Below, piece after piece: positions 1 to 64,000 of a DNA stretch of 64,000 nt (positions within the stretch are counted from its first letter, which is position 1; each line of letters opens with the position of its first letter). Both the position numbers and the translations under genes were made by a program. The notes beneath the pieces were generated by a model. That model was not told the origin of the DNA. It made no database searches and saw only the letters and a list, made by a program, of their open reading frames with translations. The DNA is taken from positions 1-64,000 of the forward strand of contig NZ_JAOZEW010000028.1 of the NCBI RefSeq assembly GCF_025847235.1, in the 5' to 3' direction. Source of the DNA: Flavobacterium shii. Lineage in GTDB: Bacteria; Bacteroidota; Bacteroidia; Flavobacteriales; Flavobacteriaceae.

Positions 1-25
1 TACTTAATTTAAATTAATTCATTTG

Positions 26-829
26 ATGATTATGAGTATTCTTGAAACAAAAAAGCTATCTCGTTCTTATGGAACTTTTAAAGCTGTAGATGGTCTTGAT
101 CTAAATATCGAAGCAGGCGAAATATTTGCTTTATTAGGACCAAATGGGTCAGGAAAAAGCACTACTATAAAAATGCTTACTACGTTATTGACACCCACAA
201 GTGGGGAAGCATTTATTAATGGTTATAATATTAAAACCCGTACAGATGATATTCGTAGAATAATAGGTTATGTCCCCCAAATGATTTCTGCCGATGGCTC
301 ACTAACAGCCTATGAGAACTTAATGTTATTTGCCAAACTATTTGATATTCCGCGAAGAGAACGCAAGCAAAGAGTAGAGGAGGCCTTGAAATTTATGGGA
401 TTAGAAGAAGTTATGTATAAACTGGTAAAAGAATACTCGGGCGGAATGATAAGAAGATTAGAAATTGCACAATCTACTATACATCGTCCTTTGATATTAT
501 TTCTTGATGAACCTACAACTGGTCTCGATCCTATAGGAAGAAATGTAGTTTGGGAGCATGTTTCAGCTTTGAGAAAGCAATACGGAACAACAATTATCAT
601 GACAACACATTTAATGGAAGAAGCAGATGGTTGTGACCGAATTGCTTTAATGACACGCGGAAAACTAGCAATTATAGGTTCTCCAAAAGATTTAAAAGAT
701 TCTCTAAAAAAAGAAAATGCAACGCTCGAAGATGTATTTATTCATTATACAACAGATAATCTAACCGAATCGGGAAATAATTTTCATAATGTTTCCATAG
801 AACGTAAAACAACCGGACGTTTAGGCTAA
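26..829 (+). CDS. ABC transporter ATP-binding protein (DrrA/ABC-2 type)
   Basis: Cytoplasmic ATPase that should power the permease encoded 13 bp downstream. Walker A (GPNGSGKST) lies at about residues 38-46, the ABC signature YSGG at about 137-140, Walker B LILFLDEP at about 156-163, and the switch His in MTTH near 195. The C-terminal stretch with EDVFIHYT is typical of the daunorubicin-resistance (DrrA) group of exporters. The reading frame is open from a TTG at 23, but ATG at 26 or 32 is the likelier start. It is the first gene of the window, so the operon may begin upstream. The substrate cannot be told from sequence; drug or lipid export is the family norm. Confidence 0.9.
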   Translation: MIMSILETKKLSRSYGTFKAVDGLDLNIEAGEIFALLGPNGSGKSTTIKMLTTLLTPTSGEAFINGYNIKTRTDDIRRIIGYVPQMISADGSLTAYENLMLFAKLFDIPRRERKQRVEEALKFMGLEEVMYKLVKEYSGGMIRRLEIAQSTIHRPLILFLDEPTTGLDPIGRNVVWEHVSALRKQYGTTIIMTTHLMEEADGCDRIALMTRGKLAIIGSPKDLKDSLKKENATLEDVFIHYTTDNLTESGNNFHNVSIERKTTGRLG

Positions 830-842
830 ACAATCTATAACT

Positions 843-1613
843 ATGAAGATAATCAATTTTATACGAAAAGCTTTTGTAATAGCTGAGTTGGAAATTAGAA
901 AGATTTTTCATGATCCAACAGAGATAATAATGCGTTCCGTTCAGCCTGCTTTATGGTTACTTATATTCGGACAGGTATTTGCCAAAATGCATGCCATTCC
1001 GGGACAAACAAATTATATCGATTTTATGACTCCCGGGATATTAGCGCAAAGTGTTTTATTTGTTTCTATTTTTTCGGGTATTGCAGTTATTTGGGAACGT
1101 GATTTAGGGCTAATCCATAAATTACTAGCAACACCTACACCACGTGCAGCAATTGTTTTAGGAAAGGCTATATCTGCAGGATTACGTACATTACCTATTG
1201 CTGTTATCATTTATATATTGGCAGTACTGCTAAAAGTTCAAATTATTTGGAACCCATTGAATCTATTAGGCGTTCTGATAATTGTTATGCTGGGAGCAAT
1301 ATTTTTCTCTACATTCTCATTAATTATTGCTTGTTTGGTTAAAACCAGAGAACGATTCATGGGAATAGGGCAATTATTAACGATGCCTTTATTCTTTGCC
1401 AGTAATGCCATTTATCCTATTGAAATTATGCCCAATTGGTTAAAGATGATTGCTCAGGTAAACCCATTAACCTATATGGTCGATGCACTTCGCACTTTAA
1501 TGATTGGGAATGTTTCTGGTTTTAGCCTCACCCTTGATTTTGTTATATTGTTACTTATTTCAACACTTTTTGTAGCGATAGGAGGATCTCTTTACAGTAA
1601 GGTTATTACTTAA
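843..1613 (+). CDS. ABC-2 type transporter permease
   Basis: Inner-membrane permease partner of the preceding ATPase. The 256 residues contain about six hydrophobic segments (for example around 38-48, 70-85, 112-130, 140-165 and 235-250) and the ABC-2 region with NPLTYMVDALR near the C-terminus, which is characteristic of DrrB/NodJ-like permeases. The 13-bp gap from the ATPase indicates one transcript. Length and topology are normal for the family. The export substrate is unknown. Confidence 0.9.
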   Translation: MKIINFIRKAFVIAELEIRKIFHDPTEIIMRSVQPALWLLIFGQVFAKMHAIPGQTNYIDFMTPGILAQSVLFVSIFSGIAVIWERDLGLIHKLLATPTPRAAIVLGKAISAGLRTLPIAVIIYILAVLLKVQIIWNPLNLLGVLIIVMLGAIFFSTFSLIIACLVKTRERFMGIGQLLTMPLFFASNAIYPIEIMPNWLKMIAQVNPLTYMVDALRTLMIGNVSGFSLTLDFVILLLISTLFVAIGGSLYSKVIT

Positions 1614-2031
1614 AAACATGAAGAAAACTAATCGCAAAGGGGGGCTGAGATTTACGCAAAGGTCGCAGAGAAAAGATTCTAAGTTGCTAAAGGTCTAAGA
1701 TTTTTAGCGCAGCATTCGCTAGGCTTTGTGTTCTTTGCTTAAATCTTAGTGCACTTTGCGGTAAAACTCATCGCAGCATTCGTCAATCTAAGCGTACTTA
1801 AAGATAAAATTAACCACAAAGTTCCTTACTCCTCAGAACCTTTGCAACTATTTATTTATCATTTTATTTCTTAAAAATTTTAAAGAATCGCGCTATTTTA
1901 TAGAAACCGATTGAAATTTCTCATGCATAAGTAGTTGGTTAGTAAATGAAAACGTTTTCGTTCACTTTTACTTGTTAAACCTAATATAATTTATTTTTTT
2001 CTATCAATACTTTCATTACTTTTGGCGCCAA
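1614..2031. other. Gene-free region with degenerate repeats and a candidate operator/promoter
   Basis: No credible gene is seen. Positions 1630-1850 hold degenerate phrases built from words such as cgcaaag, cgcagag and ctttgcgg. The same vocabulary recurs near 13855-13935, 24640-24870 and 56835-56925, so this is a decayed intergenic repeat family. A perfect 12-bp palindrome gaaaacgttttc lies at 1948-1959; its AACGTT core resembles LacI-family operators, but no such regulator is in the window. Confidence 0.6.
2017..2024 (+). promoter_or_regulatory. Candidate -7 box (TACTTTTG)
   Basis: Matches the Bacteroidetes TAnnTTTG -7 consensus. It ends only 7 bp before the ATG at 2032, so the transcript would be leaderless or nearly so. 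No convincing TTTG -33 element is visible at the expected distance. Confidence 0.45.
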
Positions 2032-2424
2032 ATGAAAAGACTATTTGTGGTTTTTGTGTACTTATGTTTACTTCTGTTAGGCGGAGGTCAATATCTTAAT
2101 GCCGGTATGCATCAAAACCATAATTCTTCAAGTCAGAGTTTAGAAAAAAAGCATAAAATAAAATTTACGAATCAAGATTCGGGTAATTCTATTATTGAGG
2201 ATGCCGACTTAGATATCGATGAAGAACACCTTAACGGTGACGATATTAAAGACGGGATTTCCAATAAGCTTTTCACAGAAAATTACAGTTTATTAGATAA
2301 TTGGTATCTTACGTTCTCTTGTCAATCAATTTTAGATTATTGTCAAAAGAATTTTAAAATCTTCGCGCCATTCTGTGGCCAGTCCAATCCTATTTATATT
2401 ACTCATAGAGTTTTAAGAATCTGA
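2032..2424 (+). CDS. Small secreted protein of unknown function
   Basis: The 130-residue product starts with a clear signal peptide (hydrophobic core about residues 4-18). The middle is acidic (EDADLDIDEE, GDDIKDG), and the C-terminal third carries two or three cysteines and ends in NPIYITHRVLRI. I do not recognise a characterised family. It sits 173 bp before an RND efflux operon on the same strand. The ATG at 2032 is the only good start and lies right behind a TAnnTTTG box. A periplasmic or surface role is inferred from the signal peptide only. Confidence 0.7.
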   Translation: MKRLFVVFVYLCLLLLGGGQYLNAGMHQNHNSSSQSLEKKHKIKFTNQDSGNSIIEDADLDIDEEHLNGDDIKDGISNKLFTENYSLLDNWYLTFSCQSILDYCQKNFKIFAPFCGQSNPIYITHRVLRI

Positions 2425-2597
2425 TAATGATAAACATCGGTTAACTAATTTGTAACCTTGTCTATCCTTGTAGCTGTATAAAAACTTTACTACTTCATGT
2501 ATAACATTTGGTTTTCATTTAGGCAACTGATGCAATTTTTCGTCTAAAGGAATCTTTGTATTCCAAGCATTCAATCGCTTAATTTCCAAACTAAATC

Positions 2598-3680
2598 ATG
2601 AAAAGAATTATCTTGTTCACAGGCTTAATTGCCCTAGTGTGCCTTACTAGTTGTTCAACTAAAAAAGAAGAAAAAGAAGAAGCCGAGAAATTTACCGCTA
2701 CCAATCCGGTACTAATCGACACTTCGTTTGTAAAAGAGTATGTTTCTCAGATTAAATCTGTGCGTAACATCGAAATCCGTGCTCAGGAAAAAGGGTTTCT
2801 ACAAAATATTTATGTCGATGAGGGACAGTTTGTAAAAGCAGGACAATTATTGTTTAGAATTATGCCAAATATGTATCAGGCAGAATTACTTAAAGCACAA
2901 TCTGAACAAAAATCAGTAGAAATTGAATTACAAAATTCTAAATTATTAGCAGATAAAAATATCGTTTCCAAAAACGAATTAAGTGTTGCTCAGGCAAAAC
3001 TGCAATCAGCAAAAGCAGAGGTTGCATTAGCAAAACTTCACTTATCATTTACAGAAATCAGAGCTCCGTTTGACGGGACTATCGACCGTATCCCATTAAA
3101 ATTAGGAAGTCTTATCGACGAAGGTGCATTGTTAACGAGTTTATCAGACAACAGTCAGATGTTTGCTTATTTCAATGTTTCAGAACCTGAATATATACAA
3201 TATCAAACGAATGTAAAAGACCGTGCCGATGATAAAGTAAGTTTGGTTTTGGCAAATGGCGATACTTTCAAAGAAAAAGGAAAAGTTGAGCTTATCGAAA
3301 GTGAATTTAACAACGAAACCGGAAATATAGCTTTTAGAGCAAGGTTCCCAAATTCAGGAAAATTACTTAGAAATGGTGAAACCGGACAAGTTCAAATGCT
3401 TGTACCTCTTAAAAATGCTATTGTAATTCCGCAAAAAGCAACTTATGAAGTTCAGGATAAAAAGTATGTTTTTGTTATCGATAAAAACAATAAAGTGAGT
3501 TCAAAAGAAATTACGATTACAGGTGAAATTCCTGATTTATATGTGATTAAAACCGGAATTACCGAAAATGACAGAATTTTGCTTGAAGGAGTTCAGAAAG
3601 TAAAAGAAAATGACAAAATTAAATATGAATTCCAATCTCCAAAAGAGGTAATGAGTCATTTGCGCGTAAAAGCGGAGTAA
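2598..3680 (+). CDS. RND efflux periplasmic adaptor lipoprotein (AcrA/MexA-like)
   Basis: Membrane-fusion subunit that links the inner-membrane pump to the outer-membrane channel. A lipoprotein signal with lipobox LTSC places the lipidated Cys at residue 19. Lipoyl/barrel-sandwich halves flank a coiled-coil hairpin (about residues 95-150, rich in Ala, Lys, Glu and Gln), with the conserved FTEIRAPFDGTI segment after it. The beta-barrel and membrane-proximal domains follow. The length of 360 residues is normal. It is the first gene of a three-gene efflux operon with the 1048-residue pump and the outer-membrane factor. Confidence 0.93.
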   Translation: MKRIILFTGLIALVCLTSCSTKKEEKEEAEKFTATNPVLIDTSFVKEYVSQIKSVRNIEIRAQEKGFLQNIYVDEGQFVKAGQLLFRIMPNMYQAELLKAQSEQKSVEIELQNSKLLADKNIVSKNELSVAQAKLQSAKAEVALAKLHLSFTEIRAPFDGTIDRIPLKLGSLIDEGALLTSLSDNSQMFAYFNVSEPEYIQYQTNVKDRADDKVSLVLANGDTFKEKGKVELIESEFNNETGNIAFRARFPNSGKLLRNGETGQVQMLVPLKNAIVIPQKATYEVQDKKYVFVIDKNNKVSSKEITITGEIPDLYVIKTGITENDRILLEGVQKVKENDKIKYEFQSPKEVMSHLRVKAE

Positions 3681-3810
3681 GTTTAAAGTATGCAGTGATA
3701 GTATTCGGTGGCAATGGTAGTAACAGTTGATAATTGCTGTTTACATTTTCACAGTTTACATTTCACAATATTAAACTCCAATTTGGTTTAATCATTAAAA
3801 AAATATAAAA

Positions 3811-6800
3811 ATGTTTAATAAATTTATTCAAAGACCTGTATTGTCGATAGTAATATCGCTTATAATTGTCTTTTTAGGGGTATTGTCGGTATTGAATTTA
3901 CCTATTACACAATTCCCTTCTATTTCTCCTCCTGTGGTAAACGTTACGGCAGATTACCCGGGATCGAATGGAGAGCTTATGATCAAATCGGTTGTTATTC
4001 CTTTGGAAAGAGCTTTAAATGGAGTTCCCGGAATGAAATACATGACTTCTGATGCCGGAAATGATGGTGAAGCGAGTTTAAGAATTGTATTTAATTTAGG
4101 AACAGATCCTAATCAGGCTGCGATTAACGTTCAAAACCGTGTAGCTTCGGTAACCAATAAATTACCTCCTTTGGTAATTAGAGAAGGGGTAAAAATTACC
4201 CGTGAAGTTCCGAGTATGTTGATGTATGTGAATCTTTATAGTACGGATAAAAATACCGACATGAAGTTCTTGTACAACTATGCAGATATCAATGTATTGT
4301 CTGAGTTAAAAAGGGTAAATGGTATTGGATCAGGAGATATCTTAGGAACACGTGAATATGCGATGCGTATTTGGTTAAAACCAGATCGTATGTTGGCTTA
4401 CAAAATTTCTGCCGATGAGATAATGGATGCATTATCAAGCCAGAGTTTAGAAGCTTCACCTGGTAAAACCGGTGAAAGTTCTGGTAAACGTTCTCAGGCA
4501 TTTGAATATGTATTAAAATATTCAGGACGTTTTACAACGAAAGAGCAATATGAGAATATTGTTGTAAAATCAAACGCTAACGGGGAACTTTTACGTTTAA
4601 AAGATGTTGCCAAAATCGAATTTGGTAGTTCGATGTACGATATTTATTCAAACTTAAACGGAAGACCTTCGGCGGCGATTGTATTGAAACAATCTTTTGG
4701 TAGTAATGCCAATCAGGTTATTGAAGATGTAAAAGCTAAATTAGAGAAAATCAAACAAAAATTCCCTAAAGGAATGGACTATGAAATTTCTTATGACGTT
4801 TCTAAATTCCTTGATGCTTCTATCGAAAAAGTAATTCACACTTTGATTGAAGCTTTTATTCTGGTAGGATTAGTGGTTTTCCTTTTCTTAGGTGACTGGC
4901 GTTCTACGGTTATTCCAGCAATTGCAGTACCAGTTTCTCTTATTGGAACTTTTATTTTTATGACATTCTTCGATATTTCGTTGAACTTAATTACATTATT
5001 TGCTTTGGTTCTGGCAATTGGAGTCGTCGTCGATGATGCGATTGTGGTAATCGAAGCCGTTCATGCCAAGATGGAAGAAGAGCATTTATCGGCATTAAAA
5101 GCAACTAAAAAAGCGATGCATGAGATTGCAGGAGCAATTATAGCAATTACATTCTTAATGGCTGCGGTATTTATTCCGGTAGCGTTTATGTCTGGTCCAG
5201 TTGGGGTGTTTTATAGACAGTTCTCGATTACAATGGCAACTGCTATTATCCTTTCAGGTATTGTGGCTTTGACTTTGACACCGGCACTTTGTGCGATGAT
5301 GTTAAAAAATAATCACGGTAAACCTAAAAAGAGAACTCCTGTAAATATATTTATAGATGGATTTAATAACAAGTTTAATCTTGCTCAAGGCAAATATCAA
5401 AATGTACTAGCAAAAATTGTAAACAGAAGAGCCGTTACTATTATAGCACTTCTTGTATTTTGCGCCGGAACGTGGTTGGTAAGTAGTACAGTTCCTTCCG
5501 GATTTATTCCAAATGAGGATCAAGGTATGTTTTATGCAGTTATTCAAACGCCTCCGGGTTCATCATTAGAAAGAACAAATGATATTGCATTGAAATTGCA
5601 AAAGATTGCCGAAAAGGTAGATGGAGTAAAATCAGTTTCGGCATTGGCAGGTTATGAAATCTTAACAGAAGGTACAGGATCGAACTCAGGAACTTGTTTG
5701 ATTAACTTAAAAGACTGGAATGATCGTAAAGGATCTGTAGTTGAAATTATGACCGAACTGGAAGAAAAATCAAAAGATATTGCAGGTGCCAATATTGAGT
5801 TTTTCCAACCGCCAGCAGTACCAGGATATGGAGCAGCAGGAGGATTCGAACTTCGTTTACTGGATAAAACAGGTTCGGGTGATTATAAAAAAATGGAAGC
5901 TATTAACAATGATTTCGTAAAAGAATTGAACAAGCAACCAGAATTATCTAACGTGTTTACCTTCTTTAGTGCGAGTTTCCCTCAGTATATGATGAAAGTC
6001 GATAACGATTTGGCTCAACAAAAAGGAGTTTCTATCGAAAATGCGATGAATACTTTGTCGACTCTTGTGGGAAGTAACTACGAAATTAGTTTTATTAAAT
6101 ACGGGATTAACTATAAAGTAATCGTTCAGGCAGCTCCGGAATATCGTGCACAACCAGATGATATCTTAAAGCTTTATGTGAAAAATAACCGTGATGAAAT
6201 GGTACCTTTTTCGGCCTTTATGAAATTAGAAAAAGTATATGGTCTTTCGGAAATTACAAGACATAATATGTATACTTCGACTGAAATTAGTGGTGGTGCT
6301 GCTCCAGGATATAGTTCTGGTACAGCTATTAAAGTGATTCAGGATGTTGCAGCCAAAAAATTACCTCGTGGATATGATATTGATTGGGCGGGTATCTCTG
6401 CCGATGAAGTTGCACAAGGTAATCAGGCAATTTGGGTATTCTTGATTTGTTTAGGATTTGTGTACTTGGTTTTGGCAGCTCAATACGAAAGCTTTATTCT
6501 GCCATTATCAGTAATTCTTTCTTTACCTGCGGGTATTTTTGGAGCATTCCTTTTGTTAAAATTAACTGGATTAGAAAATAACATTTATGCTCAGGTAGCA
6601 ATGGTAATGCTTATTGGTTTATTAGGTAAAAATGCCGTACTGATTGTAGAGTTTGCGATACAGCGACATGCAGCAGGTAAAACAGTTCTTGAAGCTGCAA
6701 TGGAGGGAGCGAAAGCGAGGTTCCGTCCAATTTTGATGACTTCATTTGCTTTTATTGCAGGATTACTTCCGCTTGCTTTTGCTACTGGTCCAGGTAAAAT

Positions 6801-6957
6801 TGGTAACAGAACTATTGGTACTGCTGCCGCTGGAGGTATGCTTATAGGAACTATTTGTGGTGTATTTGTGATTCCGGGATTATATTACATATTTGCTAAA
6901 ATCTCAGAGAAACACAAGTTGGTGAAAAATGAAGAAGAAAATCCATTAACAGAATAA
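3811..6957 (+). CDS. RND multidrug efflux pump, inner-membrane subunit (AcrB/HAE1-like)
   Basis: Proton-driven trimeric pump of 1048 residues, the normal length. The N-terminus MFNKFIQRPVLSIVIS is typical of HAE1 pumps. The proton-relay pair in TM4 is present as Asp408-Asp409 (VVVDDAIVV), and TM10 has the conserved Lys in LGKNAVLIVEFA. There are two large periplasmic loops with DN/DC and porter domains between TM1-2 and TM7-8. It lies 130 bp after the adaptor gene and 13 bp before the outer-membrane factor. Substrates are probably amphiphilic toxic compounds or antibiotics, but the sequence does not specify which. Confidence 0.95.
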   Translation: MFNKFIQRPVLSIVISLIIVFLGVLSVLNLPITQFPSISPPVVNVTADYPGSNGELMIKSVVIPLERALNGVPGMKYMTSDAGNDGEASLRIVFNLGTDPNQAAINVQNRVASVTNKLPPLVIREGVKITREVPSMLMYVNLYSTDKNTDMKFLYNYADINVLSELKRVNGIGSGDILGTREYAMRIWLKPDRMLAYKISADEIMDALSSQSLEASPGKTGESSGKRSQAFEYVLKYSGRFTTKEQYENIVVKSNANGELLRLKDVAKIEFGSSMYDIYSNLNGRPSAAIVLKQSFGSNANQVIEDVKAKLEKIKQKFPKGMDYEISYDVSKFLDASIEKVIHTLIEAFILVGLVVFLFLGDWRSTVIPAIAVPVSLIGTFIFMTFFDISLNLITLFALVLAIGVVVDDAIVVIEAVHAKMEEEHLSALKATKKAMHEIAGAIIAITFLMAAVFIPVAFMSGPVGVFYRQFSITMATAIILSGIVALTLTPALCAMMLKNNHGKPKKRTPVNIFIDGFNNKFNLAQGKYQNVLAKIVNRRAVTIIALLVFCAGTWLVSSTVPSGFIPNEDQGMFYAVIQTPPGSSLERTNDIALKLQKIAEKVDGVKSVSALAGYEILTEGTGSNSGTCLINLKDWNDRKGSVVEIMTELEEKSKDIAGANIEFFQPPAVPGYGAAGGFELRLLDKTGSGDYKKMEAINNDFVKELNKQPELSNVFTFFSASFPQYMMKVDNDLAQQKGVSIENAMNTLSTLVGSNYEISFIKYGINYKVIVQAAPEYRAQPDDILKLYVKNNRDEMVPFSAFMKLEKVYGLSEITRHNMYTSTEISGGAAPGYSSGTAIKVIQDVAAKKLPRGYDIDWAGISADEVAQGNQAIWVFLICLGFVYLVLAAQYESFILPLSVILSLPAGIFGAFLLLKLTGLENNIYAQVAMVMLIGLLGKNAVLIVEFAIQRHAAGKTVLEAAMEGAKARFRPILMTSFAFIAGLLPLAFATGPGKIGNRTIGTAAAGGMLIGTICGVFVIPGLYYIFAKISEKHKLVKNEEENPLTE

Positions 6958-6970
6958 ATTGATAACAATC

Positions 6971-8413
6971 ATGTATAAATTCAAATCATATCAATATGGT
7001 ATTGCATTAGGTATATGTCTTACGGTTGCAGGGTGTAAAGCCCCTGCGCCTGAGACTATAACTCCAAGCACGCCAGTTCCTGAGTCATTTGGTGCAACAA
7101 CTCAAACTCAGGATAACAATACATCGGCTCTACAATGGAAAGATTATTTTAAGGATCAAAACCTTGTAGATTTGATTGATGTTGCTTTAAAAAACAATCA
7201 GGAATTAAATATTACTTTACAGGAAATTGAAATCGCAAAGAATGATATTCGTGTAAAGAAAGGACTTTTATTACCTACAGTTGGTGTTCGTGCCGGAGCT
7301 GGAGTTGAGAAAGTAGGAAGATATACTAGTCAAGGTGCGGGTGATGCTTCTACAGAGATTAAACCAGGGGTAGAAACTCCTGATCCGCTTGGTGATTTTA
7401 CTGTTTCTGCTTATGCAAATTGGGAAGTTGATATCTGGAAAAAACTGCGTAATTCTAAAAAAGCAGCAGTGAGCAGATATTTAGCTACTGTAGAAGGTAA
7501 AAACTTTGTAATCACAAATCTTATTGCCGAAGTTGCCGATTCTTATTATGAATTGATGGCTTTGGATAATCAATTGGATATCGTGAAGCAAACGATCCTA
7601 TTGCAATCTAATGCTTTGGAAATTGTAAAAGTTCAGAAACAAGCTGCAAGAGCAACTGAATTAGGAGTTCAGAAATTTCAGGCTGAAGTTTTAACTTCAA
7701 AAAGTTTGGAGTTTGGAATTCTTCAGCAAATAAAAGAAGCTGAGAATAAAATCAACTTTTTGTTGGGTAGATATCCACAGGAAATAAAAAGAACGAATAA
7801 TAACAACTTCTTAAGTTTGTTACCAGCAGCAGTGAGTTCTGGGATTCCTTCTCAATTATTGGCAAATCGTCCAGATGTAAAACAAGCAGAATTAGAATTG
7901 GTAGCTTCAAAATTAGATGTGAAAATAGCTCGTGCTGAGTTTTATCCTTCATTAAATATTTCGGCAGCAGTAGGAGTAAGTGCTTTTAAGCCTTCTTATT
8001 TGTTTACATTTCCAGAATCTCTAATCTATTCATTAGCGGGAGATCTTGCAGCTCCATTGATTAACAGAAATGCTATCAAAGCGGAGTTTGCCAGTGCAAA
8101 TGCAAGACAACTTCAAGCGTTGTATAACTATGATCGTACGGTTTTAAATGCTTATCTGGAAGTATCGAACCAGCTTTCTAAGATTGATAACTTACAAAAA
8201 GGATACGATCTTAAATCGCAACAAGTAGATGCTTTAAACAGATCTATTGATATTTCGAATGACTTGTTTAAATCGGCTAGAATTGACTATTTTGAAGTTT
8301 TAATGACGCAACGTGATGCATTAGAAGCCAAATTAGAATTGGTTGATACCAAGAAAGAACAACTTAATGCTGCAGTCCATGTTTATAGAGACTTAGGCGG
8401 CGGGTGGAAATAG
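6971..8413 (+). CDS. RND efflux outer-membrane factor lipoprotein (NodT/OprM-like)
   Basis: TolC-type trimeric channel that completes the efflux pump. The lipobox VAGC gives a lipidated Cys at residue 22 when the ATG at 6971 is used. The frame is open from a TTG at 6959, but the ATG gives the proper lipoprotein signal. Two OEP repeats are visible, with the LLANRPDVKQAELEL segment and the SARIDYFEVLMTQRD helix typical of the NodT group. The preceding stop is 13 bp upstream, so the three genes are surely co-transcribed, ending at the hairpin at 8453-8487. Confidence 0.93.
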   Translation: MYKFKSYQYGIALGICLTVAGCKAPAPETITPSTPVPESFGATTQTQDNNTSALQWKDYFKDQNLVDLIDVALKNNQELNITLQEIEIAKNDIRVKKGLLLPTVGVRAGAGVEKVGRYTSQGAGDASTEIKPGVETPDPLGDFTVSAYANWEVDIWKKLRNSKKAAVSRYLATVEGKNFVITNLIAEVADSYYELMALDNQLDIVKQTILLQSNALEIVKVQKQAARATELGVQKFQAEVLTSKSLEFGILQQIKEAENKINFLLGRYPQEIKRTNNNNFLSLLPAAVSSGIPSQLLANRPDVKQAELELVASKLDVKIARAEFYPSLNISAAVGVSAFKPSYLFTFPESLIYSLAGDLAAPLINRNAIKAEFASANARQLQALYNYDRTVLNAYLEVSNQLSKIDNLQKGYDLKSQQVDALNRSIDISNDLFKSARIDYFEVLMTQRDALEAKLELVDTKKEQLNAAVHVYRDLGGGWK

Positions 8414-8452
8414 AATATAATTTATGTACGGAAAGAATTTCCGCACTATCAG

Positions 8453-8487
8453 AACCTCTTGAAAGTAAAATTTCAAGAGGTTTTTTT
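8453..8487 (+). terminator. Rho-independent terminator of the RND operon
   Basis: Perfect 12-bp stem aacctcttgaaa / tttcaagaggtt around a 6-nt loop, followed directly by seven T. It begins 40 bp after the last efflux gene. Confidence 0.9.
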
Positions 8488-8663
8488 GTGTCCAATTCCA
8501 ATCATACAGATAAATGGATGTAAAGATTACTCAGATTATCTTTATTTAATTATAAAAAATAAGCATAAAATTAAACCTATTCTATTGCTTTTATGTCTGA
8601 TTGTTCTTGATTGTTTAGTAGTATAGTTCTTATTTTTACTAAAACAGGTAAGGATGTAAAAAT

Positions 8664-8671
8664 TAAATTTG
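8664..8671 (+). promoter_or_regulatory. Candidate -7 box (TAAATTTG)
   Basis: TAnnTTTG match ending 7 bp before the ATG of the LysM gene. It would give an almost leaderless mRNA. No clear -33 partner. Confidence 0.3.
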
Positions 8672-8678
8672 AAATTTT

Positions 8679-9755
8679 ATGATACTAGAAACATATAAAG
8701 TAGTAGCCGAGGAAAAGTTAGTAGAGCTGGCAGCCAAATTTAATATAACTCCCGAGGAAATTAAACGGTTAAACCCTAATACACGTTTTTTTAAAGCCTT
8801 CTTTGGTCCTGAATATGTTGCTGCACTGCAACATATACAAGTTCCTGTGAGAGAAATAGTAAGTAATAAAGATATTCTAACAGATAAAAAAGTATTAGAT
8901 AATTTAACCTTTGATCAAGAAGCCCGATATAGATGTGAACAAACCGTTATTACAAAAATTAATGGCATTACACAGAATCACGCCAATACCAAAACTGAAT
9001 TTTTAATAGGCAAACAAGCAACCCAAGAAGGACTTTTTGTAAAAGTGCAAATGATTGACAATATTCTGCAAATGCAACCGGCGCAATTAGGTGAAACCAT
9101 TACACTTTTAAACGGAGTCGAAAATGTAAAGAGTGATGCTACATTTATGATAAATCCCCATACAGGAAAGATAATTAAAGTAATGAATCATAATGAAATT
9201 ATCGAAAAATGGAGAAAACACAAAGAATATTTAAATGCTAAATATGATTTTATTCGATTGGAACAGAATAGAGAAAGTTATAACCAATTTATGATTCTGG
9301 CAGGAAATCAGATTGTTCAAGAAGATAAATTAATTATAGATCTGGAGAGCAAACTCTTTTATCAATTGTTTTTTGATAAATATCTGGTCACAAACAAAGA
9401 TTTGTTTGCCTCCTATAGACGTCCTTTCTATTCGCAATTATTTACAGGAACTAAATTAGGTTTAGATTTTAAACAAGATATCCTGTCCGAATATGAAGAT
9501 GGAATTGTAGTACGAAAAGTGGGTACCATAAATCCTGATAGTTATGACGACGAAGAACTGGAAGAAATGTATAACAGGAAGTTTAAACCATTAATAAAGT
9601 ATCAATTTTCGGAATTTAGTTTTAGTTATAGAGAACGAAGTGTTATAAATACCAAAGACCGATGGATAGAAAGTGCCGAAGTAACGATGATAGAACAAGT
9701 AAAAAACAACATCCAAATACTTGTAGAGTATAAACTAAAAAAAATAGATATATAA
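8679..9755 (+). CDS. LysM-domain protein of an effector-like cassette
   Basis: The 358-residue protein has no signal peptide. It starts with a LysM-like motif (about residues 3-48: YKVVAEEKLVELAAKFNI followed by TPEEIKRLNPN). The rest is a lysine/glutamate-rich region that I cannot assign. The stop codon overlaps the ATG of the next gene (TAATG at 9753-9757), which indicates translational coupling with a PAAR-like protein. In Bacteroidetes such LysM proteins often accompany DUF4280/PAAR-like spike proteins of contractile or type VI-like delivery systems. A role as adaptor or chaperone for the neighbouring protein is an inference; no T6SS or eCIS structural genes lie in the window. Confidence 0.7.
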   Translation: MILETYKVVAEEKLVELAAKFNITPEEIKRLNPNTRFFKAFFGPEYVAALQHIQVPVREIVSNKDILTDKKVLDNLTFDQEARYRCEQTVITKINGITQNHANTKTEFLIGKQATQEGLFVKVQMIDNILQMQPAQLGETITLLNGVENVKSDATFMINPHTGKIIKVMNHNEIIEKWRKHKEYLNAKYDFIRLEQNRESYNQFMILAGNQIVQEDKLIIDLESKLFYQLFFDKYLVTNKDLFASYRRPFYSQLFTGTKLGLDFKQDILSEYEDGIVVRKVGTINPDSYDDEELEEMYNRKFKPLIKYQFSEFSFSYRERSVINTKDRWIESAEVTMIEQVKNNIQILVEYKLKKIDI

Positions 9756-10801
9756 TGGCTCAATCATATGTACCACAAGGAACAACGGTAATTTGCACTA
9801 TGATGACTAATAGCAGTCCTCAAAAACTAGGTATTTCCAGAGCGGCTACTATCGTGCATAAAGCCAAAGGACAACCCTTACTTAATATTAACGATAAAAA
9901 ATTATCGGGCCCTTTTGGCTGTAAGAATCCTGCAAAATTTTGGGGAGGATTACAGGCGTTGTGTCTGGGCATAGCACTCGCTGCCGCAGTGGTATTAACT
10001 GGTGGAGCAGCCTTGGTAGTAATAGTAGCAGCCTGTGCAGTGGGTGCCGTATCTGGCGTAGCGGCACTGTATAAAATGGCACATGATTGTGATATTATTG
10101 AAACATCAACATGGTTATTTCCGCATGATACTGTGAGGATTGATAAAGCCAAAGCATTGCTAAATGGCTCCAATATAAGTTGTACCAAAGGAGGGCTTGT
10201 AAATATTATAATGGATCCTGTTATAGCTCAGGATGCTGCAGAGCAAATAAGTAATAATAATGCTAAAGAAGTATTAGCCCAAATGGGATCACAATTTTTG
10301 GTAGGTGCTATTTCTATTATTGCAGCCCTTCCGGCAGGAGTAGTTGGTATTACTACTGCAGCAATTTTAGCAACGCCAATGTATTGGTTTGGGGAAGAAA
10401 AACCAATAACAGAAGCTATAAATCCCGAATTAAAAGACAAGTCTTACATAGGCAGTGCAGCCGAAAATGTTACTGGTGTCGTTGCCGTAACTGTACTTCC
10501 CGGATCTGGAGGCGTAGTAATAGGTTATGCAGTAAATACTGTAGGAAGAGCTACAGGAAGTTTTGCGACACAACTAGAGGGTGGTATTATAGCTGCTGTA
10601 AGCAAAGGTAAATTGATAAAAGACATTAAGCCAAGCCCTGCCATGGGTTGGGGTTTATTAGGCGCCATAGCGAACTTTGTTATTAATGAAGAATCTGACC
10701 GACAAGAAAATGAATTAGCTGTAGAAACTGAATATCTTAGTAAAGAATTTAATAATGATGATGCATCAAATGGAATAAGTGTAATAGCAAAAAACGCATA
10801 A
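9755..10801 (+). CDS. PAAR-like (DUF4280-type) protein with hydrophobic segments; putative effector
   Basis: The 348-residue protein begins with a DUF4280/PAAR-like half (GTTVICTM at 9-16, PFGCKNP at 53-59) and resumes with the second half (ALLNGSNISCTKGGLVNI at 134-151). The halves are separated by a long hydrophobic insertion (about 68-105). More hydrophobic stretches follow at about 181-208 and 237-262, and the tail is hydrophilic. There is no signal peptide. PAAR-like proteins sharpen contractile secretion spikes and often carry toxin domains, so the glycine/alanine-rich helices could be a membrane-inserting toxin or a membrane passage element. It is translationally coupled to the LysM gene and followed 2 bp later by the putative immunity genes. 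Confidence 0.65.
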   Translation: MAQSYVPQGTTVICTMMTNSSPQKLGISRAATIVHKAKGQPLLNINDKKLSGPFGCKNPAKFWGGLQALCLGIALAAAVVLTGGAALVVIVAACAVGAVSGVAALYKMAHDCDIIETSTWLFPHDTVRIDKAKALLNGSNISCTKGGLVNIIMDPVIAQDAAEQISNNNAKEVLAQMGSQFLVGAISIIAALPAGVVGITTAAILATPMYWFGEEKPITEAINPELKDKSYIGSAAENVTGVVAVTVLPGSGGVVIGYAVNTVGRATGSFATQLEGGIIAAVSKGKLIKDIKPSPAMGWGLLGAIANFVINEESDRQENELAVETEYLSKEFNNDDASNGISVIAKNA

Positions 10802-10803
10802 AT

Positions 10804-11418
10804 ATGAGTAATTATAAAAATTATATAGGTTGGTTACTAGGCAGTTTTGTCTTATTTCCGCTATTGCTTCATTTTTACAGTACATATTCAATTAATAAAA
10901 ATGATGGAAAAAAACACTATAAAAGTTATATTAATAACTCCATTGAAGTAAAAGTTAAGATGCCAAATTCTATGGGAAAAAGTAATCGAGGCGCAATTGA
11001 TTATAAACCGGGTAACTATTTATCATCCTACAATCGCTCAGGCTCTAATAATGGAGTAATGGATAAATTAATTTTTTATAATGCAGAATATAAAAAATAT
11101 TTTGCAATAACAGTATTTGATTTTTTAATGGAGTATGGACAAAGAAAGATTAATATAGTAGAAACAGTAATAAACGATAAAGAAATTTTTATTACTGCTA
11201 ACCAGGAAGACTTAACAAGTCCTAAATATGGAACAAAAGAAAATCCAGTTCCGGTATTTAATTATAAAGGAGTTGAAAAGACTATTATGGTAGGTGTAGG
11301 GAATGATGGTTATCTATTATTAGAACCTACCCAACAAGAATATAAACACAATGTAATTACTTATTTAACGTATGTAATGCCCAAAGAAGAGTTTGAACAA
11401 AGGTTTGGGAAGCAGTAA
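10804..11418 (+). CDS. Membrane-anchored protein, putative immunity protein (copy 1)
   Basis: The 204-residue protein has one N-terminal transmembrane segment (about residues 8-29, WLLGSFVLFPLLLHFYSTY) and a long polar C-terminal domain that should face the periplasm. No known domain is recognised. It starts 2 bp after the PAAR-like gene and is duplicated immediately downstream with an exact 640-bp period. Small membrane-anchored proteins repeated behind a PAAR-like effector are typical immunity genes; this role is inferred from context only. Copies 1 and 2 are almost the same at both ends and differ most around residues 47-72. Confidence 0.65.
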   Translation: MSNYKNYIGWLLGSFVLFPLLLHFYSTYSINKNDGKKHYKSYINNSIEVKVKMPNSMGKSNRGAIDYKPGNYLSSYNRSGSNNGVMDKLIFYNAEYKKYFAITVFDFLMEYGQRKINIVETVINDKEIFITANQEDLTSPKYGTKENPVPVFNYKGVEKTIMVGVGNDGYLLLEPTQQEYKHNVITYLTYVMPKEEFEQRFGKQ

Positions 11419-11443
11419 GTGTAATAGCAAAAAATGCATAAAT

Positions 11444-12058
11444 ATGAGTAATTATAAAAATTATATAGGTTGGTTAATCGGTAGTTTTGTCTTATTTCCG
11501 CTATTGCTTCATTTTTACAGTACATATTCAATTAATAAAAATGATGGGAAAAGACATTATCAAAGCTATATCAATAATTCAGTAGCTATTAAAATTAAAA
11601 TACCTAACAATATACGAAAAGATAAAATCCGTACAATTATCTTTAAACCTGACTACTACTTAACATCCTATAATCGCTCAGGTTCTAATAATGGAACGAT
11701 GGATAAATTAATTTTTTATAATGCAGAGTATAAAAAATATTTTGCCATAACTGTATTTGATTTTTTAATGAAATATGGACAGACAAAAATTAACCTAATA
11801 AAAACAGTAATAAATGATAAAGAATTATTTATTACTGTTAACCAAGAAGATTTATCAAATCCTAAATATGGAACAAAAGAAAATCCTGTTCTGGTTTTTA
11901 ACTATAAAGGAGTTGAAAAGACTATTATGGTAGGTGTAGGGAATGATGGTTATCTATTATTAGAACCTACCCAACAAGAATATAAACACAATGTAATTAC
12001 ATATTTAACCTATATCATGCCCAAAGAAGAGTTTGAACAAAGGTTCGGGAAGCAGTAA
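11444..12058 (+). CDS. Membrane-anchored protein, putative immunity protein (copy 2)
   Basis: Paralogue of the preceding gene, 204 residues from the ATG at 11444. The frame is open from 11393, but homology with copy 1 starts exactly at MSNYKNYIGW, so 11444 is the true start. It has the same N-terminal TM helix and an essentially identical C-terminal 40 residues (GYLLLEPTQQEYKHN onward). The central part around residues 47-72 is divergent (IKIPNNIRKDKIRT against VKMPNSMGKSNRGA). The 25-bp spacer before it copies the 3' end of the PAAR-like gene, so the duplication started there. Confidence 0.65.
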   Translation: MSNYKNYIGWLIGSFVLFPLLLHFYSTYSINKNDGKRHYQSYINNSVAIKIKIPNNIRKDKIRTIIFKPDYYLTSYNRSGSNNGTMDKLIFYNAEYKKYFAITVFDFLMKYGQTKINLIKTVINDKELFITVNQEDLSNPKYGTKENPVLVFNYKGVEKTIMVGVGNDGYLLLEPTQQEYKHNVITYLTYIMPKEEFEQRFGKQ

Positions 12059-12083
12059 GTATAATAGCAAAAACAAAGTAATT

Positions 12084-12176
12084 ATGAAAAAAACACTTAA
12101 CTATGTTATAAGTGCTTTAGTAATTTATGTTATGCCTAAAGAAGAGTTTACAGCGCATTTTGAAAAGGGGAAATAA
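12084..12176 (+). pseudogene. Collapsed third copy of the putative immunity gene
   Basis: A 30-codon ORF begins at the exact position expected for a third 640-bp unit. It keeps a diverged N-terminus (MKKTLNYVISALV) and then jumps to YVMPKEEF, the C-terminal signature of copies 1 and 2, before ending in HFEKGK. About 520 bp of the middle is missing. It is best read as a deletion remnant, although a translated micropeptide cannot be excluded. Confidence 0.65.
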
Positions 12177-12200
12177 TGCTGTTTAGAATATATTTAAAAT

Positions 12201-12232
12201 AAATCTAGCAGGATTTAAAACCTGCTAGATTT
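12201..12232 (+). terminator. Hairpin after the LysM/PAAR-like cassette
   Basis: Perfect 12-bp inverted repeat aaatctagcagg / cctgctagattt with an 8-nt AT-rich loop, located 25 bp after the pseudogene. There is only a short T tract, so termination may be weak or rely on the second hairpin at 12280. Confidence 0.5.
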
Positions 12233-12279
12233 GGTCAAAAAACAAATATAGTACAGCTTATTGCTGCAACTATGACTTT

Positions 12280-12316
12280 AAAGCCTTTCGGAAATTTATT
12301 CTTGAAAGGCTTTTTT
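12280..12316 (+). terminator. Rho-independent terminator
   Basis: Stem aaagcctttc / gaaaggcttt (10 bp) with a 14-nt loop and a run of T ending at 12316. It fits the end of the effector-like cassette. Confidence 0.7.
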
Positions 12317-12436
12317 ATTTTTAGCCCAGACAGGAACGGTATCCTTTGTTTGCCTTCTTTAGGCAAGCAAAGATTTAGTGGATGGCTGGAATAGCTTCTT
12401 GTAAATAGTATATGTATTTTTAAGTATACTTGAGAA

Positions 12437-13186
12437 TTAAACAATTATTACGCCAGCACTTTTATAAGGTTTTAAAGCTTCATCTTCTGGAGAAATATTG
12501 GTTACTAATATATTAATATCTTTTATTGGACAAACAAAATAGGCTTCGGCAGTTCCTACTTTTTCAATTGAACTTAATGCAATAATGAAATTCGAATTCT
12601 GAATCATGTTCTTCTTAACCTGCGAATCGTCATGTATAATACCAGTAACGCCACGTTCATGATGAATACTACAGATTCCTAATATACAGACGTCGGCTCT
12701 AAAATTTCTAAAGAAATCGATTGTTTCAATACTAGCTGTTGTAAAAGATGTTTTGCACATTTTTCCTCCTGCAAAAATCAATTCGATATTTGGTAAATCT
12801 TCTATTAATGCTGCTACAGGAAAACTATTTGTTATAACTGTTATTTTTAAATCATAAGGAAAACTTGCCACTAATGCGAGTGATGTTGTTCCTCCATCAA
12901 TAAATACTACCTGACCATCTTTTAAATATGAAATTGCTTTTTCGGCAATGATTTTTTTGTTTTCGAGATCATGTTTTTCTCTATTTCTATAATGCAACGG
13001 GATTGGCGATGGAGCTACTGCACCACCTCGAACAGCCTTTAACAAGCCTTGATCCGAAAGTTCTTTTACATCGCGTCTTATCGTGTCTTCGGATACATTT
13101 AAGTACTCGCTAAGTTCCATTAAAGTGACTCTATGTTCTTTTGAGAGGTACTCTAAAATTACTTTTTGACGTTCTTCTTTTTTCAT
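12437..13186 (-). CDS. DeoR-family transcriptional regulator
   Basis: 249 residues from the ATG at 13186. The frame extends to 13237, but that part lies over the promoter, so it is left out. The N-terminal DeoR winged helix (residues about 4-57) contains LSEYLNVSEDTIRRDVKEL and the linker LLKAVRGGAV. The C-terminal phosphosugar-sensor domain (about 75-230) has the typical IFIDGGTTSLALV and ITNSFPVAALI motifs. DeoR proteins repress sugar or nucleoside genes and respond to a phosphorylated sugar. It is divergent from a nucleotidase gene and shares a compact operator region with it (13190-13253). Confidence 0.9.
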   Translation of the reverse strand: MKKEERQKVILEYLSKEHRVTLMELSEYLNVSEDTIRRDVKELSDQGLLKAVRGGAVAPSPIPLHYRNREKHDLENKKIIAEKAISYLKDGQVVFIDGGTTSLALVASFPYDLKITVITNSFPVAALIEDLPNIELIFAGGKMCKTSFTTASIETIDFFRNFRADVCILGICSIHHERGVTGIIHDDSQVKKNMIQNSNFIIALSSIEKVGTAEAYFVCPIKDINILVTNISPEDEALKPYKSAGVIIV

Positions 13187-13189
13187 GTA

Positions 13190-13253
13190 TTGCAATTTTA
13201 TGTTGCAAATATAGGTTAATATTGCAATATATTGCAATATTTGCGTAAATTTG
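13190..13253. promoter_or_regulatory. Divergent promoters interleaved with four TTGCAA boxes
   Basis: TTGCAA occurs at 13190-13195, 13203-13208, 13222-13227 and 13232-13237. The rightward -7 box TAAATTTG (13246-13253) lies 21 nt from the TTG at 13222-13224. The leftward -7 box TATATTTG (complement of 13206-13213) lies 21 nt from the TTG at the complement of 13235-13237. Both -33 elements are therefore inside repeat boxes, and box 2 overlaps the leftward -7. Binding of the DeoR protein here would silence both genes; this regulation is inferred. Confidence 0.7.
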
Positions 13254-13267
13254 TAGCAAAATTAATT

Positions 13268-13804
13268 ATGATGAAAAAGAAAACTATTGCCATTGACATG
13301 GATGGCGTGCTTGCCGACATTGAGGCACATTTAATTGCGTATTATAATAAAGAACATGGAACTGCTATTACAAAAGATAGCATTCAGGGGTTTAGTGAGG
13401 AAGAGGCTTTTAAGGAAAAAGCTATTTTACATGGAATTTTAAACCAAGAGAATTTTTTTAGGACATTACCTGTAATGGCTGATGCAGTGGAAAGTTTACT
13501 TGTGCTACAAGAAAATTATGAGCTTTTTATCGTTTCTGCCGCTACGCAGTTTCCTATATCTCTTTCTGAAAAAGTAGCTTGGCTTGGCGAACATTTTCCT
13601 TTTATTAAATGGGAAAATATCATCTTATGTGGAAGTAAAAATATTATTAATACAGATTATATGATTGATGATCATAGTAAGAATCTAGATTATTGCATGG
13701 GTAAACCTATTATGTTTACGGCGTTTCATAATATAAACCAAACACATCATTTAAGAGTAAACAACTGGAAAGAAGTGGTTGATGTTTTAGAGAAAACATT
13801 ATAA
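13268..13804 (+). CDS. 5'(3')-deoxyribonucleotidase family HAD hydrolase
   Basis: Cytosolic phosphatase of the NT5C type. HAD motif I is DMDGVLAD with nucleophile Asp10 and acid/base Asp12 (counted from 13268). Motif II lies in LFIVSAATQFP and motif III in MIDDHSKNLDYC. The 178-residue length fits the family. The open frame begins at 13232, but this overlaps the promoter, so ATG 13268 or 13271 is used. It is divergent from the DeoR regulator, which suggests a link to nucleoside or deoxyribose-phosphate metabolism. Confidence 0.87.
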   Translation: MMKKKTIAIDMDGVLADIEAHLIAYYNKEHGTAITKDSIQGFSEEEAFKEKAILHGILNQENFFRTLPVMADAVESLLVLQENYELFIVSAATQFPISLSEKVAWLGEHFPFIKWENIILCGSKNIINTDYMIDDHSKNLDYCMGKPIMFTAFHNINQTHHLRVNNWKEVVDVLEKTL

Positions 13805-13858
13805 GTTAGTTTAACCGTAAAAGGCACTAAGATTTATCTAATATTATATTGAGAAAAT

Positions 13859-13903
13859 ACAAAGTTCGCAAAGCTTTATCAATTACAGCTTTGCGAACTT
13901 TGT
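13859..13903. terminator. Bidirectional hairpin between convergent genes
   Basis: Perfect 17-bp inverted repeat acaaagttcgcaaagct / agctttgcgaactttgt with an 11-nt loop. It separates the convergent nucleotidase and GH1 genes. The same words occur in the degenerate intergenic repeats elsewhere, so this terminator probably belongs to that repeat family. Confidence 0.6.
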
Positions 13904-13959
13904 GTTTTATTTCATTGTGAACTTTGCGGTAAAAAATTAATAAATTGAGGTGGTTAAAT

Positions 13960-15312
13960 TCAAGATAAAAAATCTTTAAACCACAATCCAGAATGTTTAA
14001 TGGTTCTTTCTTGCGTTTTAAAATCAACGTGTATTAACCCGAATCTGGCATTGTAACCTTCTGCCCACTCAAAGTTGTCTATAAGACTCCAAACAAAATA
14101 ACCTTCGACATTTAGACCCTCTTTTTTCGCTTTTAGAATTTGCTCCAGATGGTCTTGAATATAATGAGTGCGCTTAATATCGTATACTTTTCCGTTCGTT
14201 AAAATGTCTGGAAACGCAGCACCATTTTCGGTTATTATAATTTTTTTTATTCCTTTATATTCATTAAACTTTTTCAAAACATGATAAATTGCAGGAGGAT
14301 AAACTTCCCATCCCATATCTGTTGTTATCACATTTCGTTTTTCGGCACTTATTAATTCAGCTCCAATATATGGAATTAATAATGATGATTTTACAACTTC
14401 CCGAGTGTAACATTGCAGACCTATAAAATCGAAATCAAACGATAGATTATTTAGATCGTTTTCCAAAATATAATTATTAAGCTTTTTAAGAACAGGCAAA
14501 TCGGCTTGAGGATAACCCAATCCTAAAATAGGTTCTATAAAAGTTCTGTTTAATAAAGTATCAACACGTTTTGCAGCTTCAATATCTTTTTGGTTTTGAG
14601 TTGCCGGCTCAATATGTGTACATGAAAAAGTAGTTCCAATATTGGCTTGTGGTACTTGATTTCGTACTATACCTGCACCAGCTACTGTAGCCAATGTCAC
14701 GTGATGCATGGCTTTAAGATAATTGGTAATGCCTTTTTTTCCTGGAGCATGAATACCCAGAAAATATCCTGCACCAGTAAAAATTGAAGGTTCGTTTATA
14801 ATCATCCAATTTTTTACACGATCACCAAAATATTGGGCACATATGGTAACATAGTCGGAAAACCATGAGATAGATTCACGATTTGTCCAGCCTCCTTTTA
14901 TTTCTAAATCATTAGGAAGATCCCAGTGATAGAGTGTGATCCAAGGCTCTATTCCAGCTGCTAATAAAGAATCGATGATTTTGTTGTAATAATCTATGCC
15001 ACCTTGATTTACAGGTTGAATCCCTGTAGGCATAATTCTTGTCCAGCTGATAGAAAATCTAAAATTAGGAATATTTAATTCGCGAATTAAGTCAATATCA
15101 TTTTGGTAAGAATTATAGAAATCGCAGGCGGTCATGGCATGATCTCCATTTTTTATTTTTCCTTTTTGAGACGTAAAAACATCCCAAATAGAAGAACCTT
15201 TTCCATCTGTATTATGAGCTCCTTCAATTTGGAATGCAGCGGTTGATACACCCCACAAGAAATCATCTCCAAATTGGCTTTTATTTAAAAAAGAATTATC
15301 AGTTTTATTCAT
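13960..15312 (-). CDS. Beta-glucosidase, glycoside hydrolase family 1
   Basis: Retaining beta-glycosidase of 450 residues with no signal peptide, so cytoplasmic. N-terminal signature FLWGVSTAAFQIEGA (18-32). The acid/base Glu174 is in IINEPS and the nucleophile Glu362 in IITENGAA. The C-terminal WSLIDNFEWAEGY segment forms the aglycone site. The likely substrate is cellobiose or a similar beta-glucoside or galactoside. It is a single gene, convergent with the nucleotidase; no transporter for its substrate is adjacent. Confidence 0.95.
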   Translation of the reverse strand: MNKTDNSFLNKSQFGDDFLWGVSTAAFQIEGAHNTDGKGSSIWDVFTSQKGKIKNGDHAMTACDFYNSYQNDIDLIRELNIPNFRFSISWTRIMPTGIQPVNQGGIDYYNKIIDSLLAAGIEPWITLYHWDLPNDLEIKGGWTNRESISWFSDYVTICAQYFGDRVKNWMIINEPSIFTGAGYFLGIHAPGKKGITNYLKAMHHVTLATVAGAGIVRNQVPQANIGTTFSCTHIEPATQNQKDIEAAKRVDTLLNRTFIEPILGLGYPQADLPVLKKLNNYILENDLNNLSFDFDFIGLQCYTREVVKSSLLIPYIGAELISAEKRNVITTDMGWEVYPPAIYHVLKKFNEYKGIKKIIITENGAAFPDILTNGKVYDIKRTHYIQDHLEQILKAKKEGLNVEGYFVWSLIDNFEWAEGYNARFGLIHVDFKTQERTIKHSGLWFKDFLS

Positions 15313-15668
15313 TCAAATAAATTTTTCCTTTTTTTAATTTATTAATGAAGGAAAGATGATTGCATAGCTCTTAGAAAAAGCCATTCTTTGAATGAGACCA
15401 GGAAATTTAGATTAAAGAATTTCATAACTTTTAGTTTTATACAAATTAAAAAAAACAACATGAATTAACTGTAAAATGATTATTATCAAATCATTAAAAA
15501 AAAACTCAATCTTCCAGTGAATTAGCTGTTGGTACTTCGTGCAGATAATTATTTAGTCTCAGTTTCTTAGTACCTAAGTGCCTTTAAGCCTTAATATCTT
15601 TAAAAAATAACTAAACTAATCAACTATTTCTTATTTTTGAGGAAACCAACCAACTTAAAAATCAAACT
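15313..15668. other. Gene-free divergent intergenic region
   Basis: AT-rich stretch between the divergent GH1 and lipoprotein genes. It holds degenerate text such as gtctcagtttcttagtacc (about 15556-15574), similar to intergenic filler at 17647 and 24510, and a TATTTTTG -7 candidate at 15632-15639 for the lipoprotein. No ORF or RNA gene was recognised. Confidence 0.5.
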
Positions 15669-16133
15669 ATGAACCTGGAAATAATAAAAAAGCATGTGGT
15701 AACCCAATCAATTTCTTTATTTGTAATTACCTTATTGTTGTTGTTATACAGTTGTAATTCTAAAGAAAACCAATTTAAAGAAAAACAAACTTTTTATCAG
15801 GCAGTAAATGCCAATAAAGACACTGCACTTTTATCTATAGTGGTAAACAAAACTCGTTTCTACGGGCAGTATGAAATAAAATACGGCAGAACCACAAAAG
15901 ATTCCGGAAGCATAAAAGGAAATATTAAAGACAATGTCTTTCTTGGGGAATATTATTGTAGACCTTATGGAGGCAACTTAAAAAGGGTTCCAATTGCTTT
16001 ATTAAGAAAAGATAATAAATTATTTTTAGGAAACGGAGTAGTAACCACTTTCCTGGGATTACCTTGTTTCGCCACCGATGTCCCTATAAGCTACAGCGAT
16101 GCCGAGTTTGTATTTGAAGAGATTAAAAAGTAG
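15669..16133 (+). CDS. Hypothetical lipoprotein
   Basis: The 154-residue protein has a long N-terminal region, a hydrophobic helix and lipobox LLYSC with the lipidated Cys at about 29. The mature part is beta-rich (FYGQYEIKYG, GNIKDNVFLGEYYC) and has no domain I recognise. It is monocistronic with its own terminator at 16199-16253. The function is unknown; a surface or periplasmic location follows from the lipobox. Confidence 0.75.
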   Translation: MNLEIIKKHVVTQSISLFVITLLLLLYSCNSKENQFKEKQTFYQAVNANKDTALLSIVVNKTRFYGQYEIKYGRTTKDSGSIKGNIKDNVFLGEYYCRPYGGNLKRVPIALLRKDNKLFLGNGVVTTFLGLPCFATDVPISYSDAEFVFEEIKK

Positions 16134-16138
16134 CTTTT

Positions 16139-16194
16139 AGTGTTCAGTTTTCAGTTTCAGTATTCAGTAGCAGTAATATAGTATTTACTCTCAA
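16139..16194 (+). repeat. Intergenic direct repeat, copy A
   Basis: A block with cagtttcagtattcagt and gtatttactctcaat recurs almost identically at about 17473-17526. In both places it starts just after a stop codon and is followed by a gaagctt palindrome. Confidence 0.65.
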
Positions 16195-16198
16195 TAAA

Positions 16199-16253
16199 AA
16201 AATCCCCTCAATATTATCATCCTTTATAAGGAAGAGCATATTGAGGGGATTTT
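16199..16253 (+). terminator. Terminator of the lipoprotein gene
   Basis: Perfect 16-bp stem aaaatcccctcaatat / atattgaggggatttt with a 23-nt loop. Confidence 0.75.
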
Positions 16254-16286
16254 ATAGTTAAAAAAGTATTCAGTCTCAGTTTTTCA

Positions 16287-16320
16287 ATCCCGATCCCGAA
16301 GCTTCGGGACGAGACGGGAT
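16287..16320. repeat. REP-like palindrome (GAAGCTTC core)
   Basis: Dyad built on cccgaagcttcggg flanked by atcccg and cgggat. Related copies are at 17557-17584, 31172-31188 and partially at 31337-31358. Confidence 0.7.
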
Positions 16321-16374
16321 AAAATCTTTGCATCTTTGGACCTTTATAAAAAACCGTTGAACCTCAAGTAAAAT

Positions 16375-17007
16375 TTACTTAATTTCAGTAATAAATTCCT
16401 CTTTAGGAGTTCTAACTTTTTTCATGTTGACTAACCAGTCATTGGCTTCATCTCTGTAGCCAAGAGGTAACATTAATACACTTTTCAGTCCTTGTTCTTT
16501 TAGTCCCAAAAGTTTATCCATTTCTGCAGGAATAAAGCCTTCCATTGGTGTTGCATCAACTTTTTGTTCGGCTGCAGCTACAATTGCTATTCCCATAGAT
16601 ATATAAGCTTGGTGAGCTGCGTGATTTGCGTGAGCTTCTGTAGAAAGCGGTTCGTATAATCCCCAAAGCGTTTTTTTGTAATCATCCATTGTATCAGCTG
16701 GTAACCCTCTTTCGGCAAGAGTTTTGTTAAAAACTGCTGTTATTCTTTCAAGGGAATAACTATCCCAAGAAGCAAAAACCAACAAATGTGAACAATCGGT
16801 GATTTGGCTTTGATTCCAACCGATAGCTTTAATTTTTTCTAATAAATCAGCATTAGTGATTACAAAAACTTTATACGGTTGTAGTCCCGAAGAAGAAGGA
16901 GCAAGTCTGGCAGCTTCCAGTATATAATCCAATTTTTCTTGCGGTATTTTATTACCATTCATTTTTTTAGTAGCATATCGCCAGTTTAATGTCTCTATTA
17001 AATTCAT
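16375..17007 (-). CDS. NAD(P)H-dependent nitroreductase family oxidoreductase
   Basis: FMN enzyme of the NfsB/NfnB type, 210 residues from the ATG at 17007. The open frame reaches 17037, but MNLIETLNWRYATKKMNG is the normal N-terminus. FMN-binding features are the early RYATKKM segment, LAPSSSGLQPYKVFVI at about 37-52 and the C-terminal MLPLGYRDEANDW. It reduces nitroaromatics, quinones or similar electrophiles. It is divergent from an HxlR regulator with a dyad between them, a usual arrangement for electrophile-induced reductases. Confidence 0.92.
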   Translation of the reverse strand: MNLIETLNWRYATKKMNGNKIPQEKLDYILEAARLAPSSSGLQPYKVFVITNADLLEKIKAIGWNQSQITDCSHLLVFASWDSYSLERITAVFNKTLAERGLPADTMDDYKKTLWGLYEPLSTEAHANHAAHQAYISMGIAIVAAAEQKVDATPMEGFIPAEMDKLLGLKEQGLKSVLMLPLGYRDEANDWLVNMKKVRTPKEEFITEIK

Positions 17008-17034
17008 TTTTATATCATTTTTAATTAGTGAATG

Positions 17035-17084
17035 CAAAATTATAAAATACTTGTTACTTTTGGTAACTTTGTAACGAAAAGTAA
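17035..17084. promoter_or_regulatory. Divergent regulatory region of nitroreductase and HxlR gene
   Basis: An imperfect dyad ttacttttggtaac (17054-17067) / gtaacgaaaagtaa (17071-17084) is centred at 17069. On the leftward strand TAATTTTG (complement of 17035-17042) is a -7 candidate for the nitroreductase. TACTTTTG (17055-17062) and TAACTTTG (17064-17071) are rightward candidates inside the dyad. The dyad is a plausible HxlR operator. Confidence 0.55.
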
Positions 17085-17119
17085 TAGTGACAAAAGAGTA
17101 ACTAACTAACTAACACAGT

Positions 17120-17473
17120 ATGTTAAAAGAAAATGAAACCCAAGTAAAAGAATGTCATAATGCTGTAATAGCAATTCACGACGTGATGGATATATTAAAC
17201 GGTAAATGGAAAATATCTATTATTGCTTGTTTGTGCTATAAAAAAATGCGCTATTCGGATTTATTAAAAGAGGTTAAAGGTATATCTGGTAAAATGCTTA
17301 GTAGAGATTTGAAAGAACTAGAAGCAAATTTTCTTATAACGAGAACTGTTTCGAGTACTCCACCAATTATGGTAGAATATGAAATTACAGAATATGGTGC
17401 AACATTAAAAAAAGTAACGAATGTAATTGCCGAATGGGGACTTAAACACCGCCAGAGAATAATCGAGAAATAG
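17120..17473 (+). CDS. HxlR-family transcriptional regulator
   Basis: 117-residue winged-helix protein with the family core DVMDILNGKWKISIIACL, then MRYSDLLKEVKGISGKMLSRDLKELE, and the wing segment PPIMVEYEITEYG. A Cys at residue 12 just before the first helix occupies the place of the redox-sensing cysteine in YodB/HypR-type members, so thiol-based sensing of quinones or other electrophiles is plausible but not shown. The nitroreductase gene is divergent and is the likely target. Confidence 0.92.
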   Translation: MLKENETQVKECHNAVIAIHDVMDILNGKWKISIIACLCYKKMRYSDLLKEVKGISGKMLSRDLKELEANFLITRTVSSTPPIMVEYEITEYGATLKKVTNVIAEWGLKHRQRIIEK

Positions 17474-17584
17474 TTTTCGGTTTCAGTATTCAGTGTCAGT
17501 AACAGTAAAATGGTATTTACTCTCAATTGCCAAGAAATTAACGGCAAATATTCACAATCCCGTCCCGAAGCTTCAGGACGGGGG
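17473..17584 (+). repeat. Intergenic direct repeat, copy B, with REP-like palindrome
   Basis: Positions 17473-17526 repeat the block at 16139-16194 with few changes. A palindrome with cgtcccgaagcttcaggacg follows at 17561-17580. The two copies bracket the nitroreductase/HxlR pair in the same orientation. Confidence 0.65.
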
Positions 17585-17684
17585 TAAAATCCTTTTAGTC
17601 TTTTTAATCTGTGACTAAAAAGTATTCATTTTAAACCTTTGTTCCTTAGAGACTCAGTACCTCAGAACCTTTGAAGCTTAAAAA

Positions 17685-18119
17685 CTATTTATTTACTTTT
17701 TTAAACCTCATCATTGGCACATCACCTAATAATAAATTTAATTTGCCATCTTTATCAATTGAGTAGCCATTAATTTTTTTGATTATTTGCAAAAACGTTT
17801 GTTCTCCACCACCTTCGCAAAACATCATAGTAGTTGGACCTTGCTCTCCAAATGTAAGTGCTTTACCTTTTAATGTATATGGAGCGCTAAATCCATTACA
17901 GCCTGCATTACCAGAGACTTGACTTGTAGCTTTATCGAATTTAAGGAACGGTTTTTTATCAGGATATAAACCTTCAAAAGCAATACGGGGACCAGAAATA
18001 TACTCCAGTTCCCAAGATGTATTGTAAAGATCGGCAGTGTTTGTCGTGTCTTTCATCGTTGTACAAGAATTAAAAGATAGGGCCAAAATAGAGACGAATA
18101 ATAATACGTAATTTTTCAT
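17685..18119 (-). CDS. META-domain lipoprotein (HslJ-like)
   Basis: 144 residues with lipobox FNSC (Cys19). The META domain spans about residues 30-140: NTSWELEYI at the start, then the signature SGNAGCNGFSAPY, then TTMMFCEG with the second conserved Cys, and a closing PMMRFKK. META proteins are small beta-barrel lipoproteins linked to heat shock or antibiotic resistance in other bacteria; the exact role is unknown. It is a stand-alone gene. Confidence 0.88.
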   Translation of the reverse strand: MKNYVLLFVSILALSFNSCTTMKDTTNTADLYNTSWELEYISGPRIAFEGLYPDKKPFLKFDKATSQVSGNAGCNGFSAPYTLKGKALTFGEQGPTTMMFCEGGGEQTFLQIIKKINGYSIDKDGKLNLLLGDVPMMRFKKVNK

Positions 18120-18202
18120 AAAAAGATATTTTTGAACATAAATTTAAAGGTTTTTAATCGAATTTACTTAAAGAAAGTATGATTATTTTTATTTATATAA
18201 GT

Positions 18203-18210
18203 TACTTTTG
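18203..18210 (+). promoter_or_regulatory. Candidate -7 box (TACTTTTG)
   Basis: TAnnTTTG match 16 bp before the proposed CTG start at 18227. It supports transcription beginning at about 18217, upstream of the signal-peptide codons. Confidence 0.45.
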
Positions 18211-18226
18211 CAGAAAATAAATAAGT

Positions 18227-18604
18227 CTGAAGCAATTCTTCCTCATATTACTTTCCTCTATTTTATTGTTTCCATCTTTTGGAAATGTATTGGTTTACGC
18301 AATGTTTAAAGTAAACCAAGATAAAATTGCGAAAACTATTTGTGTGCAAAGAAAGTTAGAATTCAATACTTGTAATGGAAGATGCGAACTTAAAAAAAAC
18401 TTGCTAAAGTTAGACTCTAATGAAAAAGAGATGCAAAACATCCTTAAAGAAAAGCAAGAACTTGTTTACATTCAGAATTCTGTTATCGAAAGCATTCCTA
18501 ATAATAAATATGTCGAGAATAATTTAATTTCGTTTTTTTATTTTTCAAAGAAACCAATCTCAGTTTCTGTAGCAACATTTCGACCCCCAGCTTATCTTAT
18601 ATAA
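18227..18604 (+). CDS. Small exported CNGRC protein upstream of a TonB receptor
   Basis: The frame has no ATG in front of its signal peptide. Reading from CTG 18227 gives a good signal sequence (LKQFFLILLSSILLFPSFGN), whereas the first ordinary alternative start, TTG 18266, would cut it in half. The upstream in-frame stop is TAA at 18218-18220, so only CTG 18227 or ATA 18221 could restore it. The mature part contains FNTCNGRCELKK followed by a charged helix. The small CXXXC-like motif and place before a siderophore receptor suggest metal-related envelope function, but I know of no proven role. Confidence 0.6.
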   Translation: MKQFFLILLSSILLFPSFGNVLVYAMFKVNQDKIAKTICVQRKLEFNTCNGRCELKKNLLKLDSNEKEMQNILKEKQELVYIQNSVIESIPNNKYVENNLISFFYFSKKPISVSVATFRPPAYLI

Positions 18605-18699
18605 ATTCTAATTCCAATTTTCAATCTTTATTGAAATGAACTTTCATGGTTTTCTGCCAGTGAAATTCTTGTTATTGTTTAAAATTTATATAAGTCTAA

Positions 18700-20856
18700 A
18701 TGAAAAAAATACTTTTTGCCCTATTAATAATTGGGCATATTGCTTTTGCACAGCATAAAACCACCAAGGACAACGCCAAAACCGAAGAACTGGATAATAT
18801 TACCATTTATGGAAAAAAAGAAAAACGTTATAACGATACAATTTCTTCTATTGCCACAAGAACAGCTACAAAACTTATTGATATTCCGCAATCTATACAG
18901 GTAATCTCCAAAGATATTTGGCAAGATCAGGGTGGTTTAAATCTTAATGAAGTTTCAAGAAATATGGTTGGAGTTGCCAACACAACACCATATAGTTCAT
19001 TTTCTATGAGAGGGTTTAATAATTATGGAGATGCTTATTTATTGACAAATGGTATGCGGGGTACTTTATATCATTATAGCCAGAAAGTGTTGCTTTATAA
19101 TCTCGATCAGGTCGAAATAATGCGGGGACCAGCCTCTGTAATGTATTCAGTTGGTAATCCGGGAGGAGTTATTAATTTAAATACGAAACAACCACTTGAC
19201 AAAGCAAGATATGAAGTGAATTTTACCACTGGAAGTTGGAATTTATTTACTGGTTTTGCCGATGCAACGGGTCCATTGACCAAAGATAAAAAGCTTAAAT
19301 ACAGATTGGTAGTAGGAGGTGAGGATAGTGATAGTTACAGAAACTTTCAGTACATGAAAAACCTGCTTATTACACCTACTTTGCAATATGATTTTTCGGA
19401 TAAGACCTCGTTGAATATAGATTATACGTACTTAAAAATGAATTCGCGTTTTCAATATGACAGAGGAACTTACATTAAGAAAAAGAACGATGGAAGTTAT
19501 GATTTTGATAATGTTGATCCAAATTTTACAACTCAGGGAAATCCTTCATTTGGTAGAGATAAAAATTCTTCGGCTTCGCTAACATTCAAACATAAATTTG
19601 ATGAAAAGCTTAGCCTTATAGTAATGAGCCGATATGTAAAAAGAAATTTGGATATGCTTGATGTTTATGGATTTGGTCCTTTAAATGCTACACAAGATAG
19701 TATTCCGAGAGAGGGAACTACCTGGAAATTTAACACACAATGGATTTCGAATACAGCTTTTTTAAAGTACAATTTTAAAACATCTAAATTTATTTCTCAT
19801 GAATTGATATTAGGTGCAGATATCATTCAGGATCGCGTTCTTAAAAACTTATATGTTAGCAAAGTATATCCTTCGTTAAGCATTGACAATCCTGATTATT
19901 CTCAGGATGCAATTGTGATTAATGATCCAAATGTACCATTGGGAGATGAGGGAATTGATAATAATACTAAGGTTACCAATAATTATGCTGGATTTATTCA
20001 AGACCAAATTTCGATAGGAGAAAAATGGAAACTAAATTTAGCAATGCGTTATAATACATATCACTACAAGCAAAAACCGGTAGACGAACTTGATGCAACC
20101 GGAGTAGAAATAACATCGGATGCAAAGGCGTGGGTCCCAAGAGTTGGAGTCGTTTATGAACTTAAAAAGAATATAGCTTTATATGCTTCGTACACAGAAT
20201 CATTTGAACCACAAAATAATAATAACGTAGGTGCTGGCGGTCCTTTTCCTCCAAAAAAAGGAAAACAATACGAAGTAGGATACAAAGGCGACTTTTTGTC
20301 CAATAGATTAAGTACTACGCTGGCACTATATGATATTGATTATGTAAACTTACTTGTTGCCGATCCTAGTGATCCAAATAAGAAAAGAAGAATTGCAATT
20401 CCGGGTTTAAACAGTAAAGGAATAGAAGTATCTGCGCAAGGTATTATATCTCAAAACTGGTCTGTAATAGGAAGTTATTCTTATAACGAAGTAAAATATT
20501 TGGCTAAAACATCAATTGGAAATGTGGGCGACAGACCTTTGAATGCACCAAAATATGTTGCTAATGTTTGGTTGGAATACAACTTTACAGAGACTATTTT
20601 TAAAAATCTAAAATTAGGAGCAGGAATTAAGTTTCAAGGAAACACTTTAGGAGGTAGTTATCGCGATGATTCTATTTTATTACCCGCTTATTCCTATATC
20701 GATATGTCGGCAAATTATAGATACAAAAATTACTTTGTAGGTTTAACTGCCAATAATATTACCAATAAACTCTATTTTCCAGGCGCATACGGTACAACAT
20801 CTTTATTTACCGGAACCCCTCAAAATATTAGATTAAATCTGGGGTTTGTATTTTAG
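18700..20856 (+). CDS. TonB-dependent siderophore receptor
   Basis: Outer-membrane active transporter of 718 residues with an 18-residue signal peptide (MKKILFALLIIGHIAFAQ). The plug domain (about 45-160) shows the siderophore-receptor phrases DIPQSIQVISKDIWQDQG, VEIMRGPASVMYSVGNPGG and VINLNTKQP. The 22-strand barrel follows and ends in an aromatic residue (LNLGFVF). The FhuA/FecA-type plug points to ferric hydroxamate or a similar siderophore; the ligand is not decided. It follows the small CNGRC protein by 95 bp and ends at a bidirectional terminator. Confidence 0.93.
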   Translation: MKKILFALLIIGHIAFAQHKTTKDNAKTEELDNITIYGKKEKRYNDTISSIATRTATKLIDIPQSIQVISKDIWQDQGGLNLNEVSRNMVGVANTTPYSSFSMRGFNNYGDAYLLTNGMRGTLYHYSQKVLLYNLDQVEIMRGPASVMYSVGNPGGVINLNTKQPLDKARYEVNFTTGSWNLFTGFADATGPLTKDKKLKYRLVVGGEDSDSYRNFQYMKNLLITPTLQYDFSDKTSLNIDYTYLKMNSRFQYDRGTYIKKKNDGSYDFDNVDPNFTTQGNPSFGRDKNSSASLTFKHKFDEKLSLIVMSRYVKRNLDMLDVYGFGPLNATQDSIPREGTTWKFNTQWISNTAFLKYNFKTSKFISHELILGADIIQDRVLKNLYVSKVYPSLSIDNPDYSQDAIVINDPNVPLGDEGIDNNTKVTNNYAGFIQDQISIGEKWKLNLAMRYNTYHYKQKPVDELDATGVEITSDAKAWVPRVGVVYELKKNIALYASYTESFEPQNNNNVGAGGPFPPKKGKQYEVGYKGDFLSNRLSTTLALYDIDYVNLLVADPSDPNKKRRIAIPGLNSKGIEVSAQGIISQNWSVIGSYSYNEVKYLAKTSIGNVGDRPLNAPKYVANVWLEYNFTETIFKNLKLGAGIKFQGNTLGGSYRDDSILLPAYSYIDMSANYRYKNYFVGLTANNITNKLYFPGAYGTTSLFTGTPQNIRLNLGFVF

Positions 20857-20945
20857 TTATTGGGTACCTACTTGTTTGACTGTGCGTCCCGAAACTTCGA
20901 GAGAAGTCCTTCAAAGTATAAAAATTGTTTTATATCATTGGGAAT

Positions 20946-20983
20946 AAAAAAAGGAGAAAAGTGGTTTACTTTTCTCCTTTTTT
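20946..20983. terminator. Bidirectional terminator between convergent genes
   Basis: Stem aaaaaaaggagaaaagt / acttttctcctttttt with a 5-nt loop. The A and T runs give a T tract on both strands, serving the receptor and the S37 peptidase genes. Confidence 0.85.
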
Positions 20984-20989
20984 ATAAAT

Positions 20990-22282
20990 CTATTTGGCCA
21001 ACCAACTCTTGAGAGTTTTCATTATTTTTTCCTGATCCTGTTGTGGGAAGTTTTTGATTCTTGTGGCATGACTACCTCCGGGTAAAACCATTTTTAAAGC
21101 ATCAAGTTTAGGATTAGGTGTTGGAGAACAAGCACCCCAAGTATCGTAACCGCCATAAATAAAAAGTATTTCTGAACCTTTATTTTCGATATATTCTCTA
21201 ACTGTTTTAATGTATTTTGGATTGTAATTTATTGAAACATCTTTTGGAGCAAATCTAGAATTTGAAGTACTTTTTACCGCTGTTAATAAATCTCTTACAG
21301 GAGTAAAATCAAAACCATAGTACCCCAATTCGCTCATGTGTTGGTAATAAGATGGGAGTAAATCATAATAGCTTTTATCATTATAAAAGCTAATTCCGAC
21401 GATTTTATTCATATAGGTAAACAATTCTTTGGCAGAAGCAGTATTGGCTGGAATGTCTTCACATTTTCCTCCCCATTGCCAGAAAGAAAAAGGAAATTCC
21501 AGCGCACTATATTCTAGCGCTTCATCCATTGAAACCTCTGTAAAAGTCATTTTTTTCTCCTCGGCATATTCTTTTATTTCGTTAAGAAGAGCAGTTTTAT
21601 TTTGCAGTAATGCACGTTGAAATTCAATTATTTTTTCACGACATTCTGTAGTGCCCACAGTTGCAAGATGTTGTTGTATTCTGGGATCTTCCTGTGTATT
21701 AATTAATGGCGCTACGTAAGGAACAGCAATAGCAACATCATTTGGATATTTGGATTTGTAAATTAAGGTAGTTTCTCCGCCTTTACTAATTCCTGTTGAG
21801 ATCCATTTTCCTGTGTATAATTGTTTTAATTTGGTAACAATAGCATGATAATCAGCTATAGCCTGATCATTGGTCAAGTACTCCCAAGGAACTGGGTTCG
21901 GTCTGGATTTTCCGTAAAAACGATATTCTACAATAACCTGATTAGCATTTAATAAAGAACTTAATTCGGTTTTTGTATATCTGGCAGCATATCCTTCGGT
22001 TTCAATCACCATCGGGCTATTGTAATCGAGATGCGATAAATAAATGTAATGTTTAAATGTTCCCTTTTTAGGGTTTTTATGATCCAATGGCTCATTAAGA
22101 ACCAATTGATATGATTCTTTAAAACCTTCAAGATCTTTCATTTTGGTAATTTCTACACCAGAGAATAATTGGGTTAATTTATTCTCTAAATCGGTTTTAA
22201 TGGTAGTTTCTGTTTGAGCAAAACTCAAGTGTGAAGTAAGGGAAACAAGCAGAAGTAATAAAATGTGTTTTAACTTTCTCAT
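20990..22282 (-). CDS. Secreted tripeptidyl aminopeptidase, peptidase family S37 (PS-10)
   Basis: The 430-residue protein has a signal peptide (cleavage near FAQ, residue 23). The alpha/beta-hydrolase triad is visible: Ser166 in TGISKGGET, Asp380 in IYGGYDTWGA and His405 in LPGGSHATRI. The segment VEYRFYGKSRP before the nucleophile elbow is typical of S37, which releases tripeptides from the N-terminus of peptides. It lies at the edge of the hydroxyproline island, where it could trim peptides made by the secreted protease. It is transcribed away from the hydroxyproline genes, so co-regulation is unproven. Confidence 0.88.
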   Translation of the reverse strand: MRKLKHILLLLLVSLTSHLSFAQTETTIKTDLENKLTQLFSGVEITKMKDLEGFKESYQLVLNEPLDHKNPKKGTFKHYIYLSHLDYNSPMVIETEGYAARYTKTELSSLLNANQVIVEYRFYGKSRPNPVPWEYLTNDQAIADYHAIVTKLKQLYTGKWISTGISKGGETTLIYKSKYPNDVAIAVPYVAPLINTQEDPRIQQHLATVGTTECREKIIEFQRALLQNKTALLNEIKEYAEEKKMTFTEVSMDEALEYSALEFPFSFWQWGGKCEDIPANTASAKELFTYMNKIVGISFYNDKSYYDLLPSYYQHMSELGYYGFDFTPVRDLLTAVKSTSNSRFAPKDVSINYNPKYIKTVREYIENKGSEILFIYGGYDTWGACSPTPNPKLDALKMVLPGGSHATRIKNFPQQDQEKIMKTLKSWLAK

Positions 22283-22436
22283 TATTTTTAAATTGATTTT
22301 TTTATAAAAATATACCCTTCAAAACTAATCAATTTATACTATATTAACCTTAAGTTGCCTTATGTTAACTAGTTCTTTGTGAAATAGGATTTTGAAAAAA
22401 TAATCTGCTATTTTTAGTGAAATTTCAACTAAATAT

Positions 22437-23411
22437 ATGGAACCTATTCAACTTATTTCGGACAATTTTATTGAAGAAAATTGTGATTTTAAAAAACTAA
22501 TAGAAGGACTTCGAGAGGGATTTTCGACAGAGAAAATAGAAGTACCACTTCGGCATCATCATGATTTTTCTAATCCTGAAGAAAACAAAGATTCAACATT
22601 ATTACTAATGCCCGCATTTCAACCCGGTAAAGATTTAGGTGTAAAAATTGTTACTGTAAGTCCTAATAATGGCAAATATGATTTGCCTTCTATACAAGGA
22701 ACCTACATTTATCTGGATGCACATAAAGGGAATATCAAAGCAATTCTTGACGCAAAATCCTTAACAAGCAAAAGAACTGCAGCAACATCGGCATTGGCAA
22801 GTAGTTATCTTTCGCGCAAAGATGCTTCGTCTATGTTAATGATAGGAACTGGTGCATTGGCAATTAATTTAATACAGGCACATGCGAGGGTACGCCCCAT
22901 AAAACAAGTGTATGTGTGGGGAAGAACCATACAAAAAGCACAATTGGTTTGTGATGCATTAAGAGACTTTCCTTTTACTTGTAGAATAGTTTCAACTATC
23001 GAAGAAGTAATATCAGATGTTGCTATTATTTCTTCGGCTACATTATCACCAATTCCACTTGTATTTGGCAAATGGCTTAAAGAAGGTCAACATCTGGATT
23101 TAGTAGGTGCCTATAAAAAAGATATGCGAGAAGCTGATGATGAAGCAATCCTAAAATCAAGCGTATTCCTTGATACGTACCAAGGTGGGCTAAAAGAAAG
23201 TGGCGATATTTTAATTCCGTTAACCAATGGAATTATTACAAAAGAATCCATCAAAGCAGACTTATTTGAATTATGTAGTAATATAAAAGAAGGCAGAACA
23301 ACTGATACTGAAATTACTTTTTTTAAATCTGTGGGTCATGCCTTAGAAGACCTTGTTGCAGCCGCTTATTTTTATAAAGAGTTTAATTTAAAATCATTAA
23401 TAAATGTCTAA
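22437..23411 (+). CDS. Delta-1-pyrroline-2-carboxylate reductase (ornithine cyclodeaminase/mu-crystallin family)
   Basis: 324 residues with the mu-crystallin fold. The N-terminal part has LLLMPAFQPGKDLGVKIV and the Lys/Arg cluster LTSKRTAATSALAS. The Rossmann segment SMLMIGTGALAINLIQAHA lies at about 131-150. In the family some members are ornithine cyclodeaminases and others reduce pyrroline-2-carboxylate to L-proline. Here the next gene, overlapping by 8 nt, is a trans-3-hydroxyproline dehydratase whose product is pyrroline-2-carboxylate, so the reductase role is well supported by context. Cytoplasmic, NAD(P)H-dependent. Confidence 0.87.
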   Translation: MEPIQLISDNFIEENCDFKKLIEGLREGFSTEKIEVPLRHHHDFSNPEENKDSTLLLMPAFQPGKDLGVKIVTVSPNNGKYDLPSIQGTYIYLDAHKGNIKAILDAKSLTSKRTAATSALASSYLSRKDASSMLMIGTGALAINLIQAHARVRPIKQVYVWGRTIQKAQLVCDALRDFPFTCRIVSTIEEVISDVAIISSATLSPIPLVFGKWLKEGQHLDLVGAYKKDMREADDEAILKSSVFLDTYQGGLKESGDILIPLTNGIITKESIKADLFELCSNIKEGRTTDTEITFFKSVGHALEDLVAAAYFYKEFNLKSLINV

Positions 23412-24471
23412 AGTTTACAATAATATTTGTACTAATATAGAGTATAAAATAGCATCGGATATGCTACAAATAAAAACCATCGATATGCATACGGGAGGAG
23501 AACCGCTACGTGTTATTGTTTCGGGTTTTCCAGAACTTAAAGGAAATAGTGTGCTAGAATATCGCAGAGATATAAAGGAAAATTACGATTATTTAAGAAC
23601 GTCATTAATGTTTGAACCTCGAGGCCACGCTGATATGTATGGTTGTGTTTTGCTTCCGCCAAATGACGATGATGCCGATTTTGGTATTTTATTTATGCAC
23701 AATGAAGGATATAGTAGCATGTGTGGTCATGCGATTATTGCCATAAGTACCCTGGCTGCCAAGATGAATTGGATTACTGTAAAGGAAGGAGAAAATGCAC
23801 TTAAAATTGACGCTCCATGTGGACGAATATTTTCTTATGTTAACATTAAAAATGAAGAAGTAACAGGAGTGAGATTTCATTGTGTACCAAGCTTTGTAGT
23901 AGGCTTAGACCGTGTTGTAAATGTTTCGGGTATAGGAAACATTGTTTATGATTTGGCTTATGGCGGCGCTTTTTATGCTTATGTCGATTTAAGAAAGAAT
24001 ACAAATTTGAATTTTGGTTTAACCGAAGAAGATTATCGCACTATTATTCAGAGTGGTATAGATATAAAGCATGCTGTAATGGATCAAGATAAAGAAATTT
24101 TGCATCCATTTGAAGATGATTTAAGTTTTCTTTACGGAACAATTTTTATTGATGAGCCACAAGAAATTGCGAATCATAGCAGGAACGTTTGTATTTTTGC
24201 TGATGGCGAAGTAGATCGCTCTCCAACAGGTTCGGGCGTCTCTGGCAGAATCGCTATTGAGAATGCAAGAAATGCCATAAAACCAAATGAGTCTATTACG
24301 ATAGAAAGTATTACAGGAAGCACATTTAACGGTTCTCTTATTAAGGAAAAAGATTTTGGTAGATTTAAAGCGGTGATTCCGCAAGTCGAAGGAACTGCTT
24401 ATGTAACAGGTATAAATACTTTTCTTATAGATCTAAAAGATCCAATGAGAAATGGGTTTATTTTGAGATAG
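23404..24471 (+). CDS. trans-3-hydroxy-L-proline dehydratase (proline racemase family)
   Basis: Proline racemase fold with the pair of catalytic positions readable: Cys107 in SMCGHAI and Thr275 in DRSPTGSG. In this family Cys/Cys marks racemases and 4-hydroxyproline epimerases, while Cys/Thr marks trans-3-hydroxy-L-proline dehydratase. The product, pyrroline-2-carboxylate, is the substrate of the preceding gene. The ATG at 23404 overlaps that gene by 8 nt. An internal ATG at 23461, just before IKTIDMHTGGEPLRV, may be the functional start, since the extra 19 residues are not typical. Length with that start is 336 residues, the family norm. Confidence 0.92.
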   Translation: MSKVYNNICTNIEYKIASDMLQIKTIDMHTGGEPLRVIVSGFPELKGNSVLEYRRDIKENYDYLRTSLMFEPRGHADMYGCVLLPPNDDDADFGILFMHNEGYSSMCGHAIIAISTLAAKMNWITVKEGENALKIDAPCGRIFSYVNIKNEEVTGVRFHCVPSFVVGLDRVVNVSGIGNIVYDLAYGGAFYAYVDLRKNTNLNFGLTEEDYRTIIQSGIDIKHAVMDQDKEILHPFEDDLSFLYGTIFIDEPQEIANHSRNVCIFADGEVDRSPTGSGVSGRIAIENARNAIKPNESITIESITGSTFNGSLIKEKDFGRFKAVIPQVEGTAYVTGINTFLIDLKDPMRNGFILR

Positions 24472-24553
24472 GTTTTTTTTGAGGTTCAAAGGCGCTAAGG
24501 TTCTGAGTGACTAAGAAACTGAGAATGAAAACTTTTAGCCACGACGTAACCAG

Positions 24554-24651
24554 AATCTTGTCACCCTGAGGAACGAAGGGTCTCCATTAGTAGCTCTGCA
24601 AAGATTGTGGAGTTTTTGTGGTCCTTCGACTCCGCTCAGGATGACAAGATT
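24554..24651. repeat. Long hairpin repeat (CACCCTGAG type), unit 1
   Basis: Arms aatcttgtcaccctgag (24554-24570) and ctcaggatgacaagatt (24635-24651) pair with one mismatch. An inner cgaagg/ccttcg pairing extends the stem. This resembles a repeat word widespread in Bacteroidetes genomes. Confidence 0.75.
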
Positions 24652-24720
24652 GAGGAGAAACTTTGCGAGCATCGCGTAAATCTTTGTGGATTTTGTGGTT
24701 AATTTTCGGCTTTAAACCAC

Positions 24721-24819
24721 AATCTTGTCACCCTGACGCAGGAAGAGTCTCATTAAGAAGTTCGAAAAAGATTATGGAGTTTCTCGCGGAGATTTCTCCT
24801 GTGTCGAAATGACAATATT
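24721..24819. repeat. Long hairpin repeat (CACCCTGAG type), unit 2
   Basis: Diverged second unit: arm 24721-24745 starts aatcttgtcaccctgacg, and arm 24795-24819 ends in gaaatgacaatatt. Orientation and size match unit 1. Confidence 0.65.
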
Positions 24820-24985
24820 GGAGAAAAACTTTGCGAACTTTGCGTTAAATATATCTAAATCTTTGCAAACTTAGCTGTTAAATTTTTTAAGATTCAGAGA
24901 TACCAAGAAATTGAAACTGAATACTTTTTCCGTCACAGATTAAAAAAGCTTAAACAAATAAATAAAATAACTTAAAACATAAAAA

Positions 24986-26197
24986 ATGACAATTGGAATA
25001 GGAGGCTCAACTGCAGCTATTGAGTTAGAAAAAATTAAAAACATGACTCTGAATGTAAAACCAATTCAGATAGAAGAATATCAAGATCGCATTAAAAAAG
25101 CAGTTGCTATAATGAAAGATATAAAGGTAAAAGTAGCGTATATAAATGCTGGAACGAACCTTTATTATTTTACAGGTACAAAGTGGAATCCATCTGAGAG
25201 AATGGTTGGTGCTTTATTATATGATGATGGAACGCTGGATTATATTGTTCCAAAATTTGAAGAAGGTACTTTTAAAAAATACATGCAATTAAACGGAAAA
25301 ATTAATTGTTGGGAAGAGCATGAATCTCCATATGTTTTAATGGGCGAACTATTAAAGAACAAGAATATAGTTGGAGATACGATTGCTATAGATGAGTCGG
25401 CTCCTTATTTTCTTGTAGATGGAGTGACAAAAACAAATCAATCTTATACAGTAATTAATGCTTTACCTATTACTTCGGGGTGTCGAATGCAAAAATCTCC
25501 GAATGAAATTGCTATTATTCAGCAAGCCAAAGATATTACAATGGTAGTACAACGTGCTGCTGCCAAGATATTAAGACCCGGAATTAGTGTTAATGAAGTT
25601 ACGAGTTTTATAAACAATGCGCACATAAAAGCTGGTGTTGGTTCGGGATCTTATTTTTGTATTGTTTTGTTTGCCGATGATACACAATATCCTCATGGCG
25701 TATCTATTCCACAGGATTTAAAAGAAAATGGAGCAGTTATTATCGATACAGGCTGTAGACTGGAAGGATACCTCTCGGATATTACAAGGTCTTATTCTTA
25801 TGGAACTCCATCTGAAGAATACAAAACAATTTGGAATCTTGAAAAAGCAACGCAACATGCTGCTTTTGAAGCCGCCAAAATAGGATCAACTTGTGGCTCA
25901 GTAGATGATGCTGCCAGAAAAACATTAGCGGAAGCAGGATTAAGTCCAGATTATAATTTACCGGGGTTACCACATAGAGTTGGGCATGGAACTGGTTTGG
26001 ACATTCATGAATATCCTTATTTAGTAAGAGGAAGTGAAATCGAACTTCGCGAAGGAATGGTAGTAAGTAATGAACCAATGATTTGCATTCCTGAGAAATT
26101 TGGTATTCGTCATGAAGATCATTTTTATATGACTGCCAATGGTCCAAAATGGTTTACAGAACCGATGAATAGTGTTGATAATCCTTTTGGATATTAA
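24986..26197 (+). CDS. M24-family metallopeptidase (Xaa-Pro dipeptidase-like)
   Basis: 403-residue cytoplasmic pita-bread peptidase. The five metal ligands are visible: Asp254 (IIDTGC), Asp265 (LSDITRS), His334 (VGHGTGLDIHEYP), Glu363 (NEPMI) and Glu377 (RHEDH). The N-terminal creatinase-like domain spans about 25-160. Such enzymes cleave bonds before proline or hydroxyproline, which would release free hydroxyproline from imported di- or oligopeptides. It lies between the 3-hydroxyproline pair and the protease/SusCD genes. Start alternatives are 24986 or ATG 25043. Confidence 0.88.
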   Translation: MTIGIGGSTAAIELEKIKNMTLNVKPIQIEEYQDRIKKAVAIMKDIKVKVAYINAGTNLYYFTGTKWNPSERMVGALLYDDGTLDYIVPKFEEGTFKKYMQLNGKINCWEEHESPYVLMGELLKNKNIVGDTIAIDESAPYFLVDGVTKTNQSYTVINALPITSGCRMQKSPNEIAIIQQAKDITMVVQRAAAKILRPGISVNEVTSFINNAHIKAGVGSGSYFCIVLFADDTQYPHGVSIPQDLKENGAVIIDTGCRLEGYLSDITRSYSYGTPSEEYKTIWNLEKATQHAAFEAAKIGSTCGSVDDAARKTLAEAGLSPDYNLPGLPHRVGHGTGLDIHEYPYLVRGSEIELREGMVVSNEPMICIPEKFGIRHEDHFYMTANGPKWFTEPMNSVDNPFGY

Positions 26198-26259
26198 TAT
26201 TGATTGAAGTTTCTAAAGTTTAAAGTTTCACGCAGATTTAAGCGCATTCTTGTAGATTA

Positions 26260-26290
26260 TCCTGCAAGGTCTTTTTTTGACCTTGCAGGA
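26260..26290. terminator. Hairpin between convergent M24 and ParB-like genes
   Basis: Perfect 12-bp stem tcctgcaaggtc / gaccttgcagga around a loop of seven T. The T run is in the loop rather than behind the stem, so this is not a textbook terminator. A shorter relative (aaggtc / gacctt) is at about 36548-36566. Confidence 0.5.
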
Positions 26291-26308
26291 AATGAGAATA
26301 GTTTAATT

Positions 26309-26686
26309 TTAATAAGGTAACTTATCTGCTGGAACACCTATAAAATCGGGCTCAGGCGTGGTCTCAAACTGCACAACTGCAATATCAGTATAGCCTTGTG
26401 CCAAAGCTTTCATTATGCGATGCATACCATCCATTAAACGCCCATTTGCACATAATATAATGGGATAATCTAAGCTTGCTTCTTCCATGAGTTTCATGTG
26501 CTCGAGGATAGCTGCACAAGTTGGTATCTGGCTCGGGTCCTGGAACCAGTAAGCCTCATTTACTTCACTAATAGCACTAAGTAAAACGCGTTTAATAGGG
26601 AAGTCTCTGGATAATTCTATCAAGCGATGTACATCCCAAGCCTTTAATCCTTTTTTGCTTGGACGTAAATTATATTGTTTTCTCAT
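26309..26686 (-). CDS. ParB-like fold small protein
   Basis: 125 residues from the ATG at 26686 (the open frame reaches 26746, but that part is the terminator hairpin of the neighbour). It has the ParB/sulfiredoxin-like signature NGRLMDGMHRIMKALAQGY, with the earlier part VHRLIELSRDFPIKRVLL. No helix-turn-helix DNA-binding domain as in true ParB is present, so chromosome partition is unlikely. Stand-alone proteins of this type are poorly characterised. It lies downstream of the secreted protease gene on the same strand, but a strong hairpin separates them. Confidence 0.7.
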   Translation of the reverse strand: MRKQYNLRPSKKGLKAWDVHRLIELSRDFPIKRVLLSAISEVNEAYWFQDPSQIPTCAAILEHMKLMEEASLDYPIILCANGRLMDGMHRIMKALAQGYTDIAVVQFETTPEPDFIGVPADKLPY

Positions 26687-26720
26687 GTTTTTTTTCAAAT
26701 TAACGCTAATATAAAAACAA

Positions 26721-26752
26721 AAACAGTTGCAAGAACGTTCTTGCAACTGTTT
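26721..26752 (-). terminator. Perfect 32-bp palindrome, terminator of the M43 protease gene
   Basis: aaacagttgcaagaac is followed at once by its exact reverse complement. On the minus strand the palindrome starts 29 bp after the protease stop and is followed by a T-rich tract (ttgtttttat). Confidence 0.75.
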
Positions 26753-26781
26753 AACTATTTACTTTTTAAAATAAGAATTTT

Positions 26782-29700
26782 TTATTTCACCACTAATTTT
26801 TTGGTTTGCTTGATAGAGCCATTAGTAAATAATACATAGTAAATACCTGTTGGTAATTTTTTCACATCATAATTGAATGTATTGCGAACTGTATCTATTA
26901 AAGCTCCATTATTGTTGTAAATAGTAATTACCATTGCATCATCGGTATTGATATTTTTAAATGAGAAATTTACAATATCTGATGCCGGATTTGGGAAGAT
27001 TGTGAAAGATTTATTTTCCAAATCCACATTTGGAATTCCTAACGTAGGAGTAAGCGTGTAATCTCTATAGTTACTCCAATCACTTACTGCATTATCGTTT
27101 ATTGCTCTCATTCTTACTCTGTAATTTTTCTCAACTCCTTGCTTAACAATATATATAAAATGTACTGTTGATGTTCCAAATGTAGTCCATCCTGTTGCTT
27201 CGCTATATAACTGAATCTCATAGTTTGTAGCATTATTAATAAGGTTCCATGTTGTATAGAATCCTTCGGTATAAATTCCTGTATCTCCCTCATTAATTAT
27301 AGGAGTAGCCAAAGCCGGGTTTGGAGTCGTATCATCAACGGTTACAGTTACAATATTCGAATAATCAGAATATGTAGCGTTCATACTTGCTCTCACTTTG
27401 TAAGAATAAGTACTTCCTTTTATTAGTCCTGTATCAATATAAGAAGTTACACCTGGATCAAGAGTTGCAATAACGCTATAAGCTCCATTTCCTTCGGCTC
27501 TTTCTAGTGAAAATCCAGTTTCAATATCTGAGTTATCTTCCCATGTCAATGCTATAGTAAGAGCAGTTGAGTTTGCAGTTGCAGCTAAATTAGTAGGTTT
27601 ATCTAATGTCGCAGGAAGTGTGAAATCTCGCGGAATACTCCAGTCACTTGTTCCGAATGTATTTACAGCTCTTATTCTTACTTTATAATTTCTTTCGGTT
27701 CCTTGTTTATTTATATATAAGAAGTGAGCAGTTGATGTTCCCTGATCTGTCCATCCTGTTGTTTCATTGTATATCTGAACATCATAACTTGTTGCTTTAT
27801 TTATTAACCCCCATGTTACATAAAATCCATTGGCATAAATCCCAGTATCTCCACTATTAATTACTGGTGTAGGCAGAGTTGGAGTATTTGTTTCCTCGAT
27901 GGTTACCGATGCAATATTGGAGTAATCTGAATTTACCACATTCATAGCAGCTCTTACTTTATAAGAATAATTATTTCCCTTTATTAATCCCGTATCTGTA
28001 TAAGAAGTTGCGTTTACAGGTAGCGTTGCAATAACGCTGTAAGTTCCGTTTCCTAATGCTCTTTCTATAGAGAACCCTGTTTCATTATCGGAGTTATCTG
28101 CCCATGTTAAGGCAACCGAAAGAGCAGTTACATTTACAGTTGCAACAAGATTCCCCGGCGCATTGATGATTGGAGTCGTTATAGATTCGAATGGTTTGGT
28201 ATTATAGGCAAAATTTGTAATGGTATATCCATCTCCATTCGCAGTTACTTTAACCTTCATCCATCCATAGCAAGTTCTTCCTCGACTAGTGTATTCAAAA
28301 CCTACATAACTACTTTGATTATCCCAAACATTGTATGTTGCTGTGCGTAAATCCAATTGATTAGGATATGCACCCGGAGCTGTAAAATTACTTGAAGCGC
28401 CTATTGTAGCACCTGCGGCAACTTTAGTAATATTTCTTGTTCCCGGTTCGCAAACCAATCTTTTACCATAAGTTTCTATTTTTAGTGCATTTGCGGCATA
28501 TTGCCACGCACCGTAATCGGTATCATCTCCAACAGCTAAACTAAACCATTTCCAGTTTGATGCAGGGGAAACTTCATAGTCGGGATTATCAACATAATAG
28601 ACACCATAAGGAGCTTCAAATTCTACTTTTATTGTTTTCGAGGCATTATCAAGTGTTATTACGCCACCAGTTATAGCTGCATCTTTAAAAGTAATCACAA
28701 CCGAAGAATTGTTGGCTGGTAAATGAGAAATTGCATTTCCTGTAAAAGTAACGGCTACATTAGAGCTGTTTTGCAATGTTAAAACTGCGCTTAAACCTGT
28801 TGGAACGCCTGTAATTGTATAATCTGTACCCGCTGTTAATGTTCCTGTACTCTTGGTAAAAGTTCCATTATTGGTTGATAATGAAATTACTGCATTTGAA
28901 GTGATTGTGCCATCATTAGTATCAAATTCATATAAAGTATTAGGTGATAAAGTCACACCGGTTTTTGCTGTTACGCCTGTTGTAATGGAGGCTCCCGGCT
29001 GTGTATTATAGGCATATTCAGAGATAGTATATCCATCGCCATTTGCATCAACGGTAACTTTAAACCAACCATAACAGGTTAATCCATCAATAAGATAATC
29101 AAAACCAACGTATCCTGTTTTTCCATCCCAATTTGTATATGTTGCCGTACGTAAATCCAATTCATCTGGATATGCTCCCGGAGCTTTAAAATTACTGGTA
29201 GAACCTACAGGTGTATTTGCAGGAAGCAATGAAATATTTCTTGTTCCAGTTTCACACACTAATTTTTTAGTGTACGTTTCGATTTTTAATGCTTTGGAAG
29301 CAAATCTCCAAGCTCCGAAAGCAGGATCATCGCCTTTCTCTATTTTAAATGCTTTCCATGTAAGAGTAGCATTAGCTGTAGCATCTGGCATATCGACAAA
29401 GTAAATTCGGTATGGATCAACAAATTTAAAATCATAATACAAATCCTTACAGGTCATTCCTGAATCTCCACCTGAGAAAGCCGCTGGTAAAAATGTAATT
29501 TTTCCTTGAACATTATTAGTTCGTAGATGACTTGTGGCCTTTCCGGTTAAAGTAATAGTTAATTGAGAATTTGAATTAACAGTAAGTACAGGTATAATTC
29601 CTGCTGGAAAATTATGATTAAAGTGCGTTCCAGAAACCATTGTTCCAGATGCAAGAGCAAATGATTTAGCACCAGATAAGGTAACCATAGAAGAAGCATC

Positions 29701-30753
29701 AAAGGATCCATCATTAACAACTGCCTCTTTAAAAAAGTTTGAATTTGATGCTAGTAAACCTCCTGTATTGTTTACTCCGGTAGCAATTAGGTTACTTTCC
29801 TGCCAAAGTGTTTTTCTTGCAGGATGTTCTAATGCTGCCAACATTCGATCGATTTGTCCTTGGGTATACATTTTATAACAACCTTGTGCGCCATTATATC
29901 CCATGTAATTTTCGTTGTTTACCCTGTCGCCAAAACAGTTTGTTCCTTGTGTACAGGCAAGTGTATGTTTTCCGTCTTCAAGTGGTGTGTCATCAACCTC
30001 GTCAGTACCCGTACATCCTCCTTCGAAGGTGTGGATTAAATTTAAGAAATGCCCAAATTCATGTGTTAGTGTAGCCGAAAACTCCTTACTGTATGAGTTG
30101 TCATATAAATAAGCTCCATTAAAAACAACTCTGGCTGTGTTGCTGGCTGTCATACCAGAATCCGGATACCAAGCAACTCCTGAATTATTAGGAGTACCAT
30201 CGGCATATAAGTCGCCTTGAATATAAACATTCATATACTTTTTATTATCCCAAGCATCGACAGCAATCTGGTCATCATATCCGCCGCCATTTCCATAACC
30301 ATTCTTGGCAGGATGAAATATAACTCCAGATGTACAACCTCCGTTTGGGTCTATCTTGGCAAGCTTAAATTCGATATTTAATGTTCCTCTTCTAGCTTGA
30401 AAAAAAGGATCCACCGTTGCATAATCGGCATTACGACCATTAAAATCGTCATTAATTTGAGCTAAGTGATTAACGATTTTTTGATAAGTAATAGTTTTTC
30501 CGTTTTGTACATCGCCATATATGTGGAACACAACCGGAATAACATACGTTGTTTGTAATTGTTTAGAAGTTTTGGATTTTCTTTCGGATCTGAATTTTTT
30601 GCTAAAAGCATCAAAATCTTGCTTTTCTTTTAATGCATGTGGATTTAATTTGTAGAGTTTTGCATTCTCTTCGCTAGTCCGACAAGGCAGACTTTGTGCA
30701 CCTATTTTTAGAACGCAAATAAATGCCATAAATAAAAATAATTTTGTTTTCAT
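26782..30753 (-). CDS. Secreted M43-family metalloprotease with FN3 domains and T9SS tail
   Basis: 1323 residues with a signal peptide (MKTKLFLFMAFICVLKIGAQS). The pappalysin-type (M43) catalytic domain is at about 60-320, with the zinc site HEFGHFLNLIH (His231, Glu232, His235, His241). Two similar modules of about 260 residues (about 340-595 and 600-865, each with YFVD and LVCE.GTRNI) are of unknown fold. Then come alternating FN3 and FN3-like modules (about 865-1238). The tail, about 1248-1323 (FTIFPNPASDIVNF...TKKLVVK), is a type A T9SS sorting domain. It is thus exported and surface-bound or released. The SusCD pair lies directly upstream on the same strand, so it probably supplies peptides. 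Confidence 0.9.
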   Translation of the reverse strand: MKTKLFLFMAFICVLKIGAQSLPCRTSEENAKLYKLNPHALKEKQDFDAFSKKFRSERKSKTSKQLQTTYVIPVVFHIYGDVQNGKTITYQKIVNHLAQINDDFNGRNADYATVDPFFQARRGTLNIEFKLAKIDPNGGCTSGVIFHPAKNGYGNGGGYDDQIAVDAWDNKKYMNVYIQGDLYADGTPNNSGVAWYPDSGMTASNTARVVFNGAYLYDNSYSKEFSATLTHEFGHFLNLIHTFEGGCTGTDEVDDTPLEDGKHTLACTQGTNCFGDRVNNENYMGYNGAQGCYKMYTQGQIDRMLAALEHPARKTLWQESNLIATGVNNTGGLLASNSNFFKEAVVNDGSFDASSMVTLSGAKSFALASGTMVSGTHFNHNFPAGIIPVLTVNSNSQLTITLTGKATSHLRTNNVQGKITFLPAAFSGGDSGMTCKDLYYDFKFVDPYRIYFVDMPDATANATLTWKAFKIEKGDDPAFGAWRFASKALKIETYTKKLVCETGTRNISLLPANTPVGSTSNFKAPGAYPDELDLRTATYTNWDGKTGYVGFDYLIDGLTCYGWFKVTVDANGDGYTISEYAYNTQPGASITTGVTAKTGVTLSPNTLYEFDTNDGTITSNAVISLSTNNGTFTKSTGTLTAGTDYTITGVPTGLSAVLTLQNSSNVAVTFTGNAISHLPANNSSVVITFKDAAITGGVITLDNASKTIKVEFEAPYGVYYVDNPDYEVSPASNWKWFSLAVGDDTDYGAWQYAANALKIETYGKRLVCEPGTRNITKVAAGATIGASSNFTAPGAYPNQLDLRTATYNVWDNQSSYVGFEYTSRGRTCYGWMKVKVTANGDGYTITNFAYNTKPFESITTPIINAPGNLVATVNVTALSVALTWADNSDNETGFSIERALGNGTYSVIATLPVNATSYTDTGLIKGNNYSYKVRAAMNVVNSDYSNIASVTIEETNTPTLPTPVINSGDTGIYANGFYVTWGLINKATSYDVQIYNETTGWTDQGTSTAHFLYINKQGTERNYKVRIRAVNTFGTSDWSIPRDFTLPATLDKPTNLAATANSTALTIALTWEDNSDIETGFSLERAEGNGAYSVIATLDPGVTSYIDTGLIKGSTYSYKVRASMNATYSDYSNIVTVTVDDTTPNPALATPIINEGDTGIYTEGFYTTWNLINNATNYEIQLYSEATGWTTFGTSTVHFIYIVKQGVEKNYRVRMRAINDNAVSDWSNYRDYTLTPTLGIPNVDLENKSFTIFPNPASDIVNFSFKNINTDDAMVITIYNNNGALIDTVRNTFNYDVKKLPTGIYYVLFTNGSIKQTKKLVVK

Positions 30754-30780
30754 ATTCTTTGGATTTTGTTAGTGTAGAGC

Positions 30781-30788
30781 CAAAGATA
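30781..30788 (-). promoter_or_regulatory. Candidate -7 box of the M43 protease
   Basis: The complement reads TATCTTTG, a TAnnTTTG match, 27 bp before the start codon at 30753. No clear -33 element is visible. Confidence 0.5.
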
Positions 30789-30969
30789 TTTTTATAGCCA
30801 ATGATTTAGTTATACTATTTTATTCAGTTATGATATGAAATTATCTTTAAATTAGTATTAAGTTTATGTTATGTGTAATTATTCTTATAATTTAATAAAT
30901 TTTTATCAATACGTGAATATTGCTATCGAATAATAATAACTAATTGAATATAATCTACGAAAAGGGGAT

Positions 30970-31420
30970 TTAACACATAGAAACATAGAATTTATGTGTA
31001 AAAAAGAAAGCAAAGAGGAATATATTTCTTTCACATAAGTAAGTCGTAAGTTTTAAAGTCGTAAAGTCAAAAGGATTGATATCAATTAAAACTGCACAAA
31101 ATCAAAGTATTGCTCATTTTATCTAATTTTAAAATACGACATTATAATGTGATTATTACTTAGCTAGTCTCGATCCCGAAGCTTCGGGCAATGTCATTAA
31201 GTTAAGGAAACAGCTGCATGCTTTGCCGAATAAATCTCTCGCAAAGGCGCCTAGTCGCAAAGAGATAATGTAATAACTTGGCGATTAGGCATCTTTGAGA
31301 AAAATTATAGTTTAAAAAGCTTAACTTAATGACATTGAGCTTCGGGACAGGACGGGATGCATTTTAAATAAGTGAAATACCTTTTTTTAAGTTTATGAGA
31401 TCTATGTTTCTATGTGTTAA
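30970..31420. repeat. 451-bp element bounded by 20-bp inverted repeats, with a nested pair
   Basis: Outer arms start ttaacacatagaaacata (30970-30989) and end with its complement (31401-31420), 20 bp perfect. Inner arms aatgtcattaagttaag (31190-31206) and cttaacttaatgacatt (31320-31336) are 17 bp perfect. No ORF is inside, and no target duplication is evident. Confidence 0.65.
31175..31188. repeat. REP-like palindrome cccgaagcttcggg
   Basis: Perfect 14-bp palindrome, the core of the family also found at 16287-16320 and 17557-17584. A half copy follows at 31337-31358 on the other side of the nested repeat. Confidence 0.7.
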
Positions 31421-31463
31421 GAATAATTGTATCCAAACAAACTATAGCAATTTAAATAAGACA

Positions 31464-31495
31464 TAAAAAAACAGGCACTCTATTGAGTACCTGTT
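31464..31495 (-). terminator. Terminator of the susC-susD transcript
   Basis: On the minus strand, aacaggtactc pairs with gagtgcctgtt (one mismatch) around a 5-nt loop and is followed by seven T, 36 bp after the susD stop. Confidence 0.85.
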
Positions 31496-31531
31496 AAATT
31501 CAAGGAAATACTGATTTGACTACTAATCCAA

Positions 31532-32989
31532 CTAAAATTTATCCCAGAATATTTTTGTTGTCATTTTATCACCGCCTATTGCAGATGCTGCAGCGTTATA
31601 ATTATCTTTATTTAAAGTAGAATCAAATAGAGAATATATATTTCTAACAGGCACTTTTCCTTCGGCTTCACTCACAGCAGTAACAGGAGCTACCAAGATA
31701 GGGAAGTCCAATCTTCTATATTCTGTCCAACCTTCAAATCCACGATTGTAATACGCGATCCAAAGTTGGTACGCGATTTTTTGTTTATCGGTTCCGGCTG
31801 CTGTAGCAAAAGCAACATCAGTTCTTGCCAAATAAGTATCTGCATCGATACCGGAAATACCCCAATAATTCATGCTTGAGCGAATTCCTTTCTCATAATA
31901 ATCGGCAGCAGTACCACCCACATTAAAGCCTCTGTTTGCAGCATCGGCCAGTAAGAAGCTTGTTTCGGTATAATCGAATATTACACCAGGGTTTGTTCTA
32001 TCTCTTAATTTTAAACCTACATTAGAGAAGTTTTTGTAACTAACTTGTTGTGCATAAGGAGCACCTTTATATTCACCTGAGATTTTTGAAGCAGGATTAA
32101 AAAATATATCTCTTCTAGGATCTGATTTTGCATTTAATTCATTTACAAAAAATTCGGTTGGCAAAATTTGACTTTCATTTACTAAACTATTATACAATGG
32201 ATTTTCATCTATAGTAGTTTTATAATATTGAAATAAAGCGGCATCAGAATTACCGCTCATTACTCCGGAATTAAAAGCCGTTTCAACCATAGATTGAGCC
32301 TTAGCAGGATCTACATCTGCAAGATGCATTCCCATTTTTACCTTAACACTATTGGCTAACTTTTTCCATTTGGTAACATTTCCTTTAAAAATGAGGTCTG
32401 CCGAACCGAAACTATCATAATTACTATCCAAATTAACAATAGCAATATCTAGTCGCGTAGCTAAATCTAAGTAAACAGTTTTTGCATCATCATATTTTGG
32501 AGTTGGAAAACTAGCTATATCCAAAGCTTGAGAATAAACAATATTTCCAAAAAGATCTACCAATGTTTGATAAACCATTACAATTTGAACTTCTAGAATT
32601 GCTAATCTATTTTTCTTAACTGCAATTTCTACAGGTCCTAACGCTTGTTCTTCGTTTATTTTATTTTTAGCAATTATTAAATCTTGCAAAACATCTCTAT
32701 AAAGTATTACAGTATGAGAATTGCCTAAATTTCTTTTGGCTTGATTATAATTTACTTCGTCAGTATAGGTCGACGTAGTCCAATACTGAGCATATCCTCT
32801 AAAATTATTATCATTTACAGATGCATTGGTTAAGAAATAAGCATAATTTACTTGAGAACTAGTCATTAAGTTACTTGCCAGAGCATTAGTATATGCTTTT
32901 TGATTCTCATTTAAACTATCTATATTATCACAAGAAACAACTGAAAGTACAAAAGCGCTTGCGAAGAAAATTATTTTTAATTTTTTCAT
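31532..32989 (-). CDS. SusD/RagB-like outer-membrane lipoprotein
   Basis: Surface lipoprotein that binds substrate and closes over the TonB-linked partner. Lipobox SVVSC gives Cys20. The 485-residue helical protein resembles the SusD-like 2 group (long N-terminal helix, RGYAQYWTTSTYTDEVNY, C-terminal GFEGWTEYRRLDFPIL). The 11-bp gap from the SusC-like gene shows one operon. In this place, between a secreted protease and proline peptidase/hydroxyproline genes, a peptide substrate (as for RagAB) is more likely than a glycan. This is inference from context. Confidence 0.92.
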   Translation of the reverse strand: MKKLKIIFFASAFVLSVVSCDNIDSLNENQKAYTNALASNLMTSSQVNYAYFLTNASVNDNNFRGYAQYWTTSTYTDEVNYNQAKRNLGNSHTVILYRDVLQDLIIAKNKINEEQALGPVEIAVKKNRLAILEVQIVMVYQTLVDLFGNIVYSQALDIASFPTPKYDDAKTVYLDLATRLDIAIVNLDSNYDSFGSADLIFKGNVTKWKKLANSVKVKMGMHLADVDPAKAQSMVETAFNSGVMSGNSDAALFQYYKTTIDENPLYNSLVNESQILPTEFFVNELNAKSDPRRDIFFNPASKISGEYKGAPYAQQVSYKNFSNVGLKLRDRTNPGVIFDYTETSFLLADAANRGFNVGGTAADYYEKGIRSSMNYWGISGIDADTYLARTDVAFATAAGTDKQKIAYQLWIAYYNRGFEGWTEYRRLDFPILVAPVTAVSEAEGKVPVRNIYSLFDSTLNKDNYNAAASAIGGDKMTTKIFWDKF

Positions 32990-33000
32990 TTTATTTATTT

Positions 33001-36000
33001 TTAGAATTGAACTTTCATGTTAAAGTTATACTCTTTTGATGTTGGCAATACTCCTGTTTGAAAACCTTGCATATTACCAGATGACGATCCTGCCTCTGGA
33101 TCTGCATAAGGAAGATTCTTGCTAATGATCCATAGATTGCTACCGTTTACAGCAAAAACAATACTATTGATAAATGTATTTTCCAGATATTTTGATGGGA
33201 ATCTATAGCTCAATCCCACTTCGCGTAATTTTACATAAGATGCATCATAAACGTAAGCTTGTTGTGGCATTGAGTTATACGTATCATAATCCGCAAGAAC
33301 AACTTTAGTATTAGGAGTACCATCGGCTTTTACACCCGGAAGGATAATTCCTCCACCATCGGCAAGAGAATTTCTTACTGGGTTTCCTAAATGATTTGTA
33401 CCTACAGTACTTTCATAAATACCTGTTGTATTACCAAATTGTTGATCTAGGGAATAAACATCACCTCCTTTTTTAATATCAATTAAGAAGTTGAATGTTA
33501 TGTTTTTATAATTAAAAACGTTGTTTATACCACCAGTCCAATCAGGATTTACATTACCAATTGTTGCTCCGGCTACAACATCATATCTTCCGTTTGCTTT
33601 TACCACTTTTTCTCCATCAAGATAATTAAATCCTCTTCCTACAAGCTGCCCAATTGGTTTTCCAACTTCGGCAACATATCCTATACCTTGAAATGATCCA
33701 AGAGAGATTCTGTCGGCACCATTAAGATCAATAACTTCATTTCTATTTGACGCCCAGTTAATTTTGGTTTCCCAAGAGAAGTCTTTTGTTTTAAACGGAA
33801 TAGCAGTCAAAGTAAGTTCGAAACCTTTATTTTGTACATCACCACCATTAATCCAAGCTCGACTGTAACCCGTTTGTGTAGGTGTCTCGATAGATAAAAT
33901 CTGATTTGTAGTATTGGTTTTATAATATGTAAAATCCAATCCTAATCTGTTTTTAAAAAATTTAAGCTCTATACCGGCTTCAGTACCTTTGGTAAGTTCG
34001 CTTTTTAGATTAGAATTACTTTTATAATCCTCCATAGAGAAACGTATTCCATCAGGTCCAAAATTATTATTCTTATCATACGTAGATTGAATTACTGCAA
34101 ATGGTGCATCATTTCCAGTTTCGGCATAGTTTAAACGTAGTTTACCAAATGATAACCAATCAGCTTTAATGTGATTGCTAAAAATATAAGTTCCTGTAAC
34201 AGATGGATAAGTATATGTGTTATTTTTTGATGGTAATGTAGATGATTGATCTACTCTGTAAGAACCTTCTAAAAAATAGGTTTCACTAAAATTGAAAGTT
34301 GCATTGGCATACACACTATTTGTACCTAAAGTAGCCAATTTTTCGTCAGGGAAATTAATTGGCATTAGAGTATTACTCAACATATATTTCCCTGGTACAA
34401 TTAAACCACCATTAGTTTTCGCATAAACACTACTATTTACAGATCGTCTGGAGTTTGCTCCGGCAAGTCCGTAAAACTTAATGTTTTCTGTAATATCAGT
34501 TTTAAAGTTTAAGATTAAATCTAAATTTATCTCACGGAATGTTTTATCAAATCTAGAGTATTGCCCTAATGTATTTGGCGTTCTTTTTGATCCTACAGCA
34601 ATACGTTCTTCTTGTAATTGTTGGTAAAAATCAATAGATCCCTTCCCAACAATATTCAACCATTTATTTACGTCTGTGCTTAAAGCAAAATTACCAAAGA
34701 AACGATCTCTGTTTAATGAATTATAATTGTTATTACGTTGGAAATACGGGTTGTCGTGAAATTGAATTGATAAGTCATTTGGCCCACCAACACTCCAAGT
34801 TGTATTTTTCCCTGTTATATTATAAGCATCTTCCAAATCCTGAAAATCAGCACTCATATTATACCATTGTCTTACACTGCTTAAGTAATTATTACCACCA
34901 TCACCATATCCAGTTTCATTCATTCCTATAGCATTTGCTTTTAGGTAATTTGCAGAAGCGGATACTTTGGTTTTATCAGTAAGCTTATAACTTGCAGAAA
35001 AATTAAAGTTATCTTTTCTGTTATTGCTATTTGGTAAAATTCCTTGTGCCTGATTGTAATTTGTGTAACCAAATCTAAAATCACCTTTATCATTGGCTGC
35101 AGAAATTGCGATATTATTTGTGTAAGTTAGACTAGTTTTATAAAAGCTATTTGGATTCTTTTTTACAGGTGTCCAAGGGGTTGCTTTTCCATAAGTAGGC
35201 AGTTCCGGATAAAAAGAATTCCAGTTGTAAACTAATAGGTTAGGATCGAATTTTGGCCCCCAAGAAGCATCGTCTGTCGCTGCATAAGGATGTGTACCAC
35301 TTCCTAAATCTACAGTACCATAAAAATCTCCATAACCACTACCGTATTGATTTTGATATTGAGGTAATGTTGCTTTATCTGCAACTCCGATAGTAACTCC
35401 TGAGTTAAAAGAAATTCCTAATCCTCCTTTGGATTTGCTTCCTTTTTTTAATGTTACAATAATAACCCCATTGGCAGCTCTGGAGCCATAAAGCGCAGAT
35501 GCAGCAGAACCTTTTAAAACATTTATAGTTTCTATATCATCCGGATTAATGTCTGAAGCAGCATTTCCGTAATCATATCCTCCTGTATTTCCACCACTTT
35601 TTTGATTATCAGTATTGGTATTGTCGTTGTTTAATGGCACTCCATCTACAACCCATAATGCCTGATTGCTTTGTGTTAACGAACTAGTTCCACGAATAAT
35701 AACATTTGTAGATCCTCCAATATTGTTGTTTCTTCTTATGTTAACCCCGGCAACTTTACCCGAAATGGAATTGGCTACATTACCGTTATTTATTTTGTTT
35801 AAATCTTCGCCTTTGACTTCCTGAGTAGCGTAACCAAGAGATTTCTTTTCTCTTTTTACGCCTAGTGCAGTTACTACAACTTCTTGTAAGGCAGTAGAGC
35901 CACCCGCCATTTTGACATTTACTTTATTTGTACTCGCAGCAACATCCTGAGTTTTCATTCCGATATAGTTGAATGAAAGAATTTGATTTGCAGATGCCTG

Positions 36001-36195
36001 AATTGAGTAAGCCCCATCAAAATCTGTTTGTGTTCCTATTTTAGATCCCTTAATCATTACACTAACACCTGGTAACGGTAATCCCGCATCATCGGTAACA
36101 ATTCCTGTGACTAATCTTTCTTGCGAAAAGATCATTTGTGTTGCAAATACAAAAAAGAGTATTGCAAATTTCCTTAAATAAACTTTAATTCTCAT
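33001..36195 (-). CDS. SusC/RagA-family TonB-linked outer-membrane transporter
   Basis: 1064 residues with a signal peptide (cleavage near FSQ, residue 25). The N-terminal carboxypeptidase-regulatory-like domain (about 28-103, VTGIVTDDAGLPLPGVSVMI) precedes the plug (about 110-250) with the family motifs LQEVVVTALG and SAASALYGSRAANGVIIVT. The large barrel ends YNFNMKVQF. It imports the substrate handed over by the SusD partner using TonB energy. The 499-bp gap to the upstream hydroxyproline operon contains that operon's terminator, so SusCD is a separate transcript. Confidence 0.95.
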   Translation of the reverse strand: MRIKVYLRKFAILFFVFATQMIFSQERLVTGIVTDDAGLPLPGVSVMIKGSKIGTQTDFDGAYSIQASANQILSFNYIGMKTQDVAASTNKVNVKMAGGSTALQEVVVTALGVKREKKSLGYATQEVKGEDLNKINNGNVANSISGKVAGVNIRRNNNIGGSTNVIIRGTSSLTQSNQALWVVDGVPLNNDNTNTDNQKSGGNTGGYDYGNAASDINPDDIETINVLKGSAASALYGSRAANGVIIVTLKKGSKSKGGLGISFNSGVTIGVADKATLPQYQNQYGSGYGDFYGTVDLGSGTHPYAATDDASWGPKFDPNLLVYNWNSFYPELPTYGKATPWTPVKKNPNSFYKTSLTYTNNIAISAANDKGDFRFGYTNYNQAQGILPNSNNRKDNFNFSASYKLTDKTKVSASANYLKANAIGMNETGYGDGGNNYLSSVRQWYNMSADFQDLEDAYNITGKNTTWSVGGPNDLSIQFHDNPYFQRNNNYNSLNRDRFFGNFALSTDVNKWLNIVGKGSIDFYQQLQEERIAVGSKRTPNTLGQYSRFDKTFREINLDLILNFKTDITENIKFYGLAGANSRRSVNSSVYAKTNGGLIVPGKYMLSNTLMPINFPDEKLATLGTNSVYANATFNFSETYFLEGSYRVDQSSTLPSKNNTYTYPSVTGTYIFSNHIKADWLSFGKLRLNYAETGNDAPFAVIQSTYDKNNNFGPDGIRFSMEDYKSNSNLKSELTKGTEAGIELKFFKNRLGLDFTYYKTNTTNQILSIETPTQTGYSRAWINGGDVQNKGFELTLTAIPFKTKDFSWETKINWASNRNEVIDLNGADRISLGSFQGIGYVAEVGKPIGQLVGRGFNYLDGEKVVKANGRYDVVAGATIGNVNPDWTGGINNVFNYKNITFNFLIDIKKGGDVYSLDQQFGNTTGIYESTVGTNHLGNPVRNSLADGGGIILPGVKADGTPNTKVVLADYDTYNSMPQQAYVYDASYVKLREVGLSYRFPSKYLENTFINSIVFAVNGSNLWIISKNLPYADPEAGSSSGNMQGFQTGVLPTSKEYNFNMKVQF

Positions 36196-36696
36196 ATACT
36201 GGTTTTATGATTAATAAGTGCAAATATTTTGCATTTATGCCTTTTTTTATGCCAATATATTATCATAAAAACAGATTATATTATCGTGTTTTAAGGATGA
36301 TACATTTACGAGGATTTTATTTATAAGTATTTATTTACCCGAATGAATTTTAGCGTTTTTTGATATAGGATTGTTAAAGAAATAAGTTTATGAAATTGGA
36401 ACGCGATGACACAAATTTATCTTTTATAATGAGGGCGGGTTTTATCTTTATCAAAGTTTTTAATTTTGATAAAAAGCCATAAATTAATTAGGGAAAATTC
36501 ATAAAAAAAGGTGAAAAATGAATTAGAAGTCTGAAAATTAAACCTAAAAGGTCAAGAAAAGACCTTACAGGATTACTGAATAAATTAGAGAAAATTTGTG
36601 TAATTTGTGGCAAAAAAAAGGTTTCTGCGTAAAAAAACAGCTACAAAAATAATTCTGTAGCTGTTAATATCTATAACCTAAAATAGGAGAGAAGGG
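36196..36696. other. Gene-free region upstream of susC
   Basis: 501 bp without an ORF. It should hold the susC promoter; a small inverted repeat tgcaaa-tat-tttgca lies at 36219-36233, 24 bp before the susC start, and might be an operator. A short aaggtc/gacctt hairpin is at about 36548-36566. The terminator of the neighbouring operon is at 36631-36665. Confidence 0.5.
36631..36665 (-). terminator. Terminator of the hydroxyproline operon
   Basis: On the minus strand, aacagctaca / tgtagctgtt forms a 10-bp stem with a 10-nt loop, followed by a run of T. It starts 32 bp after the stop of the PepP-like gene. Confidence 0.85.
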
Positions 36697-37992
36697 TTAT
36701 TTATTTGCGATAAGCCTTTCTATATCTTTAATTTCTATCGGCATTGCTTCAGAGAGGTTAATATTGCCATCATCTGTAAGCAAATAATCATTTTCTAATC
36801 GGCAGCCTATTCCTTCTTCTAGGATATAAATCCCAGGTTCGCAGGTAAGAACCATTCCTTTTTCCAGAGGACGGGAATACAATCCAAGATCGTGAACATC
36901 TAATCCTAAATGATGTGCTGTTCCATGCATGAAATACTTTTTATAAGCAGGAGAATCTGGATTTTGATTTGCGATATCTTCATTAGTAATTAATCCTAAT
37001 TTAACTAATTCTTTTTCGATTAAATTAGCCATATTTTTTTCATAATCGCTATGTGAAATTCCTGGTTTTAAGAGCTTAGATCCTTCTTTTAAACAATGTA
37101 AAACAGATGAATATACTTCGCGTTGACGAGCCGAAAAAACGCCATTTACAGGAACACATCGTGTAGTATCCGAGTTATAATTGGCATAACATACACCAAA
37201 ATCAACCAATATCATTTCGTTTTCTTTACATACGGCATCATTAGAATTGTAATGTAAAGCACAGGCATTCTTGCCTGAAGCAATAATTGGTTTAAAAGCA
37301 TGACGGCTTGCACCATTTTTAATTGCCTCATAAACAAGTTCAGCTTCTAGTTCGAACTCTTTTATATTAGGTTTAACAGCACTAAGAAGTCCTTTAAATC
37401 CTTTAATGCTAATTTCAACTGCCTTTTTGATAAGAACAATTTCTTCTTCGGATTTTATAGGTCGTAATTCACGGGTTATTTTAGCAACTCTATCATATTG
37501 ATGCAATGGGTACTTTTCTTTACACCATTGAATCATTCGATCTTGTCTGGTGGTCATTTCAGATGTAATTCTTTTTATATGTTCATTATGACCTAAATAA
37601 AAAGTATCTGCTTCAAAAGCAAATAGTTGTAATGCCTTTTCGAACTCATGAATCCACTTAACATTTTTTACTCCCGAAATAGCCGATACTTCTTCTTTGG
37701 TTAGGAAATCTCCATCCCAGAGTTTAGTATGTTCATTTACTTCTTTTACAAATAAAATTGCTCTGTTTTCTTCCTTAAAAGCATCTGGATAAAGAAGTAA
37801 AATAGTTTCATCCTGATTTATTCCTGACAAATAAAACAAATCATTATTTTGTGCAAACCCCATAACATCATCGGCATTATTGGGCATTACATCATTAGAA
37901 ACTAGAATAGCAATACTATTTGCATGCATTCTTGTCGAAAAACGTTTTCTATTTTCTAGAAATAAAGAAGAAGATATCGATTCGTATCTCAT
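36697..37992 (-). CDS. Xaa-Pro aminopeptidase P (M24B)
   Basis: 431-residue cytoplasmic peptidase that removes N-terminal residues before proline. An AMP_N domain (about 1-130) precedes the pita-bread domain. Metal ligands are Asp264 and Asp275 (VDFGVCYANYNSDTTR), His360 (MHGTAHHLGLDVHD), Glu385 (CEPGIYI) and Glu400 (CRLENDYL). It is the last gene of the hydroxyproline operon, 4 bp after the DadA-like gene. Its place in this operon suggests it feeds hydroxyproline from Xaa-Hyp peptides into the pathway. Confidence 0.92.
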   Translation of the reverse strand: MRYESISSSLFLENRKRFSTRMHANSIAILVSNDVMPNNADDVMGFAQNNDLFYLSGINQDETILLLYPDAFKEENRAILFVKEVNEHTKLWDGDFLTKEEVSAISGVKNVKWIHEFEKALQLFAFEADTFYLGHNEHIKRITSEMTTRQDRMIQWCKEKYPLHQYDRVAKITRELRPIKSEEEIVLIKKAVEISIKGFKGLLSAVKPNIKEFELEAELVYEAIKNGASRHAFKPIIASGKNACALHYNSNDAVCKENEMILVDFGVCYANYNSDTTRCVPVNGVFSARQREVYSSVLHCLKEGSKLLKPGISHSDYEKNMANLIEKELVKLGLITNEDIANQNPDSPAYKKYFMHGTAHHLGLDVHDLGLYSRPLEKGMVLTCEPGIYILEEGIGCRLENDYLLTDDGNINLSEAMPIEIKDIERLIANK

Positions 37993-37996
37993 AATT

Positions 37997-39238
37997 TTAT
38001 AATTGAAACATTTGTGTATTAACGGTTGTTGTTTTCCCCGAAATTATTTCGGAAACAATTTTACCGGTTGCTGGTGCCAGACTTAATCCCATCATGGAAT
38101 GTCCAGTCGCCAAAGTTAAGTTTTTAATTTTTTTATCCCTAGTAATTATTGGCATTCCAGACGGTGTGCATGGTCTGAACCCGAACCATGTTTCTTCTTC
38201 TTTTGGCATTTCTATCTTTAAATCGGGATAAAAATCATTGATACTGTTTACAATTCCCTGAACTCTATTCTTATTTATTTTCGTATCGTTTGTATGCGTA
38301 ATTTCCATTGTACCACCAAAGCGAATATCATTATTCATAGGTGTAACTGCAACTTTTCCTTCACATAGAATTGACGGTATTGAAGGCTTTTGATTTCTGT
38401 CATTTAAAGTAAAGCTATAACCTTTTCCTGGTAAAATAGAAATTGCACGATTTAACTTTTTAGCAATATTTGGACTCCATGATCCTGATGCCAAAACTAC
38501 TTCATCAGTTGTAAAAGGCCCCATATCGGTAATTATTTCGGTAACAATATTATTTTTCATAACAAAATCTTCTACCAGAGTTTTATTGTGAATTGTTACA
38601 TTCAATTTGGTTAATTCCTCTTTTATAAATTGCATAAATTTTTGAGGATAAATATGCGAATCGCTTTTATAATGTACTCCGCCTGTAACATTAGTACTTG
38701 TCCCTGTTTCCAGTTTTGCTACATCTTCTTTGGAAAGAAAATCAACTTTTAATCCAAAACATTCGGCGACTTTTCCTTCATGAATAATTTCTTCGGCAGT
38801 TTTATCTGTTTTATAAAGCATTAAAAGGCCTTTATTTTCGTAGAAAAAAGAATTATTTTCTTTAACAAAATCCTGATATAATTCTTTACTTAAAAGTGAT
38901 AAATTACAAAGTGCTGGCATTGCTTTCTCAACATGCTGTTTATTGGCATGTTTATAGAATTTTAAGCCCCAATTCATTAGGTCTGCACTTAAACGGGGTT
39001 TTACATAAAACGGGCTTTGACTATCAAACATCCATTTTATTCCCTGAGCGATCATTCCCGGTTGAGCCAATGGGATAATATGTGAGGGTACAATCATTCC
39101 TGCATTCCCATAGGAACAACCATCTGTCATGTCTGATTTATCAAAAATTACAACTTCATGACCTTCTTTTGCCAAATAATAAGCAGAACATAAGCCTATG
39201 ATTCCTCCACCAATAATACTTACTTTTTTCATTATCAT
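37997..39238 (-). CDS. FAD-dependent D-amino-acid (cis-4-hydroxy-D-proline) dehydrogenase, DadA-like
   Basis: 413 residues with an N-terminal FAD-binding Rossmann motif SIIGGGIIGLCSAYYLAKEG and the DAO-family C-terminal GHSMMGLSLAPATGKIV. DadA-type enzymes oxidise D-amino acids. In hydroxyproline operons such a protein oxidises cis-4-hydroxy-D-proline to pyrroline-4-hydroxy-2-carboxylate, and here it lies between the epimerase that makes that substrate and the proline peptidase gene. It is a single-subunit type; no additional iron-sulfur subunits are next to it. ATG at 39232 is an alternative start two codons downstream. Confidence 0.87.
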   Translation of the reverse strand: MIMKKVSIIGGGIIGLCSAYYLAKEGHEVVIFDKSDMTDGCSYGNAGMIVPSHIIPLAQPGMIAQGIKWMFDSQSPFYVKPRLSADLMNWGLKFYKHANKQHVEKAMPALCNLSLLSKELYQDFVKENNSFFYENKGLLMLYKTDKTAEEIIHEGKVAECFGLKVDFLSKEDVAKLETGTSTNVTGGVHYKSDSHIYPQKFMQFIKEELTKLNVTIHNKTLVEDFVMKNNIVTEIITDMGPFTTDEVVLASGSWSPNIAKKLNRAISILPGKGYSFTLNDRNQKPSIPSILCEGKVAVTPMNNDIRFGGTMEITHTNDTKINKNRVQGIVNSINDFYPDLKIEMPKEEETWFGFRPCTPSGMPIITRDKKIKNLTLATGHSMMGLSLAPATGKIVSEIISGKTTTVNTQMFQL

Positions 39239-39309
39239 TATATATTTAAAAAATCATTGGCAAGAATAGTATTCCGGAAACCAATGTTCTTTTTTTGATT
39301 ATATTTTAT

Positions 39310-40320
39310 CTAAATAACTTGAAAACCAAATGCATATGGGTCATCATCTTGATCAATGATTATATTGTTATAACCATATACTTTTGCCCATCCCTGTATA
39401 CTTGGCACAATGGCTTTAATAGCTCCAATAGAAGTTTCTTCTTCGACTCTTCCTATAAATTTGCTACCGATAAAACTTTCGTGAATATAATCGTCTCCTT
39501 TTTTAAGCTTGCCTTTTGCATGAAGTTGAGCAATTCTAGCCGAAGTCCCTGTTCCACATGGAGAACGATCTATGGCTTTGTCTCCGTAAAAAACGGCATT
39601 TCTTCCCGAAGAGGTAGGATCTATAGGATCTCCTGTCCAAAGCATATGACTTACATCACGAATGGTATCGTTTTCGGGATGAATAAAAAGATTCGGGTAT
39701 TTTTCATTAATTCGTTTACGAACTTCCTGACTATATTGAACAATTTTTCCAGCTGTAAAGTTTTGTATTCCAGAAAATTTTGCTTGCGGATCTACAATTG
39801 CATAATAATTCCCGCCATAAGCAACATCAAAAGTAATCTCTCCCAATTCAGGACAATCTATTGTAAGTCCCTCTGCAGCAAGATAAGACTTGACATTGGT
39901 CAATCGTACCCAATCTACTTTTTTTCCAGTTTGTTGGTATTCGATCTGAACTAATCCAGCAGGAGCTTCCATCTTTATTTTTCCCGGAACCTTAGGTATA
40001 ACCAATCCTTCTTCTATAGCGATTGTAATTGTTCCAATTGTTCCGTGTCCGCACATTGGCAAACAACCAGATGTCTCGATAAATAAAATTCCAAAATCAT
40101 TATCAGGATTACTAGGCGGGTAAAGTATACTACCGCTCATCATGTCGTGACCGCGTGGCTCAAACATTAACCCTTTACGAATCCAATCATATTCTTTTAA
40201 AAAATGTTGGCGTTTTTCGCTCATGTTATTCCCTACCAAATCTGGACCACCACCGGCAACGACTCTCACTGGGTTACCGCAGGTATGTGCATCGACACAA
40301 AAAAAAGTTTTTCTTGGCAT
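39310..40320 (-). CDS. 4-hydroxyproline 2-epimerase (proline racemase family)
   Basis: 336-residue cytoplasmic enzyme converting trans-4-hydroxy-L-proline to cis-4-hydroxy-D-proline. Both catalytic cysteines are present: Cys90 in LPMCGHGTIG and Cys255 in DRSPCGTGTSAR. This distinguishes it from the Cys/Thr homologue at 23404-24471. The N-terminal VDAHTCGNPVRVV is typical of the epimerase group. It lies 3 bp after the aldehyde dehydrogenase gene and 71 bp before the DadA-like gene in the operon. Confidence 0.93.
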   Translation of the reverse strand: MPRKTFFCVDAHTCGNPVRVVAGGGPDLVGNNMSEKRQHFLKEYDWIRKGLMFEPRGHDMMSGSILYPPSNPDNDFGILFIETSGCLPMCGHGTIGTITIAIEEGLVIPKVPGKIKMEAPAGLVQIEYQQTGKKVDWVRLTNVKSYLAAEGLTIDCPELGEITFDVAYGGNYYAIVDPQAKFSGIQNFTAGKIVQYSQEVRKRINEKYPNLFIHPENDTIRDVSHMLWTGDPIDPTSSGRNAVFYGDKAIDRSPCGTGTSARIAQLHAKGKLKKGDDYIHESFIGSKFIGRVEEETSIGAIKAIVPSIQGWAKVYGYNNIIIDQDDDPYAFGFQVI

Positions 40321-40323
40321 AAG

Positions 40324-41907
40324 CTAAATAGTTTTGTTGGTTATTATATCATTTATGGTTCTGTAAATGTTTAATGGATTATTATCCTGTAAGGCTTCAG
40401 GCAGTAATTCGTCTGGCCAATTTTGATAACTAAATGGTCTTACCCAGCGTTTAACAGCATGGATTCCAACGGCTGTAAATCTAGAATCCGACGAAGCAGG
40501 GTAGGGACCACCATGTATCATCGATGCGCAAACCTCGACTCCTGTTGGTACTCCATTAAAAATTAATCTTCCCACTCGGTTTTGTAATGCATCAACGATC
40601 ATTTTATAATTATTAAGCTCCATAGGTTCGCCAATTATAGTACCTGTTAATTGTCCGTCTAATTTATTAATAATTGTTTCCAATTCCTCATTATTATCAC
40701 ATTGAACAATGATAGAAAATGGACCAAAAACTTCATGACGCAGTGTTGGATTCTCCAAAAATGTCTCGCCATCAACAGTAAGTATTGTTTGCGAAGCATA
40801 ATTTGGGGCAATTTCTCCTTTAAATTCAGCCACAGTAGTTACTCCGTTTTGTGCTCTTATTTTTTCCCTTCCATTATTAAAATCAGCTTTTATAGAAGGG
40901 TGTAACATACATGAAGGTTGTATTTTTTCGATTTCTTCGGCTAATTGCCTAATAAATTGATTCAAATTTTCGCCTTTTATTCCTAATAATAATCCAGGAT
41001 TAGTACAAAACTGACCCGTACCTAAAGTAATAGAACCTGCATAGGCAGTTGCCCATTTTTGGCTATTTTTTTCTAGTGCTCCAGGCAAAATAACCACGGG
41101 ATTTATACTACCCATTTCGGCAAAAACAGGAATTGGTTCCGGACGTTGTGATGCTAAATCGAATAAAGCTCTACCTCCATTAATACTTCCTGTAAAACCA
41201 ACAGCTTTTACCAGAGGGTGTTTTACTAAACTGGTTCCCAGTGTAACACCACTACCAATTAAGTTTGAGAAAATACCTTCGGGCATTTTGTGTTTTTGGG
41301 CAGCTTTAATAACAGCCGAAGCAACCATTTCGCCAGTACCAATATGCATAGAATGGCTTTTTACAATTACAGTACAACCTGCAGCCAATGCCGAGACAGT
41401 ATCTCCTCCAGCCGTAGAAAAAGCAAATGGAAAATTACTTGACCCAAAAACTACAACAGGACCTAGAGGGACAAGCATTTTACGTAAATCATCTTTTGGG
41501 AGCGGTGATCTATTCGGGATAGCAGTATCGATTGTCGCCTCGAGCCAACTTCCTTCGGTAAGCATATTGGCAAATGAACGTAATTGAAAAATAGTACGTC
41601 CTCGTTCTCCTTCGGCTCTTCCTTTTGGGAAACCAGATTCTGTGCAATATACATCCAGTAATTCATCTCCAAGCGTCAAAATTTCTTCTGCAATAGTATT
41701 CAAAAAAGCAGCTTTTTGATGGTCGGAACAATTCCGATAAATTTTAAATGCATTGTTTGCCAAGGTAACTGCCTGATCAATTTCCTGGGGAGTTGCCTCT
41801 GTAAAAGTCCAAGGATTTTCAATGTTCAATTGTGGGTTTATTGTTTTGTATGTTTTGCTACCACTGGCAATAAGCTGGCTTCCTATATAATTTTTTCCTG
41901 TTATCAT
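40324..41907 (-). CDS. 2,5-dioxovalerate (alpha-ketoglutarate semialdehyde) dehydrogenase
   Basis: 527-residue aldehyde dehydrogenase with catalytic Cys301 (GTGQFCTNPG), general base Glu264 (FAEMGSINPV) and the SSNFPFAFS motif at about 156-164. The length above 500 and the phrase GPVVVFGSSNFPFAFST match the NADP-dependent ketoglutarate semialdehyde dehydrogenase group. It carries out the last step of hydroxyproline breakdown, giving 2-oxoglutarate for the TCA cycle. It follows the deaminase gene after 185 bp and precedes the epimerase by 3 bp. Confidence 0.92.
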   Translation of the reverse strand: MITGKNYIGSQLIASGSKTYKTINPQLNIENPWTFTEATPQEIDQAVTLANNAFKIYRNCSDHQKAAFLNTIAEEILTLGDELLDVYCTESGFPKGRAEGERGRTIFQLRSFANMLTEGSWLEATIDTAIPNRSPLPKDDLRKMLVPLGPVVVFGSSNFPFAFSTAGGDTVSALAAGCTVIVKSHSMHIGTGEMVASAVIKAAQKHKMPEGIFSNLIGSGVTLGTSLVKHPLVKAVGFTGSINGGRALFDLASQRPEPIPVFAEMGSINPVVILPGALEKNSQKWATAYAGSITLGTGQFCTNPGLLLGIKGENLNQFIRQLAEEIEKIQPSCMLHPSIKADFNNGREKIRAQNGVTTVAEFKGEIAPNYASQTILTVDGETFLENPTLRHEVFGPFSIIVQCDNNEELETIINKLDGQLTGTIIGEPMELNNYKMIVDALQNRVGRLIFNGVPTGVEVCASMIHGGPYPASSDSRFTAVGIHAVKRWVRPFSYQNWPDELLPEALQDNNPLNIYRTINDIITNKTI

Positions 41908-42092
41908 TTTATGTGTTTGACTTTAATTAAATTAAACCTTACTGAAAAAAAGTATTGTTTACGAGCTGGTCATCAATAAGATGACCAACTCTAAAAACAA
42001 ACCAAACTAAATAAAGCATATTCTTAAATGCATTATATCTTATGAGACGCGCTACAGTTTTTACAAACTATACTCAACGGCTTCTTGTATAT

Positions 42093-43013
42093 TTACAGTA
42101 CTATCGATTTATAATCCGGAAGGGTAGGTCTGGTACGTAAACCTTCGGTAATAATTCCCAAAACTCTTTCTCTTTCAGTTCCATGTAATGGTAATCTTGG
42201 CGCACGAACATATTCTGTTCCCAGTCCTGTAGCGGCTTCGGCTAATTTTATGTTTTGTACTAAAAGCGGATTAATATCTAGTTCCAATAACGGCAAGAAC
42301 CATCTGTAAATAGCCAAAGCTTCGTCTATTCTTCCTGCTTTTGCCAGTTTAAAAACAGCAACCGTTTCTGCCGGAAAAGCATCTACAAGACCAGATACCC
42401 ATCCATCAGATCCCATTAAAATACTCTCTAATGCCAATGTATCTACACCGGATAATACTTTTAAACGTCCTTGAAAACGGTTTATAATTCGAGTTACATT
42501 CGATATATCTCTGGTAGATTCTTTTACTGCCTGAATATTATCATATTTCAAGATTTCTTCAAACATATCCAATGTTACATCAATCTTGTAATCAATAGGG
42601 TTATTGTAGATCATAATAGGTAAGGAAGTACTTTTGGCAACTTCCGAGAAATAAGTAACGGTTTCATGAGGAGCTGCATTGTAACGCATAGGAGGCAATA
42701 TCATTAATCCTTTTGCTCCATTTTCTTCGGCTTTATTAGCTGCCTGAATTGCTGCCCGCGTAGTTTGCTCGGCGATATTCATTATCACAGGGACTTTTCC
42801 GTCGACTATATTAATAGTTTCTTTAATTAATTCTTTTTTTTCATCCTCAAGTAATGTGCTTGCTTCTCCAAGTGTTCCTCCTAAAATTATTCCTGAAACA
42901 CCGGCTTCTAACTGAGCCCTTACATTTACCTCAAACATATTGAAGTCTAATTTATCATCCGCAGTAAACTTTGTTGTAACTGCTGGCATAACGCCTTTCC
43001 ATTGAATACTCAT
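42093..43013 (-). CDS. 1-pyrroline-4-hydroxy-2-carboxylate deaminase (DapA/NAL superfamily)
   Basis: 306-residue TIM-barrel lyase. From the ATG at 43013 the Schiff-base Lys is Lys164 (AVKESTRD) and the conserved Tyr is Tyr136 (IMIYNNP); GGTLGEAS matches the substrate carboxylate loop. The family includes dihydrodipicolinate synthase, but the operon context (epimerase, D-hydroxyproline dehydrogenase, semialdehyde dehydrogenase) fixes the role as deamination to ketoglutarate semialdehyde. The open frame extends to 43079, but a -7 box at 43034-43041 lies inside that extension, supporting 43013 as start. Confidence 0.9.
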   Translation of the reverse strand: MSIQWKGVMPAVTTKFTADDKLDFNMFEVNVRAQLEAGVSGIILGGTLGEASTLLEDEKKELIKETINIVDGKVPVIMNIAEQTTRAAIQAANKAEENGAKGLMILPPMRYNAAPHETVTYFSEVAKSTSLPIMIYNNPIDYKIDVTLDMFEEILKYDNIQAVKESTRDISNVTRIINRFQGRLKVLSGVDTLALESILMGSDGWVSGLVDAFPAETVAVFKLAKAGRIDEALAIYRWFLPLLELDINPLLVQNIKLAEAATGLGTEYVRAPRLPLHGTERERVLGIITEGLRTRPTLPDYKSIVL

Positions 43014-43033
43014 AATTACGTTTTTAATTTTTT

Positions 43034-43041
43034 CAAAAATA
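43034..43041 (-). promoter_or_regulatory. Candidate -7 box of the hydroxyproline operon
   Basis: The complement reads TATTTTTG, a TAnnTTTG match located 20 bp before the ATG at 43013. The AraC-type regulator gene is divergent, so its binding site should lie between about 43040 and 43187. Confidence 0.5.
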
Positions 43042-43187
43042 TTTATTACGAGTAAATATATAATTAGGTAAGTTATCATAAAAAGATACTATATTATCCT
43101 TTTTAATGCTAATTTTAAAAATAATTGACAAATATGTGTTTGTTTTTTTATAAATAAAATATATTTATACCGGTTAATTTATTAATT

Positions 43188-44054
43188 ATGAAAGTATTTC
43201 CATTCAAGATTCCGAAAACCAAAGAAGATTCGTTAATTTATCAAGAAGACATAGAATTTGTTTTTTATGATAAATTACACCAACATGAAGAAATACAAAT
43301 TAGCTATATTGAGAATGGTGAAGGAACCATTTTTGTAGGCGATACTATTTCTCCATATCAAAAAGGTGATGTTGTAGTTATAGGTAGCAATCTGCCTCAT
43401 GTATTTAGGAGTGAAACTACTACCAATGAATTATCGGTTATGTTAACACTTTTTTTTACCTCTAACTCCTTTGGGAAAGACTTCTTTGGACTTTCTGCTC
43501 TAAAAGAGATTCAGCCTTTTTGGGAAAATAGTAAAAATGGTTTCATAGTTACCAACCCTTCCAATAAGGTGGTTAAGTCTTTCAAAAAAATAAAGTCGGT
43601 AAATGAATTTAATAGATTTATTCTTTTTTTAGAAATCACAAAAAAGCTTTCTCAAGAAAAAAAGATTCCGCTTTCCAGTTATATATATGACAAAAAAATA
43701 ACAGATAATGAAGGGAAGCGAATGCAAACGGTTTTTGAATATGTAATGACTAATTTTCAAAAAAATATTACTCTCGAAGAAATCGCTGCTTTATCGAATA
43801 TGACTAAAAATGCATTTTGCAAGTATTTTAAAGTCCGGACAAACAAAACTTTTTTTCAGTTCTTAATCGAAATAAGGATTGAGAGAGCGGCAAAATTATT
43901 ATCCAAATCTCAGGAACTTTCTGTTCTGGAAGTTTCAGAATTATGCGGGTTTAATAATATCTCTAATTTCAATAGAAAATTCAAGGAAATTAAAGGCGTT
44001 TCACCGTTAGTTTATCGGAAATCCCAAATGATAAAATGGAAGTCTAAAGTCTAA
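43188..44054 (+). CDS. AraC-family transcriptional regulator
   Basis: 288 residues with an N-terminal cupin sensor domain (about 20-100, HQHEEIQISYIENGEGTI and GDVVVIGSNLPHVF). The C-terminal double HTH spans about 185-285, with the typical NITLEEIAALSNMTKNAFCK and then FNNISNFNRKFKEIKGVSP. It is divergent from the hydroxyproline operon and is the obvious candidate activator, with hydroxyproline or an intermediate as ligand. This is context-based; no operator could be recognised with confidence. It converges with the methyltransferase gene (5-bp gap between stops). Confidence 0.9.
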   Translation: MKVFPFKIPKTKEDSLIYQEDIEFVFYDKLHQHEEIQISYIENGEGTIFVGDTISPYQKGDVVVIGSNLPHVFRSETTTNELSVMLTLFFTSNSFGKDFFGLSALKEIQPFWENSKNGFIVTNPSNKVVKSFKKIKSVNEFNRFILFLEITKKLSQEKKIPLSSYIYDKKITDNEGKRMQTVFEYVMTNFQKNITLEEIAALSNMTKNAFCKYFKVRTNKTFFQFLIEIRIERAAKLLSKSQELSVLEVSELCGFNNISNFNRKFKEIKGVSPLVYRKSQMIKWKSKV

Positions 44055-44059
44055 AATTA

Positions 44060-44656
44060 TTATGATTTTTTTTCCCAGAAGTTCAATATTCCATCATATA
44101 CGGAATCTATTAAATCAAAACTTTCAGGAATTTCTTCCCAAGTGCTCCAGTAAGTAACCAGTTTTGTGCCTTTTGGAGTTTTTTTTAACTGATCTCTCAC
44201 ATAATTTGAATAGGAGAGAAACAATTCATTTTTTGGAAGTATTGCTTTATCAATAGGACATGAAGTATCTATGTTTTCAAAAAAAGAGTTATAAAAATAG
44301 AACGCATCATAATCCGAAAAAGTGATTTCGGTAATATTAGAATGGATGAATTCAACATTCTTGATATTATGTTTTAGTGCAATTTTATTGGATAATTTTA
44401 TGAGAGATTCTCTCTGCTCAACACCATAAAACATTCCTCTTGTGGATGCTGCACCTATAAGACAAAATTTCCCTACACCGGCACCAATATCCAAAACTTT
44501 TCTATTGGGTTTATCAACCAGATAGTCTGCCGCTATTCGTGCAATCATAACAGGAGTCCAATGTCGCTCTGAAAGTCGTTTAATACGACTTGGATATATT
44601 TCATTAAACGCACTATCTTCTATATCTATGTTTAATCGTAAGGATTTAAAAATCAT
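44060..44656 (-). CDS. Class I SAM-dependent methyltransferase
   Basis: 198 residues with motif I VLDIGAGVGKF (about 54-64), the acidic loop FYGVEQRE (Glu80) and motif II-like NVEFIHSNITEI. Rossmann-like MTase fold. The substrate is unknown; the motif IV region YFYNSFFEN lacks the NPPY signature of DNA or rRNA adenine methylases, so a small molecule or protein substrate is as likely. It is a single gene, convergent with the AraC gene. Confidence 0.8.
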   Translation of the reverse strand: MIFKSLRLNIDIEDSAFNEIYPSRIKRLSERHWTPVMIARIAADYLVDKPNRKVLDIGAGVGKFCLIGAASTRGMFYGVEQRESLIKLSNKIALKHNIKNVEFIHSNITEITFSDYDAFYFYNSFFENIDTSCPIDKAILPKNELFLSYSNYVRDQLKKTPKGTKLVTYWSTWEEIPESFDLIDSVYDGILNFWEKKS

Positions 44657-45026
44657 TTAATTCGTTTTTAGGTATTCTTCAATAATGCGGGTTTTCCGGA
44701 ATATACATCAATTAGCTTTTAATATTTAGGATTGATGTAAAAATAACCCGTCAAAAAAATGTAATATAACGATTAAAATGATGATAAAATCTTATTTATT
44801 GTTTTAATTTTTCTCAGATTTTAAAATAATATGCAGATAATGTACAAATTAACCACAATATTATTGTAGAGACGCACTGCGTCTCTACAATAATATATGT
44901 TAAAACCTCTGAATCTTTAAGGCGTACTGCTGTGCGCCTCTACAGGAAACCTTTGCACCTTTCTCAGAACCTTTTGCACCTTAATATTAATTATCTAAAT
45001 TAGCATGCTTTAAATTAATAGTAAAT
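44657..45026. other. Gene-free region with hairpin repeat
   Basis: 370 bp without an ORF. It contains a long perfect palindrome at 44858-44896, a partial relative (ggcgtactgctgtgcgcctc) at about 44921-44940, and filler text rich in the words ttgcacctt and cagaacctt. Confidence 0.6.
44858..44896. repeat. Perfect palindrome with GTAGAGACGCA arms
   Basis: 19-bp arms with a 1-nt centre; the arm core is gtagagacgca / tgcgtctctac. This word is known as a dispersed repeat in several bacterial phyla. A decayed copy is at about 44921-44943. Confidence 0.8.
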
Positions 45027-45521
45027 ATGAAAAGAATATTTTTTGGCTTAACATTTTTGGTTTGTTTTTATACGAGTTCTAATGCGCAGACTGAAGGCCT
45101 TGAAATAGGAGATATTACTCCGGATATTGATTTACCGGATTCAAAAGGAAATGAAGTATCGCTTTCTTCTTTGAGAGGTTCTGTAATATTAGTTGATTTT
45201 TGGGCATCCTGGTGTGGACCATGCCTTAAAGAACAACCTGAGTTAATAAAGCTGTATCAAAATTATCCTAAGAATTTTTCGATTTATGGCGTTTCTTTAG
45301 ATTCCAAAAAAGCACTCTGGTTGGGTGCAATGGCAAAGCTAAAACAGCCATGGACGCAAGTAAGTGATCTTAAACTTTGGAATTCACCAGTTGTTGTAAA
45401 TTATAAAATTCAAGCAATCCCTTTTAATCTTTTAATAGACAAAAACGGAATTATTTTGGCGAAGAATATTCACGGTGAAAAATTAAATGAGTTAGTAAAA
45501 ACTCTTGTAGAAAATAAATAA
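45027..45521 (+). CDS. Periplasmic TlpA-like thioredoxin
   Basis: 164 residues with a signal peptide (MKRIFFGLTFLVCFYTSSNA). The redox centre is WCGPC (Cys63-Cys66) in LVDFWASWCGPCLKEQ, and the cis-proline segment is IQAIPFNLLIDK. AhpC/TSA-TlpA family proteins reduce disulfides or serve as peroxide or cytochrome c maturation helpers in the envelope. The gene appears monocistronic. The partner is unknown. Confidence 0.9.
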   Translation: MKRIFFGLTFLVCFYTSSNAQTEGLEIGDITPDIDLPDSKGNEVSLSSLRGSVILVDFWASWCGPCLKEQPELIKLYQNYPKNFSIYGVSLDSKKALWLGAMAKLKQPWTQVSDLKLWNSPVVVNYKIQAIPFNLLIDKNGIILAKNIHGEKLNELVKTLVENK

Positions 45522-45925
45522 ATTTGCTTTATTTCGTTGCCAAAAAATCATGATTTCTAGTAAGTTTCTTAAATCTTAATTTTAAGTCTATATTACTATG
45601 TTTAAATAGCTTTTTTGCGAATCACATTAATAGATTAGCTTATATTTTGTTTTTAAAACTATTAAAACTCACTCAAAATCAGATGGTTTTGTAATTATAA
45701 AACCAGATTAAAATTGTAAGTCATAATTTTTCAATTTCTAATTCCAGAAGTTTTTTTTTACTATATTTGGTTATGTATGCTTTTTTGTAATTTTTCAAAA
45801 TGCTGATTTTTAGTAATTTGAGGTTATGATAAAAATGACCTTTTGCTTTAAAAATTTCAACGCCCCAGAAATTTTTGGAACAAAATCATTAATAAGCGCA
45901 ATGAAATAACCTACTAGAAATAAAA
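45522..45925. other. Gene-free region upstream of the Y_Y_Y regulator
   Basis: 404 bp, AT-rich. A TATATTTG -7 candidate is at 45762-45769, which would give a leader of about 150 nt for the regulator. No clear -33, RNA motif or ORF was recognised. Confidence 0.45.
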
Positions 45926-48856
45926 ATGATCAAATTTATAATTAGATTTATTTGTACTTCGATTTTATTCGTATGCCTTGCACTTAATGCTCAAATTAAG
46001 AAAATTGGCGTCCCGTTTATAACAAACTATAGCCCGAAAACGTATCAGGCAGCATCCGAAAATTGGGATGTTTTGCAAAACTCTCAAGGTATGATGTTTT
46101 TTGCCAATCATTTTGGTTTATTACAATTTGATGGTGTAAGATGGGGAATAATCATGCAACCGGAAAACAAGAGTATGGTTCGCTCTCTTGCTATTGATAA
46201 AAAAGATAGAATTTATATTGGCGCACAAGGCGATTTTGGATATGTTGCCCAATTGTCCAATGGTCAATATCATTATACTTCACTGGTAAAATTAATCCCT
46301 CAATCGTTTAGAAACTTTGGAGATATATGGCATACAATTGTTCTTGGAAACGAAGTCTTTTTTTTCTCTTATGAAGGGATATTTATCTACAAGAACAATG
46401 AAATTAAAGTAGTAAAATCCAAAGGCAATTTTCAAGATTTTTATGAGCTTAACAATGCCATTTATGCATTAGACAGTAAAGAAGGATTATTAAAGCTAAA
46501 AGATGACACATTAATTCCTATAATTGGTAGCAGAAAGTTTATAGGGATGAAAATTATAAATCTCTTTGGAACAGATGATGACTTTATAGTATTAACACAA
46601 AATGAGGGTTTATTTCTCAATAAAAAAAACGAATTAATACCTTGGAAAACAGAAGCCGATTATTTGCTTAAAAAGAGTCAGGTATCTGTTGGGATTACAC
46701 TTCCCGGAGGATATTATGCGATAGGAACTCGTGAAGCAGGATTTGTAATTATTGATAAAGAAGGTCATTTAATTCAGCATATCAATAAGCAAATGGGTTT
46801 GCAAAATGAATATGTGACCAATTTTAGACTTGATGCAGCAGGTAATTTATGGGTAACTCTCAAGGATGGAATAGATTTTATTCAGATCTCGTCACCGTTA
46901 TCCCGAATAATCGACAGTATGAATTATGAGACAAAAATATATTGCAGTCAGATATATCAAAACAAGTTATATATAGGTACAGATAATGGATTGTTCTGGC
47001 TTGATTGGGAAGCATATAAAAGGGGACAACATGCCAATGTTCATTTTCAGCGGATATCCGGAATGTGTGAAACGGTTTGGAATATCGGGGTTTTTGATAA
47101 TGTTCTTTTGGCTTTTGAAAAAAACGGAATATTTGAGATTAACGGTAATTCTGCCAAAGTAGTTGCAAAAACAGATGGAGCGTGGCAAGGAGTGGTTATG
47201 ACCAACCATCGGGATTTATTAATTGTAGGCGGATATTCGGGATTACATTTATTAAAAAAAAGCAATAAATCTTGGGTTTATCAGCATAAAATAAAAGGAT
47301 TTAATGAAAGCAGTCGAGTTATTACAATTGATGCTTCGGAGAATATCTGGATCGCGCATGGATATAAGGGAATCTTTAAAGTAAGATTAAATAATAGCTT
47401 TGACGGTATCTCGAGTGTACAATTTTATGATAAGAAAAGTGGTTTTCCATCCAGTATATTTTTGAATACTGTGAAAGTAAATGATCAAATACTTTTTGGG
47501 ACTACCAAAGGAGTTTATAAGCAAGATCCTTCTACAAAACGGATGGTTCCCGATGCTTTTTTTAAAAAATATCTAGGAATGAATAGTCATATTCGTTTGC
47601 TTAAATCGGATAATGAAAATAATATATGGTACGTTTCGGGAGATAATACCGGAAAGATCAACAGGAAAAAAGAAGGTGGTTTTCATATAGAGGAGCTGCC
47701 TTTTAGGAAATTAAGATATTTATATATTCCAGGTTTCGAAAACATACAAACTACAAAGGATGGAGATGTATTTTTTGGCACTCAAGATGGATTGATTCAT
47801 TATAATGGCACAAAAAACAAAAGCTATCAATTAAAATATAAATCAATTATTTCTGAAGTTAAATCTATTTTTCCAAAGGATAGTATTTTGTTTTCGAGCA
47901 GATATGATGTTCTTCCATCAAAAAAAGAATCAATCAAGAAAGACTTTTATCCGATTTTACCTTATTCCAAAAATGCATTACATTTTTCTTTTGCAGCGCT
48001 TTGGTACGATGATGCTGAGGGAACAAAATACGAATATTGGCTGGAGGGTTTTGAGCCCAAATGGTCCGATTGGAATCTTCAAACAGAGAAAGAATATACA
48101 AACTTAGCCGAAAATGAATACGTTTTTCATGTAAGAGCCAAGAATATATACGACGTGGTGAGCGAGGAAGCAATATTCAAATTTGAAATTTTAGCGCCTT
48201 GGTATAGAACAACCTGGGCATATTTATTGTACTTTTTATTATTTGGCGCGCTAATTTATGCAATCATAAAATACCAACGTTACCTTGGGGTACAGGAACG
48301 GGAACAACTGATTCTTCGTCAGGAAAAAGAACTTTTGCTAAATCGTGCCGAACTCAATGAGCAAAAATTAGTATTGGAACAGGAAAATATGAATATTATT
48401 CGGGAGAATCTCGAAACTACGATTAATCTCAAGAATGCCAAAGTAGCGTCGAATACTGTAAACCTCATCCATTTAAATGAGATTTTATTAGCTATAAAAG
48501 AACTTATCAGTCAGATTAAAAAGGAGAATGATTCGGGTACAAATTTTGGCTTGCTAACTAAGATAAACCGAATAATCGACCATGAATTGCAGGGAGACCA
48601 ACATTGGAATGAGTTTGAAGAGATTTTTAATCAGCTTCATGATAATTTTATCCAACGTTTAAAAGCAAGCTATCCCGAACTAACTCCTCGTGATATGCGA
48701 TTATGTGCTTATTTAAGAATGAATTTCAATACTAAAGAAATAGCACCACTTTTAGGCATTTCGGTAAGAGGTGTGGAAGATACCCGATACCGTATTCGTA
48801 AAAAACTACAGCTCTCATCGGAGGCAAATATTACTGAGTTTATTCTTAATTTCTAA
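45926..48856 (+). CDS. Transmembrane Y_Y_Y/propeller sensor with LuxR-like HTH output
   Basis: 976 residues: signal peptide, a beta-propeller region with Reg_prop-type repeats (about 40-660), then a Y_Y_Y domain (about 680-755: HFSFAALWYDDAEGTKYEYW, ending in FHVRAKNIYD). One transmembrane helix follows (about 763-785, AYLLYFLLFGALIYAII), then a coiled coil rich in Glu, Gln and Leu, and a C-terminal LuxR-like HTH (about 915-976; ELTPRDMRLCAYLRMNF, NTKEIAPLLGISVRGVEDTR). There is no histidine-kinase domain, so it acts as a one-component membrane-anchored regulator. Similar proteins sit beside glycan-degradation genes; the GH16 gene starts 217 bp downstream. Confidence 0.87.
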   Translation: MIKFIIRFICTSILFVCLALNAQIKKIGVPFITNYSPKTYQAASENWDVLQNSQGMMFFANHFGLLQFDGVRWGIIMQPENKSMVRSLAIDKKDRIYIGAQGDFGYVAQLSNGQYHYTSLVKLIPQSFRNFGDIWHTIVLGNEVFFFSYEGIFIYKNNEIKVVKSKGNFQDFYELNNAIYALDSKEGLLKLKDDTLIPIIGSRKFIGMKIINLFGTDDDFIVLTQNEGLFLNKKNELIPWKTEADYLLKKSQVSVGITLPGGYYAIGTREAGFVIIDKEGHLIQHINKQMGLQNEYVTNFRLDAAGNLWVTLKDGIDFIQISSPLSRIIDSMNYETKIYCSQIYQNKLYIGTDNGLFWLDWEAYKRGQHANVHFQRISGMCETVWNIGVFDNVLLAFEKNGIFEINGNSAKVVAKTDGAWQGVVMTNHRDLLIVGGYSGLHLLKKSNKSWVYQHKIKGFNESSRVITIDASENIWIAHGYKGIFKVRLNNSFDGISSVQFYDKKSGFPSSIFLNTVKVNDQILFGTTKGVYKQDPSTKRMVPDAFFKKYLGMNSHIRLLKSDNENNIWYVSGDNTGKINRKKEGGFHIEELPFRKLRYLYIPGFENIQTTKDGDVFFGTQDGLIHYNGTKNKSYQLKYKSIISEVKSIFPKDSILFSSRYDVLPSKKESIKKDFYPILPYSKNALHFSFAALWYDDAEGTKYEYWLEGFEPKWSDWNLQTEKEYTNLAENEYVFHVRAKNIYDVVSEEAIFKFEILAPWYRTTWAYLLYFLLFGALIYAIIKYQRYLGVQEREQLILRQEKELLLNRAELNEQKLVLEQENMNIIRENLETTINLKNAKVASNTVNLIHLNEILLAIKELISQIKKENDSGTNFGLLTKINRIIDHELQGDQHWNEFEEIFNQLHDNFIQRLKASYPELTPRDMRLCAYLRMNFNTKEIAPLLGISVRGVEDTRYRIRKKLQLSSEANITEFILNF

Positions 48857-48887
48857 TACTTAATTATAAAGTATAATCTTTCTCTTT

Positions 48888-48925
48888 TTAATGTAATAAA
48901 GGCGTATTTATTACATTAATTTTTT
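48888..48925 (+). terminator. Terminator after the Y_Y_Y regulator
   Basis: Perfect 13-bp stem ttaatgtaataaa / tttattacattaa with loop ggcgta and a run of six T. It separates the regulator from the GH16 gene, which must have its own promoter. Confidence 0.85.
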
Positions 48926-49073
48926 AACACCGTAGTCAAACCGTATTCCTTAATATGTATTTATCATAGTTTGTTTGTTAATATTGTGAGTTATTAATAA
49001 AAAAAGAATCTATTTTTTACAGATAGAGTTTTTTTGATTTTAATAATTTATAACCAAAAAAAAACAAAAAAAC

Positions 49074-52000
49074 ATGAAACAAAAAAACATTTCCTTCGGT
49101 CAACCACCGAAAAGTAATTACAAATCACTGAAAAGGCTTTTACTCATGGTAATATTCGTATTGTCGCCTTTTCTACAACTTTATTCGCAATGCAATACAC
49201 TCGTTTGGGCAGATGAGTTTAATGGAACTGCGATAGATGGTAGCAAATGGCAAAGTATTACTGGAAACGGCTGTCCATCACTTTGCGGTTTTGGTAATGC
49301 CGAAGCACAAAGGTACAATCCAAACCAAGCTACAATAGTTAAGGAAGGAGCAAACAGTTATTTAAGTATCGAAGCTAAATATGAGCCTAACGCACAATTT
49401 CCAGATCAGCCATATTCTTCTGCTAAGCTCACTACGGAAGGGAAATATTCCTTAAAATACGGAAGAATAGAAGCTCGTATGAAACTATCTTCCGGGATGG
49501 GAGCATGGCCGGCTTTCTGGATGTTGCCAGAAGGAGCAACTGGATCATGGCCTTTTACAGGCGAAATTGATATTATGGAAGCCAAACATAAGAATCCAAA
49601 ATCTGTAGATGGAACAATTCATTATGATGCTGGAGGATATCATTATACAGGAAGAAGTTATACATCATCTACCGATTTATCTTCGGATTTCCACGTATAT
49701 GCTGTAGAATGGGGACCGAATAGTATTAAATGGTTTATTGATGGAAATTTATTTCATACCGCTTCTCCTAATACTACTGTAGGTGGTGGATGGCCATTTA
49801 ATGATAATAAGTTTTATATTATCTTAAACTTAGCAGTTGGGAGTTTAGGAACTCCTTATACTAGTGTAAATGGGGCAGGAGTGGCTCCTAATCCTGCTGA
49901 TTTTCCAGCAAAATTATTAGTGGATTATGTAAGAGTTTACGATGGTAGTTTTGCCAATGGTGTAATTGGAACTTCAAAAGTATATGCCAATGCAACTGGT
50001 AAGACGTATTCTATAGGAGCTATTGCAGGTGCAACTTATAATTGGACCGTTCCTGCAGGAGCAACAATTGCTTCCGGGCAAGGTACAAATACAATTACTG
50101 TAAACTGGGGAGCAACTGGAGGAGATGTTTCGGTATTGGCAACAGTAGGTGGCTGCGATAACAAGACTTATAAAATTGCGGTAACAACAGAACCTGCAAT
50201 ACCGGTTGAGAAAATATATGAAGACTTTCAAAGTAATAGAAATGTAGTTTATCTTAATAAAACAGGTGTTTTAACCGAAGCTGTTGCAAATCCATCGGCT
50301 ACAGGAGTAAATACGTCTGCGCTTGTTGGAAAATATGTTCGTAATGCGTCAGAATTATATGATGTATTAAATATAAAAAACATAGAAATAAGCAATGCAA
50401 ATGATTATGTATATGGTCGAAAAAGACTTTCATTCGATATTTATACATCGGCACCGGTAGGAACTAAAATATCCATGCAACTGGAAAATAGTTTGGTAAC
50501 TACGGCTACTAATTTCCCATCGGGAAGACACAGTGGTTATAAAGCCACGACAACTGTACAGAATAAATGGGAAACTATCGAATTTGAATTTGAAAAAGTA
50601 ATAGATGCCAACACAAGTGCTTTGTCTATTAATAATGTGGTATTCCTTTTTGAGTCTAACTCAAATTCTGGAGCGACCTATTATTTTGATAATTTACTAA
50701 CAAAAGCGGCTCCCGAAAAACCAATCATCGCGACCGATGTTTTGCAAAACTATGATGGTGTTAATAAAATTATCAAAGGAACTACAACCGGAACTTATTC
50801 GGTAGTTGCAAATCCGGGGACAAATTCGGTTAATGCTTCTGCAAATGTGGCAAAGTATGTTCGTAATGTGACAGAACAATACGATGTGTTATTTTTTAAT
50901 ACACAAAATACCATAGAGGATGCCGGTTTATTAAAAAACCAAACCAATAAGATAATGATCGATGTATATACATCTGCACCTATTGGAACTGTGGTTAGTT
51001 TGAATTTAGAAAATAGCCTGACATCTCTTCCTGCAAATTTCCCAACTGGCAGAAACAGTACGTATGTAGCCAAAACCACAAAATTGAACCAATGGGAAAC
51101 TCTAACATTTTATTATAATTCCAGTCCGGATGAAGGAACATCAAATCTGGCTATAAACCAGATGGTGTTATTATTTAATTCTGGTTCATATACCAATGAC
51201 ACTTATTATTTTGATAACATAAGAATTGGTTCTACTAAACTGCCAGATACTTTTACACCGGGAGTAGTTTATGAAGATTATCAAAATACGCATAACATTA
51301 CATTTAGAGACGCCATTGGAACTTATACTCCAAATATTGCCAACCCTAATGCGAGTGGTATAAATACCTCTTCAAATGTTGGAAAATATGTTAGAAAAGC
51401 AACAGAATTATATGATAATTTTTCATTTAATACGACTTTAACCAATATTGGAGATTTTAAAAGCGGAACTAAAAAGTTTGCTATAGATGTATATACATCT
51501 GCACCTGTGGGATCTGTTATTTCATGGCAGGCAGAAAGTAGTGCTTCGATTCCATCAAATTTTCCTGTAGGAAGACATAGTGTTTATCAAGCTGTTGTAA
51601 AACAAACGAATACTTGGCACACACTAATATTTACTTATGCAAGCGCTCCAGATGCTTCGACATTGGACAGTGAAGTAAATCGTTTTGTATTTTTATTTGA
51701 ACCAGGAACGAGTTCTGCAAACACTTATTATTTTGATAATATCAGAGCTGTAAATTTGGTTTCTACAGATGTTCCGCCTGCTACATTACCAGCACCGTGG
51801 GTAAGTAATGATTTGGGTGCGGTAACTCCAGCCGGAGAAGCTACTTTCTCTAATGGTATATTTACAATAAAAGGATCCGGAACAGATATTTGGGAAACAA
51901 GCGACCAGTTTCAATATGTAAATCAACCTATAACAGGAGATGCCGAAATTATTGTAAAAGTTAATTCTCTAACCAATACAAATACATACGCCAAAGCTGG

Positions 52001-53039
52001 AGTAATGTTCCGTGAAACACTTACACCAACGTCTAAACATGCAATGACAGATATTACTGCCGCTGCAGGAGTAGAATTTTTATCAAGAGATGCAGTTTCG
52101 GCACAAGCAATAGCTCAGGGAGCTGCAGGAACGTTCCCTAAATGGCTTCGTACTGTAAGATTGGGTAATGTGTTTACTTCTTATTCTTCGGATAATGGAA
52201 CAACATGGACTCAAATTGGTACAGCAAGAACTATCGTGATGGCAAATACAATTTATGTTGGTATGGCTGTTACATCTCATGCAAATGGAACGTTGGCAAC
52301 AGGAGTTTTTAGCGATGTAATAGTTAGAAATATCACTAGTAATAACAATGTTAATTTGGCTTTGGCTAAACCAGCATTAGCTTCAAGCGAAGAAAACGCA
52401 ACTTTTTCTTCGGCAAAAGCCACAGATGGGGATGCAGGTACAAGATGGGCGAGTAGTTTTGCAAATGCCACCGAGTGGATTTACGTTGATTTACAAAGTA
52501 ACTACAATATAAATCGCGTTGTTCTTAAATGGGAAGCTGCTTATGCTACTCAATATAAAGTACAAATCTCATCCGACTTGAATTTTACCGAAAGTAAAAC
52601 TGTGAATACACAAACAGCAAATACTGGCGGAACTAATGATCTGGCAGTGAGCGGAACAGGAAGATATATTAGAATCTTGTGTACTACCAAAGCTTTGGCT
52701 CCTTATGGATATTCATTATTTGAGATAGAAGCATACGGATCTGCATCTACAGCAAAAATGTCGGCTACTGTTACAAATCAAATAGCTGAAGACGAAATCG
52801 CAGCTTTGAGTATCTATCCAAATCCTGCAAATAATTTTATACAACTTTCTCTTTCAGGAAAATTAGATAATAAAGTAATTACTATTTATGATATAAATGG
52901 TAATCCAGTATTGCATAATAATATTAACTCAAGCGCTACAGAAAGTATTATTGATATTAGTAAACTCTCAAAAGGTCTTTATATTTTGAACTTTAAATCG
53001 GATCAAAAATCATGGACTAAAAAGATTATTAAAGAATAA
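49074..53039 (+). CDS. Secreted GH16 beta-1,3-glucanase (laminarinase-like), multimodular, T9SS cargo
   Basis: 1321 residues. A signal anchor/peptide lies within the first 40 residues. The GH16 domain (about 40-290) has the catalytic GEIDIMEA motif with Glu164, Asp166 and Glu169. Next are a PKD/Ig-like domain (about 295-370) and three copies of a module of about 165 residues (about 379-542, 552-720, 729-892) with KYVR..E.YD, IDVYTSAPVG and YYFDN. Then comes a DUF1349/concanavalin-like domain (about 902-1089), an F5/8-type (CBM32-like) domain (about 1091-1223) and a type A T9SS sorting domain (about 1239-1321). It should hydrolyse laminarin-like or fungal beta-1,3-glucan outside the cell. Confidence 0.92.
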   Translation: MKQKNISFGQPPKSNYKSLKRLLLMVIFVLSPFLQLYSQCNTLVWADEFNGTAIDGSKWQSITGNGCPSLCGFGNAEAQRYNPNQATIVKEGANSYLSIEAKYEPNAQFPDQPYSSAKLTTEGKYSLKYGRIEARMKLSSGMGAWPAFWMLPEGATGSWPFTGEIDIMEAKHKNPKSVDGTIHYDAGGYHYTGRSYTSSTDLSSDFHVYAVEWGPNSIKWFIDGNLFHTASPNTTVGGGWPFNDNKFYIILNLAVGSLGTPYTSVNGAGVAPNPADFPAKLLVDYVRVYDGSFANGVIGTSKVYANATGKTYSIGAIAGATYNWTVPAGATIASGQGTNTITVNWGATGGDVSVLATVGGCDNKTYKIAVTTEPAIPVEKIYEDFQSNRNVVYLNKTGVLTEAVANPSATGVNTSALVGKYVRNASELYDVLNIKNIEISNANDYVYGRKRLSFDIYTSAPVGTKISMQLENSLVTTATNFPSGRHSGYKATTTVQNKWETIEFEFEKVIDANTSALSINNVVFLFESNSNSGATYYFDNLLTKAAPEKPIIATDVLQNYDGVNKIIKGTTTGTYSVVANPGTNSVNASANVAKYVRNVTEQYDVLFFNTQNTIEDAGLLKNQTNKIMIDVYTSAPIGTVVSLNLENSLTSLPANFPTGRNSTYVAKTTKLNQWETLTFYYNSSPDEGTSNLAINQMVLLFNSGSYTNDTYYFDNIRIGSTKLPDTFTPGVVYEDYQNTHNITFRDAIGTYTPNIANPNASGINTSSNVGKYVRKATELYDNFSFNTTLTNIGDFKSGTKKFAIDVYTSAPVGSVISWQAESSASIPSNFPVGRHSVYQAVVKQTNTWHTLIFTYASAPDASTLDSEVNRFVFLFEPGTSSANTYYFDNIRAVNLVSTDVPPATLPAPWVSNDLGAVTPAGEATFSNGIFTIKGSGTDIWETSDQFQYVNQPITGDAEIIVKVNSLTNTNTYAKAGVMFRETLTPTSKHAMTDITAAAGVEFLSRDAVSAQAIAQGAAGTFPKWLRTVRLGNVFTSYSSDNGTTWTQIGTARTIVMANTIYVGMAVTSHANGTLATGVFSDVIVRNITSNNNVNLALAKPALASSEENATFSSAKATDGDAGTRWASSFANATEWIYVDLQSNYNINRVVLKWEAAYATQYKVQISSDLNFTESKTVNTQTANTGGTNDLAVSGTGRYIRILCTTKALAPYGYSLFEIEAYGSASTAKMSATVTNQIAEDEIAALSIYPNPANNFIQLSLSGKLDNKVITIYDINGNPVLHNNINSSATESIIDISKLSKGLYILNFKSDQKSWTKKIIKE

Positions 53040-53051
53040 TCTAATAGGATT

Positions 53052-53092
53052 TGTTGGGTGTAATTACTAGAATTTATTACACCCAACATTTA
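53052..53092 (+). terminator. Terminator of the GH16 gene
   Basis: Perfect 13-bp stem tgttgggtgtaat / attacacccaaca with an 11-nt loop, then tttattt. It overlaps the 5' extension of the next open frame, which is one reason to start that gene at 53153. Confidence 0.8.
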
Positions 53093-53152
53093 TTTCTTAA
53101 AGCCTACTTATTTATTTTAATATTTTTTATTAACCCCAAACACTTTAAAAAC

Positions 53153-55096
53153 ATGAGAAATTTTTTACCCAAAGGAATTTTATTAATTGTAACAATGCTA
53201 TTTGCGTTGTTCTCAAATCACAGTTATGGACAAGGAGCCATACCATTTACAATAAGCAATACCTCTACATTTAATGATAATGAATTATATGTAGCAATTG
53301 TGGGTATTGATTACACAACAGGAAACCATGTCTGGGTTAACGCCAAAACGAGTCAGGTATTACAAATGAGTTCATCGTATAATACTGTTACAGGACCTAC
53401 TATTGGAGGAAATACAGGACCTGGGCAAAACTCAAAGTATGCAAATTGCTTTACTAAACTAAGCGAGATTCCTAATAAAACATTCACATTGCCACTTATT
53501 GCGGGATGTAGAGTTTTTATTGCCAAAGGACAACAATTGTATTTTTACTTTTTTGGTGCTAGTGGCGCTCCTTCTGGATACACTTCTCCAAACCCTTTAA
53601 ATGCAACCGATCCTAACCAGGGAATTTTGTATGAAATTATCGAACTTACAAATAATCAATATGGATTTTTTGGAAATCCTTCCAGGGTTGATTCTTATAA
53701 ATATCCAATGGGTCTTGAATTATTTGGCTCAAACGGATATCAAAAGAGAGTAGGAGAATTAAAAAACCACGCCGATATTGTTGCAGCATTTAAAGCCAAT
53801 GTACCATCAGAATTTCAGGGTTGTGTAAACAATGCAACGGGCGAAATTACAGCTCCATCAAAAACACCTGCTTTTGCAGATGGAACAGGAGGAACTACCG
53901 TTGGTGCGCAAGCCAATTATTTAAAACCCTATATTGATGCTATCTGGAATAAATATAAAAATGAAGATTTAATATTTTATGCAGGTGATGCAGGAGTTTT
54001 TAAAGGCAGAGTAATTGGTGAACAATTAGAAATGGTTGGGCAATCTGGAGGATTCATAGGTCGTACAGGTAGAGTACAATATAGACCATCAACTCAAGAA
54101 GCACTTGAAGGTAAAGGAGTCTTGGATAGAAGGCTTGTAGATGGAGATTTGGATCTCGTAATTCAGGCCCAATTAACTGCTGCTATAAACAGGCACGTGG
54201 TAAATGTAACAACTACCAATCCGGGACAACAAAACTGGTATGATGCATCAAAATTCTACCAAGTAAATCCAACAAATCATTATTCTAAATTTTGGCATTT
54301 ACCAGGAATAAGCGTCGATAATCTGGCTTACGGATTTGCTTATGATGATGTAGCCGATCAATCTCCTTCGCTTCATACAACCCAACCTACAAAAGTAATT
54401 GCTGTTTTTGGAGGATATGCAGGATCGACACCTACAAATCCGTCTTCAATCTTAATTCAAGCCGAAAATTATTCTGCCATGAGCGGAATTCAGGTAGAGG
54501 CTACTACAGATGTTGGCGGCGGTTCGAATGTAGGATATACAGATACAGGCGATTGGATGGCTTATAATAACATCAATTTCCCAACAACAGGTTCTTATTT
54601 AATAGAATACAGAGTTGCAAGTGCTGTAAATGGTGCCAAAATATCTTCGGATTTGAATGCCGGAACGATTCAGTTAGGCACTGTTAACATTCCAAATACA
54701 GGAGGATGGCAAAACTGGCAAACAGTATCACAAACAGTAAATGTAAATGCCGGGACTTACAATTTTGGGATTTACATCCAAAGTAGCGGCGTGAACATCA
54801 ACTGGATCCGAATTACCAAAACAGGTTCTACAGCAAGAATAGCATCTTCAGAAACAGCAATAGAAGAATCTGCCACTGTAATTGCATATCCAAATCCGGT
54901 GGAGAATACACTTTATTTTACAACAGATTTAACAGGAACAGATGTTAGTATTATAGATTCTCAAAGTGGTTCGGCTATTTCTTCTCAAAAAATCAAAAAC
55001 AATACACTGGATGTTTCCCGTTTAAAAACAGGAATTTATTTTGTTGTGTTTGAGAAAGATGGCAAAAAAACCGTTAAACGAATTATAAAAAAATAG
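53153..55096 (+). CDS. Secreted GH64-type beta-1,3-glucanase with CBM6 and T9SS tail
   Basis: 647 residues from the ATG at 53153, which begins a clear signal peptide (MRNFLPKGILLIVTMLFALF). The thaumatin-like GH64 domain covers about 25-425, with phrases such as PFTISNTSTFNDNELYVAIV, GCRVFIAKGQQLYFYF and LEIIELTNNQYGFFGNPSRVD-like segments near residue 160-185. GH64 enzymes release pentaose units from beta-1,3-glucan. A CBM6 domain (about 433-565, ILIQAENYSAMSG to NINWIRITK) and a T9SS sorting domain (about 575-647) follow. The CBM6 and sorting tail are nearly shared with the next two genes. Confidence 0.88.
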   Translation: MRNFLPKGILLIVTMLFALFSNHSYGQGAIPFTISNTSTFNDNELYVAIVGIDYTTGNHVWVNAKTSQVLQMSSSYNTVTGPTIGGNTGPGQNSKYANCFTKLSEIPNKTFTLPLIAGCRVFIAKGQQLYFYFFGASGAPSGYTSPNPLNATDPNQGILYEIIELTNNQYGFFGNPSRVDSYKYPMGLELFGSNGYQKRVGELKNHADIVAAFKANVPSEFQGCVNNATGEITAPSKTPAFADGTGGTTVGAQANYLKPYIDAIWNKYKNEDLIFYAGDAGVFKGRVIGEQLEMVGQSGGFIGRTGRVQYRPSTQEALEGKGVLDRRLVDGDLDLVIQAQLTAAINRHVVNVTTTNPGQQNWYDASKFYQVNPTNHYSKFWHLPGISVDNLAYGFAYDDVADQSPSLHTTQPTKVIAVFGGYAGSTPTNPSSILIQAENYSAMSGIQVEATTDVGGGSNVGYTDTGDWMAYNNINFPTTGSYLIEYRVASAVNGAKISSDLNAGTIQLGTVNIPNTGGWQNWQTVSQTVNVNAGTYNFGIYIQSSGVNINWIRITKTGSTARIASSETAIEESATVIAYPNPVENTLYFTTDLTGTDVSIIDSQSGSAISSQKIKNNTLDVSRLKTGIYFVVFEKDGKKTVKRIIKK

Positions 55097-55109
55097 ATCC
55101 CAATCAAAG

Positions 55110-55158
55110 GCCTTAAACATTCCAGTTATGATGAGAATAGTTTAAGGCTTTTATTTTC
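55110..55158 (+). terminator. Weak terminator of the GH64 gene
   Basis: 8-bp stem gccttaaa / tttaaggc with a 23-nt loop, followed by a T-rich tract. Confidence 0.55.
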
Positions 55159-55184
55159 TAACAAACTGTTTTAAAAAATATATC

Positions 55185-64000: not shown

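Follow-up and report, generated by a model that had tools for sequence, protein, structure and literature searches.

Why should the genes for hydroxyproline degradation in Flavobacterium shii lie beside a secreted metalloprotease and a SusCD outer-membrane pair? The window analysed here comprises the first 64,000 nt of contig NZ_JAOZEW010000028.1, and the genes in question form an island of 13 (20990-44054; Table 1). We favour, with a probability of roughly 0.7, an explanation where the island is a protein utilization locus whose substrates contain hydroxyproline, and forms the core of a regulon under the AraC-family protein encoded at its right end. The island consists of several transcription units rather than a single operon. 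All 12 structural genes, and the regulator gene, were found where the initial annotation had placed them, open reading frames and protein families being in agreement.

Table 1. Genes and predicted sequence features of the island, by position in the window.
Feature	Position	Strand	Evidence
S37 serine peptidase, signal peptide	20990..22282	-	PF05576 204 bits; GxSxGG Ser166
Predicted AraC-type site, S37/P2C-reductase divergent promoter	22336..22369	-	GTTAACATA-N12-GTTAATATA
Delta1-pyrroline-2-carboxylate (P2C) reductase (OCD family)	22437..23411	+	NF004793 (PRK06141, P2C/Pip2C reductase) 372.5 bits, cut-off 322
Putative trans-3-hydroxy-L-proline dehydratase (racemase family)	23404..24471	+	Cys107/Thr275; PDB 6r76, 7qpo
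M24a prolidase-like peptidase	24986..26197	+	PF00557; PDB 4r60/5cik proline dipeptidase 368 bits
Secreted M43 metalloprotease, two fn3, T9SS sorting tail	26782..30753	-	PF05572 228 bits, PF00041, PF18962
Divergent 21-bp repeat, M43 upstream	30812..30845	-	GATAATTTC-N12-AATAAAATA
Terminator-like hairpin 3' of susD	31470..31495	-	predicted from sequence
SusD-like_2 lipoprotein	31532..32989	-	PF12771 437.7 bits
SusC/RagA-family TonB-linked outer-membrane protein	33001..36195	-	TIGR04056 587 bits, cut-off 368
Predicted AraC-type site, susCD	36252..36285	-	GATAATATA-N12-GATAATATA; full matrix 33.7; DHDPS-only 23.0
M24b aminopeptidase P-like	36697..37992	-	PF00557, PF05195 (M24/AMP_N)
Putative FAD-dependent D-hydroxyproline dehydrogenase (DAO family)	37997..39238	-	PF01266 217.6 bits; function from context
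4-Hydroxyproline epimerase	39310..40320	-	NF010578 589 bits, cut-off 376; Cys90/Cys255
Putative alpha-ketoglutaric semialdehyde dehydrogenase (ALDH family)	40324..41907	-	PF00171; PDB 3v4c, 1eyy; function from context
Putative pyrroline-4-hydroxy-2-carboxylate deaminase (DHDPS family)	42093..43013	-	PF00701 196 bits; Met23 = 43013
Predicted AraC-type site, hydroxyproline operon	43065..43098	-	full matrix 27.9; DHDPS-only 34.6; aligned in relatives
AraC-family regulator, cupin-type N-terminal domain	43188..44054	+	PF12833, PF07883

The enzyme names given in the initial annotation fared unequally. Those of the epimerase and the P2C reductase stand, as both proteins score above curated NCBIfam cut-offs, while the four others fall below such cut-offs. 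The adjacent D-hydroxyproline dehydrogenase, deaminase and semialdehyde dehydrogenase match their Pfam families with sub-threshold NCBIfam equivalog scores, and the best NCBIfam match of the dehydratase (NF045511) reaches 364 bits where 540 is the cut-off; these four names are putative assignments by family, motif and context. The catalytic pairs are as had been expected, Cys/Cys in the epimerase and Cys/Thr in the dehydratase. Both elements of a trans-3-hydroxyproline route are present, the Cys/Thr dehydratase and a neighbouring P2C reductase, their reading frames overlapping by 8 bases. Among the matches listed for an epimerase query, dehydratase-like proteins occur in 19 of 43 sampled Flavobacterium genomes with the 4-hydroxyproline epimerase, versus one of the 256 others. 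The deaminase gene probably starts at 43013, which is Met23 of its longest open reading frame; the start first called, at 43079, was rejected because it overlaps the predicted regulatory site (43065-43098), which extends into the start of the longer frame.

On the proteolytic side, the S37 enzyme has weak PDB matches to DPP2, an endo-Pro enzyme and a Pro-X carboxypeptidase, and its distant kinship to S28/DPP2 suggests that it may be of the post-proline type. No signal peptide was seen in the M24a sequence. The M43 protein has the motif HExxHxxxxxH starting at residue 231, and its relatives include mirolysin and ulilysin. A model of residues 330-870, in the middle of the protein, was built from an alignment of 15 sequences, the window plus 14 of 21 pieces (seven being left out for size and the M43 fragment of genome G261 being excluded), and has a mean pLDDT of 84 and a pTM of 0.54. 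A Foldseek search with this model returned weak beta-sandwich matches (best E 4.2e-05, TM 0.15) and nothing indicating collagen binding, and the idea of a recognisable collagen binder was dropped. An M9 collagenase was sought as a companion: no M9 peptidase is among the 13 island genes (Pfam), and PF01752 was found in none of the 299 genomes, a search that is uninformative because 14 control genomes likewise gave zero.

Is the clustering more than accidental? Among the matches listed, the hydroxyproline core and the AraC gene occur together in 43 of the 299 sampled Flavobacterium genomes, and the regulators of all 43 core loci, our own included, fall into one cluster. In 18 of the 43 (again with our own), SusCD, M43, both M24 enzymes and S37 follow in identical order; loci near contig ends (G097, G172, G185), which may miss genes, were retained in the set. 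SusD proteins of at least 70% identity were found in 19 of the 299 genomes, all 19 with the epimerase, and S37 orthologues in 31, of which 30 have it (both among the matches listed); these counts are over related genomes, and Fisher values overstate their independence. Of 20 named Flavobacterium SusD loci, 19 have the hydroxyproline core within the 21 kb fetched for each; the exception, lacking it in its 21 kb, is L042. Conversely, these SusCD genes are missing from 24 of the 43 core loci in the fetched region. With 17 other sampled Flavobacterium genomes possessing the identical set and order, and 19 of 20 SusD loci linked to the core, clustering is beyond chance. Gene order in relatives had been set beforehand as the in silico test of the initial reading, and as the order is kept, the reading survived it. 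Outside the genus, relatives of S37, M43 and SusD were each seen in one of 38 loci and those of M24b in five.

AraC-family regulators bind targets in which two half-sites follow each other in direct orientation, some 21 bp apart. The island has a direct repeat of GRTAATATA with a 21-bp period, of this form and near promoters, which we describe here as a putative common regulatory site. It is predicted upstream of the hydroxyproline operon and of susC, in weaker form between S37 and the P2C reductase, and divergent upstream of M43. The susCD site is the only exact double match in the 5.58-Mb genome. A scan of the 299 genomes gave 22 exact double sites in 21 genomes (two for the reversed control), and all 21 are among the 43 epimerase-carrying genomes, with none among the 256 without the epimerase. 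A matrix trained solely on relatives' hydroxyproline-operon sites (the DHDPS-only matrix; upstream regions with a gap of less than 40 bases or an N were excluded) detected a site upstream of 18 of 19 susC genes and all 11 alternative susC genes, compared with 10 of 216 background reading frames. This common site speaks for susCD and the hydroxyproline genes being controlled jointly.

For the other units the signal is more variable. With the full matrix, the S37/P2C-reductase site ranks third in the window at 13.0, below the 15.6 that marks the 95th percentile of maxima in random sequence of window length, and it is missed by the DHDPS-only matrix (-2.1); S37 promoters carry the site in 16 relatives. 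The M43 repeat is sub-threshold (1.4 with the full matrix, -0.3 with the DHDPS-only matrix), its positions being kept in an alignment of 18 genomes, and the region upstream of M24a scores -13.0. Among relatives, the DHDPS-only matrix found 17 of 26 S37, 5 of 13 P2C-reductase and 2 of 24 M43 upstream regions. Single half-sites are not significantly enriched in the window (five matches versus 2.69 expected, equalled in 11 of 100 shuffles). SusCD relatives at other places in genome G180 have no direct-repeat site, and no site scoring at least 12 was found in two loci outside the genus with core and AraC gene (L147, L138).

In the complete genome, matches with up to 3 mismatches are noise, because 135 were found versus 128 for the reversed pattern. 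Of these 135, 30 were scored with the matrix, and the strongest scored off-island site lies upstream of a gene pair for a second secreted M43 protease (M43b) and a DPP IV with orthologues within the island in 20 relatives. The upstream site is kept in all three relatives where the gene was found. Further held-out cases are relocated pairs of P2C reductase and dehydratase, which have the site in all five genomes fetched for this purpose, with scores of 19-24; a relocated pair in G080, with a site of 15.8; and a second module in G311, with three sites. Of the off-island candidates at 10.9-13.2, four (L190, L192, L201 and L208) were dropped as they lie inside open frames. Another (L203, 12.5), located outside reading frames between genes for an outer-membrane protein and a histidine kinase, was dropped as probably due to chance. 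Kept gene order, co-occurrence and the common site thus support the joint function which the initial annotation had derived from clustering, and one regulator probably switches on the genes for cutting, import and catabolism of hydroxyproline-rich proteins together.

The front end that accompanies this core and AraC gene is a different one in other clades, either GH127 with S9 or M61 with another SusCD. In a sister clade they adjoin GH127, GH43 and GH42 glycosidases, S9 and mostly DUF885, the site being found upstream of S9 and susC. By a slight balance we lean towards a genus-wide Flavobacterium AraC regulon with a fixed core and interchangeable front ends (M43/SusCD/S37/M24/DPP IV in collagen/gelatin clades, GH127/S9/other SusCD in plant-glycoprotein clades), recruited via the 21-bp site even when unlinked, as for M43b-DPP IV. 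A variant of our main reading, which we regard as rather unlikely, takes extensins or arabinogalactan proteins instead of animal collagen as substrate, the glycosidases having been lost or moved in the window's clade. The sister-clade arrangement is consistent with it, as is a GH36 gene adjoining the island, with half-sites in the spacer, in 5 genomes. Objections come from the island itself, which has no glycosidase among its 13 genes, from a genome with two secreted M43 proteases and the trans-3-hydroxyproline pair, and from the site, which is absent within 250 bases upstream of GH127 (0/6) and GH36 (0/5). Also, it is in collagens rather than in extensins that 3-hydroxyproline is known. In favour of the plant variant, according to passages of two papers, Bifidobacterium enzymes of the GH127/GH121 type are part of a system for plant hydroxyproline-rich glycoprotein arabinosides (PMC7263609, PMC10850190).

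A more general role, where peptidases and SusCD scavenge peptides of any proline-rich protein and the hydroxyproline genes are one branch of the regulon, appears improbable. It would fit with proline being the end of the 3-hydroxyproline branch, and M24, S37 and DPP IV enzymes act after proline without requiring hydroxyproline; against this, hardly any genome without the epimerase has, among the matches listed, SusD, S37 or the exact double site. That core, susCD and peptidases are mere neighbours without joint function is very improbable: front ends vary from clade to clade and core or module stands alone in G298, L042 and G126 (G298, without epimerase, retains S37 and both M24 genes, with neither AraC nor a site of at least 12 found in its 20 kb), but core and front ends have the site in common, several times even when unlinked, and co-occurrence is near-exclusive among the matches listed.

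In the utilization locus that we favour, the secreted M43 proteases (island and M43b) would cut the substrate protein, S37 and the off-island DPP IV would trim post-proline peptides, and SusCD would carry peptides through the outer membrane. In the cytoplasm, both M24 enzymes would release proline and hydroxyproline. 4-Hydroxyproline would then be converted to alpha-ketoglutarate by epimerase, D-hydroxyproline dehydrogenase, deaminase and semialdehyde dehydrogenase, and 3-hydroxyproline to proline by dehydratase and reductase. The AraC protein would bind the repeat site and activate, hydroxyproline or an intermediate being the presumed signal. It is the peptide flow and the substrate class, animal or plant, that we infer; the inner-membrane uptake step is missing from this scheme because none of the 13 island genes encodes an inner-membrane peptide or hydroxyproline transporter.

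SusCD loci have mostly been interpreted as sugar systems, and their non-sugar substrates are difficult to guess. Here, the amino acid finally catabolized points to the likely substrate class, and the repeat site supplies a testable list of regulon members. If our reading is true, many Flavobacterium would be able to use collagen-like or plant cell-wall proteins, by a counterpart to the HypR regulon of Streptomyces that was built independently, and nutrient systems would offer a clear example of modular evolution, front ends being exchanged around one core and regulator.

In Bacteroidota, polysaccharide utilization loci combine SusC/SusD with a secreted T9SS hydrolase, with neighbouring catabolic genes and with a regulator encoded locally. 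The island has all four, but with peptidases and amino-acid catabolism, as none of its 13 genes encodes a carbohydrate-active enzyme (Pfam/NCBIfam). RagAB of Porphyromonas gingivalis is a peptide-importing SusCD. The island resembles RagAB, and a co-expressed cluster of collagenase, SusCD and Dcp2 in F. psychrophilum, by description rather than by sequence, a SusCD proposed as oligopeptide importer lying beside proteases; “hydroxyproline” is nowhere in the main text of the latter report (PMC9723704, seen in part). Epimerase, trans-3-hydroxyproline dehydratase, OCD-family reductase and peptidase neighbours are shared with the survey of the proline racemase superfamily, where, in the sections consulted, peptidases adjoin the dehydratase in Bacilli and the terms “Bacteroidetes”, “Flavobacteri”, “TonB” and “collagen” have no occurrence in the main text (PMC4113996). 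The closest precedent is the Streptomyces HypR regulon. In S. coelicolor, as described in parts of PMC6608401, HypR controls an L-hydroxyproline-induced operon of epimerase, D-hydroxyproline dehydrogenase and deaminase together with an unlinked putative secreted collagenase; the present genome likewise has one, here putative, regulator for hydroxyproline catabolism and an unlinked secreted protease. A GntR-family HypR with its site is not what we found, the island site being unlike the published motif, and Table 2 of that paper has no SusCD, S37, M24, DPP IV or 3-hydroxyproline enzyme. The single parts are known, and it is the combined and swappable system that looks new for Flavobacterium in the open-access literature, subscription papers being outside this coverage. 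Whereas the repressor HypR belongs to the GntR family, has a different site and goes with an M9 collagenase (PMC6608401, same parts), the island combines an AraC-family regulator with M43, predicted outer-membrane import and several front ends.

Every gene that the initial annotation attributed to the island is present within 20990-44054 and belongs to the expected family. Among the enzymes of its trans-4- and trans-3-hydroxyproline (Hyp) routes, the 4-Hyp epimerase and the pyrroline-2-carboxylate (P2C) reductase exceed curated NCBIfam cut-offs; the dehydratase, D-Hyp dehydrogenase (DAO), deaminase (DHDPS) and semialdehyde dehydrogenase (ALDH) score below cut-off and owe their assignment to family membership, residues and gene position. 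The epimerase has the residue pair Cys90/Cys255 and the second racemase-family protein Cys107/Thr275; Cys/Thr is the pair of trans-3-Hyp dehydratases, and Cys/Cys versus Cys/Thr pairs separate the two activities. The S37 peptidase carries a signal peptide and has post-proline enzymes such as DPP2 as distant kin, the solved structures nearest to M24a are prolidases, and the M43 protein combines an HExxH motif with fn3 domains and a T9SS tail. As a hairpin with a T run is located 3' of susD, M43 is probably a transcription unit of its own. Four further genomes of the set contain a relative of the orphan ORF in the M24a/M43 interval, and the TonB receptor beside S37 also adjoins S37 in G004.

Transcription units, predicted regulatory sites and neighbouring features (window positions unless a genome or fetched locus is named)
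Feature	Position	Strand	Remarks
Hyp operon		minus	DHDPS, ALDH, epimerase, DAO, M24b; gaps 185, 3, 71, 4 bases
susC-susD		minus	gap 11
M43; S37		minus	
P2C reductase-dehydratase		plus	overlapping ORFs
M24a; AraC		plus	
Predicted site, susC	36252-36285		
Predicted site, Hyp operon	43065-43098		
Predicted site, S37/P2C reductase	22336-22369		
Divergent repeat, M43	30812-30845		
M43-PKD protease + DPP IV	G000:C8; L219:4296-10633		off-island; predicted site upstream
Orphan ORF	26309-26746		145 aa; no Pfam match
TonB siderophore-type receptor	18700-20856		adjoins S37
Island flanks	3811-8413; 13960-15312; 45926-53039		SusC/SusD-size ORFs (at 3811-8413, so called by size and position alone), GH1 beta-glucosidase, Reg_prop/Y_Y_Y regulator, GH16 T9SS protein
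GH36 (melibiase) + SusC-like gene	L123:1660-7961		adjoin island in five genomes

That these genes belong together, as had been proposed from their clustering, is supported by gene order in relatives. Among 299 Flavobacterium genomes, a subset of the genus, 44 matched the epimerase at E<=1e-30, 43 of them with an orthologue (84-100% identity) and one (G119) with a dehydratase-like protein only. Such a second, dehydratase-like match occurs in 19 of the 43 epimerase genomes versus 1 of the 256 others (Fisher 3e-17, relatedness ignored; counts across genomes take no account of shared descent). In the 43 neighbourhoods mapped (the window and 42 others, some ending at contig edges), epimerase, ALDH, DHDPS and AraC are always present, and DAO occurs in 41, S37 in 28, M24a and M24b in 27 each, DPP IV in 25 (downstream of M24b in 20, immediately so in 18), M43 in 23, SusC and SusD in 19 each, P2C reductase in 15 and dehydratase in 13. 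Eighteen of the 43 loci, our own included, share the identical order SusCD-M43-M24a-S37 together with M24b and the Hyp catabolic core, with an insertion separating M43 and M24a in G004; 12 have DPP IV within the locus and six the 3-Hyp pair of reductase and dehydratase, which in G080 lies 21 kb off on the other side. The islands of G128 and G230 retain the P2C reductase, an adjacent dehydratase not being found.

SusD at 70% identity or more was found in 19 of the 299 genomes, every one with the epimerase; in G311 it lies in a second module, far from the core. The named SusD relatives returned by search were all from Flavobacterium (20/20), which places the window in this genus, and 19 of the 20 named loci reached in this way are linked to the core, which in L042 (F. 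poyangense) was not found within the DNA fetched. Of the 31 genomes with an S37 orthologue (E<=2e-175), 30 also have the epimerase; in the remaining one, G298, S37, M24a and M24b are adjacent, and core, AraC and SusCD are all absent from the 20 kb examined. The G311 module (L177) duplicates the peptidase module and includes AraC and DHDPS, but epimerase, ALDH and DAO are missing from it.

Several units of the island also share a predicted AraC-type regulatory site. Alignment revealed a conserved word common to the DHDPS-AraC and SusC-M24b/DPP IV spacers, and the site has the form of a direct repeat (GRTAATATA, 12 bases, a GRTAATATA-like half), its direction mostly fixed towards the operon. Lone half-sites are numerous in such AT-rich DNA (5 in the window, 2.69 expected). 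Exact double sites number 22 and are spread over 21 of the 299 genomes, all of them among the 43 with epimerase, against none of the 256 others (Fisher 1e-20, relatedness ignored); a reversed control pattern occurs twice. Sixteen of the 22 lie 59-60 bases before susC, three before an alternative susC, and one each before susC of the second G311 module, in the GH36/SusC spacer of G239 and before a P2C-reductase relative in G254. In G306, counted among the sixteen, the ORF directly after the site (c82, between susC and M24b) is probably a split 5' part of susC. Our own genome has a single exact copy, upstream of susC.

A matrix of 34 columns, trained on 73 distinct sites from relatives with the window excluded, gives its three top scores in the window before susC (33.7), the Hyp operon (27.9) and S37/P2C reductase (13.0), followed by 7.5 within the DAO gene. 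First-order random sequence yields 0.08 sites scoring at least 12 per 64 kb, and because its maxima have a 95th percentile of 15.6, the 13.0 leans equally on place and on score. To avoid circularity, a stricter matrix was trained on 29 distinct Hyp-operon sites alone. It found sites upstream of susC in 18/19 cases, alternative susC in 11/11, S37 in 17/26, M24a in 13/23 (many genomes have M24a and S37 on one spacer), S9 in 7/12, P2C reductase in 5/13 and M43 in 2/24; background ORFs gave 10/216, and ALDH (0/33), DAO (0/29), GH127 (0/6) and GH36 (0/5) none. In the window it detected neither the S37/P2C-reductase site (-2.1) nor that of M43 (-0.3). Of the 15 P2C-reductase upstreams, 14 reach at least 13.0 when scored by the full matrix, many being on the S37 spacer used in training, and G209 scores -10.9. 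The divergent repeat of the M43 promoter, which has the same period and is kept over 18 aligned genomes, is suggestive, and only that, of a site variant.

Among held-out loci, displaced P2C-reductase/dehydratase pairs had a site (19-24) before the reductase in 5/5 genomes retrieved for this comparison (G006, G224, G132, G182, G239), and scores of 15.8 and 14 were obtained for the displaced pair of G080 and for G119. At the dehydratase of G254 there is neither reductase nor site, the exact site of that genome being upstream of another P2C-reductase relative. The unlinked S37-M24a-M43 group of G126 scored 26, the second G311 module (AraC, DHDPS, M24b, DPP IV, SusCD, M43, M24a, S37) 37, 28 and 28, and an unlinked SusCD relative in G079 16. 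Counting against the regulon reading, no site of at least 12 was found at the unlinked SusCD relatives of G180, or in L147 and L138, two loci outside the genus with core and AraC. G298, with neither epimerase nor AraC in the stretch examined, likewise shows no such site.

Of the best 30 mismatch-tolerant matches in our own genome, the sole off-island one scoring at least 20 is intergenic (21.5; stricter matrix 11.2) and precedes the gene of another secreted M43 protease (M43b), which has PKD domains as well as a T9SS tail; a DPP IV gene follows. This DPP IV is 73-84% identical to that adjoining M24b in 20 relatives, and in the 42 genomes searched all three close relatives in which the M43b gene was found have the site before it (26.0, 26.0, 27.7). 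This off-island pair accounts for the absence of DPP IV from the window's island.

The core is also found with other front ends. In seven genomes core and AraC have genes for GH127, S9 peptidase and amino-acid permease as neighbours, with DUF885 in six and GH43, GH42 and DUF5695 in several; in five others they occur with S9, DUF885, permease, an M61 peptidase and another SusCD. The loci with these alternative front ends fall into separate clades of the core-protein tree (43 rows), on which GH127 requires one change, M24b one and SusC six. Bifidobacterium has GH127/GH121-type enzymes that are described, in excerpts of PMC7263609 and PMC10850190, as belonging to a system directed at the arabinosides that plant hydroxyproline-rich glycoproteins carry, so that a plant-directed version of the regulon is likely. 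For the window's island, animal and plant protein would both be compatible substrates. L057 (core and GH127) and L087 (core, M61 and another SusCD) are candidate loci for plant hydroxyproline-rich glycoproteins. The GH36/SusC-like spacer of five genomes holds two or three half-sites, 440-700 bases from GH36, and the exact double in G239. The sugar loci flanking the window's island seem unrelated to the Hyp regulon.

In 38 loci outside Flavobacterium the core is common; relatives of S37, M43 and SusD occur in one locus each and those of M24b in five. L148 comes from a different family within the order; it combines S37 with the 3-Hyp pair, M24b, core and AraC, has no SusCD, and carries a site of 22 at DHDPS. 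GH127 relatives (248-319 bits) lie near the core in three of the outside loci (L149, L153, L164).

The open-access literature search returned no paper that links Hyp catabolism to a SusCD or TonB system. Parts of the arrangement have precedents: excerpts of PMC4113996 describe T3 dehydratases, P2C reductases and a peptidase link in Bacilli, and those of PMC9723704 a collagenase-SusCD-Dcp2 expression cluster. The closest likeness is to the HypR regulon of Streptomyces, in which, as far as the excerpted account goes (PMC6608401), one repressor governs Hyp catabolism and an unlinked putative collagenase, so that the tie between Hyp catabolism and an off-locus protease gene is already known there.
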